Source: Prochilodus magdalenae
Taxonomy: Eukaryota; Chordata; Actinopteri; Characiformes; Prochilodontidae
Length of the DNA stretch: 64,000 bases
Assembly (NCBI GenBank): GCA_024036415.1
Contig: JAMWET010003453.1
Span: forward strand, 101,001-165,000
Direction of reading: 5' to 3'
Shown here piece after piece: positions 1-64,000 of this stretch (position 1 is its first letter; every line of letters begins with the position of its first letter). The notes beneath the pieces are model-generated. The model did not search any database and was not told the DNA's origin. It worked only from the letters and a program-made list of their open reading frames with translations. The translations under genes and the position numbers were made by a program.

Positions 1-3000
1 TGGGGGACAGATGAACAACAGTCTGTATTAGTACACCTGTATAGTGGACCTAAAAGACCAATAACCTGTGTATTAATCAGACTTATATGGTTGCATTAAC
101 GTCACATTTTCAGAACAATACATCTGCTTCCAGGGAGAGAATAGTTGTGTAGGTCTCATACATTATTATGGTTGCCAAATTTTTCGTTTACTCCCGTTTC
201 ATCGCCGACTAACTCGTCAAGCAGCTTTCGAGATATCCACTCTATTCCAACTCCAGATTGTCCAGTATGATCCGCTGATGTGGGCTTGTATACAGCTTTG
301 TGATCCGATACACAGATTCCGAGTAGGAATCCATAGAGAATGAATAAACACGTGCCTATCTAACCTACTTCCGCTCGACCTAGAGACACCAAGTTGGATA
401 CACTGGCTCGGCACAGCCAGTGCCCTGAGCACTCGTCTATCTGTCATTTATTCATCCCTCGTTCCTCCCACAGAGTCCCAGTCATTTTTGGCCCAAACTA
501 AGAAGTAATGCTTTTGTTCGACCGAGAGCCACCAAACTTCACGTACTCACTAAGAGCCGGCCCCCAAACACTAATCCACAGTCATACTGACCCGCACTCG
601 TTTCCTTACCGAGCAAGCTGCGCAACCATCCCGCATTTCCTTCAGGAATTGCACTTTTCTAGTTTAGATACTATCATTTATACTAGAGGAAAAACAGATA
701 CGTTAGTCTTTGGTCCAAAACATCAAACAGTACATTTTCCCAAATGGCTATTTTTACAACCAGTACATGGGTGAAGTTATTTGGAACGGCTGGAAGTGAA
801 AATGTTCAGTGGTCCCAAGCCCTTATTTTGACCACCTGTTGTGTTCCTACATCTCCTGCTCTAACACACCTGACAGAGCTCATCTGTTCCTAACCAGGCA
901 CATCTTGACTGAATTCAGATTTGCTGGAGCAGTGAAATGCTGAAAGGTCTGGGAAGGTGGAAACTGATAAGCAGTTTCATGGCCAGGGGTGGCCCGTTCC
1001 CTCGTTACTGTATGGCAAATTAAGGAGATAAAGGATCTGGAGTCAGTTCCAAGTGTTGAATACGCATTATGTAGCTTTTAATGGTAACTCTGAATATGCA
1101 GTCCGAATAGGTGTTGAAATGAAAAGGGCCATAGTTACATTGGGAAAAGCTTTAAAAATTTGGTACAGTCGGAAAAGAGGGAATGCGCTGGCAAATTCAG
1201 CAATACTTAAGGCCTGGAAGACAATGGAAGACAACTCCAGTGGATGATTGCAGAATACTTTACATTGTGAAGGAAAAGCCCCTCACAGTTTTAATTTGAG
1301 TAAAGGACAGTCTAGAGGAAGTTGGTGTATCATTGTCAAGGTCTACAATCAAGTAGAACAATCAAGTACCGGTAATACTCAAGAAAGTAAACATCTTAAA
1401 AAGCCTGCCCAATTCTGGAACAGAATCCTTATCACAGAAGAAACCAAGATTAACCTGTGCCAGAGTGTTGAAAAAGAGAAGTATAGAGAAGGAAAAGAAG
1501 GGCTCGTGATACAAAGCAAATCACATCATCTGTATAAGATGGTGGAGGCAGTGTTATGACAAAGGTATGTACGGCTATGAACAGAACTGGGTCACGGTGT
1601 TCATCAATAATGTGACTGTCGATTGAAAGAAAAGGATTCTGTTCTTGAGTGAACATCTCTGCTTAAATTCACTCCAGTTCTGTAAAACTGATAGAGCTTA
1701 ACAGCAACATGATGATCCAAAGCATTCCACAAAGGTAACCCCAGTCCTTCTTAGGCCATAATGGAATGTTCTTATGTGGTTTCAACCCAACCTGGCATAC
1801 TTTTCACTTACTGCTCATAAAACATGCAGCAGAGAGACCCTCAAACAAGCAGCAAATGAAGGCAGCTGCAGTAAAGATCTGGCAAAGCATGTCGTGGGAG
1901 GTAACTCAGCATTTGGTGTCCATGGCATCCAGAACTCAGGCAGTCATGAACTGCAAAGGATTTTAATCCAAGTCATAAAAAAATCTCTTTGTTTCTAGCC
2001 ATGTTAGTTTGTCCAATCACTTTTAAGTCCAATTGATTTTAAATGGGCGGGGCTATGTAGAATTTGGCTGCAATATTTCTGTTAACCAACTTGAATTTAA
2101 GCTTAAAGTATGCACTACTGTCACACCTTGGCTCAGTCCATTGTGGTGGTTTACAGACGCAAAATTACAAAAAACTGTCAATTACGAATCTGATTCGAGA
2201 ACCTTTTTCAAAATTAACCTTTTTTAAAATGCTTCTATAAAACACATTTTGACATGACATGTATTATGCAAAACAAAATGCAACTACAGCGACAATGTGC
2301 TTCCCAGTAAAAGGTGTGGGTATAATTTCTTTTCATTTTAGAAGGCACGATCATTTTGCCTTTTTTTTTTCAGCTGACCTGCTGACAAATGACTCGCCTC
2401 TCTGAATGAAAAGAGCCTATTAAAATCTCATGGTGTGTTTGTACAGAAGGAGAGTTATTTTAGCCCCAGTGACTAAAACACAGAGATGTGGGTTCATTTC
2501 AAACGCGCTGGCTTTTCATGCTGTTGCAATAACATAACACTAGCTGAAATGTATGATAAGTGCACTTGTCTAATTGTGTATGTAACTATGGCTAAGCTTT
2601 GTATAATCGTGTTACAATTACAACCATGTTATTTATACGTCATTGCCCACAGTTCCAGTTAAATGTTTGGACTCATTTGAACCAATATTATCTGTAATTG
2701 ATCTAAACACTCTTTTTGCAGTGGTAGTAATAATAGGATGTCTACAATGTAAATATATTCATTTTATTAATTTAGCATATCCATAATTTCCTGTGAGGGA
2801 GCTTTTAGAGGTATGAAACTCTTCAGACATGTGGTTCACCAGAGGTGGCAGAAAAACACAAGTTCCTTACTTAAGTAGAGGGACTAGCAGTCTTGTTAAA
2901 AATACTCATGTATATGCCAACGTACGACTTATATTCTTACATATTTTTAATAAATAAAAGTATAAGAATACTCCTGTATCTACTTAAAGTAAACAAGTAA

Positions 3001-5843
3001 AAGTATTTATTCAACAAATCAGTTCTAAATACAGTTTTAAACAAAACATATCTTATAGTGTTGTGCATGTACATGAAACTGAACGTCCATTATGGTTTAT
3101 ACTAGAACTCCATGCATCATTCCTAAATACACGTAGAGCACTAAACACATTTACATGTTTTAATTGTCTTTACCAGAATTTAAGATGGACATTTCTGGAA
3201 TATCTTATGACATTTTTTTATTTTTTATTTTAACAATCAATACTAGTTAAAAAAGAATATACCAGTAACGCCCCCGGGTCTCCCTGATGCCCTGAATCTC
3301 CCGGACTCAATTTCCCAGAATGCACTATTCGATGATGTCACACTTACATGTCCCCACTCAACCAATCACATCTACCTAGCCCGAGTACTGATTTGTTTCA
3401 CCTGACACTCTCCACACTTCCTGTCTTTGTGAAGTTTTGCCAACTGATATGAGTTTCTCCAATCTCATTTTCCAGATTAAATAACTCCTTTAGGTGACAG
3501 GGATTCTTTGACTCAGGAACTTGTTGGGGCTACTCTTGCAGGCCGCACTTAAAGTCAACTCTGGAAGGCGTTTTTCATCGTTATCGGCATTCTGAGTGGA
3601 GGTGAGTGTAAAGCAGGACACAGCCTGACAAACTCAAGCTCACATACATGTTTCTATATGTCCTGCGCAGAAACTTAATAATTTGGGTCACATGCAAACC
3701 ATAGTAAGAAGCTTCACAAGGAACGATAACCGAAAACAAACTGTTTTTCAAAGAATTTTCACAGAGATTTGTTCTAATTTCAGCAGCTGCTTTTTTGTTC
3801 CACCATAAATAGCACTGCTGACACCTTATGCTACCAAGTCACGTCAAGTAGTTTTTGTCAATACTTGTGTTACTCTCTGACTCAAGTTGCAGCACATAAA
3901 CATATAACGATAAATAAACTGCAACTAAAAACAAGAACAAGAGTATAATAAATATAAAACACAGTTAACATAAAATAGACGAACACAAGACATGCTATAA
4001 AATAAAACAAGGGCCCTGAGATAAACATAATGAGACAGTAATATACTGAAGACAGTAAGGGCAATAAAGTAATGTGTGCACCAGCAGAATTAAGTTGTAG
4101 GATTGAAGTGGTATGACAGTGCCAGTATAAACAGCAGCGCAAACTGAAAAGTATTAATGCTGTTACAAAAGTGATGAGTGCGAACCAGTTTTGGAAAAGT
4201 GCAACTGTAAGGCAACCAAAAAAATCAAATAAGAAGCTGTAAATCCAAAATGAAAATGTCTACCTTTTTAAAAAGGGAAACAAAATTGCATCCAAATTTT
4301 TATTTATTTTACTAAATTAAAGCCAAAGATGCAGTTTTTGTTCCTCTTTCAGCTGTTTGTTGTTGTTCTGCATGCATACATAAATAGATGAAATAAACTA
4401 CTAGACTGTTAAAAATGACGTGTAGTGTGTAAGAAGATTTTACTAATTAAGGGGAGTAAAAAGTATTAAGTGTCAAAAGTATTCAAGTGAAATACAGATA
4501 CCAGAAAAGCCACATAAGTACAGTAATGAAGGACAGTAGGGATGAGTCGAATGGCCAAAGACTCTCTGAGGATCACTGCTTCCAGGCATTAGTTAGGCTC
4601 AGGGGTCAGAATGTTTCTCAAACTAGAATCAGATGCCACCTATAAAACCACAAGCTGTATGAGTTTTGCCAGAAGAAAGTTACTGCTGCCAAGAACTAAC
4701 AACCTCAAGCGGTTGCAGTTTGCCAGTCACTACTGGAACATTCAGTGAAACCCTGAGACCAAAACGCTGCTTTTTGAAAATACAAGTTGTGGATTGGTCT
4801 TAGACACTGTGTTCACTAAGGCTGTGAAAGAATATTACAGTACCTCCAGCATGTCGTTTCCACTGTCTGAAAAGTCATTAAGAAATGGCTGTAACAGCAA
4901 AGTGTGGAAGTCAGGGAAAAATCTGGAAGACATTAGAATGAGTTGTTTCTTATCAGTGCAACCCAGGTGTTCCCGCCAGTAGAGCACAGTATGCTCCAAC
5001 AGACAAGAAACCGCTAAGGCTTTCACACTAGTGAAGAGTGGAGGGAGAAAACGTTCTGACCGGTATGAAACCAAAAGCAGACGATGACATATACATTCAT
5101 AACATGAAATACTTGCATTAGGAAGTGGAAGGTCAAAGGAACAGGAGGTTCCAAAAGTGAAGTTCTATTGTGAATAGAAAATGGGACTCCGAACAGCCGT
5201 CTGAAAAACCTGGCGGTCCAATAAAACTGTCTCAATTCACCTCAAGCGGCCATGGCAGTACGTTTATCTCTTCTTCCTTTCTGTTCATCTTTTCTTTTTA
5301 GTCATGGCTTCATCTATGGCTTCATCCACTTGGCACAAACAGGATAGCAATAGCCTTACTGTTATCCACCATGTTTGTTTGGATCTATCTAGAAATAGAT
5401 CTAATCTTAAAAAAAAAAACAAAACAAGATGAGGTGGACAATGATCATGGATGGGGGAAAAAAACGGGTGTCTCATTTGCAGCATCAGTTGGAATTTTAA
5501 AACCCTACAACATGAGCCACAGACATTTCAGATCTAGAAGGAGATGAAACCCCAGGTGTGTGGAAGACGCAAGTTAAAATGTGAAATGTTCATGAAGCTG
5601 GCAGGGTTTTAGATGTTTGGAACTGAATGCGTTTGAGACTGAGGAAGGTGATTTTGTTGCCATAGAGAAGTGAGTAAAAGCATGAAGAGGCGTGTGTGGA
5701 AGGCAGAGGCGTGATGAAGTGATGTGTTACTGTGATTGGGCAGAATGCCACGTGTGTGTGTGTGAGTGTGTGTTCTCTCAGACCAGCAGCTGTGAGATTG
5801 TGTTTGTGTGATGCAATAGTCTAGCAAAGGCTGTGTGTGTTAC
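1..5843. other. Non-coding stretch left of the QRFPR-like TM6 exon
   Basis: No coding exon was recognised on either strand. The missing TM7 and C-tail exon of the QRFPR-like gene was searched for on the minus strand (an NPxxY-type motif in frame after a splice acceptor) and not found, so this stretch is probably the last intron. About 545-605 holds a reverse-oriented fragment related to the degenerate minisatellite near 8 kb. About 3270-3600 is less AT-rich and looks like an old dispersed repeat, family not assigned. A short TG run lies at about 5752-5772. The remaining open frames are short and resemble nothing known to me. Confidence 0.5.
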
Positions 5844-5941
5844 CGTAGTCAAGCAGCAGTGAGACGAGGTGAAATGGAGCCCAGCATGCGCCAAACAACA
5901 GTACCACCGTGGCCATCATCCTCACTGCCCTCCTCTTCCTC
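5844..5941 (-). CDS. qrfpr: QRFP-receptor-like GPCR, coding exon 5 (TM6)
   Basis: This 98-nt exon is too short to stand out as an open frame. It was found by reading the minus strand for TM6. It encodes a basic intracellular stretch (RRKRRAVRMM) followed by TM6 with the class A signature CWAPFH. In human QRFPR the matching segment reads RKKKRAVIMM...CWAPFH. The acceptor is TGTGTACAG at 5943-5942 and the donor is G|GTAAC at 5843-5842. The first base completes the AGG arginine codon split at the end of exon 4, so the phases agree. The reading frame hits a stop soon after the donor, which supports splicing there. The following TM7 exon is not seen in the window. Confidence 0.85.
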
Positions 5942-7421
5942 CTGTACACAACCCAATTACCAATGTTATAGAGGCTTGCATAAAAAAAAATCTGCAAAAG
6001 TCCATGTACAGTTTAACCAAAAAAAAAAACAGTAACTGTGATGTGTTAAAGTTTAGATATCTTGGTCAATACTGCACTTAAAACCCCCTTTAGCAGAGTC
6101 GTTCTCTGAAATGACACTTCATTCACTCTTCCTAGTAGGATGTGTTCTTGATATCTATCTACCAGTTTTCAATTGTTGTCAAGGCAGCCAACAGTGATGG
6201 CTCAAAGCTTCACATTGGCCTTTTTTGTTCCTGTTTAACAGACCAGATTCAGTGGAATCCATTCCTCCATGTTCCCTATTCTTCCTGTGCCAATGGTTGC
6301 CACAAGTCCCCATGCCATTGAAAGTGGTCAAAGAGTTTTTACTACAGCATTCCACAGCATGTTTTGTCAAACTACTTCTATTGTTTTGCATACGGCATGA
6401 GGTCAGAGGTAGGGTTTCCTTACTGTTGATTCTTCCATGCAGATCTTTTGTGCAAGCAATGAGGCACAGCAGGACGATGTATCACAATTACAGGTCTTCT
6501 TACAGGTCTTTTCTCATCATATGGGGCTTTTGCTTTGCCTTGCTACGTACTGGGTACCAATGTTCCCCTGGTTTAAGCCATATCTTGCCATTTGGGTGTT
6601 TTTCTTCCGCACCCATGTAGTGAAACACCCACACACATACACATACTTGCCCAGAGCAGTGGGCAACCCTATCCACAGGGCCCGGGGTGCAGTTGGGGTT
6701 CAGTGCCTTGCTCAAGGGTACTTTTAGTCGTTACTATCAGTTCAGGGAATCGAACTGGCAACCCACTGGTTAGAAAGCTGGTTCCCTAACCTCCAGCCCA
6801 CGACTGGATATCTGAATGCAACACTGGCACACTGTTATGGTTTGATTTATCAGTGTTTGCTTGTCTTCGTTTCACTCACTCAAACTGAAGAACTGCCAAA
6901 CAGGAGAAGTTTGCCCTCTGCTCAGAATTTCCAAACAGTTTAGTTAATCCACCATCCAAGGTAAACTTCCAAAGATTTTTCCAGTTCCAGGACTGTACAT
7001 TGTGTTTTATTTTTGTAGAATGTCTGAGCATTGTCTACTCTATCCTTACAATCCTTTCATAACTGGTACTGCCGAATAGCTACTTTATGAAGGTCTCGAC
7101 TCAAAACTCATAACAAAAGAGCAAGGTTACAGGATGGAGAACAAAAAAAAAAAAAACAAAACATGAAAAATCTGATAACGTAGACAGTTAGTGCATTCCA
7201 CTATAATAGACTAAGTTTAAGAATATCCAGTCCAATGTCATGGTGAAAACATTGTGATTCTGAAAACCCAAAAAATAACTAGGCAAAGTATGAATCAGTT
7301 TTTTTTTTTATTATTATAAATGAATTCATTCATTTTAACTTTTACATCTCTATTTCCTGTTTATGTTTCTTCTTTAGAAAACTCAGTCACTATCCTACTG
7401 AGTATACTGTAGGTTTCTGAC
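5942..7421 (-). other. Intron 4 of the QRFPR-like gene
   Basis: This intron holds one recognisable dispersed repeat (6622-6804, listed separately), poly-A/T runs at about 7143-7157 and 7300-7310, and otherwise unique-looking AT-rich sequence. Open frames here are short and overlap one another on both strands, as expected by chance. Confidence 0.6.
6622..6804. repeat. Dispersed repeat, copy A (family unassigned)
   Basis: The segment shares a long similar stretch with 29140-29345: a cacacaca lead-in, cttacccagag, gtgggcagccctatccac, cgcccgggg, ccttgctcaaggg, cagttcagggaatcgaac and gctggttccctaacctccag. Both copies have the same orientation. The second copy continues into a tattgatcccacagtgggg stretch that looks like the 3' end of a LINE or SINE read from the other strand. 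I recognise it as a high-copy fish repeat but cannot name the family. Confidence 0.75.
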
Positions 7422-7654
7422 CTGGTGATCTTGTTGATTTCGGAGCCTGGCAGGGTTTGGAACATGGCCTCATGCACTCTGTGCTTTCCCCACAGCTCTC
7501 TCATAATTTTCCCATACAGAACTCCCATGGTCACCATTGGAGCCAGAAAGACCAGCACAAAGAGGCAGGCAGTGTAGCCCTGTCTCTGCTGTGGGTTTGG
7601 CCACACCTCCAGGCAACAGGTGTGGTGTATGTCAAACAGGAAGTCATATTTTAC
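7422..7654 (-). CDS. qrfpr: QRFP-receptor-like GPCR, coding exon 4 (ECL2, TM5, ICL3)
   Basis: The exon encodes VKYDFLFDIHHTCCLEVW, which aligns with human QRFPR IKYDFLYEKEHICCLEEW and includes the ECL2 cysteine that should pair with TM3. TM5 (FVLVFLAPMVTMGVLYGKI) follows, then the start of the third intracellular loop (RELWGKHRV...SEINKITR; human YELWIKKRV...KEMSKIAR). The acceptor is CCCTACAG at 7656-7655 and the donor ACCAG|GTCAG at 7421-7420. The exon is 233 nt, entering in phase 0 and leaving in phase 2, which fits exons 3 and 5. Confidence 0.92.
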
Positions 7655-9121
7655 CTGTAGGGTTAAAGCAGAGAATTTGTAGTGAGAACTCTGTTAGACG
7701 CTAGAGGGCTCTACTGAGAGTTAAAAATAAATGGGTTCCTTTGATGCGTTTGTATATAAATGCTTAATCAGTTGTTTATAGAAATTCTGTCCATTTCACT
7801 CCATTAACCTGGGCTGCTGTAGTTGGTTTTACAAGTAACAGAGATACACAATAATAATTTAAAGTTTGTTGAAAGAAAAGAGTATCATTTAAAATAAAGG
7901 AAATCAAAACTGTTTTAAAACCAGAATTTTACTCTTTCAGTTAATAATAAAAGAGAGAATAGTATAGAGGGGATAAAAAAAATGATGAATTAGGGTCAGT
8001 ATAACTGTGGACTGGAGGGCGGGTAAATCCTCACTTTAGATTAGACACAAGGAGATAGGTTTAGTATATCTTTGGATTAGACATGCAGAGGAGTGTGGGT
8101 CAGTATGACTGTGGATTAGACACATTGCGGAGTGTGGGTCATTATGCTTTTGGATCAGACATGTAGCAGAGGTTTGTATGTCTTTGGATTAGACACACGG
8201 GAGTGCGAGACAGAATGACTATAGATTAGACAAATACAGCTTTGCCTGCAGTTTTCATTCTCAGTGCTTTTAAGCAGCCACTCTCGCACCGCCAGGCAGC
8301 TTTACGCTAATACTATGAATGCTGTCAGTCCGTTACTCTACATGCTGCATGTGACTAATATGTGGACATCCTTCTGACTATTGAGCCACACCAACTGCTA
8401 ACAGGTATAAAAACAAGTCATACAGTCTCCATAGACAATCAGTTGTGCCCCGGTGCACTAAGCGAACTCAATGAAGGAATGATTTGAGGAGTTTGGGGTG
8501 GAGGAACCTGAGCGACCCTGACCCACACCTCACTGAACACCTCTGGGTAGTACAGTAGTGTAAGAGTGTTTGGGTGCTTTTCTTCATTAAGCCATTTCAA
8601 AGGGTCTATCTTGCTTGATTGAAGGAACACATGCTTCCTCTCATAGTCAAGTATTGAGGGGGTCATTGATCAGCATGGCTAACACATCATCCGTGAAGTA
8701 TCCTGCTGTGCATATTCACTCTTGATGATGTTCTTTAGAAATTGATCTCAACAAGTACTCCGTACCGAATTAATGTATGTCTAATCCGTTAATGGCTCCT
8801 GTATAGAAGGTTCCTTTTTATTTTACTTAGAAAACATGTTAATGCAAAGCCACCACATATACCCGGACAAATCCATCCTTATAGGAGAAAATAGAAATAT
8901 CCATCAAAGAGGTTCACTTTGAGAACCCTTATGATTCACAGCTAAACTCATTCATGTTCAGATCATGTGATCACAATGAAAGGAAAGTGCACCACTTCAG
9001 GATGTATGTACTGTTTTCCTTCTGTAATATAATATAAAGATGCTGCCATGACCATGAATGATGCCTGTACTGAAAACAGAGAACACAGCATTGCATTGAC
9101 GAACTCCCTGACGACACTTAC
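7655..9121 (-). other. Intron 3 of the QRFPR-like gene
   Basis: The intron contains a degenerate minisatellite at about 7990-8235 (listed separately). The rest is AT-rich unique-looking sequence. No RNA gene or additional exon was recognised. Confidence 0.6.
7990..8235. repeat. Degenerate minisatellite (about 45-60 bp period)
   Basis: At least five imperfect units contain the words ggattagacac/atg and gtgtgggtcagtatgactgtgg. Spacing is irregular and units have diverged, so the array is old. Related single fragments occur at about 545-605 (reverse orientation) and about 31795-31835 (forward), so the unit belongs to a dispersed family. Confidence 0.65.
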
Positions 9122-9183
9122 TTCTACTTTCTGGACGAACCACATGGGTGCTGCTATTGCCAATGCAACAAGCCACACAGCCA
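9122..9183 (-). CDS. qrfpr: QRFP-receptor-like GPCR, coding exon 3 (TM4)
   Basis: This 62-nt exon encodes VAVWLVALAIAAPMWFVQKVE, the TM4 helix with its conserved tryptophan. Human QRFPR reads VVWLVAVIVGSPMWHVQQLE in the same place. The acceptor is TCTTACAG at 9185-9184 and the donor GAA|GTAAGT at 9121-9120. It enters in phase 1 from exon 2 and leaves in phase 0 into exon 4, with no frame conflict. Reading past the donor quickly loses similarity to the receptor. Confidence 0.92.
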
Positions 9184-9424
9184 CTGTAAGACAAAGAATA
9201 CATACACAGGTCATTACCCAGCAGGCCTAGGCAATAAAAATAATTAGCACACTATTCTGTAATTTAAAAACAGCAGTTATTATTATTAGATTTAATAGAC
9301 CAGCTTTATATTTTGCTTTAATTTACATGCTAATTTTTAAACATTTATTGTTTTAAGGAAAATTAAAATCACACATTAAGTAACATAATACTGAGTAACA
9401 CAACAGCTCCTCAAAACTACTTTA

Positions 9425-9720
9425 CTTGTCATTTCACTCAGGAGATCCTTTAGTCCTTTGTCCCAAGAGCCATCAGGCTCTTTGACTCTTCCCAGTGGGG
9501 GAGGGAAGAGGATTAAATCATAGATATATTTATCTGCAGTATTGACACTTCGCTGTATATCCTGTATCTAAATGCCTGGACACTCTAGACACCTAACTTA
9601 AAGACCAATATATGCACATGCTTATTATGTTTATTCAGTATTGTCATTTTCTGCTTAGACCTGCTGATACCTGCACAATAAACATTTCACGTTGCACTGC
9701 ACTGCCTTTTTATCTCCAGT
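9425..9720 (+). mobile_element. L2-type LINE 3' fragment
   Basis: In one plus-strand frame the DNA reads SFVPRAIRLFDSS. This matches the reverse-transcriptase C-terminus common in L2-type fish LINEs (a SFFPRAVRLLNS-like motif). It is followed by an AT-rich untranslated tail ending in a caataaacatttcac polyadenylation-like stretch. Only the last part of the element is present and the frame around the motif is broken, so it is a dead 5'-truncated copy. Confidence 0.6.
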
Positions 9721-9822
9721 ATCCTGGGGCATATTTTAAATTCTTTCTACCTGTCATTTACAGTGCTATTTGTATATTTGTTGACAGACTTTCTTGTATA
9801 TATTTATTGCCTCATTTTAATA

Positions 9823-10355
9823 CAGGGGTTGGCCAATGAAACTGAAACACCTGTCATTTTAGTGTGGGAGGTCTCATGGCTAAATTGGACCAGCCTGGTG
9901 GCCAATCTTCATTAACTGCACATTGCACCAGTAAGAGCAGAGTGTGAAGGTTCAGTTAGCAGGTAAGAGCACAGTTCTGCTCAAAATACTGCAATGCACA
10001 CAACATTATGGGGGACATACCAGAGTTCAAAAGAGGACAGACTGTTGGTGCACGTCTTGCTGGCGCATCTGTGACCAAGACAGCAAGTCTTTGTGATGTA
10101 TCAAGAGCCACGGTATCCAGGGTAATGTCAGCATACCACCAAGAAGGACGAACCACATCCAACAGGATTAACTGTGGACGTAAGAGGAAGCTGTCTGAAA
10201 GGGATGTTCGGGTGCTAACCCGGATTGTATCCAAAAAACATAAAACCACGGCTGCCCAAATGACGCTGTATTGGCCGCAAAGGGAGGCCCTACACCATAC
10301 TAATAAATGATTGTGGTCTAAAACCAGGTGTTTCAGTTTCATTGTCCAACCCCTG
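9823..10355 (+). mobile_element. Short Tc1-like transposon, copy 1
   Basis: The element is bounded by TA target duplications (9821-9822 and 10356-10357). Its inverted ends read CAGGGGTTGGCCAATGAAAC and the reverse complement of CATTGTCCAACCCCTG. It is about 533 bp and keeps the transposase start but not the catalytic domain, so it is non-autonomous. A second copy in the opposite orientation lies at 13187-13691. Confidence 0.88.
10008..10310 (+). pseudogene. Tc1-like transposase N-terminal fragment
   Basis: The frame begins MGDIPEFKRGQTVGARLAG and continues through a helix-turn-helix region (TKTASLCDVSRATVSRVMSA) typical of the paired-type DNA-binding domain of Tc1/mariner transposases. A second helix-turn-helix start (KRKLSERDVRVLTRIV) follows. 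The frame then runs into unrelated sequence and the element's right end, so the DDE catalytic core is missing. It lies wholly inside the 9823-10355 element. Confidence 0.85.
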
Positions 10356-10362
10356 TAAGTGT

Positions 10363-10430
10363 GCTATCTATAGCAGACTTCTGTATCTATAGCGGACTTG
10401 TGTATCTATAGCAGACTTGTGTATTATTTA
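10363..10430. repeat. Short tandem repeat, about 22-bp unit
   Basis: Three to four copies of a ctatagcagacttgtgtat-type unit lie directly right of the Tc1-like element copy 1. Units differ at one or two bases. Confidence 0.75.
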
Positions 10431-11420
10431 TAGTGTGTAGTTAATTGTTATTAACTTTTGATGAGCCCTCATATGGAAATAAGGGACAACATCAGGGCAT
10501 GGAAACATTAGAGGAGGAATTGGTGGCAAGCGTCTTAAACTGCAAACGGTATATCAATAAATCATCAAAACAACTTGGTTTCTGGATTGCATTCTACCAT
10601 TAACACCATGCAGTGGTAAAAATGCCAGCACAGGTACCACTTTACAGTAAGACTACCATTACAATGGGTTTGTCAGTGGAGACAGTAATTGCAATATTGT
10701 GGTAATGTAATGCCTACCATAGGGTTGTGCTCAGTACCACCATGACCAATTTGAGATTAACTGGGATCAGTTTACTGCTTTACTAACACTTTTGTTAATG
10801 AGCTGAAAAAGACCAGGTTATACGCTTATATCATGATAGTCACCATTTTGACAATTTCCTGTTAAACACAAGGCTATGGTAGGAGGAATTTGGGAAGTGT
10901 TGTAAGAACAGTGTAAAGCAGTGCTTATATGAAGGAAGAAACGCGAGGTGGGATGGTAATGCTAGTTTGGCACACTCACGTTAGCACATGTCTGATCTTA
11001 AATCACAGGTAAGTAAAAAGAGGGCTTCTAACATTTTAACAAAGGCTCCATATACCAGTTACAACTAACCTAAAAACAGGAGTGTGCCATCTTTGTTTAT
11101 ATGCTGCCAGCTGAGAACCAGAAGGACAGTACAACACAAGCAGAGATATAACGGCCATCTGACCTTAACCAAGTCACTTTCTAGTGTTTCACATAGAAAA
11201 AAACAAAATGGTGAGTATAGCCTATCCATATGCTGCCATGACCCACATGACTTTCACTCAGTCTCCTAATTTTCTAGCATAAATGAGTCTCATTTTAATT
11301 AAATGTCACTTTTTAATTATTTTTTTTAACATTTTAGCATATCAAAAATACTGTTCCCATCACACAGTAACAGTCACATTTAATTATGGCATTTATTAAA
11401 TATCTATTTATATTCAAAAC

Positions 11421-11490
11421 TTATATATATATATATATATATATTTTATATATATATATATATATTTTATTATTATTATTATTATATATA
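11421..11490. repeat. AT / ATT microsatellite
   Basis: Alternating AT runs are interrupted by ttt and then followed by ATT triplets. Simple sequence only. Confidence 0.95.
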
Positions 11491-12059
11491 GTTAAATACT
11501 TAAAAATATACATGGAAAGTTCATGTGACCTTTTATATGACCTTATCAGCGGTCAGATTACAGGACCACTGTCAGCTGGAGATAGATAGGCGATACATGG
11601 CTGTTGGTCCCGACTAGTAGATCTGAACATGTTTGTGGGCCTCTGTGGACCTCCTTTTCAGCACCAGTATCAGAGTCTATTATGTAAGTAATGCATTTTG
11701 ACAAATGGCCGTCTGTGTAGATAATAATTCTACCACGGCAAACTGGAGTGGCCTTGATTCGAGATGATTGCCAGCATGACCTAGATATTTGCTACTACTG
11801 CAGCAGTACCTCCATTTAAGGGTAGGCAAATCTGACCTATTCTATAATAAATTAAGCTGGGACTGTATAGGTGAACCAAGAAAGGAGTTTCTGCTCAGAA
11901 TAAGTCCCCCTATGGTCTGAGCAACCAGTTCGCTCTGCTCATTTCCACACCTGAACCGTGCGATCTCTAAATGCTTTCCCTTGATGTTTCACTCTTTTTG
12001 TTAGAAATGAAAAAAGAAACCCCGCATGAAGAATACGTTACTGTATAAGACGCACAGCA

Positions 12060-12850
12060 GTAGGAATGAGGGCTGTTGACATGCTAAGTTTGGGCACCCT
12101 CAGTCAAAGTTTATTGTGAAGGGATGATGGGAAATGATCCATTTTTTCAAATAAGAAGTAAAGAAGACCTATTTCAAGAACATTTTGAGTAAATCGTCTT
12201 CATTTTATCTTTTACAGCTTTTAAATAACAAAGGAAAAGGGATTGAAGCAAAAGTTTGGGCACCCTGCATGGCCAGTACTAGGTAACACGGATCGCAGTT
12301 TGTGAAAACCTTTTTGTACTCCCTTCTTCCTGACAAAATGCTTCTAGTTCTGTGAGTTTTGTGGACCTGCTTGCATGCACAGCTTGACTGTTAATAACAT
12401 TTGGGTCTGAGGACTGAGAGTCATGGTAAAACTGTACCTTGCACCTCAAAGTAGTCCATTCTGAGAGGCGATTAACATCATTAGAAGCCATCCTCGTCAT
12501 CCGTAGCTGTTTTTCTTTTTTTTTTTTTTGTATTTAAAATTTTTTTTTAATCCATTCTTTTGATTCTTCAACGCAAGTCCAAAACATGATCAGTCCACCT
12601 CGGTTTGTAACAGTTGGGGAGATGTGCTTTCCGTGAAATTCTGAATTTCTCCAAACGTACCCTTGAAACAGGTTTTATATTTTAACTGTTTACAGGTATT
12701 TTAACATTTTCCGAAATGAATCAGCGTTGTTTAGATGTTCCTTTGCAAACTTCTGATGTGCAACACCGAATCTGCTAAATCCTCTTAAAGGTCTTTTGCA
12801 GGTGAATCACAACCCTTGTTTGATGTTCTGGTCTTTTGAGTGTTTCAGTT
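12060..12850 (-). pseudogene. Decayed Tc1-like transposon remnant
   Basis: On the minus strand near 12660-12545 the DNA reads GYVWRNSEFHGKH, then SPTVTNRGGLIMFWTC. This corresponds to the YVWRKKG...TVKHGGGSIMFWGC catalytic-core segment of Tc1-like transposases. The boundary sequence aagtttgggcaccct near 12085 and 12255 is of the kind found at fish Tc1-like element ends. Frames are broken by substitutions and T runs, and I could not fix the outer ends. Confidence 0.6.
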
Positions 12851-13186
12851 TTTTTGATCCTTTAGACCTTAACTTGACTTCCACTGTTCCTATTACATTC
12901 CATTTCTGGGATTGAGAAAACAGCTACCTGAAAATGCTTTGCTATCTTATACTTTCTCCTACCTTGTTATCTCTGTCTCCTACCTCGGTTATTTTAATGT
13001 TTAGAGTACTGGGCAGCCTCTTTACAAAACCCAATAACTTCCTATTGTTGGGATAAGGTCTAAAGAGTGGCAGTATTAAATAATACAAATAAATGTTTAT
13101 TTATTAAACACCTTTCATACCATTGGCAGCTCAAAGTCCATTACAGACAGCTGACATCAGTTATGGGGAGAAATACGACATACATA

Positions 13187-13691
13187 CAGGGGTTGGACAA
13201 TGAAACTAAAACACCTGGTTTTAGGGCCTCCTTTTGCGGCCAATACAGCGTCAGTTCGTCTTGGGAATGACATATACTGCGTCCTGCACAGTGGTCAGAG
13301 GGAGTTTAAGCCATTCTTCTTGCAGGATAGTGGCCAGGTCACTACGTGATGCTGGTGGAGGTTTGTCCTTCTTGGTGGTATGCTGACATTACCCTGGATA
13401 CCGTGGCTCTTGATACATCACAAAGACTTGCTGTCTTGGTCACAGATGCGCCAGCAAGACGTGCACCAACAATCTGTCCTCTTTTGAACTCTGGTATGTC
13501 TCCCATAATGCTGTGTGCATTGCAGTATTTTGAGCAGAACTGTGCTCTTACCTGCTAACTGAACCTTCACACTCTGCTCTTACTGGTGCAATGTGCAGTT
13601 AATGAAGATTGGCCACCAGGCTGGTCCAATTTAGCCATGAGACCTCCCACACTAAAATGACAGGTGTTTCAGTTTCATTGTCCAACCCCTG
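13187..13691 (-). mobile_element. Short Tc1-like transposon, copy 2 (opposite orientation)
   Basis: This is the same element as 9823-10355 but inverted. It is flanked by TA at 13185-13186 and 13692-13693 and is about 505 bp. On its minus strand, near 13507-13340, the transposase N-terminus reads MGDIPEFKRGQIVGARLAG and is then lost. It shares the inner sequence at the transposase 5' end with copy 1 but has a different internal deletion. Confidence 0.88.
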
Positions 13692-14959
13692 TATATACTC
13701 ACACATATACACAAACATACAAAAATATCATGATAATGTAGTTTTCCCACTGTTTCACAATTGAGTAACTGCAAGAGAAAGTTTAAACCCTCATCACTTC
13801 TAACTTACAGCTCATTATGTAACGATTAATTGCTGATTAACCTGGCTGCCTTAAGATTCTGATTTAAATGGATTTATAAAAAGACCTTAGCCAAATGGCT
13901 TACATTTGTGGGTTTTCTTCCTCTAATGCTTCTACCTGCAGAGGTGTGTGGGCTTGATCCATAAAATCAAACTTCAGATTTCAGACATCACCCAGCATGC
14001 TGTCAACTGCTGGACAACTTTTAGCTGATTCATTTGGCTGACTTGAGCAGGTGTAGGGGGTTGGAGTGGCTACTGACATTACGATTTATTCAGCAAACTA
14101 GGTGGCAAACGCACAAATGGATTGAGGCTGACCTGCATACAACCCTGATGTAGCGATTATGTCAGTTACATCATACAACCAAATGTATTGCTCAATTTTC
14201 CATGCATTACTTCTGCTTTCATGTTGTATCAGTGATTTAGGAACAGGAATGTTCTTCCTTTTATCACAGTTGAAACAAAATCTTATATCCCCAAAATGGT
14301 AAATTTACAAGAGATTGGATAGGATATAAGGTAAGGTAGGGTAAGATGATGAAGATCCCAGATCCGCCACTTTACATATTTTGTAGGAACTAGGCATTAT
14401 AACCATGTCTGCTATTTAATGCTGTTTTAACAACTGGAATTTTAACACAGTAATTATTATTATTTTTTATAGAATTAACAATTTCATTTAATAAATCCAT
14501 GCAGCTAGAATAAATAGAAATTCATACCTGACTTTTTGTTGACATTGTTAGTGACTTATTGTTAAGTTTTGATGATTTTCAGGTTTTATCTCTTCTCTAT
14601 CTATCTGGTTTGGGGAGTTTTCTGTGTATTCGTCTGATTGAGGGATGTGTCTTTGTGTTTCAGGCTTGTTTAGTGATTTGTGATTGTGTGTTTGCACTGA
14701 CTTAGTAATTTACCTTCGCAGCTAGCAGGGACGATTCCTATAAATTCTAACTGTTGTAATAATGTTTCTTCACACTGTAATCATTTCACACTGGCGTCCT
14801 TAGTGGTTTCAACCTGAATCCAGAATTGGACCATCTAAAGCACATCTAGGATCTACTGGCAGTTTATTTCAGTCCAATGCAGCATAATAGGTGAATGGTG
14901 CTTGACCATGTTTAGTTTGGACTCTGGGTTCGACTAGCTGACTTAAATTTGCATACCTG

Positions 14960-15271
14960 TACAGATGTTCTCTCTCTGTAAATATTCAGGTCATCTGTAA
15001 CTTTCTATTTTTCAACTAAATCTGTTTTACATCTCTCAGCTTCTTCAGCTTTTTATTACCTTTAGTACTTTTTGACTTTTTTCATTTATCCCCGACCCTA
15101 TTTATTGTTTAGTGTAATTTTCCTTTAGTTTAATACTGTAAATAATCTGTGTTCTGTGTTTTTTTTTGTTACTTGTTTTTGTTACTTGTCATACGTGTTG
15201 CTCTTACCAAGACAAATTCCTTGTATGTGTAACATACTTGGTGAAATAAAGAGATTCTGATTCTGATTCTA
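14960..15271 (+). mobile_element. LINE-type 3' tail with (GATTCT)n end
   Basis: The tail reads caaattccttgtatgtgtaa then cttggtgaaataaagagatt and ends in ctgattctgattct repeats. This is the usual 3' end of fish L2/CR1-like LINEs and the SINEs that use them. The upstream 200 bp is T-rich untranslated-like sequence. No coding part was recognised. Confidence 0.6.
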
Positions 15272-15651
15272 AATCAACGGCTCTAAAACACCCATGTGGC
15301 CTCTGCTCAGACTCATTCTCAACAAAAAAACTAAAACTACAAGATGATAAACCAGTGCCTCATTCACTGTTATTGCAAACTGCTCATTGTTTAGTGCTAA
15401 GTACCTGCTAATTAAACAAATACGAAGCAAGGTAAGATTAGACTTTAGACATTTTAAAATTACAGTGGCCATTTGAGTAGTTACAGTACTATCTGTCCTT
15501 TATAGATCTGCAGACTACTGTAACAGTGTGCTACATTATGTTGAGACAGAACTGCTGGATTCATGGCATGTGGGACAACTCATTAGTGCTCAGTTAGCAG
15601 GCCATGACAGTGAATGATAAGTGTATCTCTTTGTTCCTCTCACTCACTTAC

Positions 15652-15810
15652 CGAGCATCCTGATGGAGCTGTGGAGGATGTAGCGGTTGCGGACATGCAG
15701 GGGATAGAGGATGCCCTGGAAACGCTCCACGGCGATGCAAGTCATGGTGAGGATGCTGGTTGCTATGGCAGTCACTTGAAGGAACGGTACCAGCTTGCAC
15801 AGAAAGTCTC
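15652..15810 (-). CDS. qrfpr: QRFP-receptor-like GPCR, coding exon 2 (TM3, ICL2)
   Basis: The exon encodes DFLCKLVPFLQVTAIATSIL, then TMTCIAVERFQGILYPL; human QRFPR reads FICKMVPFVQSTAVVTEIL and TMTCIAVERHQGLVHPF. The TM3 cysteine for the ECL2 disulfide is present. The end of TM3 reads ERF where many class A receptors have DRY and human QRFPR has ERH. The acceptor is CTCTGCAG at 15812-15811 and the donor CTCG|GTAAGTG at 15651-15650. It is 159 nt with phase 1 at both ends. Confidence 0.93.
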
Positions 15811-16232
15811 CTGCAGAGAGAAATTTATCTAAATTAGTTAAGGTTGAACCAGCACGAATGGCCACGGCTTAAATATTTATTTTCTGTTTCTTACAGTAAC
15901 AAGGGCTCCACCCACCCAAAAAACACAAAAGGCAGTCAGCCTTAATCCTATGGATGAGCACAGTGCAAGCTATTATGCAAGCTATTATTAAAGCAGGCGG
16001 TAAATTCTTGCCAGTTTGTTTTGGGAACAGCAAAAATGTATGACTGTAACTAATTAATACTCTGTAAAGAAGTGTTCGCAATGGTTCTTTGGTATAACCG
16101 CTCTTAAGATTTGATCACCACATTTCAAATACAAGGCAATTTGGATTATTTTATTATAGCTTGATTCTGAAGTGTTCTACAGCTTTCTCAGTCATTTTAG
16201 AATTACTATTGGCATTTTGGCATTTTTGCAAA

Positions 16233-16391
16233 ATGGCATTTTACACGCGAGGTCTTCAGGACTTGCCAAAAGTAACCATCAATGATGTTCAGCACATCAT
16301 TCAGGCTTCGTCGACAGCACCCAGGAGAAAGCGTGAGAAGGGCTTCAAGATGTTCGTCTCAAGTTACATCGATAACTGTACATTGCTGACA
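16233..16391 (+). pseudogene. N-terminal fragment of the transposon's second (YqaJ-type) protein
   Basis: The frame MAFYTRGLQDLPKVTIND..., through KREKGFKMFVSSYIDN, looks like the start of the second protein carried by THAP/YqaJ-type transposons. After about 16391 the frame stays open only because it runs antisense through the THAP gene. Family assignment rests on the segment's position opposite the THAP gene and on recollection of the family, so it is tentative. Confidence 0.4.
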
Positions 16392-16409
16392 CACAAAAAA
16401 CATGGACCA

Positions 16410-17007
16410 AACTTGTGTAGAAACGAATGTCTTTGTCTGATCCTGCAAGCCGTTGCAGCCCAAAACGGGACTGCAGTTGTGAAGCTTCTAGCTGGTGTTG
16501 TAGCTCTTGTCTTTTTCTCTTCAGTGCTTCGTTCTCGTTTGTATCTGCCATTGCTGAGGTCTTCGGAGTAATGCTGTAATCATGATCAGGCGCTATCTGC
16601 ACTTCCATCTCTTGGACGGTGTCAGACGCTGCCAACACCGGGGAAGGGCATCTCGGCCGACGTTGCCAAACATTAAGCCTTGGTGCGGGCATGCTGTAAT
16701 CGTTCCAGGCAAAAAGACAGGGCACCGCTCCTTTGTTGAGTTTTCTCTTTCCCATGGCCGTCACAACAAAGTTGCCTGTGTTGAAATGCCTACTACAGAC
16801 GCGAGTACTTTGAAGGGGGCTGAAGTTGCCTCTACGAATCTGTGTAAGCCACCGAGCCCGCACCTCAGGATCCACTGGAAACCTATGAAAGCTAATCTCT
16901 GAGTTGTACCTTGAAGAATTAGCACACAGAGGCACACAGCAATATAGAGACGTCTTCTCTTGACGTTGGTACGTCAGTCTTTTCTCCTTTATCTTAAAAA
17001 CACTCAT
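16410..17007 (-). pseudogene. THAP-domain transposase, N-terminal part
   Basis: The frame starts at an ATG and contains a THAP zinc finger: CCVPLCANSS (C2), FHRFP, the conserved tryptophan in RARWL, then CSRHF (CH) and the terminal AVPCLF motif (AVPTIF type). A charged coiled-coil-like stretch follows (LKRKRQELQHQLE) and then RFGLQRLAGSDKDIRFYT. That last segment normally leads into the transposase helix-turn-helix and DDE core in THAP-containing transposons. Similarity stops there. It is therefore a truncated transposon gene, although the THAP domain itself is intact. Confidence 0.75.
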
Positions 17008-20000
17008 GGTTGCTATTGCTTTCCACAGATTCGCTCAATTCTCCTCACAACTACTACAACCGGAAACAGTGATGCATACCAACCTTAAACCGGAAATTAA
17101 GAGACGCCAATTTTTCATTTTCATCTGCTAGCTCATCCCAATGATATCGGCGTTCCAACCCCAGGATGTTTGCTGTGATTAGGTTTGATCTGGTTGGTCT
17201 GACAGCATGTTTGTTTAATTGGTTTTCGCATAAGGAATGTCAAATTACAATTTTTCCCCACAGGAATGAATGGTGTGCAGAAAATTGTGCGCTCGGCTTG
17301 TATTAAATTGATAGATGTCTATTACACCCTACAATATCACAATGTGTATATCTTATCAATTGGTAGAAATAACCAGCAGAATTGTTACTGTAAAATATTA
17401 TATAAAATTCTAAAATATTATAAACTTCACAACACAGTGACTATTCCATAATATATTAGTACATATTGTAATGCACTAAATCCATGCAATGTACTGACAA
17501 TATCTGCCGGATATGTGGTTTCAGAAGAGCACTATATTGCATTTTGACATAATTTATCTGAATAATTACATATCATCATATAACCCAGCCCTACAGTCAA
17601 CCATGTGGGATATCACTGCAACTACCTTGGGTACCTAGCAACCACTTGGGATTCCATAGCAACATCCTGGTGTCATTTCAGTTCCTGGCAACTCTTCTCG
17701 CCTCTGGAGGTCACTATTACCTTAACACTACCACACACCTGTTTTAGCACGGCTCATTTGTGAACTGTTGAGAGTATTCAATGTGATGTCATGTGTGTGA
17801 TCATTCAGGGTTGAGAATTTACTTATGTAACTTGCAGCTTGTAGTATGTTACTTATGTTACTTATGTAACTTGTAGCATCTTTGGTTTTTGAACCTGGTT
17901 TTTGGGTTTTGAGTTTAAATTGTGTTCTTGACTAGATCTATTCCATATGCATGGTTTGTTGAACTATACAGAGAATATGTTAGACCAAGAAAACATCAGA
18001 TAAACAGCAAGTTAGATCTTTACTCTTAAATCCACAAGTGTTTCTGTCCATCCACGTCTACCGTGAGAAGAAGCTTAATGCTATGGGGCCGAATGGACGA
18101 GTAGCTTTCAAGAAGCTCTCATATCAGGATAAACTGACAATGCAGAAGCAATGTAACTTTTAAAACCTGAAAAAAAACATTCCTGCGGATTTCTTTCGCA
18201 AAACTGAAACAAGTCTGCGGTAAAAAAACAGAAGCTATAATCAAGGTAAAGACTGGACTCAATAAATAGATCTAATATTAGTTATATACTAACTCTACCA
18301 GCTCAAAGACCTAGACTAACATCCAGTTTCTCATTTCCAGCCTAGTGATCCATGCCATCCATCAGTCATGAGCACTATAGCGCTTTTCAGAAACAGCGTT
18401 CTCTTACTGATGAAAATGAAGCACAAATTAGGTGTTTGACTCTGAATGGGTCATTATAGGAAAAGGTCAGATGACCTTTTAAATGTCAAATGAAATGAAA
18501 GGATGAAGCTCTAAATACCATAAGCCTGTTGCCGGCTCTGCAAATGCGTTGTCATCCTAATAGTAATGATGAAGGTACAGCACAATTTATCAATCACCTG
18601 TCTTATTAGGGTGGTCACATGAAATGACCAGGCAGCTAACCGATTTGACTGATTGAAATTGTTCTTTCTCCTCTTTCTCTACACCCAAGGGGGATGGTAC
18701 AGAGAACAAACCCAGTACAGGGCGAACTTGAATGTTGTCAAAAAAAAATTTTTTTAAATGTTTTAATGGTAAATGTAAAGTACATTGTTAAATTATGAAT
18801 TAATTAATTGAACAAAGATTCAACATTATACATGTTTATTGGCAATAGTAAGTGAACCCTCTGAAATCAGTTTGGTGTGGGTAAAAATAAAGGTCAAGAG
18901 GTTCAATCAACTGAATGACAATCCGATGTGAGTGTGGCTGACCCTATACTGTTAAACTCTGTCAACCTCAAAGTGTGATCTTTACAGCATGTAGTTGTTA
19001 GAACGAGTTGGCAGCTCATTAGGCTACAGGCTGGAATGTTAACGTGGGGAAAGCCACTACTCTCTAGCAAGAACACTGCTGCCTGTTTAAAGTTTCTCAT
19101 AGACCATAAAGTCAAACCGAAAATCTTTATGGCTTGAAGAGGCATTACGTAATACATTTAGTTTACTTAATCATAAAATGCCTATTTTGTCATCGGAGCT
19201 TAAACATGTAGGTTGCTAGATAGAACGCAAACATGGCATGCTGCAGTTGTTGAAGCAAGCAAACGAACTGGATCAACAGAGATAACATTCGATTGTACCC
19301 AACCTAAAAAGTATCGGCATCCTTCTAAAAAGCCCCATGACCAAAGCGGAGTAAAACTAAATGTTGGGACTACTGGATGGAGACGTAGGCAGCTTAGAGC
19401 TCAGAAAACTTTAAGACAGATACGGAGGTGCCTAATTTTCTCCTCGGCTAAGGTTCATCACTGCTACTTGTACAAATGGAAAAGTCATTTCAGCATTCGA
19501 GCACTCACATTCACGCTCTGCGGTCTGTGTGCAGCTGGGTTATTGGAGTAATGAGTTTTGAGACAGTCAGTGAAGTGAAGCTTGTGCTAACCCTTGAAAC
19601 CTAAGCTAGCTGACACTCTGTTAAAGGTGTTAAATGCTATCATATGAAAATCCCTGAGCTGGTTTATGATTTGCAAACAATAAAACCATTACAAACGTAA
19701 ACTTTATCTGATCAGCAACGCTGTAGGACTCGTCGCTGCTTGCTGCGGTCGAAGTTTAACATGCTGTCAGTATTACATATAATACCTTTAAATAAGAGAT
19801 GTTTGGCAAAACTGAAGACTGCATTCCAGCACAAGAATATCATCAACTTTAAAACAGTGATGGTGACAATGTTATTTTTTGGTGGTTTGGAGGTCATGGT
19901 GGTTTGGATGCTGTTGGACCAGGATATCTAATCATAATTTGATAGAGCTAAGAATTCTGAATTCGACAATTTTATCATAGATTGCAGCCATTAATTAAAG

Positions 20001-20423
20001 GCCAATTTCCTGTTAATAAATAACAAATCAGAAATTGTAGTGGTAACAGGTCAGTAATAAAACGGTAAAATAATGGCAACAAGTTGTATTCACCTAAAAA
20101 TGACCTGCTTATGTTTTTTTTTAAGCTCTTAATGAATTATAATTAATGAAAATAGAGTAAGTCAGGAATATAAAATCGGTACAGTCCTAAAAAAACTATT
20201 TTTTTTTTTTTTAGTCTTTCTCTGACGATATAAGGTGTAAGAGCAGAATAATAAAAAGAAGAATTTTTACATTCTAGAAAAATATTCATCAAAATGAATA
20301 AAACTTCTTTAGACATAATTTAACTTCTTAAACCATAAATGTCCAAATGTGTGTCTGCTCATCATTGCACCTCATATGAATTTCATAGTTGTGTTGGGAT
20401 AATAAACACCTTTTCCTCATCTA

Positions 20424-20704
20424 CAGTGAGGAAAATAAATATTTGAACACCCTGCGACAGTCATGTTTAGCTTCTTCCATTTTCTAATAATTGCTGATTT
20501 TTGCTGATTGGCAGGTGTTCAAATACTTATTTGCAACTGTAACACACAAATAAATTATTTAAAAAGCCTACATGGTGATTTCCAGGTTTTTTTTGTTTTT
20601 TTTAGATTATGTCTTTGACAGTGGACATGCACCTAAGATGAAAATTTCAGACCCCTCCATGATTTTCAAGTTGCAGGGTGTTCAAATACTGATTTTCCTC
20701 ACTG
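20424..20704. mobile_element. 281-bp Tc1-like MITE
   Basis: The ends are inverted: CAGTGAGGAAAATAAATATT on the left and the reverse complement of aatactgattttcctcactg on the right. TA lies on both sides (20422-20423, 20705-20706). A second inner pair of similar words (tgttcaaatact) occurs near both ends. It has no coding capacity. Confidence 0.88.
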
Positions 20705-22218
20705 TATCTTAAGATGACACGTTTTCTACCTCCATCTAGAAACTTACAGGGGTTGACGAACACTATTCCTATTTTTCTGGGCCAACTCATAGTGCCATTT
20801 TATGAATGCCAGATCCACTAGTGTTTTAACAAAGACGTTGCCTCTGTAATGGTGAACATCTCTTTATCTCTTTCATATGGTTTCCAGGCTCTTTTAAGAC
20901 TCTGGGTTTGAGCATTAGTTTTAGGATGCATTAAAAACCCTATGGTTGACTTGGTAGTAATGGATGTATCTTAATTGCTGAAGGCTTTTATAGGCAGGCG
21001 ATGAGTCACAATGGATTGTGCTGCTTGGTCTGACACATCTTCTGTTGACTGGTATAAGGTGTTTTTACTCCTTTGACTGAAACCTAAAGACTGGCCCTCT
21101 GTGTCTTCCTTTTACTTGCAGCATTACACAGACAAACCATGTCTTCTCTATGTCGTTCCCCAGCATCCATGTGCATACTGAAATATTAAATAAACCTCTA
21201 AGACAGTTTCATAGATCATGTTGAAGCAGCCAGATCAAGCTAGCTTGTTTTTTTAAGTTTCAAGTGAGATAACTTTACTTTTTCTTATGGGCAGAATTTG
21301 CTTCCATATAAAACGACAAAGACATTCATCCTGCATAGCCTCCTTCCTGTCCTCCTCTCCAATCAGTTCAATGCCTGGACACACACTTCCTTAAGTTTGC
21401 TGACATATGACAGACGGCGGCTGCTCCCCACGACTCCTTTATTAAGCAAATCCACTGAAGATCTATATAAATTATTATTGCTATATTCAAGTATCAATCA
21501 AATGTTTACAGCTACTCAAAGAAGGTCTATTTTGGTAGCATCATTAAAGCTTAAATCTTTCATCTGCTGTGAATCTTTCATCACGACTGGGGCAAAAAAA
21601 ACAAAAGCAAACAAGCCTGTGCAGCCAGAACTGTTGTAGAAGACAAGGTCAAAGTATCTCGCTATCTAGCTAGATAGTTATTCCCTTTGTGTTGTCATAA
21701 GCAATACCATATTCTTTATATTCAGGTTGTCAACAAGTGATTTACATCATATATATGCTGAACTGTCTGTTGCAGAGTTACGTCTGTGAGTTTGCTGTTT
21801 CTGGAACAAATCAAAATCCGCTTGTAAACTGATCCCAGGTCATTGTCCACTGATTTTAGTACAAGCTCAGGTAAAAATACACTTAGTCTCACTTACGGCA
21901 GCAAGAGAGAGGGTCACATACTTTTGGCAATACAGAAATGTAACGTTAGATTACTCAGTACAATAAATAAAGGAGAAACTACACTGTTTGTGTTCTTTGT
22001 TTTGTATCTACAGTCATGGCCGAAAGTGTTGGCACCCCTGAATTTTTTTCCAGAATATGAAGTATTTCTCCCAGAAAATTATTGCAATTACACATGTTTT
22101 GATATACACATGTTATTTCCTTTGTGTGTATTGGAACAACACAAACAAGGCAAATTTGACAATTTCACACACAACTCCAAAAATGGGCCGGGCAAAATTA
22201 TTGGCACCCTCAACTTAA

Positions 22219-22620
22219 TATTTGGTTGCACACCCTTTGGAAAAAATAACTGAAATCAATCGCTTCCTATAACCATCAACAAGCTCCTTACACCTCTCAA
22301 CTGGAATTTTGGACCAATCTTTTTTTGCAAACTGCTCCAAGTCTCTCATATTTGAAGGGTGCCTTCTCCCAACAGCAAAAAGTTGCAATTTCCCCCTGGG
22401 ATCAATAAAGTATTTCTGATTCTGATTTAAGATCTCTCCATAGGTGTTCAATGGGATTTAGATCCGGACTCATTGCTGGCCACTTTAGAACTCTCCAGCG
22501 CTTTGTTTCCATCCATTTCTGGGTGCTTTTTGAAGTATGTTTGGGGTCATTGCGACCCCTCTTTCTGTTCTCCATGCTTAGTGTGGCACACACAGACACA
22601 CAATGCAAAGATTGAGTCAA
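22219..22620 (-). pseudogene. Tc1-like transposase C-terminal fragment, interrupted
   Basis: One frame gives [20 protein letters not shown], the signature around the second catalytic aspartate of Tc1 transposases. A second frame gives VGRRHPSNMRDLEQFAKK..., then RCKELVDGYRKRLISVI...KGCATKY, the usual Tc1 C-terminus. The two frames are separated by about 45 bp of foreign sequence (22385-22430) that breaks the gene. The fragment cannot encode a working transposase. Confidence 0.88.
22385..22430 (+). repeat. LINE-like tail nested in the Tc1 element
   Basis: The sequence ccctgggatcaataaagtat followed by ttctgattctgatt is the kind of 3' tail seen on fish LINEs and SINEs (compare 15240-15271). It sits exactly between the two halves of the Tc1 transposase reading frame, so it arrived after the Tc1 copy. 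Confidence 0.65.
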
Positions 22621-23825
22621 CTTCTCTCCTTTTTATCTGGTTTCAGGTGTGATTTTTAAATTGCCCATACCTGTTACTTATCACAGGTGAGTTTAAATGA
22701 GCATCACATGCTTGAAACAAAGTTATTTACCCTCAATTTTGAAAAGGTGCCAATTTTTTCCGGCCCATTTTTGGAGTTTTGTGTGAAATTGTCAAATTTG
22801 CCTTTTTTCCTCTGTTTTTTGTGTTGTTCCAATACACACAAAGAAAATAAACATGTGTATAACAAAACATGTCTAATTGCAATAATTGTCTGGGAGAAAT
22901 ACTTCATTTTCTGGAAAAAATGTAGGGGTGCCAACACTTTCGGCCATGACTGTATTGTTATGAAGATCTGATCCTATTTTAGGTCATATTTATGCAATGT
23001 ACTATATGTAAAAGGGTTCACAAACTTTTAATCAGCATTGTATGAGACACAGAAGCATCCTTTTAACAACACATTAAAACATGTGCATCACAAACATCTA
23101 CTGTTAAAGCTCTGAGCCATACTGGAGAGCAAGAGGAGATTCATCTTTTTAATGATCTGTTATTCCATAATTACAAATAATAAGAATTGTATGTTATTCC
23201 AGCGTTGGCACACTGGGTCACTAAAGCAACAATACATTCACCAGTGTGCAAAATATTTCACATGCAAAATAGCTACTTCACAGAAGCATGCAGCACATAA
23301 TGAGGTTTCAATATAAGAGAAGTGGCTTTCACGATGTTGCCATCCATCCTTTTGTACTAATCCAGGTCAGCCGGGTTTGAATTGAGTAGGGTCCTTTAAT
23401 TTATGTTTATTTAAAATTCAGGTTATTCACATTTAAGCAGTGGTCACCCATGGCTTGGTGCACAAAAAAAAACTTTAACTATGGTGTGAAAGTAAGCCAT
23501 TAGGAAATGAAGAAAAAAGCAAAACATGTATTAATGACAGAACATGGGTTGATGTAAATGGTATCTTTGTAGAAATTAAGACATAATGAGTAAAAATGTG
23601 ACTCTATCGTTATTCAATACAAGTTTGTACAGTATCCATTGTTCCAAAACAGTATCCGACAGGTAGGTGCATCACCACAATGATGGAGGTCACAAAGAAA
23701 GGAGATGTCATAGAAAAAGCATGATGAAGAATGCATCAACAACCAAATACAATATATATATATTTTTTTATAGGCCAAGTACATGTTTTCAGTACTCCAA
23801 TATCAAGTACGATACCATGAAATAC

Positions 23826-23905
23826 CAGCTCCTACCCAGAGCAACTTATAACCGTGCTTAGCGTTGGATAATGTTTCCCAGCTTGTATAAGCAGGTTAGA
23901 GTCTT
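23826..23905 (+). repeat. SINE fragment (copy A)
   Basis: The stretch from agagcaacttataaccgtgc through gttagagtcttaaac is closely similar to 62150-62225. There it is preceded by the typical fish SINE words catttaagcatttagcagat and gctcttatc. Only the middle of the element is retained here. Confidence 0.6.
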
Positions 23906-24937
23906 AAACTTGCTTATGTAGTTATTAGTGTACATTAATGCAATGTGCCTTACTGAAATATTCAAATCGAGCTGATTTAAAAGACATGCAGATGCAGTAG
24001 CAACTCATGCTACATTAGTTACCTCAGATTGAATAGCCCTGCCGTTGAGAACAGCAGGTTTGTTCCACATCAGAACAGCTGTTGATCATGTTATACGAAA
24101 GCGATCTATCCAAACTGCATAATACACAGCCCCTGCAGACAGCTCAGCTCTGCCTATTAGCAATTCCAAACAGCTGTTTTATTTAAAACACCATGTTCTG
24201 CATCAAATACTAAGCAAACACGCAAAGTTTTATCTGTGCCCTGAATCGCAAATGGTAGGACAGTTTGCTTGCCACGCTCCATTTGTGTAGTTCATTAAAG
24301 AAAAAGAAAAACAATGTGTTTGTATTGGGATTTCTGGGTTCGTATAGACAAGGGCACCTTGGCTTTGATCTAAGCCTATGGTTTTAGCTTTGAGTCAAGT
24401 ATAACGATGTTTTCTTCTTATTGTTTCTGGTGGGGTTTTTTGTGAAGTCCAACTGAATAAAGCTGTATATATGGACTTTAAAACATGTCAATGTTTTTAT
24501 CAGCTTTACTGGACTTGTGTATCCACCTCTGCTGGGGAAGCAGTTGTGATTCTGCTAGCCTCATCTTTTTTAGCATTGTTATCAGTGTCAAAGTGGCTTT
24601 TGTGACATGGTATCAGCTGGTATTTGTGTGGTGGAGTGGTTTTTATGAGCACGAGTATGAGTAAATGAGAGCAGTGTCAGCCTGACACCTGTTACCAGAA
24701 TCTGTATTGATGTATCCCTATAACTAACATCAGATAACGAATAAATGCACTCTACTGTACCTTTACTACACACTTTGACAACCACAACTGGCCAGACCCA
24801 AGCTTTTCATACTTCATCAATTTATTGGTGGACTAACTTGTTCTTTTGCATTGATGTAAGCCACAACAATACATTACTAGGCTAAAATTTTATAGCATGT
24901 TTTGACAGTAGTTTTGTATTCTACCAGCTCAGCTTAC

Positions 24938-25268
24938 CTGCCAGCCAGTTGGTGAAGAAGTGCTGCAGCATTGAGGCAGGCACACACACAATGGCAATGA
25001 GAAGATCACTGAGTGCCAAAGAGCAGATGAAGAACGTGCTGGGGGACTGCAGAGCCTTCTTACGGCAGAGAAGCACCAACACAGCCCCATTTCCCACTAC
25101 AGCAAGGCCAAAGATGAGCACGTAAAGGAGGCCAAATACTGGCAGCAAGGCCCCTGGGAGCCGGGGCACTGCCACTAGTGGAGGGATGGAGTACTCCTGG
25201 ATGAACTGCCACCGAGAGAGGTTAGATGCCTCCAGCATCAGGTCTAGAAGCTGAGAGGTAAGATTCAT
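24938..25268 (-). CDS. qrfpr: QRFP-receptor-like GPCR, coding exon 1 (N-terminus, TM1, TM2)
   Basis: The exon starts at an ATG in an acceptable context (AAAAATGAA) and encodes an extracellular N-terminus with two N-glycosylation sites (NLT at residue 2, NLS at about 16). The family-specific block SRWQFIQEYSIPPLV follows, comparable to TREQFIALYRLRPLV in human QRFPR. Next come TM1 with the conserved GN pair (VVGNGAVL) and TM2 with FICSLALSDLLI, nearly identical to human. The donor is GGCAG|GTAAGC at 24937-24936, phase 1. The receptor binds 26RFa/QRFP-type RFamide peptides in vertebrates and signals through G proteins at the cell surface. Teleosts carry several paralogues and I cannot say which one this is. 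Exons 1-5 sum to 883 nt with no phase error. Confidence 0.93.
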
Positions 25269-25431
25269 TTTTGCAGACTGACGGCTCTTTGGTTAGCAAC
25301 TTTGGCTTTTGTGTGGAGAAGATGTGAAGATGTGCTTTATTTAATCCAAGTCCAGGTGCAAATATGATGGACGGATGTCAAACAGCTTAGGAGTTGTATC
25401 TCACACTTCATCTTGACAGTGTTAACCACAC
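25269..25431 (-). other. Likely 5' untranslated part of the QRFPR-like coding exon 1
   Basis: A good acceptor (TTCTTTTAATCTGCAG) ends at 25433-25432 on the minus strand, 163 nt before the start codon. It could accept an upstream non-coding exon such as the candidate at 30553-30850. This is inferred from splice-site sequence only. Confidence 0.45.
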
Positions 25432-26984
25432 CTGCAGATTAAAAGAATTGCTTTGTCAGGGGTTAGTTGATCACAGTGGGATTTAAAGGCAAAAAAAAAT
25501 ATGAATAATATTTTACATGAATATTTGACATATTTCAGTTAATTAATATTTCCTCTCACCCTTAATGATTTATTCAAATATGTTGTCACAGCCACAGCTT
25601 TACAACCCTAAGGCTTATCCACTTAACCGATACACATGTAATTTTTCAGTACACTGTTTCAACACCACAAATAAGCTACTTAAGCCAAAAAATAAAGAGA
25701 TTTGTGTTTTACATCAGAAGCTAACGTTGTTTTTAGTATGGTCTAGTGCTTACAGGTTTAAAAAATGGTTTAGCAATTAACACAAAATAAAATTAACACT
25801 TTTTTTGGTTCCCCATAGGTAATTACATAAGTCAGCACATTTGGGGTGTAGTTTGGAACTGAAGTTACAAGGCTAATATTGCTAACAAACATTTTTATTT
25901 ATTATTATTATTATTGTGTTTGTAAAGCGTCCTAGGGTTTGTGAAAGGTTTGTGAGGTGTAAACTATTATTATTATTATTATTATTATTATAATTATTAT
26001 AAACCAAACGGCCACTAAAAAAATTATTCAGCCAAAAATGTTATTCTATGCATGATCGATTACATTAAAAAACATAAACAGATTCATGAAATAAGATTGA
26101 GAACAGGCAGTTAACAAAGCCCGAAGACTAGATATCATCCTTGCTTACAAATGCTGCCTTCATGGTGGTTGTTTAAATTTGCATAGCTGGGGCAGTGACT
26201 AAGCTTGGCTGAAAACATCTTTTAGAGCTGCTACCAAAAGCTGAGAGATGGGAAGGATGAGCTCATCTCTGAACGCAGACACACCATGATAAGAGTGATG
26301 CAAAGCTGAAGAAACAAGACCTAGTCAAAGCCCCGTAGTTTTAATGAGATACAACTCCCGCCGTGCTTAGGGGCTTGCTAAAAAGCCATAAGGCACCTGT
26401 AGGAATAACAAAATGGCAGGAAAGGCTTAAGGCGATATCCTACTGGTGCTTTTAGATCATTGTTGGGCCTGAGGTGCTACTCGGTTGAATTGGCTCATGA
26501 CTCATGTGCACTATGTTCTGTACCAGAGGCTGAATTCTCTGGAGCTTTCAGGGGCTGTTACGTATTTGTTTGAGCACAGCAATTTTTAACCCACAGTATA
26601 TCTGTTACAGAAGAGACAGTTTCCTAGAGACAAATAAAGGCCACTAGGTAACCAATGGAGATTCTGCACTGACTTTTTTACTCTTGGTCTCACAATTATA
26701 TCTACTCAGATGCTACAAAATGAAAACATTAAAGTGTTAAAGGTAGTGGATCAGGTTACTTGCAAATCAGTCCCTTAACCCCAACAACAGCATGGCTAAG
26801 TCGGATGATTAACTTTGACACATGGTGTTATAGCTTTTATCCATACACACTAACTCAGCCGGGAAAGGAAACCAGTAAAAGTTGCTGATCAATCATTTTA
26901 TGGCCAGTTCCAATTTCTTGAGTTGATTTTTTAAAAATAAACATTGTATGAGTGAAATGTCGATTACTTTGTACCATCTAGCTA

Positions 26985-27240
26985 CCATATCGCCACTGTC
27001 CAAAGAAAAACCAGTATCTCCAAAATAGCAACTTTACAGGAAAGGCCAAAATCCAATTTAATTCTAATGCAAGTCAATGGAACCAGACTTTCTCCGAGTG
27101 ATCTTTGGGCCATTTCTGTTGGTCCATTCATCATGAAATTCACACACAGTATAAACAGCAGCTCATGTGATCAAATGATACATAAAAGTGAAAATCGTCA
27201 AAAATGGAGATACATGTTTTCATTGGACAGCGACGATGTG
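26985..27240. mobile_element. MITE with about 40-bp inverted ends, copy A
   Basis: The left end carries cgccactgtccaaagaaaaa then agtatctccaaaa. The right end is its imperfect reverse complement (tggagatacatgttttcatt then ggacagcgacgatg). The interior is non-coding and includes ttaatgcaagtcaatggaac. A second copy enters at the right edge of the window (63895-64000) with the same left end and the same internal words. Confidence 0.75.
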
Positions 27241-29062
27241 AATAACCCAACTAAGAATTTTATCAGGTATATCAGAGTTGGCTGTTCAATACTAAGATTT
27301 GACTCTTTGTATATACAGTTTTTTTTTTGTAAATATTCGAATCATGGGAACATATTTTTGAGCCTTAAAAAAGCTGGCTGAATCTGATGTACATGCTTCT
27401 GGCTTGTTTAATTGTTTTAAACTGTTTAATACTTTTTCATTGCAAACATGTGCGTGCACATTAACAATCCAAGCCTGCCCTCAATTTTATTTACTTTAAA
27501 AATCAAATTAAAATTAATCAAATTAATAAATCGGTTTATTCCAGATCTCTGTGCAGCAATTCCCCTATTCCAATCTTGACTAATTCTAACCACGTAACTC
27601 TAATTAAAGGTTTTACATAGCTATCCCAGTAATGCCATTATAACCAAGGCTTTTCTAGGCACTGTGGCATAAATTCCAGTACTGCCTCAGCTGCTAGTTA
27701 CCTTCAATCCACCACTTAAGTAACACATTTGACTCTCTGAGACCTGAAGCTTTAAAAAGAAGCTTTGGGGAATATTGGATGAGGAGCAGAAAATTGGTTT
27801 AGGGAATCTCAGTTGAGGGATTAAGGTTGCCGAAAGGTAGGGAATGGAACCTGGGTCTGTCAGAGGCCCTGTTTTACTTTATGATTAATGCACTTGAATG
27901 TTGTACTCAGCATTTCTGTGTCATTAATCTATTACATGTGTAGGCAAATTTAAAATCCTATCCTTAAAGAGTTTACTCTTGAACTGCATGGTCCATTAGG
28001 CCTAGTCTTAGACAGAGCTGCTATGTTAGTTGTACCTCACAGGCTTGGGTTTAACATTTGTCTGTCGAATCAGACCTATGACAGTCCGACGATCTTGGCT
28101 AAATCAACTAGTCTAGTTGTAGCATACGATCCAAAAGATTCTTTTTTTATGTATTTGCACCATAATATAAAGTACATAAAAGTACAACAAAAAAAAAAAA
28201 GCCATTTATTAATACCATAACCACAACCACTGGTCAATTTAGTAACTCCACCTACCCCTACTGCCATTCCCTGTTTTATCAGTTCCACTTATCATATAGC
28301 AGCACTTTGTAGTTGTACACTTACAGATGGCCGTCCGTCTGTTTCTCTATAGAATTTGTCAGTCCTGATTCATGCCAATTTGAAAAGCAATCACTACAGT
28401 GAAGGAGTTCAAATTGCAGTGCACACATGACTTTAGTTTTTCATAGTAACATGCAGAATATATGCCAAAGTGGTACAGCAAACCCTCTATTATATGGCTG
28501 TCACATCTTTTCATTGAAAAACTATTTATTTGGTGAAATTATGCCAGAATTGAATACAGTCTATTTTTAAAGCAGGGTAATACAATATTGCTGTCCACAG
28601 TTCAGTACTTTAAACACGTTAAATTAGTGTGCTCATATTTTCCTCACATCTTCCACATGTTTGTGTGTTCAAAAGCAATCTCATATGTACTGCATTTTGC
28701 TGTTTTGACTGCATATACATAAGTCAAATTGGTAAACGATGAGAAAACAATGTGATATAGGCTTTCATTTTGGCACATACTCTATCATACCTGCACTGAA
28801 TTTAATCCTTTTCATGAATTATGACTGCATTTAAATAAGGAAAATCTGTTTATCAAAATCAGTGGTTCTCAACTCCGGTCCGGTCCAAGACTCACCAAAC
28901 ATCAATCTGATGTAAGAATGACGTTGGAGATGAAAGTTCAACAAATGGACAGATTTAGAATTTCGATTGGAAAACAAAACGGATATCCATCATAAAGAAA
29001 TGTTGGGCTGACATCAAGCTCCAGGGTAAGGAAAAGGAATCATATATATATATATATATATT

Positions 29063-29345
29063 TTAGATTTTGATCCCTTATTGATCCCACAGTGGGGAAA
29101 TTTAGTATTTTGCATTTAACCCATCCGTGAACACCCACATACACACTTACTAGTGAACACACACACTAGGGGGCAGTGAGCACACTTACCCAGAGTGGTG
29201 GGCAGCCCTATCCACGGCGCCCGGGGAGCAGTTGGTGGTAAGGTGCCTTGCTCAAGGGCACCTCAGTCGTTACTGTCAGTTCAGGGAATCGAACCGGCGA
29301 CCCTCTGGTCACAAGGCTGGTTCCCTAACCTCCAGCCCACAACTA
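29063..29345. repeat. Dispersed repeat, copy B
   Basis: This is the longer copy of the repeat at 6622-6804. The left part contains tattgatcccacagtgggg and a run of cacacac words. The right part matches copy A through aacctccagcccac. The orientation is the same as copy A. An AT run and an atatata stretch flank it. Confidence 0.75.
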
Positions 29346-29499
29346 CCCCATATATATAGATAAATAGAACATCAGCTGCATGCTGAACATGCCCTATTAC
29401 AGAAACGTTGCAAAGACAAAGCAGCTAGTACTAAAGTTAGCAAGAGCATTTTTTTTTAAAAGGAATGATTTGTTCTTTAGAAAAAAGATGACCAATTTG

Positions 29500-29965
29500 G
29501 CACGAATTCCTCTTCATATTAGTCAACAAGCAGCACATCTGTCACTGCAGTGCTGAGAGTGATCCGCCACCCAGATAATACCTGCACTGTGGTGGTCTTA
29601 TGGGGGTCCTGACCATTGGGGAACAGGGTAAGAAAGTATAACAGATGGACTACAATCTGTAACTGCACAACTGCATGCTTAACAGATTCAAACCAATAAG
29701 ATTCTGTCAGACTTAACAACAGAACCCTTTTGGTCCAATGAGAAATGTTCTTTTTTTGAAAATGGTTCCATACAGTAATAAAAATGGGTTCTGCTATTGT
29801 TACAATGTCAAGCTGGCAAGGACAGAAGAACCCTTTTAGGGACAATACATGGTTCTATATAGAACCTTTTTGAAAACTATTCCATATGGAACCAAAAAGG
29901 GTTCGGTTATTGTTATGATGTCAAGTTTGGAACAATAACAGAACCTTTTCGATGAGGTATAGAAG
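29500..29965. repeat. Compound dispersed repeats, non-coding
   Basis: About 29535-29640 (gtcactgcagtgctgagagt then gatccgccacccagataata) looks like a common otophysan fish repeat. About 29700-29965 is rich in short inverted words such as ggttctatatagaacc, cagaaccctttt and aaaagggttc, a pattern typical of palindromic MITEs. The boundary between the two is not resolved, and family names are not assigned. Confidence 0.5.
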
Positions 29966-30044
29966 CATTTAAAAAATGTTTAGAATTTATTTTATTATAA
30001 TTTTTATTTTATAATAATTATTATTATTATTAATATTATTATTA

Positions 30045-30245
30045 TCTCATACTTATGACTTACAATCTCATAAGTATGACACTGACTTAGCATCTCATAA
30101 TTATGACTTTAGTGTCTCATAATTATGACTTACTATCTCATAATTATGACTTAGCATCTTATAATTATGACTTGGCATCTCATAATTATGACTTAGCGTC
30201 TCATAATTATGACTTACTATCTCATAATTATAATTTTCTATTTTA
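30045..30245. repeat. Tandem repeat, about 20-bp unit (ctcataattatgactta)
   Basis: Around nine copies of a catctcataattatgactta-type unit occur, varying mainly in the gcatct/actatct/agtgtct part. The unit contains the palindrome ataattat, so the strand can fold locally. It is non-coding. Confidence 0.9.
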
Positions 30246-30552
30246 TAATATGACTTAATAGATAGTAGTTTAGTTTAGTAGATTTTTTGTGTGTGTGTGG
30301 TGGAATTGGGCTTCTGTAGTATTGAGGTGTGGCTGTGGTGTGAATTATCTGTGGAAATCATAAAGATGCATATATAGGTGTTTAATCACAACCAAGACGA
30401 GATCCTGATTGAACGGACTAAAATAAAGGTCGAGTTACAGCGATAAAATAAACACCAGCAGTAAGAAAGTAGCTTTTATCCAGCCATTATTAACAACATA
30501 TGCTAAAACTCATCCAATTACAGCAAAACAACTTACTGACTTCCATACTTAC

Positions 30553-30830
30553 TCTGAGCTCCTCGGAGAAATGAGCTCCTATTGCTTTCCGGCTGACACA
30601 AACGGAGAAAACTTTGTTTTTGGAGAAGAATCGGTCAAATAAATGAGGCTGTTCCGTCGTCCCTCTGTGCCTGGTCGTCCCTCTGTGCCTTGTCGTCCCT
30701 CTGTGTCTTGTTGTCCGTTTCTCCTCTCGCTCTGTAGAGAATAACGGTCTGAGGGAGCGCGCGGGCTTCGGTGCTGCGCGAGAGATATCAGAGCTTTGGC
30801 GCCAACACTCGGGCGCGCGGGAAGGAGGAG
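30553..30830 (-). other. Candidate non-coding first exon, minus strand
   Basis: Reading the minus strand away from the CpG-rich patch gives GC-rich leader-like sequence, three 18-bp repeats (plus-strand words ccctctgtgccttgtcgt, about 30655-30720) and then a strong donor, CTCAGA|GTAAGTA, at 30552-30551. No convincing coding frame exists. The next acceptor that makes sense is at 25433-25432, just before the receptor start codon. The transcription start is unknown, so the right limit is approximate. Confidence 0.4.
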
Positions 30831-30860
30831 CCAGGCGTCACCATAGCGACGCTGATAAAT
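30730..30860. promoter_or_regulatory. CpG-rich promoter-like patch with E2F-like and RFX X-box-like sites
   Basis: This is the only markedly GC- and CpG-rich stretch in tens of kilobases (gagcgcgcgggcttcgg, gctgcgcgagag, cgggcgcgcgggaagg). It contains TTTGGCGCCAA at 30795-30805, which fits the E2F consensus TTTSGCGC and is nearly palindromic. It also contains GTCACCATAGCGAC at 30837-30850, which fits an RFX X-box (GTNRCC-2-RGYRAC). The arrangement is typical of a broad vertebrate CpG promoter and could fire in either direction. Confidence 0.55.
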
Positions 30861-31046
30861 AATGGTAGGGGTCATGTTTTTACGGACGTGCCTCAACTCT
30901 GAATAAGCCATGCGCCAGAGTTCACCACTGTTATTAATAGCCACACCAAATAGGTCGATGGTATGACGATATATGGTCGATATATTTCCTAAGTCCATGT
31001 GGTTTAGGAAATACATTATTATTATTATTATTAGTCGTAGTTGTAA

Positions 31047-31077
<31 letters not shown>

Positions 31078-31118
31078 GTTGATGTTCTACAATACCCCCA
31101 TTTATACAAATTTGTCAA

Positions 31119-32111
31119 AATAAATTAAATTTTTCCTCAAATTCTACAGTTAAACCTCCACCAAAGTCTAGCAAACATCAGGTGGTGTAACCTCCAACCA
31201 TTTACGTGACAGTGTTTAATATTTAATTCCCAGTCAAAATACCAATTAAGTACAAATTATTATTATTTTATTTATGAAGATTTAATTCACTTGCACGATT
31301 AAGGAAAAGAAGTTATAAAATAAAAACTGGAGTTTAAAAAAACAATAGCTACAGAGAAAATAAAACAGCTAACAACCACCTGGAAGACCTGGCAAACCAG
31401 CAACACTGTCACCATTAGATAAGGCCCAATATCATACTAGATAGTAGATGTGTATGTTGAAATACTTCGGTTTTGTGCTTATATTGACCATAACCTTTCT
31501 TTTGGCCTGGGTTGCCATGTAGTGCATTTATGCTTACTTATGTCTGTCTATTGTTCTCTCTAGGTATCGGGTATATATCTAGGTATAGGTTTTGTGTGGA
31601 TTTGCATTCTAAAATGTATTACAGCGTAATTCATAATACAGCGCAAACACAAGTATAACTAGGAAAGGGCACTTCCTGAAGAACATGCAGAGTGATGGCG
31701 CAGCTTAATCTTATTGCTAGCCAGTTTGTCAAAGTGTTGCTAAAAATGAATGTGAGTCTATGGCAGGAATGAGAGATGAATAAACAATGCGTAAAGGAGT
31801 GTGGGTCAGGATGGCTGGTGGATTAGAGGGGCCTGCCCTGAGTGAGCACATGCAGTTAAAAGAAACAATAGAACATACATGGCATACAGTGAATGGGTCT
31901 TTATGGGAGGAAAGAGTGAAGGGGATGAACATGGGTCAGGCCAACACTGGATTTGTGCACGGGGGTCTGCTCTGAGTGTATGTGAACGGTGTTGGTACAG
32001 TAGATTGGCGTGCACTTTTCCACCCCATTCATTCTTATTCAGAAACGTTTTTTTTTTTCACACCATTCCCTGTCAGACTGAACATTCCAAAGTTGGAACA
32101 GTGTTGATATC
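31119..32111. other. Intergenic stretch, no gene seen
   Basis: AT-rich intergenic sequence. About 31776-31980 contains two words (gtgtgggtcaggatggctgg and gaacatgggtcaggcc) related to the 8-kb minisatellite family. ATT and GTT/GGT triplet runs lie just left, at 31017-31080. Open frames on both strands between 31730 and 32410 overlap one another and are not supported as genes. Confidence 0.5.
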
Positions 32112-32509
32112 TGTCACGTCCTGCCTTGACTTGCCCTTGTTTGTCTGTTTTCACTGGTTTTGTTTCCTGACACTACCATGTGCCTTTTGTTGTCCTGTTC
32201 CATGTGCTTCTGTTTTTTGGTTTGGTTTATGGCTCCTCCTGTCTCCGCCCCTTTGTCAGCCCCCTCACCTGTCCTTGGTTTGTAGCTCCGCCCCTTCCCA
32301 GGTGTTCCTTGTTAGTCCTTATTCGCTTATAGTCCCCTGTGTTCTTGCTTGGTGTTTTGTCTCCATGTTGGTTATTTGTCCTCATCTCTGTTGTTTTTGT
32401 AAGATGGTTTAGTGATTCTGGTTTTCTTGATTTTATTTTGTCTTATTTGTTCTCTTCATTAAATCCTTGCGCTTACATCCCGCCGCCTTGTCTTGACCCC
32501 CATGTGACA
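32112..32509 (+). mobile_element. Solo LTR (398 bp) with 5-bp target duplication
   Basis: The element begins TGTCACGTCC and ends CATGTGACA, so it has TG...CA termini with short inverted ends (TGTCAC/GTGACA). It is flanked by ATATC on both sides (32107-32111 and 32510-32514). It has the promoter-like GC boxes (ctccgcccctt) and a late attaaa polyadenylation-like signal expected of an LTR. No internal retroelement sequence is present, so it is a solo LTR left by recombination. Superfamily was not determined. Confidence 0.85.
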
Positions 32510-33336
32510 ATATCACACAAACTGCTGGACTAGTTAGTGGACAAAAAATCTCTTGAACAAGAAACCAAAGAAAACGAAGAGTATAAATTGGAAAACAATT
32601 GTGTTGCACATTGTGGCATCCCTAATGACAATATCACAGCACTGTGTAATGCTAAACCTGCACTTTGTTTACCAAATTACCACCACAAGCACCAACGCAG
32701 CCCCTCTTTCTACGCTGGAGCCGAATCCCATACACCTCCCTGCTCCCTACATAGTGCACTGTGAAGGAATTTAAATACTGGCTCCTGCAGCCCATCACTG
32801 TTAGTCTGTAGGAGCTGGAATTCCAGAAGTACACTATATAGTAAGTATGGAGGTGTTTGAGACGTAATGCTACGCCTGACTGAAACACACAGACGTTGAA
32901 ATGACGTCCTTTAGATGTTTATACTGCAGGTTTACAGTGAATCATACTGTAAGTACTTTAATCCAAGCCTGTAATATTAAAGATGGAGTTGTTTAGCATG
33001 CTTGCTATCTTTTAGCCTGTTAGCTAGCTGACCAGACCAGTTCTAGATAAGCAAATAAGTTAATCAGCCCAGCAGTGTAAACAGAACCAGGCTCTTACTC
33101 CATCAGTACACTTGATGCTCCATGTAAGTCTAAGCGTATTCCATTGGCAGCACAAGGATTTCAGTGGTGTGGTCAGTAATACAGAGTTCAGGTGTTGTAT
33201 GGTGGAATATGTGTGTGTTACATGACTGTGTTTTTTAATATCCATCTTATGAATGTGTGGTTGCAGCTTACATTTTCTTGGTGACAAAAATAAATGTATA
33301 TCATTTTGAAAGCAATGAAGCAAATAACAATACATT

Positions 33337-33528
33337 GAGCAGATGCTTGCAGACGTACATCAAATCCATTTTAATGAGAATGTTTTACCTTTATTTGACC
33401 AAAATGACCAAAATTCAGTGGACTCTATGAAAGAGGAAATTGTTATCAATAAATAACGGCTAATAACAGCGAATAAAAGCCCTTATATGAATGTCAAATG
33501 TCAAATTATCACACTAAACAAATGAAAA
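33337..33528. repeat. Duplicated intergenic block, copy 1
   Basis: The stretch from agatgcttgcagacgtacat through aattatcacactaaacaaa is similar to 34714-34905 with many scattered substitutions and small gaps. The orientation is the same and the spacing is about 1.38 kb. Copy 2 is flanked by another pair of similar segments (about 34595 and 34915), so the area has duplicated more than once. Confidence 0.7.
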
Positions 33529-34713
33529 TAACCTCAGGTAAGAGCCATGAAAGTTCAAATTGGAAGCGTGCTGACAGATGTAGGTGGACAGCTCAGCATT
33601 GTTGCCCTTAAAAAAAAAAAATAGACTAAAATGGGCACAGACGTCAAATGAAACCTCTCTGGCGAGCAGGTACTGTCAGCATGGTGGTGACTTTATTCTG
33701 CCTGAAAAGAAATGGTCCAAACATCCACTAGAAAAAGTTAATGACGGCACCAGAGAGACTGAGCCTGGTCAGGAGGTTCAGAGGGCAGCTTCGGGTATAC
33801 TGGCAGTCACATTTGGAGAGATGTGGGGACAGGATGCGAAGCCTGTAGATACACTGAAAACAGAGAAGGAAAACAGTCGACACCAAGGACGAAGAAGAAA
33901 GTCTGGCTGAAATCCAAAAAACCTAAGAAGATAATTGTCAATATGAAGCAGGAACAAAGACACAGGGTCTTAACAAGACCAAACACCAAGCAGACACAAA
34001 GCCCACAGCCGGCTAACAAAAGGACAGGGCTGCAGAGTGTACACCAGCAGGACAAGGAGGTGACACGGACAAAAACAGATGGTGGTGAAGGCAAGAGGAA
34101 TAAATAAAGACCCACCCAGACAGAACCGAGGGAAGAAAAGTGCAGGGCAAGACAGGATGTTCTGTGGCTGTGGAGAAAGAGAGAGGTTAGGTTACGAGGT
34201 GCAAAAATGGAAACAGGTGAACTGATATCAGTTCAGATCTGATTAATGTACTCAATACTGCTGTTGCATTGTGGGTATGTGTTCAGAGAAACCTGGATGG
34301 CTTGATTTGAGGGTGGGGGTTGTGAGGCGTCAAACAAAAATGCAAAACATTGCAAATAATGTAAAATGGTCATTCCTTCTGACCTGTGATCTGGCTTTAG
34401 ACATTCTTCCAGAAAATTTTATTCTTCCTATTATTGACCTTTTCAATCCCATCCACATGTGAGATTCACACAGTTCATGGCAGAGAGCAAGTTCTGATCA
34501 GCACCCACAGAAGCAATCATGCATAATCAAGTGCTGTGGATTTTCGGTACAGCATGCTAAGCATTTGTTGGGGTCCGGCCAGGTTCACAGTCTTCCAGCC
34601 AAATTGAGGAGTTTAAAAATGTGGCCAAGTTTACAGGCTTTTACCAGCACAAGGTATATGAAGTTGAGCTTAAATCGTCATATCTTAGACTATAGGTTAT
34701 GATACACATAACA

Positions 34714-34905
34714 ATGCAATGCACAGATTCTTGCAGACGTACATAATGTCCATTTTAATGAGAACGTTTTACATTTATTTAACCAAAATGACCAAAATGT
34801 CTAATCCAATGGACCATGTGAATAAGAGGAGGTTGTTAGCAATAAATGAAGAACCTATTAAAATATTAAAATATCAAAAGTCAAATTATAACACTAAACA
34901 AAGGT
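34714..34905. repeat. Duplicated intergenic block, copy 2
   Basis: Direct counterpart of 33337-33528. Shared words include ttgcagacgtacat, tccattttaatgagaa, accaaaatgaccaaaat and cactaaacaaa. It is non-coding in both copies. Confidence 0.7.
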
Positions 34906-35879
34906 TCTTAGGTTAGCCTTCCAGCTAAATTGGGCTAGTGGTCAAGTTAGTGTAACAGTCTTTTACGAGTACAAGGTGTCTGAAGTTCGAAAACCTGAGC
35001 TTGGAATTTTTATAACTTCTTAAGCTAAAGGTGTCAAATCATGCAAATGTAAAGCTAACGTTATAACTGTTCCGGCCTGATACTCATGTTGTTGCTAGGA
35101 GCTGTATAAAATATCGATTATTTGTTGTTTAGATTAAATCGAATAATCAATTCTGCAGTGTGTTGGCCTTCCCAAACTGAATCCCTGAGGTTTTCTCAAG
35201 CCTTCAAGAAAAGCCTTCATCCCACATTTCCAGCATATAATAGCGGGTTCAGTCTTCAGGGAAATGGTTGAGGGGGGGATAAAATGGGTTAGGTGGAAAA
35301 TGGCATTCCAAGAGGAGGTAAAACCTTCTCAAGTGTCTTGGAAAAGCAGAAACCAGCCAAACTCATTATTCCTGACGTATTTTTAACCTACTCTTGACAA
35401 AGACTGCAACTTTGTTATGCAGCCTAAAGCAGCAGCAGAAGCTCAGGTAATCCATATGTGATGTATGGCAGGAAGGAGAAGAGCTCTCTATGAGCCTGTG
35501 TTAACCCTCACTGGATTGGTGCATTTGAATGCAGGGAAGCATTATCATTTCATGGCCTGCTATGGGTCATACACTTGAAACAATGGAATTGCGAACAGAT
35601 AGCATGCGGATGTGGGCCACTTGGTGCTGCTGGCCCGTGAACGGCACTAGCAAATCTGTTTAGCTCTCAGTGGTCTTAGTTCAAGGAGATGTACCATGTC
35701 AATCAAACTGTGGAAACGGGGCAACAAACAAGAATACACCAACTTACTTCCAGATCAGCGACAGAATCGGGCCATATGTGACAACACACCGTCACATCCC
35801 GAGTTGTCCTGCCTCTGTCTTTCTTTGGTTTCGTCTGTTTCCTAGGAGTTTCCTTCCCGTGTCATCAGACTCTCCTACC

Positions 35880-36715
35880 CTGCCTATGTCCTCCAAGTCT
35901 CCTCTCCTGCCCTGCCCGTGAGTGTGCTGCCGTGCCCGTGTCCTCTGAGTCTTCTGCCCTGCCCATGGCCTCTGAGTTTTATGTCCTGCCTGGGGGCATC
36001 CGAGTGTCCTGCCCTGCCTATAGCCTCTGAGTGTCCTGCTGTGCCCGTGTCCTCTGAGTCTTCTGTCCTGCCTGGGGGCATCCAAGTGTCCTGCCCTGCC
36101 CATAGCCTCTGAGTGTTATGCCGTGCCCCTGTCCTCTGAGTCTTCTGTCCTGCCTGGGGGCATCCGAGTGTCCTGCCCTGCCCATAGCCTCTGAGTGTTA
36201 TGCCGTGCCCCTGTCCTCTGAGTCTTCTGTCCTGCCTGGGGGCATCCAAGTGTCCTGCTGTGCCCGTGTCCTCTGAGTTTTCTGTCCTGCCTGGGGGCAT
36301 CCGAGTGTCCTGCCCTGCCCATAGCCTCTGAGTGTCCTGCCGTGCCCGTGTCCTTTGGGTTTTCTGTCCTGCCTGGGGGCATCCGAGTGTCCTGCCCTGC
36401 CCATAGCCTCTGAGTGTTATGCCGTGCCCCTGTCCTCTGAGTCTTCTGTCCTGCCTGGGGGCATCCAAGTGTCCTGCTGTGCCCCTGTCCTCTGAGTCTT
36501 CTGTCCTGCCTGGGGGCATCCAAGTGTCCTGCTGTGCCCGTGTCCTCTGAGTTTTCTGTCCTGCCTGGGGGCATCCGAGTGTCCTGCCCTGCCCATAGCC
36601 TCTGAGTGTCCTGCCGTGCCTGTGTCCTCTGAGTTTTCTGTCCTGCCCATGGCCTCCGGGTGTGCTGCCCTGCCCATAGCCTCTGAGTGTCCTGCCATGC
36701 CCTTGTCCTCTGACA
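35880..36715. repeat. 82-bp minisatellite built of 27-28-bp subunits
   Basis: The landmark tgggggcatcc recurs at 35991, 36073, 36155, 36237, 36292 and 36374. That gives steps of 82, 82, 82, 55 and 82 bp, so a full unit is three subunits of 27-28 bp and one copy lacks a subunit. Subunits share ctctgagt and tcctgcc words. Because 82 is not a multiple of three, reading frames rotate between units. The long open frames of GRTEDSEDTGTAGH-type peptides on the minus strand are a by-product and not a gene. Confidence 0.92.
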
Positions 36716-36837
36716 TGGATGAACTTAAGCTTTTAAGCCAGTCATGTGATGTTAAATAAAGAAATTATTTTCACAGTGTATTAAACATTTGGATTGTCTG
36801 GCTTACAAAATGGGCATACCTATGCCTATGGCATACC

Positions 36838-37140
36838 TAAGTGGTGCAAGAGGTGAGGCATTTGTTCTATCAGCAAGAGCTCATGAGCTCAAATCATGAT
36901 TACACCACAGTCATCTCACAGACAGCTGGCCCATGCCAGCTTCAACTTTCTGCAGCAGTGGATGGATTTGGTGTTTGTACCAGTGGTTTGAGTTGTAGAT
37001 CCGATTTAGCAGAGGTGGTTTCAAGGTGGCTAGGATGCGGTCCCCTAATGGTATTAACAGGCTGGCCTCTGGCAAATGCATCTGGCCTTTCCTGGCCCCT
37101 CATTCCATTAGGTATATGCGCTGTAAGTAAATGCTCTGGA
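36838..37140 (+). repeat. Possible tRNA-derived SINE
   Basis: The beginning (gtggtgcaagaggtgaggca, then tttgttctatcagcaagagc, then tcatgagctcaaatcatgat) has the spacing of a tRNA-like A and B box with a degenerate GTTCAAATC-type B box. The remainder is unclassified. Assignment is tentative. Confidence 0.35.
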
Positions 37141-37589
37141 CATGATCAAGTTTCTTATCCGGGAGGTTACTTATGGATCCTATCATAATTTGCCATACAC
37201 GCCTAGAGCCTTTTAGCTCAGCCTACTGTTCCAATGTTCCCCAAAGATACAGATTAACTTTAACTAATTATTTATTAGTTTATGTATTGACTCAGCTCAG
37301 ATATGAGTATTTTAGAAAACACTTACAGAGAATACAGAATAAGGATAAGGCAGAGAGACAGACGCAGAGCACCTCAGGTAGCCAATGGTTTTTTTTTAAA
37401 CCCTGGATGAAATTAATTTTATCTTTCTTTCAGCATTTTAATATTCAGTACATGTATTAATTATATCAATCAACACTCATTATCAAAATAATAGCTTCGC
37501 TCAGAAGGAAGTGTTGGATTTCACTACAATTCAGGAGGAAGATAAAGATCAAATGTAGACGGATGTGGGTAATCTTTATTGGGCTACAC

Positions 37590-38020
37590 AACTACAGAGC
37601 TGGATGATATAGATTTAATATTGCCACCTTTTGCAAAATTAATGTCAAGTGTATTTACTTTCCACAGCGAAAAAAATCCTGACCTTGTATCCTGACGAAG
37701 TATTTGTGGTCCATATTGTGAATACAGCCTTCAACATGTTGTTGCTGTAGTATGATAGAGACTGCATGGCTGTAGTAGCTGAGGGAACTGGGTGGCCTGT
37801 GCTTTAAGCTGGATGGCTGGATAAATAAAGGTAGGACTAAGAGAAGACTGAAGAACAGGGTGGAGGGAACAGGGAGGAGATGGTGGTGGGGTGCGAAAGC
37901 CATTCTAATTTAGACTGGAAGGACAAAGATCTTTAGACATTTCCCCCTTTGAAAACTTGCTGTAACCCATACCTCCATTTGGATTTCTGGGTATCTCCGC
38001 ATGTTGCATTGTTATTGGTT
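37590..38020. repeat. About 430-bp direct duplication downstream of the mucin gene, distal copy
   Basis: This block matches 38940-39390 over nearly its whole length, including atgatagagactgcatggct, gtaggactaagaga and ggagatggtggtggggtgcg. In the proximal copy a 29-bp insertion-like difference falls at about 39042-39070. On the minus strand this copy has an 82-codon open frame starting MAFAPHHHLLP with a hydrophobic stretch (LFFSLLLVLPLFI) and ending HKYFVRIQGQDFFRCGK. The frame is not conserved in the other copy. Confidence 0.85.
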
Positions 38021-38939
38021 CTCTAAGTTAGCTATTCTAAGTAGTGTCTCTCAGTATAGCATTGCGCCACCATGTTTGAAAATGCAACATGCCAGACATC
38101 TAAGGGTGGCGCTATGGAGGTTCCTAATGGTGTCCTATGATAATCCATCCAGTGCAGCTTCAATATTCTCAGACAGTTCCTGCAGAACGTGCAGTAGGGA
38201 TCAAGGTGGGTGACACCAGGCCTTCAGGACAGTCAGGCATGACACATCTGCAAGCTTAGGCCATTTTGGTGGTGTTAAGGTCAGCCGTCGTAATGGTGTG
38301 TGTGCATGTAGTCCCGCATTGTGTATCCATCTGGCAATGGTGCTGGCACTAACAGGATGACTCATAAAGGGCATTGCCAGCACTTTCTGAGAGAATAGCT
38401 AGACATAAGAACTGGACACAGCTAATGAATGAATGAAGTAATAAAAAAAATCAAGAATAAAACAGACAAGACATGTGATGGACAACATTAGACATATTTA
38501 TTGACTTCAATTCATTGTAAACAATTATGTAAGGACATTTAAAGTAATTATGCATTTAGAAAGCATGTAAAACTAATATACTGATTTATTTACAATCACT
38601 TTTAAAAAGGTTTTTAAATTCTCACAATTCTCTTCAATGTCTCTGTAAGGAGCTGTATTTGCTGAGCCAGTTTTGTCCAGAGTGGCATTCTATCTTTCTC
38701 CTCATCAAGACTCGTGGGTGGTTTATTAAATTTGAATTGAACAAGGTGATTAAAGTTTTATCAAATAGATTAAGCGAAACTGCATTTTTAAGACCCATCT
38801 AATTTAATATAGACTGTACTAAATCCTTCTTGTTGGAGGTCTTGACTGAAAAATGTAGTCCTGAAACATTGTGGAATTGCACTATATACATTTGTTAAAT
38901 TTAGATGTAGAGCATCTGAATCTGAAATATAAACTTCTG
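38021..38939. other. Spacer between the duplicated blocks
   Basis: The spacer contains a probable Tc1-like transposase fragment at 38225-38370 (minus strand). Several AATAAA signals on the minus strand, at about 38490, 38585 and 38720, could polyadenylate the mucin-like transcript from the right. No other gene was seen. Confidence 0.5.
38225..38370 (-). pseudogene. Tc1-like transposase fragment (second helix-turn-helix)
   Basis: The minus strand reads SHPVSASTIARWIHNAGLHA, then HTPLRRLTLTPPKWPKLA. It resembles the VS..TV..RL..AGLHAR.PLRR..LTP segment that joins the second helix-turn-helix to the catalytic core in Tc1-like transposases. The surrounding sequence is not alignable. Confidence 0.5.
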
Positions 38940-39390
38940 GAACTACAGAGCTGGATGATATAGATTTAATATTTAACATTGACAACTTTTGCAAAATTAA
39001 TGTCAAGTATATTTACTTCCCACAGCGAAAAATATCCTCCCTTCTGCAGACAGGCTGATGGAAATGACCTTCGAAGTATTTGTGGCCCATATTGTGAATT
39101 CAGCCATGTTGCTGCTCTAGTATGATAGAGACTGCATGGCTGTAGTAGCTAAGGGAACTGGGTGGCCTGTGCTTTAGGCTGGATGGCTGGATAAATAAAG
39201 GTAGGACTAAGAGATAAGACTGAAGAACAGGGTGGAGGGAACAGGGAGGAGATGGTGGTGGGGTGCGAAAGCTATTCTAAGTTAGACTGGAAGGACAAAG
39301 ATCTTTAGACATGTCTCCCCTTGCAAACTTGCTGTAACCCATACCTCCATTTGGATTTCTGGGTATCTCAGCCTGTTGCATGGTTATTGG
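38940..39390. repeat. About 430-bp direct duplication downstream of the mucin gene, proximal copy
   Basis: Counterpart of 37590-38020 and only about 190 bp past the mucin-gene stop codon, so it may lie in that gene's 3' untranslated region. On the minus strand it reads HNMGHKYFEGHFHQPVCRRE then DIFRCGK and a stop, just downstream of an in-frame TGA. The last residues are shared with the distal copy (HNMDHKYF...FFRCGK). Confidence 0.85.
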
Positions 39391-39582
39391 TTCTCCTTGG
39401 TTCTCAGTGATGTCAAAGGAGGTTTAAGTGTGGTTGGTTGTTTGTAGACTTATGCAGAGTAGCATATGCATGTAGTCTGAAAGTTGCTGTCGTGGTCTTT
39501 GTCTCTCTGTTGTGTTGCAGTTCCGGTTGATCTTCCGTCGTTGGATGATGTGGTTTGTCCATGACTGCTGGCATCTCAGTCT

Positions 39583-42500
39583 TTAGGCTTGGGTGTTTTC
39601 TGTGGGCTGAGTTTCAGATTTCGTGTCGTAATTGCTGACTTTTTTAATTTTGCCATTAAAATAATAAAAATGTTCGTTAGCATCATTTTCGGCCTTGTCC
39701 GGGATGTACTTTTCAGTGTGCTGAGCTGGTTGAAACTCTGATCGTGACTCTGTTTTGGGATATGTATTTTTTGCATTAGACAAGTGTGTGATCTTCATCT
39801 TCTCACGGCATCTTCTCGTGCCTGCACTGTTGCGATGTACCAACCCAAAGCAATGTCTTTTGGGACTCTGAGTTGTTGCCTCCGTGCTCTTAGTTGTAAG
39901 TTGCAGCGATTGAGTTGTTTCATGTGATGGCAATGTGGTTGTTATCTTTTCTATTGTGGGCACCGTTGTTGTGCTACTGCCCTGTGTTGGCGTTGGTGTG
40001 TGGGGAGTCTCTGTGACCTCTGTACATTCTGTTTCAGGGCTGTCTGTAGTCTGAGATTCCTCCTGTTTCTTGGTTCCTGGGTTGAATGTAACCTCAGGTG
40101 TGGGAATCTCTGTGACCTCTGTACATTCTGTTTCAGGACTGTCTGTAGTCTGAGATTCCTCCTGTTTCTTGGTTCCTTGGTTGAATGTAACCTCAGGTGT
40201 GGGAATCTCTGTGACCTCTGTACATTCTGTTTCAGGGCTGTCTGTTGTCTGAGATTCCTCTTGTTTCTTGGTTCCTTGGTTGAATGTAACCTCCGGTGTG
40301 GGAATCTCTGTGACCTCTGTACATTCGGTTTCAGGGCTGTCTGTAGTCTGAGATTCCTCTTGTTTCTTGGTTCCTTGGTTGAATGTAACCTCAGGTGTGG
40401 GAATCTCTGTGACCTCTGTACATTCGGTTTCAGGGCTGTCTGTAGTCTGAGATTCCTCTTGTTTCTTGGTTCCTTGGTTGAATGTAACCTCAGGTGTGGG
40501 AATCTCTGTGACCTCTGTACATTCGGTTTCAGGGCTGTCTGTAGTCTGAGATTCCTCCTGTTTCTTGGTTCCTGGGTTGAATGTAACCTCAGGTGTGGGA
40601 GTCTCTGTGACCTCTGTACATTCTGTTTCAGGGCTGTCTGTAGTCCGAGATTCCTCCTGTTTCTTGGTTCCTTGGTTGAATGTAACCTCAGGTGTGGGAA
40701 TCTCTGTGACCTCTGTACATTCGGTTTCAGGGCTGTCTGTAGTCTGAGATTCCTCCTGTTTCTTGGTTCCTTGGTTGAATGTAACCTCAGGCACTAGAGT
40801 CTTTTCAAAGCTACTCTGAGAAACATCCAGGTTCTTGGTTGTTCCACTAGATGTGCTTGCAGAAGGATTGGGAGTACCACTGTGTCCACTGATTTTCTTT
40901 AGTTTTTCAAGGCATCTCTTTAAGCCAGCACCGGTCCGATGTACCAAACCAAAACAGGGTCTGATAGCATTCGAGGGTGTTGCTGGGGGCACTGGTTCCT
41001 CTGTATGTTTAGTTATAAGACTATCTGAATTCGTTGGAGACGTTGTTGGATTTTCAGTCACGTCTGTGCATTCGGTTTCCCAAGGTTCTGTAGTTTGTGC
41101 GGATGCAGTTGTTGCACTTTTTGCTGGAGGTTGTGTTGTAGTGGACATGGAGGATGGTGAAGGAACAGTATGCTCGGGTGGTGAAGGTGCTGTTGTGATT
41201 CCTGAATCATCTGTATGTTCTGTTTTCAAACTCCTAGTGGTCTTGTTGGGTTCTTCTTTCTGTTCAGGCACTGGAGTGTCTGTTACCTCTGTACATTCTG
41301 TTTCAAAACTCTCTGTGGCCTCGGATATTGGAGCCAGGTTCTTGGTGGTTCCACTAAACGTGCTTGCTTTATCTTGTGCAGCTTGTGTAGTATGCTTGGA
41401 AAGGGGTTCATTAAAAGAATTAGCCGTAGGAGATAATGATGGTCTGGGAGTGTGGCTGATCCTGATCTGTCTCATCTTTTCAAGGCATCTCTTTAAGCCA
41501 GCACCGGTCCGATGTATCAAACCAAAGCAATGACTTGTTGGACTCAAAGGTTCTGCAGTGGTCTCTGTTATCTCTGTTTCCAAGCTCTCTGTTGTAACTT
41601 CAAGGGATTTTGTGGTTTTATCAGACTGAACCTCAGGCACTGGAGTCTCTGTGACCTCTGTACATTCGGTTTCAAAGCTATCTGTACTCTGAGAAACATC
41701 AAGGTTCTTGGTTGTTCCACTAGATGTGCTTGCAGAAGGATTGGGAGTACCACTGTGTCCACTGATTTTCTTCAGCTTTTCAAGGCATCTCTTCAAGCCA
41801 GCACCGGTCCGATGTATCAAACCAAAACAGGGTCTGACATTATTCAAGGGTGTTACTGTGGGCACTGGTTCCTCTGTTGTCTGTTTCGTTTCGAGACTAT
41901 CTGAATTCGTTTGAGGTATTGGTGGATTTTCAGTCACTTCTGTGCATTCGGTTTCCCAAGGTTCTGTAGTTTGTGAGAATGTAATTGCGGTGCTTGTGCT
42001 TCCTGTTACAGGTTGCGCTGTAGTGGGCATCGGGGGTGGTAAGGAGATAATCATTTTATCATTTGTTGGATTTTCAGTTACTTCAGTGCATTCAGTTTCC
42101 CAAGGTTCTGTAGTTGGTGAGAATGCAGTTGTAGTTCTTGGACTTGCTGTTGTAGGTTGTGTTATAGAAGAAGACACAGGAAATGTTGAAGAAGCTGTAG
42201 GTTGAGGCATTGGGGTTGTAGATTGTGGGGTAGTGGACATAGGGGATGGAGGAAAATGAGTATGTTCCAGTGTTTTTGGTGCTGGAGTTCTTGAACTTTC
42301 TGGTGGTGTTGGCTGTTGTGAAGAGGACATGGGGGATGGTGAAGAAGCAGTACGTTCAGCCATTGGTGTTTCTAAAGTTGTTTTACTTTCTGTTGCAGGT
42401 TGTGTTGTAGTGGACATAAGGGAAGGTGAGGAAACAGTATGTTCCAGTGTTGTTGGTGCTGGCGTTCCTGAACTTTCTGTTGTAGGTTGTGTTATAGTAG

Positions 42501-45500
42501 AGGACATGGGGGATGGTAGAGAAACCATATGTTCCGGTGTTGCTGGTACTGGCATTCCTGAACTCTCTTGTGGTGTAGGCTGTTGTGAAGAGGACATGGT
42601 GGATGGTGAAGAAAGAGTAATTTCAGCCATTGGTGATACTAAAGTTGTTGTACTTTCTGTTGCAGGTTGCGTTGTAGTGGACATAAGGGAAGGTGAGGAA
42701 ACAATATGTTCCAGTGTTGTTGGTGCTGGCGTTCCTGAACTTTCTGGTGTTGGCTGTTGTGAAGAGGACATGGGGGATGGTGAAGAAGCAGTACGTTCAG
42801 CCATTGGTGTTTCTAAAGTTGTTGTACTTTCTGTTGTAGGTTGTGTTATAGTAGAGGACAGGGGGGATGGTGAAGAAACCGTATGTTCCGACGTTGCTGG
42901 TCCTGGCGCTCCTGAACTTTCTGGTGGTGTAGGTTGTTGTGAAGAGGACATGGTGGATGGTGAAGAAACAGTAATTTCAGCGATTGGTGATACCAAAATT
43001 GTTGTACTTTCTGTTGCAGGTTGCGTTGTAGTGGACATAAGGGAAGGTGAGGAAACAATATGTTCCAGTGTTGTTGGTACTGGCGTTCCTGAACTTTCTG
43101 GTGTTGGCTGTTGTGAAGAGGACATGGGGGATGGTGAAGAAACAGTAGTTTCAGCCATTGGTGTTTCTAAAGTTGTTGTACTTTCTGTTGTAGGTTGTGT
43201 TATAGTAGTGGACATAATGGATGGTGAAGAAACCGTATGTTCCGGTGTTGCAGGCACTGGCGTTCCTGAACTTTCTGGTGTTGGCTGTTGTGAAGAGGAC
43301 ATGGGGGATGGTGAAGAAGCAGTAGTTTCAGCCATTGGTGATACTAAAGTTGTTGTACTTTCTGTTATAGGTAGTGTTGTAGTGGACATAAGGGAAGGTG
43401 AGGAAACAGTATGTTCCAGTGTTGTTGGTGCTGGCGTTCCTGAACTTTCTGTTGTAGGTTGTGTTATAGTAGAGGACATAGGGGATGGTGAAGAAACCGT
43501 ATGTTCCGGTGTTGCGGGCACTGGCATTCCTGAACTTTCTGGTGTAGGTTGTTGTGAAGAGGACATGGTGGATGGTGAAGAAGCAGTACGTTCAGCCATT
43601 GGTGTTTCTAAAGTTGTTGTACTTTCTGTTGTAGGTCGTGTCATAGTGGACATAGGGGATGGTGAAGAAAGAGCATGTTCCAGTGTTGTTGGTGCTGGCG
43701 TTCCGGAACTTTCTTTTGTAGGTTGTGTTACAGTAGAGGACATGGGGGATAGTGAAGAAACCGTATGTTCCGGTGTTGCGGGCACTGGCGTTCCTGAACT
43801 CTCTGGTGGTGTAGGCTGTTGTGAAGAAGACATGGTGGATGGTGAAGAAGCAGTAGTTTCAGGCATTGGTGATACTAAAGTTGTTGTACTTTCTGTTGCA
43901 GGTTGTGTTGTAGTGGACATAAGGGAAGGTGAGGAAACAATATGTTCCAGTGTTGTTGGTGCTGGCGTTCCTGAATTTTCTGGTGTTGGCTGTAGCGAAG
44001 AGGACATGGGGGTTGGTGAAGAAACCGTATGTTCCGGTGTCGTTGGCATTGGCGTTCCTGAACTTTCTGGTGTTGGCTCTTGTGAAGAGGACATGGTGGA
44101 TGGTGAAGAAACTGTATGTTCCAGTGTTGTTGGTACTGGCGTTCCTGAACTTTCTGGTGTTGGCTGTTGTGAAGAGGACATGGGGGATGGTGAAGAAGCA
44201 GTAGTTTCAGCCATTGGTGACACTAAAGTTGTTGTACTTTCTGTTGTAGGTAGTGTTGTAGTGGACATAAGGGAAGGTGAGGAAACAGTATGTTCCAGTG
44301 TTGTTGGTGCTGGCGTTCCTGAACTTTCTGGTGTTGGCTGTAGTGAAGAGGACATGGGGGATGGTGAAGAAAAAGTAGATTCAGCCATTGGTGATAATAA
44401 AGTTGTTGTACTTTCTGTTGCAGGTTGCGTTGTAGTGGACATAGGGGATGGTGAAGAAACCGTATGTTCCAGTGTTGTTGGTGCTGGCGTTCCTGAACTT
44501 TCTGTTGTAGGTTGTGTTATAGTAGAGGACATGGGGGATGGTAGAGAAACCATATGTTCCGGTGTTGCTGGTACTGGCATTCCTGAACTCTCTTGTGGTG
44601 TAGGCTGTTGTGAAGAGGACATGGTGGATGGTGAAGAAAGAGTAATTTCAGCCATTGGTGATACTAAAGTTGTTGTACTTTCTGTTGCAGGTTGCGTTGT
44701 AGTGGACATAAGGGAAGGTGAGGAAACAATATGTTCCAGTGTTGTTGGTGCTGGCGTTCCTGAACTTTCTGTTGTAGGTTGTGTTATAGTAGAGGACATG
44801 GGGGATGGTGAAGAAACCGTATGTTCCGGTGTTGCTGGTACTGGCGTTCCTGAACTTTCTGGTGTTGGCTGTTGTGAAGAGGACATGGGGGATGGTGAAG
44901 AAGCAGTACGTTCAGCCATTGGTGTTTCTAAAGTTGTTTTACTTTCTGTTGCAGGTTGTGTTGTAGTGGACATAAGGGAAGGTGAAGAAACCGTATGTTC
45001 CGATGTTGCTGGTACTGGCGCTCCTGAACTTTCTGGTGGTGTAGGTTGTTGTGAAGAGGACATGGTGGATGGTGAAGAAACAGTAATTTCAGCGATTGGT
45101 GATACTAAAGTTGTTGTACTTTCTGTTGCAGGTTGCGTTGTAGTGGACATAAGGGAAGGTGAGGAAACAATATGTTCCAGTGTTGTTGGTACTGGCGTTC
45201 CTGAACTTTCTGGTGTTGGCTGTTGTGAAGAGGACATGGGGGATGGTGAAGAAGCAGTAGTTTCAGCCATTGGTGTTTCTAAAGTTGTTGTACTTTCTGT
45301 TATAGGTAGTGTTGTAGTGGACATAAGGGAAGGTGAGGAAACAGTATGTTCCAGTGTTGTTGGTGCTGGCGTTCCTGAACTTTCTGTTGTAGGTTGTGTT
45401 ATAGTAGAGGACATAGGGGATGGTGAAGAAACCGTATGTTCCGGTGTTGCGGGCACTGGTGTTCCTGAACTTTCTGGTGTTGGCTGTTGTGAAGAGGACA

Positions 45501-48500
45501 TGGGGGATGGTGAAGAAGCAGTACGTTCAGCCATTGGTGTTTCTAAAGTTGTTGTACTTTCTGTTGTAGGTTGTGTTATAGTGGACATAGTGGATGGTGA
45601 TGAAACCGTACGTTCCGGTGTTGCTGGTGCTGGCGTTCCTGAACTTTCTGGTTTAGGTTGTGTTATAGTAGAGGACATGGGGGATGGTGAAGAAACCGTA
45701 TGTTCCGGTGTTGCGGGAACTGGCGTTCCTGAACTTTCTGGTGGTGTAGGCTGTTGTGAAGAGGACATGGTGGATGGTGAAGAAAAAGTAGATTCAGCCA
45801 TTGGTGATACTAAAGTTGTTGTACTTTCTGTTGCAGGTTGTGTTGTAGTGGACATAAGGGAAGGTGAGGAAACAATATGTTCCAGTGTTGTTGGTGCTGG
45901 CGTTCCTGAACTTTCTGGTGTTGGCTGTAGTGAAGAGGACATGGGGGTTGGTGAAGAAACCGTATGTTCCGGTGTCGTTGGTACTGGCGTTCCTGAACTT
46001 TCTGGTGTAGGTTGTGTTATAGTAGAGGACATGGTGGACGGTGAAAAAACTGTATGTTCCAGTGTTGTTGGTGCTGGCGTTCCTGAACTTTCTGGTGTTG
46101 GTTGTAGTGAGGAGGACATGGGGGATGGTGAAGAAACTGTAGTTTCAGCCATTGGTGACACTAAAGTTGTTGTACTTTCTGTTGTAGGTAGTGTTGTAGT
46201 GGACATAAGGGAAGGTGAGGAAACAGTATGTTCCGGTGTTGTTGGTGCTGGCGTTCCTGAACTTTCTGGTGTTGGCTGTTGTGAAGAGGACATGGGGGGT
46301 GGTGAAGAAACAGTACGTTCAGCCATTGGTGATAATAAAGTTGTTGTACTTTCTGTTGCAGGTTGTGTTGTAGTGGACATAGTGGATGGTGAAGAAACTG
46401 TATGTTCCAGTGTTGTTGGTGCTGGCGTTCCTGAACTTTCTGATGGTGTAGACTGTTGTGAAGAGGACATGGTGGATGGTGAAGAAACTGTATGTTCCAG
46501 TGTTGCTGGTACTGGCGTTCCTGAACTTTCTGGTGTTGGCTGTTGTGAAGAGGACATGGGGGATGGTGAAGAAGCAGTAGTTTCAGCCATTGGTGTTTCT
46601 AAAGTTGTTGTACTTTCTGTTATAGGTAGTGTTGTAGTGGACATAGTGGATGGTGAAGAAACTGTATGTTCCAGTGTTGTTGGTGCTGGCGTTTCTGAAC
46701 TTTCTGGTGTAGGTTGTGTTATAGTAGAGGACATGGGGGATGGTGAAGAAACCATATGTTCCGGTGTTGCGGGTACTGGCGTTCCTGAACTTTCTGGTGT
46801 TGGCTGTAGTGAAGAGGACATAGGGGATGGTGAAGGAGCAGTATGTTCAGCCATTGGTGTTTCTAAAGTTGTTGTACTTTCTGTTGCAGGTTGCGTTGTA
46901 GTGGACATAGGGGTTGGTGAAGAAACCGTATGTTCCAGTGTTGCTGGTACTGGCGTTCCTGAACTTTCTGGTGGTGTAGGTTGTTGTGAAGAGGACATGG
47001 TGGATGGTGAAGAAACAGTAATTTCAGCGATTGGTGATACTAAAGTTGTAGTACTTGCTGTTGCAGGTTGTTTTGTAGTGGACATAAGTGAAGGTGAGGA
47101 AACAGTATGTTCCAGTGTTGTTGGTGCTGGCGTTCCTGAACTTTCTGGTGTTGGCTGTAGTGAAGAGGACATGGGTGTTCGTGAAGAAACCGTATGTTCC
47201 GGTGTCGTTGGCATTGGCGTTCCTGAACTTTCTGGTGGTGTAGGCTCTTGTGAAGAGGACATGGTGGATGGTGAAGAAACTGTATGTTCCAGTGTTGCTG
47301 GTACTGGCGTTCCTAAACTTTCTGGTGTTGGCTGTAGTGAAGAGGACATGGGGGATGGTGAAGAAACAGTAGTTTCAGCCATTGGTGATACTAAAGTTGT
47401 TGTACTTTCTGTTGTAGGTTGTGTTATAGTGGACATAGTGGATGGTGAAGAAACAGTATGTTCCAGTGTTGCTGGTACTGGCGTTCCTGAACTTTCTGTT
47501 GTAGGTTGTGTTATAGTAGAGGATATGGGGGATAGTGAAGAAACCGTATGTTCCGGTGTTGCGGGCCCTGGCGATCCTGAACTCTCTGGTGGTGTAAGTT
47601 GTTGTGAAGAGGACATGGTGGATGGTGAAGAAACAGTAATTTCAGCCATTGGTGATACTAAAGTTGTTGTACTTTCTGTTGTAGGTAGTGTTGTAGTGGA
47701 CATAACGGAAGGTGAGGAAACAGTATGTTCCGGTGTTGTTGGTGCTGGCGTTCCTGAACTTTCTGGTGTTGGCTGTTGTGAAGAGGACATGGGGGATGGT
47801 GAAGAAGCAGTAGTTTCAGCCATTGGTGATAATAAAGTTGTTGTACTTTCTGTTGCAGGTTGTGTTGTAGTGGACATAGTGGATGGTGAAGAAACTGTAT
47901 GTTCTAGTGTTGTTGGTGCTGGTGTTCCTGAACTTTCTGGTGTAGGTTGTGTTATAGTAGAGGACATGGGGGATGGTGAAGAAACCGTATGTTCCGGTGT
48001 TGCGGGCACTGGCGTTCCTGAACTTTCTGGTGTTGGCTGTAGTGAAGAGGACATGGGGGATGGTGAAGAAGCAGTATGTTCAGCCATTGGTGTTTCTAAA
48101 GTTGTTGTACTTTCTGTTGCAGGTTGCGTTGTAGTGGACATAGGGGTTGGTGAAGAAACCATATGTTCCAGTGTTGCTGGTACTGGCGTTCCTGAACTTT
48201 CTGGTGGTGTAGGTTGTTGTGAAGAGGACATGGTGGATGGTGAAGAAACTGTATGTTCCAGTGTTGTTGGTACTGGCGTTCCTGAACTTTCTGGTGGTGT
48301 AGGTTGTTGTGAAGAGGACATGGTGGATGGTGAAGAAACAGTAATTTCAGCGATTGGTGATACTAAAGTTGTAGTACTTGCTGTTGCAGGTTGTGTTGTA
48401 GTGGACATAAGTGAAGGTGAGGAAACAATATGTTCCAGTGTTGTTGGTGCTGGCGTTCCTGAACTTTCTGGTGTTGGCTGTAGTGAAGAGGACATGGGTG

Positions 48501-51500
48501 TTCGTGAAGAAACCGTATGTTCCGGTGTCGTTGGCATTGGCGTTCCTGAACTTTCTGGTGGTGTAGGCTCTTGTGAAGAGGACATGGTGGATGGTGAAGA
48601 AACTGTATGTTCCAGTGTTGTTGGTGCTGGCGTTCCTGAACTTTCTGGTGTAGGTTGTGTTATAGTAGAGGACATAAGGGAAGGTGAGGAAACAATATGT
48701 TCCAGAGTTGTTGGTATTGGCGTTCCTGAACTTTCTGGTGTTGGCTGTTGTGAAGAGGACATGGGGGATGGTGAAGAAGCAGTAGTTTCAGGCATTGGTG
48801 ATACTAAAGTTGTTGTACTTTCTGTTGTAGGTTGTGTTATAGTGGACATAAGGGAAGGTGAGGAAACAATATGTTCCAGTGTTGTTGGTGCTGGCGTTCC
48901 TGAACTTTCTGATGGTGTAGACTGTTGTGAAGAGGACATGGTGGATGGTGAAGAAACTGTATGTTCCAGTGTTGCTGGTACTGGCGTTCCTGAACTTTCT
49001 GGTGGTGTAGGTTGTTGTGAAGAGGACATGGTGGATGGTGAAGAAACAGTAATTTCAGCGATTGGTGATACTAAAGTTGTAGTACTTGCTGTTGCAGGTT
49101 GTGTTGTAGTGGACATAAGTGAAGGTGAGGAAACAATATGTTCCAGTGTTGTTGGTGCTGGCGTTCCTGAACTTTCTGGTGTTGGCTGTAGTGAAGAGGA
49201 CATGGGTGTTCGTGAAGAAACCGTATGTTCCGGTGTCGTTGGCATTGGCGTTCCTGAACTTTCTGGTGGTGTAGGCTCTTGTGAAGAGGACATGGTGGAT
49301 GGTGAAGAAACTGTATGTTCCAGTGTTGTTGGTACTGGCGTTCCTGAACTTTCTGGTGTAGGTTGTGTTATAGTAGAGGACATAAGGGAAGGTGAGGAAA
49401 CAATATGTTCCAGAGTTGTTGGTACTGGCGTTCCTGAACTTTCTGGTGTTGGCTGTTGTGAAGAGGACATGGGGGATGGTGAAGAAGCAGTAGTTTCAGG
49501 CATTGGTGATACTAAAGTTGTTGTACTTTCTGTTGTAGGTTGTGTTATAGTGGACATAAGGGAAGATGAGGAAACAATATGTTCCAGTGTTGTTGGTGCT
49601 GGTGTTCCTGAACTTTCTGGTGTTGGCTGTAGTGAAGAGGACATAGAGGATGGTGAAGAAACAGTACGTTCCAGTGTTGCTGGTACTGGCGTTCCTGAAC
49701 TTTCTGTTGTAGGTTGTGTTATAGTAGAGGACATAGGGGATGGTGAAGAAACCGTATGTTCCGGTGTTGCGGGCACTGGCGTTCCTGAACTTTCTGGTGT
49801 TGGCTGTTGTGAAGAGGACATGGGGGATGGTGAAGAAGCAGTACGTACAGCCATTGGTGATACTAAAGTTGTTGTACTTTCTGTTGCAGGTTGTGTTGTA
49901 GTGGACATAAGGGAAGGTGAGGAAACAATATGTTCCAGTGTTGTTGGTGCTGGTGTTCCTGAACTTTCTGGTGTTGGCTGTAGTGAAGAGGACATGGAGG
50001 ATGGTGAAGAAACCGTATGTTCTGGTGTTGTTGGTGCTGGTGTTCCTGAACTTTCGGGTGGTGTAGGCTGTTGTGAAGAGGACATGGTGGATGGTGAAGA
50101 AGCAGTAGTTTCAGGCAGTGCTGATACTAAAGTTGTTGTACTTTCTGCTGTAGGTTGTGTTATAGTAGAGGACATGGCGGATGGTAAAGAAACAATATGT
50201 TCCGGTGTTGTTGGTGCTGGGGTATTTGAACTTTCTGATGTAGGTTGCACTTTGGTGGATGTGGGGAATGGTAAGGAGGTAATCATATTAGCAGTTGTAG
50301 GATTTTCAGTCTCTTCAGTACATTCGGTTTCCCATGGTTCTGTAGTTTGTGAGAATGAACCTGTAGTTCTTGAACTTGCTGTTGGAGATTGTGTTATAGT
50401 AGGGGACATGGGGGATGGTGAAGGAACCGTATGTTCTAGTGTTGTTTGTACTGGTATTCTTGAACTTTCTGGTGATGGCTGTGGTAAACTGGACATAGTG
50501 GATGGTGAAAAAACAGTATGTTCCAGTGTTGTTGGTGCTGGCGTTCCTGAACTTTCTGTTGTGGATTGTGTTATAGTAGAGGACATGGGGGAAGGTGAGG
50601 AAACAGTATGTTCCAGTGTTGTTGGTGCTGGCGTTCCTGAACTTTCTGGTGTTGGCTGTAGTGAAGAGGACATGGTGGATGGTGAAGAAGCAGTAGTTTC
50701 AGCCATTGGTGTTTCTAAAGTTGTTGTACTTTCTGTTGCAGGTTGTGTTGTAGTGGACATAGTAGATGGTGAAGAAACTATATGTTCCGGTGTTGCTGGT
50801 AGTGGCGTACCTGAACTTTCTGTTGTAGGTTGTGTTATAGTAGAGGACATGGGGGATGGAGACAAATGAGTATGTTCTGGTGTTGCGGGCACGGGCGTTC
50901 CTGAACTTTCTGGTGGTGTAGGTTGTTGTGAGGAGGACATGGTGGATGGTGAAGAAACAGTAATTTCAGCCATTGGTGATTCTAAAGTTGTTGTACTTTC
51001 TGTTGTAGGTCGTGTTATAGTGGACATAGTGGATGGTGAAGAAACAGTATGTTCCAGTGTTGCTGGTACTGGCGTTCCTGAACTTTCTGTTGTAGGTAGT
51101 GTTGTAGTGGACATAAGGGAAGGTGAGGAAACAGTATGTTCCAATGTTGTTGGTGCTGGCGTTCCTGAACTTTCTGGTGTTGGCTGTAGTGAAGAGGACA
51201 TGGAGGATGGTGAAGAAACCGTATGTTCTGGTGTTGTTGGTGCTGGTGTTCCTGAACTTTCGGGTGGTGTAGGCTGTTGTGAAGAGGACATGGTGGATGG
51301 TGAAGAAGCAGTAGTTTCAGGCAGTGCTGATACTAAAGTTGTTGTACTTTCTGCTGTAGGTTGTGTTATAGTAGAGGACATGGCGGATGGTGAAGAAACC
51401 ATATGTTCCGGTGTTGTTGGTGCTGGGGTATTTGAACTTTCTGATGTAGGTTGCACTTTGGTGGATGTGGGGAATGGTAAGGAGGTAATCATATTAGCAG

Positions 51501-54500
51501 TTGTAGGATTTTCAGTCTCTTCAGTGCATTCAGTTTCCCATGGTTCTGTAGTTTGTGAGAATGAACCTGTAGTTCTTGAACTTGCTGTTGGAGATTGTGT
51601 TATAGTAGGGGACATGGGGGGTGGTGAAGGAACCGTATGTTCTAGTGTTGTTTGTTCTGGTATTCTTGAACTTTCTGGTGATGGCTGTGGTAAACTGGAC
51701 ATAGTGGATGGTGAAGAAACAGTATGTTCCAGTGTTGTTGGTGCTGGCGTTCCTGAACTTTCTGTTGTGGGTTGTGTTATAGTAGAGGACATGGGGGAAG
51801 GTGAAGAAACAGTATGTTCCAGTGTTGTTGGTATTGGCGTTCCTGAACTTTCTGGTGTTGGCTGTTGTGAAGAGGACATGGGGGATGGTGAAGAAACAGT
51901 ATTTTCAGCCATTGGTGTTTCTAAAGTTGTTGTACTTTCTGTTGCAGGTTGTGTTGTAGTGGACATAAGGGAAGGTGAGGAAACAATATGTTCCAGAGTT
52001 GTTGGCACTGGCGTTCCTGAACTTTCTGTTGTTGGCTGTAGTGAAGAGGACATGGAGGATGGTGAAGAAACAGTATGTTCTGGTGTTGTTGGTGCTGGCG
52101 TTCTTGAACTTTCGGGTGGTGTAGGCTGTTGTGAAGAAGACATGGTGGATGGTGAAGAAGCAGTAGTTTCAGCCAGTGCTGATACTAAAGTTGTTATACT
52201 TTCTGCTGTAGGTTGTGTTATAGTAGAGAACATGGTGGATGCTGAAGAAAACATATGTTCCAGTGTTGCTGGTGCTGGCGTTTCTGAACTTTCTGGTTTA
52301 GGTTGTGTTATAGTAGAGGACATGGGGGTTGGTGAAGAAACCGTATGTTCCAGTGTTGCAGGCCCTGGCGTTCCTGAACTTTCTGGTGGTGTAGGTTGTT
52401 GTGAAGAGGACATGGTGGATGGTGAAGAAGCAGTAGTTTCAGGCATTGGTGATACTAAAGTTGTTGTACTTTCTGTTGCAGGTTGTGTTGTAGTGGACAT
52501 AAGGGAAGGTGAGGAAACAATATGTTCCAGAGTTGTTGGCACTGGCGTTCCTGAACTTTTTGGTGTTGGCTGTAGTGAAGAGGACATGGGGGTTGGTGAA
52601 TAAACCGTATGTTCTGGTGTTGTTGGTGCTGGTGTTCCTGAACTTTCTGGTGGTGTAGGCTGTTGTGAAGAGGACATAGTGGATGGTGAAGAAGCAGTAG
52701 TTTCAGGTATTGGTGATACTAAAGTTGTTGTACTTTCTGCTGTAGGTTGTGTTATAGTAGAGGACATGGCGGATGGTAAAGAAACAATATGTTCCGGTGT
52801 TGTTGGTGCTGGGGTATTTGAACTTTCTGATGTAGGTTGCACTTTGGTGGATGTGGGGAATGGTAAGGAGGTAATCATATTAGCAGTTGTAGGATTTTCA
52901 GTCTCTTCAGTACATTCGGTTTCCCATGGTTCTGTAGTTTGTGAGAATGAACCTGTAGTTCTTGAACTTGCTGTTGGAGATTGTGTTATAGTAGGGGACA
53001 TGGGGGATGGTGAAGGAACCGTATGTTCTAGTGTTGTTTGTACTGGTATTCTTGAACTTTCTGGTGTTGGCTGTGGTAAACTGGACATAGTGGATGGTGA
53101 AAAAACAGTATGTTCCAGTGTTGTTGGTGCTGGCGTTCCTGAACTTTCTGTTGTGGGTTGTGTTATAGTAGAGGACATGGGGGAAGGTGAGGAAACAGTA
53201 TGTTCCAGTGTTGTTGGTGCTGGTGTTCCTGAACTTTCTGGTGTTGGCTGTAGTGAAGAGGACATGGTGAATGGTGAAGAAGCAGTAGTTTCAGCCATTG
53301 GTGTTTCTAAAGTTGTTGTACTTTCTGTTGCAGGTTGCGTTGTAGTGGACATAGTAAATGGTGAAGAAACTATATGTTCCGGTGTTGCTGGTAGTGGCGT
53401 ACCTGAACTTTCTGTTGTAGGTTGTGTTATAGTAGAGTACATGGGGGATGGTGAAGAAACAGTATGTTCCAGTGTTGTTGGCGCTGGCGTTCCTGAACTA
53501 TCTGGTGTTGGCTGTAGTGAAGAGGACATGGTGGATGGTGAAGAAGCAGTAGTTTCAGCCATTGGTGTTTCTAAAGTTGTTTTACTTTCTGTTGCAGGTT
53601 GTGTTATAGTAGAGGACATGGGGGATGGAGACAAATGAGTATGTTCCAGTGTTGCTGGTACTGGCGTTCCTGAACTTTCTGGTGGTGTAGGTTGTTGTGA
53701 AGAGGACATGGGGGATGGTGAAGAAACAGTAATTTCAGCGATTGGTGATTCTAAAGTTGTTGTACTTTCTGTTGTAGGTCGTGTTATAGTGGACATAGTG
53801 GATGGTGAAGAACCAGTAAGTTCCAGTGTTGCTGGTACTGGCGTTCCTGAACTTTCTGTTGTAGGTTGTGTTGTAGTGGACATAAGGGAAGGTGAGGAAA
53901 CAGTATGTTCCAATGTTGTTGGTGCTGGCGTTCCTGAACTTTCTGGTGTTGGCTGTAGTGAAGAGGACATGGAGGATGGTGAAGAAACCGTATGTTCTGG
54001 TGTCGTTGGTACTGGTGTTCCTGAACTTTCGGGTGGTGTAGGCTGTTGTGAAGAAGACATGGTGGATGGTGAAGAAGCAGTAGTTTCAGGCAGTGCTGAT
54101 ACTAAAGTTGTTGTACTTTCTGTTGCAGGTTGTGTTGTAGTGGACATAGTGGATGGTGAAGAAACTGTATGTTCCAGTGTTGCTGGTCCTGGCGTTCCTG
54201 AACTTTTTGTTGTAGGTTGTGTTATAGTAGAGGACATGGGGGATGGTGAAGAAACCGTATGTTCCGGTGTTGTTGGTGCTGGGGTATTTGAACTTTCTGA
54301 TGTAGGTTGCACTTTGGTGGATGTGGGGAATGGTAAGGAGGTAATCATATTAGCAGTTGTAGGATTTTCAGTCACTTCAGTGCATTCAGTTTCCCATGGT
54401 TCTGTAGTTTGTGAGAATGAACCTGTAGTTCTTGAACTTGCTGTTGGAGGTTGTGTTATAGTAGGGGACATGGGGGATGGTGAAGGAACCGTATGTTCCA

Positions 54501-56850
54501 GTGTTGTTGGTACTGGCGTTCCTGAACTTTCTGTTGTGCGTTGTGGTGTAGTAGAAGACAGAGAGAGACTTGGAGAAACAGTACTTTGAGATGTTGTTGG
54601 TACTAAACTTTTTGGGCTTCCTGTTGTAGGTTGTTGTGAAGAGGACATGGAGGATGGTGTAGAAACAGAAGGTTCAGATATTGTTGATACTAAAGATCTT
54701 GGACTTCCTGTTACAGGTTGTGCTGTAGTGGACATGGGGGATGGCATGGAGGTGATCACTTCAGTATTTAATGGATTTTCAGTCTCTTCGGTGCATTCAG
54801 TTTCCCAAGGTTCTGTTGATTGTGGGAATGCAGTTGTGGTTCTCGCATTTCCTGTTGTAGATGGTTGTAGTGGTGTAGTAGTCATGGTGGATGGTGAAAA
54901 AGTAGTATGTTCTTGTGTTGTTGGCACTGACATTCTTGAACTTTCTGTTGTAGGTTGGATTATAGTAGAGGACATGGGGAATGGTGTAGAAACTAAACGT
55001 TCTGGTGTTGTTGGTACCGGCGTTCTTAAACTTCCTGTTGTAGGTTGTGTTGTAGTAGAAGTCATAGGCAAATTTGAAGAAATGGTAGTTTCATGTGATG
55101 TTGGTACCAAAGTTCTTGGACTTCCTGTTGTAGGTTGTGTTGTAGTGGGTATCGGGGATGGTGTAGCAACAGTTGGTTCAGGCCTTTTTAGTATTGTAGT
55201 TCTCGAACGTTCTGTTGTAGGTTGTTGTGTAGTGGACATGGAGGATGTTGAAGAAACAGTAGGTTCGAGTGTTGTTGGTATTGCAATCGTTGAACTTTCA
55301 GTTGTAGTTTGTGCTGTTGTAGATATGGGGAATTGTGAAGAAACAGTCGGTTCGTGTGTTTGATTTTCGGTTTCTTCAGTGCATTCAGTTTTCTGAGTTT
55401 CTGTAATTTGTAAGATAGCATCCCCGGTTGTCGTTAAAACTGGTTCTTTCATATTCTCAGTGGGCTGCAACGATGGAATGGGTTTAACCGATGGATATTC
55501 AGTTTTTTCGGCATTTACCCTTTCATATTTGGTTGGTAGGGTTTCTTCTGTCTTTTTCGTTACTGCTTGACTTGCAGTAAAACCGGTGGATGGTGAAAGA
55601 TGAATTTCAGGAGCTGTTTGACTTTTTATTATAGGTGGCATTGCAGTAGACATAGGGAACATTGAAGACGAGGTGCTAAGCTCAGACATTGTTGGATTTT
55701 CGGTTTCTTCAGTACATTCAGTTACCCAGGCCTCGGTAGTCTGTGAAATTCCATTAATGTCTGTAGCGGGAAGATGTCCTGTTTTTCTTGCTTCTGTACT
55801 TTCTCTATTATCTGTGTTTTTAGATATTAGATTTTCATGTGTGACTTTTGTGATTTCCTCAGATTTGCCTGGGACTGGTTGACTTGCACTGGAAACTGGA
55901 GAAGGTGCTGATGTTGGATTTTCCGTTTCCTTAGTGCAATCAGTTTCTGAAGTCTCTTGTGAGATTGTATTTCCTGTTGTCATAATAACCTGTCCGGAAT
56001 TATCAATAGAATGTAATGTGCTTTGCACATCAGGTGGGACATTAACTGTGGTCAGAGATTCTGGATGTGGTGTCACGGATATTGGAGTGTCTTTTGGGCT
56101 TATCGTATTTGGTTCTGCCGTTGCAGCTGTCTCTGGGTTCTCGGGGGAAGGTTTCATTGCACGGCGGGACCTGGGTTTGGCAAAACTTCTTTCGTTGATA
56201 GAAATGTGTGCTGGTGCTTGATTCTTTTTGTTTGACATCAAGGTAGATTCTTTAACGTCATCCTGTATCTGCACACTGCGAAGTCCAATTTGGTCTTCTG
56301 GTGTATTTACGGTCGCAGTGGTCTGCCATAATCTTTTCAGAGTTGGATTCTCATCTTTTAGGACAGGTTTGGTAATAATAACTGACATCATCTCAATGGG
56401 GTTAAAAACTTCTGGAATGACAAATCCCATCTTTGATGATTGCAATCTTGGCGAGTGTATTTGATTAGAATCAGTGCCTAAGCGTTCCCATCCTCCCATC
56501 ACATTACTATTCAACAATCCATTTGGCGCTTGACACCTGACCAGGTGAAGAGCTGCTGAGTGTGTCCTCGAGAGTAACTTCCCCAGCTTTTTTGCTGATA
56601 TCCTTTCCCAGTCATATCTCTTGCAGCCATTTTGGACCATGACACCTTTGAAAGTGTCTCCTGTCACGTTTGTGTGTTGATAAGCGATCCAGCGAATGTG
56701 GTCTGGTTTGCGCCGTGCCCCCTTATGGGTGATATGTTTTTTCTTCACAGAGACCTCGCCGCTTACAATGCGCGTGATGGGAGGGGGCGACCTTGAAATG
56801 AGTCCGCGAGGAGCGAAATGCGTCTTTCCCCGCAGGATTCTCCTAATAAC
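39583..56850 (-). CDS. Giant mucin-like protein with degenerate ENDOD1-type nuclease head, exon 2
   Basis: One uninterrupted 17,268-nt coding exon (5,755 residues and stop). It begins at the acceptor TGTTTTCCAACAG (56852-56851) in phase 0, matching exon 1 (59518-59186); joined length is about 5,866 residues. The start completes a DNA/RNA non-specific endonuclease (ENDOD1-like) fold: GKTHFAPRG aligns with DRGHxxPxG of active members, RIVSGEVS with the VVTGxVP strand, and PDHIRWIAY with the PxHIWTAxC segment. The stretch that normally carries the TLTN metal-site motif is missing, so activity is unlikely. The remainder is Ser/Thr/Pro-rich and should be densely O-glycosylated and, given the signal peptide, secreted. 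Order: S/T-rich linker, about 150 repeats of about 28 residues, four C-x13-C cassettes, a 33-residue array and a charged tail ending NTQA. No transmembrane helix or GPI signal is seen. Cysteine-bearing ETECTE cassettes recur. I know of no named gene with this layout. Confidence 0.88.
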   Translation of the reverse strand, partial: VIRRILRGKTHFAPRGLISRSPPPITRIVSGEVSVKKKHITHKGARRKPDHIRWIAYQHTNVTGDTFKGVMVQNGCKRYDWERISAKKLGKLLSRTHSAALHLVRCQAPNGLLNSNVMGGWERLGTDSNQIHSPRLQSSKMGFVIPEVFNPIEMMSVIITKPVLKDENPTLKRLWQTTATVNTPEDQIGLRSVQIQDDVKESTLMSNKKNQAPAHISINERSFAKPRSRRAMKPSPENPETAATAEPNTISPKDTPISVTPHPESLTTVNVPPDVQSTLHSIDNSGQVIMTTGNTISQETSETDCTKETENPTSAPSPVSSASQPVPGKSEEITKVTHENLISKNTDNRESTEARKTGHLPATDINGISQTTEAWVTECTEETENPTMSELSTSSSMFPMSTAMPPIIKSQTAPEIHLSPSTGFTASQAVTKKTEETLPTKYERVNAEKTEYPSVKPIPSLQPTENMKEPVLTTTGDAILQITETQKTECTEETENQTHEPTVSSQFPISTTAQTTTESSTIAIPTTLEPTVSSTSSMSTTQQPTTERSRTTILKRPEPTVATPSPIPTTTQPTTGSPRTLVPTSHETTISSNLPMTSTTTQPTTGSLRTPVPTTPERLVSTPFPMSSTIIQPTTESSRMSVPTTQEHTTFSPSTMTTTPLQPSTTGNARTTTAFPQSTEPWETECTEETENPLNTEVITSMPSPMSTTAQPVTGSPRSLVSTISEPSVSTPSSMSSSQQPTTGSPKSLVPTTSQSTVSPSLSLSSTTPQRTTESSGTPVPTTLEHTVPSPSPMSPTITQPPTASSRTTGSFSQTTEPWETECTEVTENPTTANMITSLPFPTSTKVQPTSESSNTPAPTTPEHTVSSPSPMSSTITQPTTKSSGTPGPATLEHTVSSPSTMSTTTQPATESTTTLVSALPETTASSPSTMSSSQQPTPPESSGTPVPTTPEHTVSSPSSMSSSLQPTPESSGTPAPTTLEHTVSSPSLMSTTTQPTTESSGTPVPATLELTGSSPSTMSTITRPTTESTTTLESPIAEITVSSPSPMSSSQQPTPPESSGTPVPATLEHTHLSPSPMSSTITQPATESKTTLETPMAETTASSPSTMSSSLQPTPDSSGTPAPTTLEHTVSSPSPMYSTITQPTTESSGTPLPATPEHIVSSPFTMSTTTQPATESTTTLETPMAETTASSPFTMSSSLQPTPESSGTPAPTTLEHTVSSPSPMSSTITQPTTESSGTPAPTTLEHTVFSPSTMSSLPQPTPESSRIPVQTTLEHTVPSPSPMSPTITQSPTASSRTTGSFSQTTEPWETECTEETENPTTANMITSLPFPTSTKVQPTSESSNTPAPTTPEHIVSLPSAMSSTITQPTAESTTTLVSPIPETTASSPSTMSSSQQPTPPESSGTPAPTTPEHTVYSPTPMSSSLQPTPKSSGTPVPTTLEHIVSSPSLMSTTTQPATESTTTLVSPMPETTASSPSTMSSSQQPTPPESSGTPGPATLEHTVSSPTPMSSTITQPKPESSETPAPATLEHMFSSASTMFSTITQPTAESITTLVSALAETTASSPSTMSSSQQPTPPESSRTPAPTTPEHTVSSPSSMSSSLQPTTESSGTPVPTTLEHIVSSPSLMSTTTQPATESTTTLETPMAENTVSSPSPMSSSQQPTPESSGTPIPTTLEHTVSSPSPMSSTITQPTTESSGTPAPTTLEHTVSSPSTMSSLPQPSPESSRIPEQTTLEHTVPSPPPMSPTITQSPTASSRTTGSFSQTTEPWETECTEETENPTTANMITSLPFPTSTKVQPTSESSNTPAPTTPEHMVSSPSAMSSTITQPTAESTTTLVSALPETTASSPSTMSSSQQPTPPESSGTPAPTTPEHTVSSPSSMSSSLQPTPESSGTPAPTTLEHTVSSPSLMSTTTLPTTESSGTPVPATLEHTVSSPSTMSTITRPTTESTTTLESPMAEITVSSPSTMSSSQQPTPPESSGTPVPATPEHTHLSPSPMSSTITQPTTESSGTPLPATPEHIVSSPSTMSTTTQPATESTTTLETPMAETTASSPSTMSSSLQPTPESSGTPAPTTLEHTVSSPSPMSSTITQSTTESSGTPAPTTLEHTVFSPSTMSSLPQPSPESSRIPVQTTLEHTVPSPSPMSPTITQSPTASSRTTGSFSQTTEPWETECTEETENPTTANMITSLPFPTSTKVQPTSESSNTPAPTTPEHIVSLPSAMSSTITQPTAESTTTLVSALPETTASSPSTMSSSQQPTPPESSGTPAPTTPEHTVSSPSSMSSSLQPTPESSGTPAPTTLEHIVSSPSLMSTTTQPATESTTTLVSPMAVRTASSPSPMSSSQQPTPESSGTPVPATPEHTVSSPSPMSSTITQPTTESSGTPVPATLERTVSSPSSMSSSLQPTPESSGTPAPTTLEHIVSSSSLMSTITQPTTESTTTLVSPMPETTASSPSPMSSSQQPTPESSGTPVPTTLEHIVSSPSLMSSTITQPTPESSGTPVPTTLEHTVSSPSTMSSSQEPTPPESSGTPMPTTPEHTVSSRTPMSSSLQPTPESSGTPAPTTLEHIVSSPSLMSTTTQPATASTTTLVSPIAEITVSSPSTMSSSQQPTPPESSGTPVPATLEHTVSSPSTMSSSQQSTPSESSGTPAPTTLEHIVSSPSLMSTITQPTTESTTTLVSPMPETTASSPSPMSSSQQPTPESSGTPIPTTLEHIVSSPSLMSSTITQPTPESSGTPAPTTLEHTVSSPSTMSSSQEPTPPESSGTPMPTTPEHTVSSRTPMSSSLQPTPESSGTPAPTTLEHIVSSPSLMSTTTQPATASTTTLVSPIAEITVSSPSTMSSSQQPTPPESSGTPVPTTLEHTVSSPSTMSSSQQPTPPESSGTPVPATLEHMVSSPTPMSTTTQPATESTTTLETPMAEHTASSPSPMSSSLQPTPESSGTPVPATPEHTVSSPSPMSSTITQPTPESSGTPAPTTLEHTVSSPSTMSTTTQPATESTTTLLSPMAETTASSPSPMSSSQQPTPESSGTPAPTTPEHTVSSPSVMSTTTLPTTESTTTLVSPMAEITVSSPSTMSSSQQLTPPESSGSPGPATPEHTVSSLSPISSTITQPTTESSGTPVPATLEHTVSSPSTMSTITQPTTESTTTLVSPMAETTVSSPSPMSSSLQPTPESLGTPVPATLEHTVSSPSTMSSSQEPTPPESSGTPMPTTPEHTVSSRTPMSSSLQPTPESSGTPAPTTLEHTVSSPSLMSTTKQPATASTTTLVSPIAEITVSSPSTMSSSQQPTPPESSGTPVPATLEHTVSSPTPMSTTTQPATESTTTLETPMAEHTAPSPSPMSSSLQPTPESSGTPVPATPEHMVSSPSPMSSTITQPTPESSETPAPTTLEHTVSSPSTMSTTTLPITESTTTLETPMAETTASSPSPMSSSQQPTPESSGTPVPATLEHTVSSPSTMSSSQQSTPSESSGTPAPTTLEHTVSSPSTMSTTTQPATESTTTLLSPMAERTVSSPPPMSSSQQPTPESSGTPAPTTPEHTVSSPSLMSTTTLPTTESTTTLVSPMAETTVSSPSPMSSSLQPTPESSGTPAPTTLEHTVFSPSTMSSTITQPTPESSGTPVPTTPEHTVSSPTPMSSSLQPTPESSGTPAPTTLEHIVSSPSLMSTTTQPATESTTTLVSPMAESTFSSPSTMSSSQQPTPPESSGTPVPATPEHTVSSPSPMSSTITQPKPESSGTPAPATPERTVSSPSTMSTITQPTTESTTTLETPMAERTASSPSPMSSSQQPTPESSGTPVPATPEHTVSSPSPMSSTITQPTTESSGTPAPTTLEHTVSSPSLMSTTTLPITESTTTLETPMAETTASSPSPMSSSQQPTPESSGTPVPTTLEHIVSSPSLMSTTTQPATESTTTLVSPIAEITVSSPSTMSSSQQPTPPESSGAPVPATSEHTVSSPSLMSTTTQPATESKTTLETPMAERTASSPSPMSSSQQPTPESSGTPVPATPEHTVSSPSPMSSTITQPTTESSGTPAPTTLEHIVSSPSLMSTTTQPATESTTTLVSPMAEITLSSPSTMSSSQQPTPQESSGMPVPATPEHMVSLPSPMSSTITQPTTESSGTPAPTTLEHTVSSPSPMSTTTQPATESTTTLLSPMAESTFSSPSPMSSSLQPTPESSGTPAPTTLEHTVSSPSLMSTTTLPTTESTTTLVSPMAETTASSPSPMSSSQQPTPESSGTPVPTTLEHTVSSPSTMSSSQEPTPESSGTPMPTTPEHTVSSPTPMSSSLQPTPENSGTPAPTTLEHIVSSPSLMSTTTQPATESTTTLVSPMPETTASSPSTMSSSQQPTPPESSGTPVPATPEHTVSSLSPMSSTVTQPTKESSGTPAPTTLEHALSSPSPMSTMTRPTTESTTTLETPMAERTASSPSTMSSSQQPTPESSGMPVPATPEHTVSSPSPMSSTITQPTTESSGTPAPTTLEHTVSSPSLMSTTTLPITESTTTLVSPMAETTASSPSPMSSSQQPTPESSGTPVPATPEHTVSSPSIMSTTITQPTTESTTTLETPMAETTVSSPSPMSSSQQPTPESSGTPVPTTLEHIVSSPSLMSTTTQPATESTTILVSPIAEITVSSPSTMSSSQQPTPPESSGAPGPATSEHTVSSPSPLSSTITQPTTESTTTLETPMAERTASSPSPMSSSQQPTPESSGTPAPTTLEHIVSSPSLMSTTTQPATESTTTLVSPMAEITLSSPSTMSSSQQPTPQESSGMPVPATPEHMVSLPSPMSSTITQPTTESSGTPAPTTLEHTVSSPSLMSTTTQPATESKTTLETPMAERTASSPSPMSSSQQPTPPESSRTPAPKTLEHTHFPPSPMSTTPQSTTPMPQPTASSTFPVSSSITQPTTASPRTTTAFSPTTEPWETECTEVTENPTNDKMIISLPPPMPTTAQPVTGSTSTAITFSQTTEPWETECTEVTENPPIPQTNSDSLETKQTTEEPVPTVTPLNNVRPCFGLIHRTGAGLKRCLEKLKKISGHSGTPNPSASTSSGTTKNLDVSQSTDSFETECTEVTETPVPEVQSDKTTKSLEVTTESLETEITETTAEPLSPTSHCFGLIHRTGAGLKRCLEKMRQIRISHTPRPSLSPTANSFNEPLSKHTTQAAQDKASTFSGTTKNLAPISEATESFETECTEVTDTPVPEQKEEPNKTTRSLKTEHTDDSGITTAPSPPEHTVPSPSSMSTTTQPPAKSATTASAQTTEPWETECTDVTENPTTSPTNSDSLITKHTEEPVPPATPSNAIRPCFGLVHRTGAGLKRCLEKLKKISGHSGTPNPSASTSSGTTKNLDVSQSSFEKTLVPEVTFNQGTKKQEESQTTDSPETECTEVTEIPTPEVTFNQGTKKQEESRTTDSPETECTEVTETPTPEVTFNPGTKKQEESQTTDSPETECTEVTEIPTPEVTFNQGTKKQEESQTTDSPETECTEVTEIPTPEVTFNQGTKKQEESQTTDSPETECTEVTEIPTPEVTFNQGTKKQEESQTTDSPETECTEVTEIPTPEVTFNQGTKKQEESQTTDSPETECTEVTEIPTPEVTFNPGTKKQEESQTTDSPETECTEVTETPHTPTPTQGSSTTTVPTIEKITTTLPSHETTQSLQLTTKSTEATTQSPKRHCFGLVHRNSAGTRRCREKMKITHLSNAKNTYPKTESRSEFQPAQHTEKYIPDKAENDANEHFYYFNGKIKKVSNYDTKSETQPTENTQA
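39808..39852 (-). other. C-x13-C cassette 4 (C-terminal)
   Basis: The sequence is CFGLVHRNSAGTRRC, followed by REKMKI, at about residues 5778-5792. It is the most divergent of the four cassettes and closes the mucin region, leaving an 89-residue charged tail. Confidence 0.9.
40002..40797 (-). repeat. 99-bp / 33-residue coding tandem array, 8 copies
   Basis: Units read PEVTFNQGTKKQEE, then SQTTDSPETECTEVTEIPT. The period is exactly 99 bp (for example plus-strand gggaatctc at 40102 and 40201), so the frame is preserved. Copies differ at only a few positions (Q/P in NQGT/NPGT, Q/R in SQTT/SRTT, I/T in EIP/ETP), pointing to recent amplification. Each unit contributes one cysteine. It lies between the third and fourth C-x13-C cassettes. 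Confidence 0.97.
40912..40956 (-). other. C-x13-C cassette 3
   Basis: The sequence is CFGLVHRTGAGLKRC, preceded by IRP and followed by LEKLKKISGHSG, at about residues 5410-5424. Its flanks (LKKISGHSGTPNPSASTSSG) are the same as those of cassette 1, so the two arose by duplication. Confidence 0.95.
41485..41529 (-). other. C-x13-C cassette 2
   Basis: The sequence is CFGLIHRTGAGLKRC, preceded by SH and followed by LEKMRQIRISHTP, at about residues 5219-5233. The cassette core is identical to cassette 1 although the flanking mucin sequence differs, which suggests the core is constrained. Confidence 0.95.
41785..41829 (-). other. C-x13-C cassette 1
   Basis: The sequence is CFGLIHRTGAGLKRC, preceded by VRP and followed by LEKLKKISGHSG, at about residues 5119-5133. 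It can form a 15-residue disulfide loop. It is strongly basic, in contrast to the surrounding uncharged Ser/Thr/Pro sequence. Confidence 0.95.
42250..55400 (-). repeat. Coding mucin repeat region, about 28-residue units
   Basis: About 13 kb (roughly residues 595-4978) of head-to-tail units of 26-30 residues. Three recurring types are ESSGTPxPTTLEHTVSSPS, ATESTTTLVSPMAETTASSPS and MSSSQQPTPPESSGTPVPAT. They alternate in varied order. On top of this is a higher-order repeat: a TTEPWETECTEETENPT-containing block recurs at about 50.24, 51.45, 52.83 and 54.30 kb (spacing 1.2-1.5 kb). Another block, with plus-strand word ggtgttcgtgaag, recurs near 47.17, 48.49 and 49.21 kb. The frame is never broken, which argues for selection on the protein. 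Confidence 0.95.
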
Positions 56851-58514
56851 CTGTTGGAAAACAGGAATATACCTGAGAGTAGAGTCAGGCAGTGTTATAC
56901 TTACGAGATGTTAAGAACGTTGGCAATGAGGATTGGGCAGTGTCTGTTTCTTCATATTCTTATTCATGTTTAAAAAAGGTGACGTGGTGCCTTTTCTCAT
57001 CTAGTCTAGTGTCATTTTAAAAACAAAAAACCCAGTTTGTTTTACATACAGTGCACGGTTTTTAAACCTTGGGTCTAGACTGCTAGCCCAAAATCGATTT
57101 TTGACATATCCAGATTGTATCCAGACTGATTTTTGATAGCCTGAAGGTGGTTTAAAATGAGATTCAAATCTGTGTCTTAGTCTGGACACTCTCTCTGGAC
57201 ACTCAGTATGGACATGTGTAAAAATCTGGTTGGAATCAAATACGTAGCTACTGACGCCTACGTTGTTAGCACAGCAACACATGCAGATAGACTGGTGATG
57301 TCTGGACACTTGAATCTGATCTGATCACTTACCAATAACAGTGTGGACAGATGATTTAAGAAGAGAGAAACAAATCTGAATAGCTGCTAACTTGGAGGGG
57401 AAAACTGGTTAGCATTAGCTTTGCTAACATGTTAACCCACAGGATGTATGATTCTGGCTAAAGCACCAACACAGGTTTAGACAATTACAGACCCCTTTAT
57501 ATAATCTAAAAGAGAGTGAAGCCACTGAAAGGACAGAAAGGTGAAATATTGAAGATGCTCTTTGTGTAAGAAAACTTAGTTATCAAGCCAAATGCAACAC
57601 ACCGCAACACATTTACCTCTTTAGAGGACAATGCAACGCGCTAGTGTCTGGCGTGAAAGCCGAAATCGAATGTTCTGTGGCGTTTACTGATCTATCAGTC
57701 ATCTATCAATGAGCTCCCACACCACCAGTTAGTGAGCCCGCATGATTTTAATGCACCGGCATCATTTGTACATAGGGTGGTATACTGTATTAACATCATC
57801 CTGCCCCAGCTCAGTGACAAGAACAGTGTGGAAACTTTTCCCCTGCTCACAGATCATGATTACACGTTCTCAAAAGGTCAAATTGCATTGCATGAGCATA
57901 TAGCAGTTGGCTACCCCCGTCTACTCCATTTGGTGGCCACCATTTGGACATCCCACCCCGAAAAGGTGGACATTATTAGGGGACCAGGGTGGTCAGGCAA
58001 GATACTAGAACAGAGTTAAAATCATAACCCAACCTGTAACACACAAATGATGCTTTACTCACCTAATTGGGTGGAATGAATGATTTGTTAGTCCTACGGG
58101 AGCTTACTGATTGGCTAGCATTTAGAGGGCTAACCTGTGGCTAGCCAGTAGGTGAGTCATTACGTCACATGACCTATTTTAAGCCAATAAAATGCAAGGC
58201 ATATCTTTTGACACGGTTGTGAGCCAACAGCTCACATAATATTGTTGGCAAGTAAACATTTTAAATACTTCATCCCGAAAAGAGGATTAATAGGACTGGG
58301 AGTTGAAAAAAACAGACTGTCCAGGATTAAACCGGACGTCTGGTGGGCTTCAAATGGTTATAGACTTCTGCAGGTTTGAATTAGTCAGTGTGTACAGCTC
58401 AAATGTATTCATCCCATAAACAATCACTGACCCATATTTCCACATATCCACCCCTGTGCCTTACAGCACACTTGTAGAAATCTGGATGGAGTTCTTCTCC
58501 AGGACGGAGTCCAA

Positions 58515-58599
<85 letters not shown>

Positions 58600-59185
58600 A
58601 TACAGAAGTGTATATATAGTATAAATAATATATAGTTACATTATTGAAGGATATAGCCTACAATAACATGCAATGCAACGACCTGTCCAACTAGTTACAT
58701 TGTGATTGTGACAACCAGACAACCAGCTAGACAAGCAAAATGTGCTGATGTGAGCTACGACCTCATGCAGCAAGTTTTGAATAATGATTTGCATACACAA
58801 AATTGACTGTCAAGTTGCTGACAAGACAATTTACTAAGCCTTATTCAATGTAATTCTACAAGAAATGAATTTCCTTCTTCCCTCTAACCCCACCCACCCC
58901 CAAACCAATCGTTCCAATCTTTTCTACCACTTTCCAGAAAGGAATCTCAATCAGTTTCTTTTACTTTATAGGACTGGGAGGTTACAGATGTTTAAGTGGC
59001 TTGGATGTCATTGTAAGTAATCATGGTTATATTGAATTCAAGCATAATTTGAACTGTCTGTACATTTAGACCTTTGGAATTGGTGCAGTTAGCACACTCT
59101 CATTTCAACAGGAACACAAGTATAGATTTTTTTTTTTTTGCAGCCTGTTATTTTTGTCAAAAAGAAAATTATATACTCTCCTTAC
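56851..59185 (-). other. Intron of the giant mucin-like gene
   Basis: The intron is bounded by AAAAG|GTAAGG (donor, 59185-59184) and CCAACAG (acceptor, 56852-56851). About 57000-57330 has the look of an old dispersed repeat (recurring tctggacact and ccagattt words). A long AT run fills about 58518-58596. An unexplained 95-codon plus-strand open frame (57732-58019) resembles nothing known to me. Confidence 0.7.
58518..58596. repeat. (AT)n microsatellite
   Basis: About 39 uninterrupted AT dinucleotides. Length is likely polymorphic and may be mis-sized in the assembly. Confidence 0.97.
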
Positions 59186-59518
59186 CTTTTGTGGTATGAA
59201 CCATGCACTGGCATTTCTCCTAAGGTCCTGATGGGACAGAATGGTGACCCCTTTGTGATGGATTCCATAAGCCCAAAAAACGGGCACATGCCTGTGTCTG
59301 TGATACACAGCGATATAGATGCACTTGTCTTGTTGGCATCTGCATATGTGGTCCAGGTGATGTTTCCTAAAGACTTGATGAAGCTGGACCGGTCCATTCC
59401 AGAATATTTCTTCACAGGGATTCCCATTGAGTTGGTCTGGTAGCAGAAACTTTCTCCGCTGGCATGTGGGCAAAGCGAATATGGAAAGCAGAGGCAGAAT
59501 AAGCCACCATAGCGTCAT
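59186..59518 (-). CDS. Giant mucin-like protein, exon 1: signal peptide and ENDOD1-like nuclease N-terminal half
   Basis: The exon starts at ATG 59518 (the GTG one codon upstream is in frame but not needed) and encodes 111 residues. MTLWWLILPLLSIFALPTCQ is a clear signal peptide. Next come a cysteine plus aromatic pair (CEEIFWNG), HICRCQQ, then YIAVYHRHRHVPVFWAYGI and finally SAWFIPQK. In ENDOD1-like secreted nucleases of fish the same order is seen: CxxFF, ICQR, FATLYDTxxRIPVYSAYxF and WxIEPQL. The exon ends exactly after the EPQL-equivalent, with donor CAAAAG|GTAAGG, phase 0. Assignment is by motif order; overall identity looks low. A second open frame in the same DNA is a shadow. Confidence 0.78.
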
Positions 59519-60239
59519 CACACAATGGGTGCCAGCAGCATATCTGCAGTAGTAGTCCGGTACATGAGCAGTAAGGCTCCTACATAGGAACTCTTATCTT
59601 TTGTTTGCTTTAGAGCTCTGCTGTTTTGCTATTCACACATTACTACTCCCTCAGGATGTTACCAACACCTACTACCTACCACCTACCACCTACCGCTTAT
59701 TTCTTGCTCTTAACGTAGTAATATAGAACTTTGTACTGGCCCCATATGCAGGTTTAACTAAAGCAGACTAAAATTCTAATCATTCTAAAAGGCGGAATTA
59801 TCCAATACCCATTTACATAATTTGCCAGAGGGGGAGCCAGAGGAGCTTTCCAACATATACAATGGAGAAAAACACTAGCTAAAAGGGGGTTGAGGCAATA
59901 TCCAAGCAGGACGTTAATTTAGGTGAGCTAATGTTAGCATTATTATCAACACCAGCATTTAAACCCCATATGCAGGTTTAACTAAAGCAGACTCAGGTAA
60001 TAGTTTTAACAGTAACTAAAAGATAGAATTATGCAAAACTCTATAAATTTGATATGGTCCTATGAGCCGGAAGAGCTTTCCTACATAAATACAAGAACTG
60101 GAGGAAACCAAGGTATGAAAAACAGCTATTTAAAGGGTGTCAGGGCAATATCCGAGCGGGGGGGGGGGGGGGGTTGGGGGGCAGTGTGGATGTTGGCAGG
60201 ATATTAATTTAGGTTATGCAGGTTTAACTGAAGCAGACT
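59519..60239. repeat. Upstream region of the mucin-like gene with partial tandem duplication
   Basis: The words atgcaggtttaactaaagca + gactaa recur at about 59749, 59971 and 60216. The block gagcc(a/g)gaggagctttcc recurs at about 59833, 60063 and again at 62878. This indicates a unit of about 230-245 bp duplicated in tandem two to three times. A G run (about 15 G) sits at about 60159-60173. No clear TATA box was identified upstream of the start codon at 59518. Confidence 0.7.
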
Positions 60240-61865
60240 AAGGCAATAGTTTTAACACATGAACTTTGATATATATACAATGAACACTGATATATATGGA
60301 ATAACCTTTGGTGTATATGGAATGAACTTTGATATATATGGAATGAACTTTGATATATACAATGAACTTTGATATATATGGAATGAACTTTGGTATATAT
60401 ACAATGAACTTTGGTGTATATGGAATGAACTTTGGTGTATATGGAATGAACTTTGGTATATATGGAATGAACTTTGATATATACAATGAACTTTGATATA
60501 TATGGAATGAACTTTGGTATATATACAATGAACTTTGATATATATGGAATGAACTTTGGTATATATGGAATGAACTTTGATATATACAATGAACTTTGAT
60601 ATATATGGAATGAACTTTGGTATATATACAATGAACTTTGATATATATGGAATGAACTTTGGTATATATGGAATGAACTTTGATATATATGGAATGAACT
60701 TTGGTATATATACAATGAACTTTGATATACAGTATATACAATGAACTTTGATATATATGGAATGAACTTTGATATATATGGAATGAACTTTGATATACAT
60801 GGAATGAACTTTGATATATACAATGAACTTTGATATATATGGAATGAACTTTGGTATATATACAATGAACTTTGATATACAGTATATACAATGAACTTTG
60901 ATATATATGGAATGAACTTTGGTATATATGGAATGAACTTTGATATATATGGAATGAACTTTGGTATATATACAATGAACTTTGATATACAGTATATACA
61001 ATGAACTTTGATATATATACAATGAACATTGATATATATGGAATGAACATTGATATATATGGAATGAACTTTGATATATATGGAATGAACTTTGATATAT
61101 ATGGAATGAACTTTGATATATATGGAATGAACTTTGATATATACAATGAACTTTGATATATATGGAATGAACTTTGGTATATATGGAATGAACTTTGATA
61201 TATATGGAATGAACTTTGGTATATATACAATGAACTTTGATATACAGTATATACAATGAACTTTGATATACAATGCAAACTTGAGATATACAGAATATGA
61301 ACTTTGATATATATGGAATGAACTTTGATATATACAATGAACTTTGATATATATGGAATGAACTTTGATATACATGGAATGAACTTTGATATATATACAA
61401 TGAACTTTGATATATATGGAATGAACTTTGATATACATGGAATGAACTTTGATATATATACAATGAACTTTGATATATATGGAATGAACTTTGATATACA
61501 TGGAATGAACTTTGATATATATGGAATGAACTTTGATATATACAATGAACTTTGATATATATGGAATGAACTTTGGTATATATGGAATGAACTTTGATAT
61601 ATATGGAATGAACTTTGGTATATATACAATGAACTTTGATATACAGTATATACAATGAACTTTGGTATATATACAATGAACTTTGATATACAGTATATAC
61701 AATGAACTTTGATATATATACAATGAACATTGATATATATGGAATGAACTTTGGTATATATACAATGAACATTGATTAATATGGAATAAACATTGATATA
61801 TATGGAATGAACTTTGATATATATGAAATGAACTTCGATATATATATACAATGAACTTTGATTCA
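60240..61865. repeat. AT-rich satellite, 19-21-bp units, about 1.6 kb
   Basis: About 80 units of the type ggaatgaactttgatatata and acaatgaactttgatatata alternate, with variants ggtatata, gatatacat and gatatacagtat. Most units are 21 bp, so all three minus-strand frames remain open for over 500 codons, giving YISKFIPYISKFI-like strings. These are artefacts of the period and not genes. The array ends near 61865. Confidence 0.95.
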
Positions 61866-62104
61866 TACTTAAAGGGTCAGTTCTAAGTTAAAAGTTATTG
61901 GAAATAAATACCACTTTAGTTTGCCACAATACGAATTAAGGGGTTTGTTGCATCAATTCTAAATGACAAAAGGTTTACAGCCGCTTTTGTAAACGTGTGT
62001 AGTAATATTGTTCCTAATGAACAGGCGTCATTTGGGCTGTAGAAGATGAGTTTCATTCACTCTTCACAACAGCCGCAAGTCAGAGGGCCTTACCCAAATG
62101 CATG

Positions 62105-62245
62105 TAACCTTACATTTACATTTAAGCATTTAGCAGATGCTCTTATCTAAAGCAACTTACAACCGTGCTTAGTGTTCCATCTGAGAATGTTTCCTATCTA
62201 GTACAAGGAGGTTAGAGTCTTAAACCCGCCCTGAGCTCAGACGCT
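62105..62245 (+). repeat. tRNA-type fish SINE fragment (copy B)
   Basis: The sequence tacatttaagcatttagcag, atgctcttatctaaagcaac, ttacaaccgtgcttagtg is a very common fish SINE core. It extends through aggttagagtcttaaac. A shorter relative is at 23826-23905. Confidence 0.7.
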
Positions 62246-62700
62246 GCCTGAACAAGGGCCAGTATGGACACAGCAAAAGTGCACTACCTAGCAATCGCAA
62301 CTCAGCGCTCACACCTACAGAGAAGGAAGTTTAATTTCAGTATAAGTGCCAAAGCATTACAATATATACATCTATTAGTGATTATTCACTTAAGTCTTTT
62401 CAGCCTGCACATGAGTGGCATGTCGTGTCCACCTCCATTGGCTGCCCAGTCGTATAATTAGAGATGTCTGCTTTGGTGGGTTTGAATAATGTTGGATGCA
62501 TTTGGGTTAACTTCATTCTTTACATGTCCAAATGATGGCAGAGCTTTAGGAGCACTATTATACAGTACATGCATTTGCAATAGTGTCTATAAACCGCTTT
62601 GTTGCTGAGAATTGATGCAACTAAACTCTTTCTGCCATGCAGTGCCTAACGGCAAATTAAAGTTATATTAATTTCCAGTAACTATTACCTTAGTTCTAAT
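62246..62700. other. Intergenic stretch, nothing recognised
   Basis: No exon, RNA gene or named repeat could be supported. A 65-codon plus-strand open frame (62264-62461) has no features of a real gene. Confidence 0.5.
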
Positions 62701-62702
62701 CA

Positions 62703-62855
62703 AAGTTCATTCTATATATATCAATGTTCATCGTATACATATATATATCAAAGTTCATTCCATATATATCAGTGTTCATTCCATATATATCAAAGTTCAT
62801 TGTATATTATATCAAAGTTCATTCCATATATATCAATGTTCATTCCATATATATA
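62703..62855. repeat. Small inverted copy of the 60-kb satellite
   Basis: About seven units of the reverse complement of the 60.2-61.9-kb satellite (tatatatcaaagttcattcc). They are followed at 62878 by a direct-orientation copy of the gagccagaggagctttccaa block that lies upstream of the main array. Confidence 0.92.
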
Positions 62856-63085
62856 TATATATTTGTTTGTTTGTTTTTGAGCCAGAGGAGCTTTCCAACA
62901 TATATGCAAGAACTGGAGGAAACCAAGGTAAAACAAAAATAGCAACATCAAAATAAATATGATTGAATAATGCCAGTTTATCAGAATGTCTGTAATGTTT
63001 ATGTCCATTTGACACCAGATTAAATGTGGTTTAAATGATTTTAGCTTAATTACATATATAAACATTTGTGACATAAGTACAGTCT

Positions 63086-63153
63086 TCAGGGTGAATCTTG
63101 GGGAATGTCTGCCTGATAACTGTGAAAGTGTGCAGATGTGGTTCCTGCAGTTG
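63086..63153 (-). CDS. Candidate last coding exon of an unidentified gene
   Basis: A strong acceptor (TTCTTTCTGTTTCTCAG, ending 63154) opens a frame reading TAGTTSAHFHSYQADIPQDS then P and a stop at 63088-63086. The first two bases complete the codon left by the candidate exon at 63693-63829. I do not recognise the sequence. It was inferred from splice signals and phase only. Confidence 0.38.
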
Positions 63154-63692
63154 CTGAGAAACAGAAAGAAGAGTTATATAGGTTTTTATTACACAACACT
63201 GTCGCTGTGGATAGGTCTTATTTGAATTCCATGGCTTCAAAGTAGCAGGACACTATTTGGCGCTGCAGTGGTAGAATGACCAATCAATGTTAATTAGCTA
63301 AGTTAACAAGCAAGCACACATAGCAGGTGATCTGGATCAGTGAATTCAAGCTTAGTAGATGGAAACAGTCAGCCTGTACGAAACGAAACACTGTGCCTCT
63401 TTCGTCTTCAGAACACCAGCCTGTTTTGGATGTGTGTTTTTTCCATCCTGGTCAGTATTCAAGACCAAACTCACAGCCATGTTGAAGAATAGGCTACAGA
63501 CAATAGCTTTGCTGGTTGAGGGCTTCCCTGTGCTTCCTCCAAGCATGAATTACCCATGTGTAGGAAGATGAGGAATACTGAATGACAAATTAGGACACCT
63601 TATTTTCTCATGCACAGCCATGATTCGTGTGTGGTGTGGATTCAATGCGCTGAATGCTGCTGATTACCGAATGGAAGACCTCTAGTACTCAC

Positions 63693-63829
63693 GTTTGTCT
63701 GTATTTGGTTCCACCTGGTAAAGGCAGCTCCAAACACTGAAGTAGCTCCAGATGAAGAATAGCTTATAGTGTGGCAGGGTAAACCGTAGGTTTCACACTG
63801 GTTACAATTCACAGCTGTTTCGCAGTCCC
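63693..63829 (-). CDS. Candidate internal coding exon of an unidentified gene
   Basis: This 137-nt stretch lies between an acceptor (CTTCAACTTTAG, 63831-63830) and a good donor (AAC|GTGAGT, 63692-63691). Only one frame is open. It encodes DCETAVNCNQCETYGLTLPH, then YKLFFIWSYFSVWSCLYQVE and PNTDK. The segment is cysteine-rich, with a CNQC pair followed by an aromatic hydrophobic stretch. It leaves one base over, which fits the next candidate exon. No family recognised; the gene would continue past the right edge. Confidence 0.4.
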
Positions 63830-63894
63830 TAAAGTTGAAGATAATACTTAGTATATTGTATTATAGTAGAACAAAACAATAATAAAAAAGAATA

Positions 63895-64000
63895 TATGTC
63901 GTCGCTGTCCAAAGGAAAACAAGTATCTCCAAAACGGCAACTTTACAGGAGAGGCCAAACACCTTATTCAATTTTAATGCAAGTCAATGGAACCAGACAT
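63895..64000. mobile_element. MITE copy B, cut by the window end
   Basis: It begins gtcgtcgctgtccaaaggaa, then aacaagtatctccaaaac, and includes ttaatgcaagtcaatggaac, matching the MITE at 26985-27240. Only the left end is inside the window. Confidence 0.75.

Follow-up and report, generated by a model that had tools for sequence, protein, structure and literature searches.

Orphan mucins have been described to arise by "mucinization", in which a secreted non-mucin gene gains in-frame Ser/Thr/Pro tandem repeats; the account that we follow (PMC12776774, which on this point cites Pajic et al. 2022) describes proline-rich proteins as the mammalian precursors, in the part of the paper considered here. 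The same part covers the fish antifreeze glycoproteins, which come from trypsinogen, consist of Thr-Ala-Ala units and arose where a motif that can be glycosylated expanded in tandem beside a former enzyme gene. Human ENDOD1, a relative on the enzyme side, carries three C-terminal membrane segments, according to the section of PMC9126970 used here. The gel-forming mucins (MUC2, MUC5AC, MUC5B and MUC6) combine a very large Ser/Thr/Pro region with cysteines at both ends and with von Willebrand D domains.

The gene analysed here lies on the minus strand of a stretch of 64,000 nucleotides of Prochilodus magdalenae (the window). It has two exons (59518-59186 and 56850-39583), and its spliced product of 5,866 residues, about 610 kDa without sugar, has no internal stop. 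From N to C terminus, this giant protein presents a hydrophobic leader, a small cysteine-bearing head, about 4,500 Ser/Thr/Pro-rich residues and a conserved tail. With ENDOD1 and the fish ENDOD1-like proteins (PF01223) it shares the hydrophobic leader, the leading Cys pair, a phase-0 intron after the first part of the domain, the strand order ...IC...[FY]-x-A-x-[LV]-Y...P-[VLF]-[FY]-x-A-Y, the IVTG and P-x-x-W-x-A strands and the last helix; it differs from ENDOD1 in that the RGH/TLTN catalytic block, a Pfam match and the C-terminal membrane segment are absent, and in its giant tail. It resembles the gel-forming mucins in the size of the Ser/Thr/Pro region and the cysteines at both ends, but no von Willebrand D domain was found in the pieces scanned. 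Like the orphan mucins of PMC12776774 it carries Ser/Thr/Pro tandem repeats in frame, and these vary from one relative to another, although the mammalian precursors described in that part of the paper are proline-rich proteins, whereas here we find a former nuclease and cysteine modules behind the array. The likeness to antifreeze glycoproteins is in the mode of expansion; these have no nuclease head, whereas the head of the giant protein is nuclease-derived (compared with the same part of PMC12776774). Mucinization of secreted genes is thus known from that source, while no description of a nuclease scaffold whose conserved tail carries cysteines was found as far as we searched; searching by title and abstract, with subscription journals mostly outside reach, gave no fusion of an ENDOD1-type nuclease with a mucin. 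The reading that we favour, and consider probable, is that the giant would be a secreted, non-catalytic, mucin-like coat protein, formed by mucinization on a nuclease scaffold. It would be the larger of two genes in this genome that belong to a small fish family of non-catalytic, mucin-like proteins; the other is found on contig C461 (the C461 paralogue), and a related protein is annotated in Metynnis hypsauchen. The features of the gene are as follows.

59186..59518, minus strand: exon 1, 111 codons; hydrophobic leader and first part of the ENDOD1-like head
56851..59185, minus strand: intron, GT...AG, phase 0, at the same site as the intron of ENDOD1-like genes
39583..56850, minus strand: exon 2, 5,755 codons and stop
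56512..56850, minus strand: second part of the head, residues 112-224, without the catalytic [RK]GH...TLTN block
56161..56172, minus strand: RSRR, furin-type site at the boundary between linker and Ser/Thr/Pro region; its place is not conserved
41932..55494, minus strand: Ser/Thr/Pro-rich region, residues 564-5084
42124..54483, minus strand: core tandem array of 29/30-residue units, residues 901-5020

The first-pass annotation of this DNA had proposed a single phase-0 intron joining 59186 to 56850, an open exon of about 17.3 kb and a product of 5.9 kilo-residues, and the gene model agrees with all three. In the list of open reading frames, a single minus-strand frame of 5,775 codons covers 39583-56910. 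The donor of exon 1, whose product ends in AWFIPQK, reads AAAAG/GTAAGG; the acceptor is TTTTCCAACAG, and exon 2 begins right behind it at 56850 in phase 0. Besides these splice signals and the site, the intron is backed by an annotated Metynnis protein, in which the same two head parts are joined. No strong splice donor (pattern AGGT[AG]AG) was found within exon 2. The first AATAAA or ATTAAA is located 613 bases downstream of the stop, no polyadenylation-type signal was found within 900 bases after the stop of the C461 paralogue, and the 382 bases upstream of the giant gene contain no TATA box. In the giant protein, no 17-residue window past residue 40 exceeds 1.5 on the Kyte-Doolittle scale, so that no membrane segment was detected there; in the C461 paralogue the leader falls outside the four most hydrophobic windows. 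The tail of the C461 paralogue also has a furin-type RSRR, which is lacking in the Metynnis protein. Upstream of the giant gene, 21-base minisatellites occupy window positions 60259-61862 and 62699-62854, with one unit in opposite orientations. Elsewhere in the window, two minus-strand stretches (24921-25292 and 7361-7693) match PF00001, the rhodopsin-like receptors, the second just under the cut-off, and may be two exons, one early and one later, of a single gene; a minus-strand frame at 16345-17034 carries a THAP domain (E 1.2e-19) and is possibly transposon-derived; and 82-base tandem repeats lie at 35884-36732, where several minus-strand frames are open.

Judged by sequence, the head is an ENDOD1-like domain that has diverged and lacks the central catalytic block. 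An ENDOD1-like motif order had been read in exon 1, and the profile comparison bears this out: aligned with the ENDOD1-like profile by hhalign, the exon 1 part scored 36.7, and none of 100 column shuffles exceeded 20.5. A shortened second half of the domain had been read in exon 2; here a profile of two heads gave 18.6 against a shuffle maximum of 19.0, which is not significant, and the addition of the Metynnis head raised the score against 15 ENDOD1-like second exons to 30.7 (0 of 200 shuffles, maximum 23.4). The alignment covers the strand IVTG, the strand P-x-x-W-x-A and the final helix. Exon by exon, the remaining head parts match the ENDOD1-like profile in the same order. When both exons were aligned jointly, the exon 2 part was carried, with little confidence, into the region of the ENDOD1 catalytic block, and its C-terminal placement therefore rests on the separate alignment; under either placement the catalytic motif is absent. 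The [RK]GH and TLTN block is missing from the three heads (window, C461 paralogue and Metynnis), which have in common C35, C59, C61 and C66 of exon 1.

The ENDOD1-like genes of the same genome provide the reference for this comparison. A PF01223 search of the genome gave at least 32 matches elsewhere, and the window gene was not among them; the matches are partly clustered (contigs C1708, C1431, C5555 and C1954) and represent a large ENDOD1-like gene set. Fifteen stretches around these matches were read, yielding seven first exons by motif search and 16 second-exon frames, which were picked by motif or by TLTN and more than 150 codons and so are no blind sample; [RK]GH is kept in 13 of these 16 frames and missing from three. 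All seven first exons end EPQ/GT in phase 0; of the 16 second-exon frames 13 were checked, and all of these start behind AG in the same phase. The phase-0 intron of the giant gene is thus at the same position as in the ENDOD1-like genes of its genome. More distant searches gave less: Pfam found no nuclease family (PF01223) in the window head or the Metynnis protein, and a PDB sequence search with the two-head profile returned no match at E up to 10; a profile of six ENDOD1-like proteins retrieved EndoG, EXOG and related nucleases. Secondary structure predicted for the Metynnis head (three strands, three helices, four strands, helix) is, at low confidence, in keeping with a nuclease-type fold. 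A model of the Metynnis protein with four exon pieces (P0002) had a mean pLDDT of 37.9, rising to 78 in a ten-residue block of the exon 2 part, and the window exon 2 head reached 52.7; Foldseek with the Metynnis and window exon 2 head models, both of low confidence, gave no match at E <= 0.001.

In the genome (1.18 Gb, 7,790 contigs) one other clear head was found, that of contig C461, together with two weaker places (E 0.6 and 6.8). The C461 paralogue has 1,182 residues, an intron with the same site and phase as in the giant gene, and a head 38-39% identical to that of the window. Its repeats are of the TTEVHSETTVEPT type and show no DNA similarity to those of the window; its tail carries the ring and the NEHFYYF module described below. 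C461 also carries an inverted second copy, which repeats the first for 17 kb or more with 92-94% identity and numerous short gaps; we did not count it as a gene because it looks like a fold-back assembly artefact. The inverted arms (L014-L017, C461:70001-105590) surround about 88 kb and could be a fold-back read in the assembly or a decayed inverted duplicate. A protein search with the paralogue head gave one match among 1,585 candidates, the 770-residue protein MHYP_G00218050 of the characiform M. hypsauchen, which is 67% identical to the C461 paralogue head over the searched region (81% for exon 1 of the C461 gene); across 211 aligned columns it shares 44% identity with the window head. Searches with the window head gave no match among 619 candidates of about 265-840 residues or among 753 of about 1,000-3,170 residues; these negatives are weak, because the first of the two missed the 770-residue Metynnis protein with its 44% identity. 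None of the three protein searches, with lengths up to about 3,170 residues, returned a relative of giant size. The Metynnis protein contains no mucin-grade stretch at the threshold used, and a mucin role is therefore not common to the whole family.

These relatives modify an earlier statement, namely that a duplicated nuclease gene had lost its active site and gained a giant tail. The ancestry, the loss and the tail stand, but the loss is not private to this gene, since it is common to the C461 paralogue and the Metynnis protein. Because both have the same head and tail, the active site would by parsimony have been lost before the giant array formed. The arrays themselves appear, again by parsimony, to have arisen separately, because the repeats of the paralogue are unrelated and Metynnis has no mucin-grade stretch; the arrays would be younger than the tail modules and the loss in the head, and the giant one seems to have expanded locally at a later time. 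The orthology of the Metynnis protein and the order of events are based on identity and parsimony.

The giant Ser/Thr/Pro tail had also been recognized at first reading, and its composition is uniform. Mucin-grade sequence corresponds to thresholds of 40% Ser+Thr and 5% Pro. Between residues 501 and 5000, Ser+Thr stays at 38-49% and Pro at 13-18% in all 250-residue blocks, and the Ser+Thr fraction over the whole 5,866-residue protein is 0.41. The core array has 121 anchors and thus 120 intervals, 109 of which measure 29 (69) or 30 residues (40). The protein therefore contains a long Ser/Thr/Pro-rich tandem-repeat region of the kind that defines a PTS mucin domain, as given in the part of PMC1552070 used here.

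It had been argued that a frame free of stops over such a length implies a maintained protein. This argument is not sufficient: the opposite strand also carries a long frame (2,869 codons in the list of open reading frames), the best antisense frame across the core has just 5 stops in 12,360 bases, and because one antisense frame is nearly open too, openness by itself is weak proof of coding. A minisatellite open by chance, or a decaying gene, could moreover appeal to the absence of residue constraint between repeat copies (pN/pS 0.995) and to the count by distinct variants, under which the lack of stops says little (P about 0.08 and 0.09 in two unit classes). We nevertheless regard such an origin as hardly credible, since the ungapped self-alignments of exon 2 (150-base windows, identity of at least 80%, 351,000 aligned bases) are in phase in 1,273 of 1,273 cases, the head is constrained against the C461 paralogue (dN/dS about 0.33, with a dS of 1.5 that is near saturation), and the tail behind the array is conserved with the protein of another fish, Metynnis (E 5e-16, in that one comparison alone). 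The conservation of the tail in the C461 paralogue and in the Metynnis protein was reached in 0 of 2000 shuffles each. In addition, the sense frame has no stops, though 1,372 single changes could create one; about 46 would be expected were every mismatch to the unit consensus independent. Phase keeping, the stop-free frame, head constraint and tail conservation favour coding, and a chance open frame was dropped given the first and the last two of these. Strict phase combined with relaxed residues agrees with selection on the composition and length of a polymer.

The conserved tail behind the array did not figure in the first-pass annotation. Its modules are the following.

41785..41829, minus strand: C-x13-C ring, copy 1, CFGLIHRTGAGLKRC
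41485..41529, minus strand: C-x13-C ring, copy 2
40912..40956, minus strand: C-x13-C ring, copy 3
39998..40791, minus strand: eight 33-residue units with one TECT motif apiece
39808..39852, minus strand: C-x13-C ring, copy 4, CFGLVHRNSAGTRRC
39658..39678, minus strand: NEHFYYF module, conserved tail

The ring follows the pattern C-[FY]-G-L-[IV]-H-R-x7-C, then x-E-K, and occurs four times in the giant protein and once each in the C461 paralogue and the Metynnis protein. TECT is counted 20 times in the giant and once in each of the two relatives, and NEHFYYF-[ND]-G-K recurs in the tails of all three. Natriuretic peptides have a C-x15-C ring. A kinship with them was considered and rejected, as the present ring is C-x13-C and gave no Pfam match at E up to 10. 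The four near-identical cationic rings, against one in each relative, and their constant spacing could also suggest a precursor that releases small disulfide-ring peptides (CFGL[IV]HR...RC), with the Ser/Thr/Pro sequence as spacer. This appears very unlikely: a basic pair (KR) precedes the last copy only, no Pfam peptide family is matched, the PDB matches have E of just 0.8 and 1.3 and concern a capsid protein, and three of the copies are crowded within 300 residues close to the end of a protein of 5.9 kilo-residues. A Pfam scan of the window head, exon 2 of the paralogue, three pieces of the giant's tail and the Metynnis protein matched neither VWD nor SEA. One tail piece matched four families below the cut-off (best E 0.01), the paralogue repeats matched a hexapeptide-repeat family above its cut-off, and the Metynnis linker matched FancD2 below the cut-off; we take these weak matches as composition effects.

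The same gene, with the same ancestry, could also serve outside mucus, its product being a large glycoprotein of an egg coat, of an adhesive secretion or of a matrix, whether extracellular or mineralising. The tail is rich in charged residues (20-29% in the blocks beyond residue 5000), and mucin grade is not reached by the Metynnis protein; the size and the Ser/Thr/Pro content, however, match mucins, and we consider a product of this other kind rather unlikely. The sequences show that a homologue of the ENDOD1-like nucleases has kept its leader exon, its intron and both flanks of the domain and has lost the catalytic middle, and that Ser/Thr/Pro repeats have grown in frame between head and tail, with unrelated units in the two paralogues. 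Under the mucin-like coat protein that we favour, the product would be secreted and its repeats densely O-glycosylated, so as to form outside the cell an extended and hydrated coat, or a mucus polymer, with ends that bind or cross-link: the Cys-rich head and the tail cysteines (TECT and ring) may provide anchoring or disulfide cross-linking, and in the repeats composition and length would count, not the exact residues. A bolder version, to which we give a small chance, is that a nuclease fold without catalysis still holds nucleic acid or glycans and anchors a mucin by which extracellular DNA or microbes are bound into fish mucus, the rings and TECT motifs acting as cross-links.

Other tails occur in the ENDOD1-like family of this genome. 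On the reverse strand of C379:96001-106000 (L025), at 5851-7224 of that strand, an ENDOD1-like second exon retains RGH and TLTN. Its nuclease domain seems intact, and PPNPHTPTT repeats (42% Pro, 35% Thr), about 190 residues in all, come directly behind it; the pattern used did not detect a first exon for this gene. A repeat tail is thus not unique to the giant gene among the ENDOD1-like genes here, and L025 is possibly a picture of the first step toward a mucin-tailed nuclease gene. Three further ENDOD1-like second exons (L026, L027 and L028, on C1622, C2962 and C1947) carry long Cys-rich repeats (Y-x-W-C, W-x-Y-C) behind the nuclease domain, which is another type of tail.

The favoured reading would extend the described route of mucinization from proline-rich proteins to a dead nuclease. 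If the head does hold nucleic acid or glycans, there may be a general route in which a two-ended enzyme gene hosts interchangeable repeat arrays. The family also offers a clean comparison, with two paralogues that have the same ends and unrelated repeats and a fish relative with hardly any repeats, and therefore it can be asked what a mucin needs at its ends and what in its middle.
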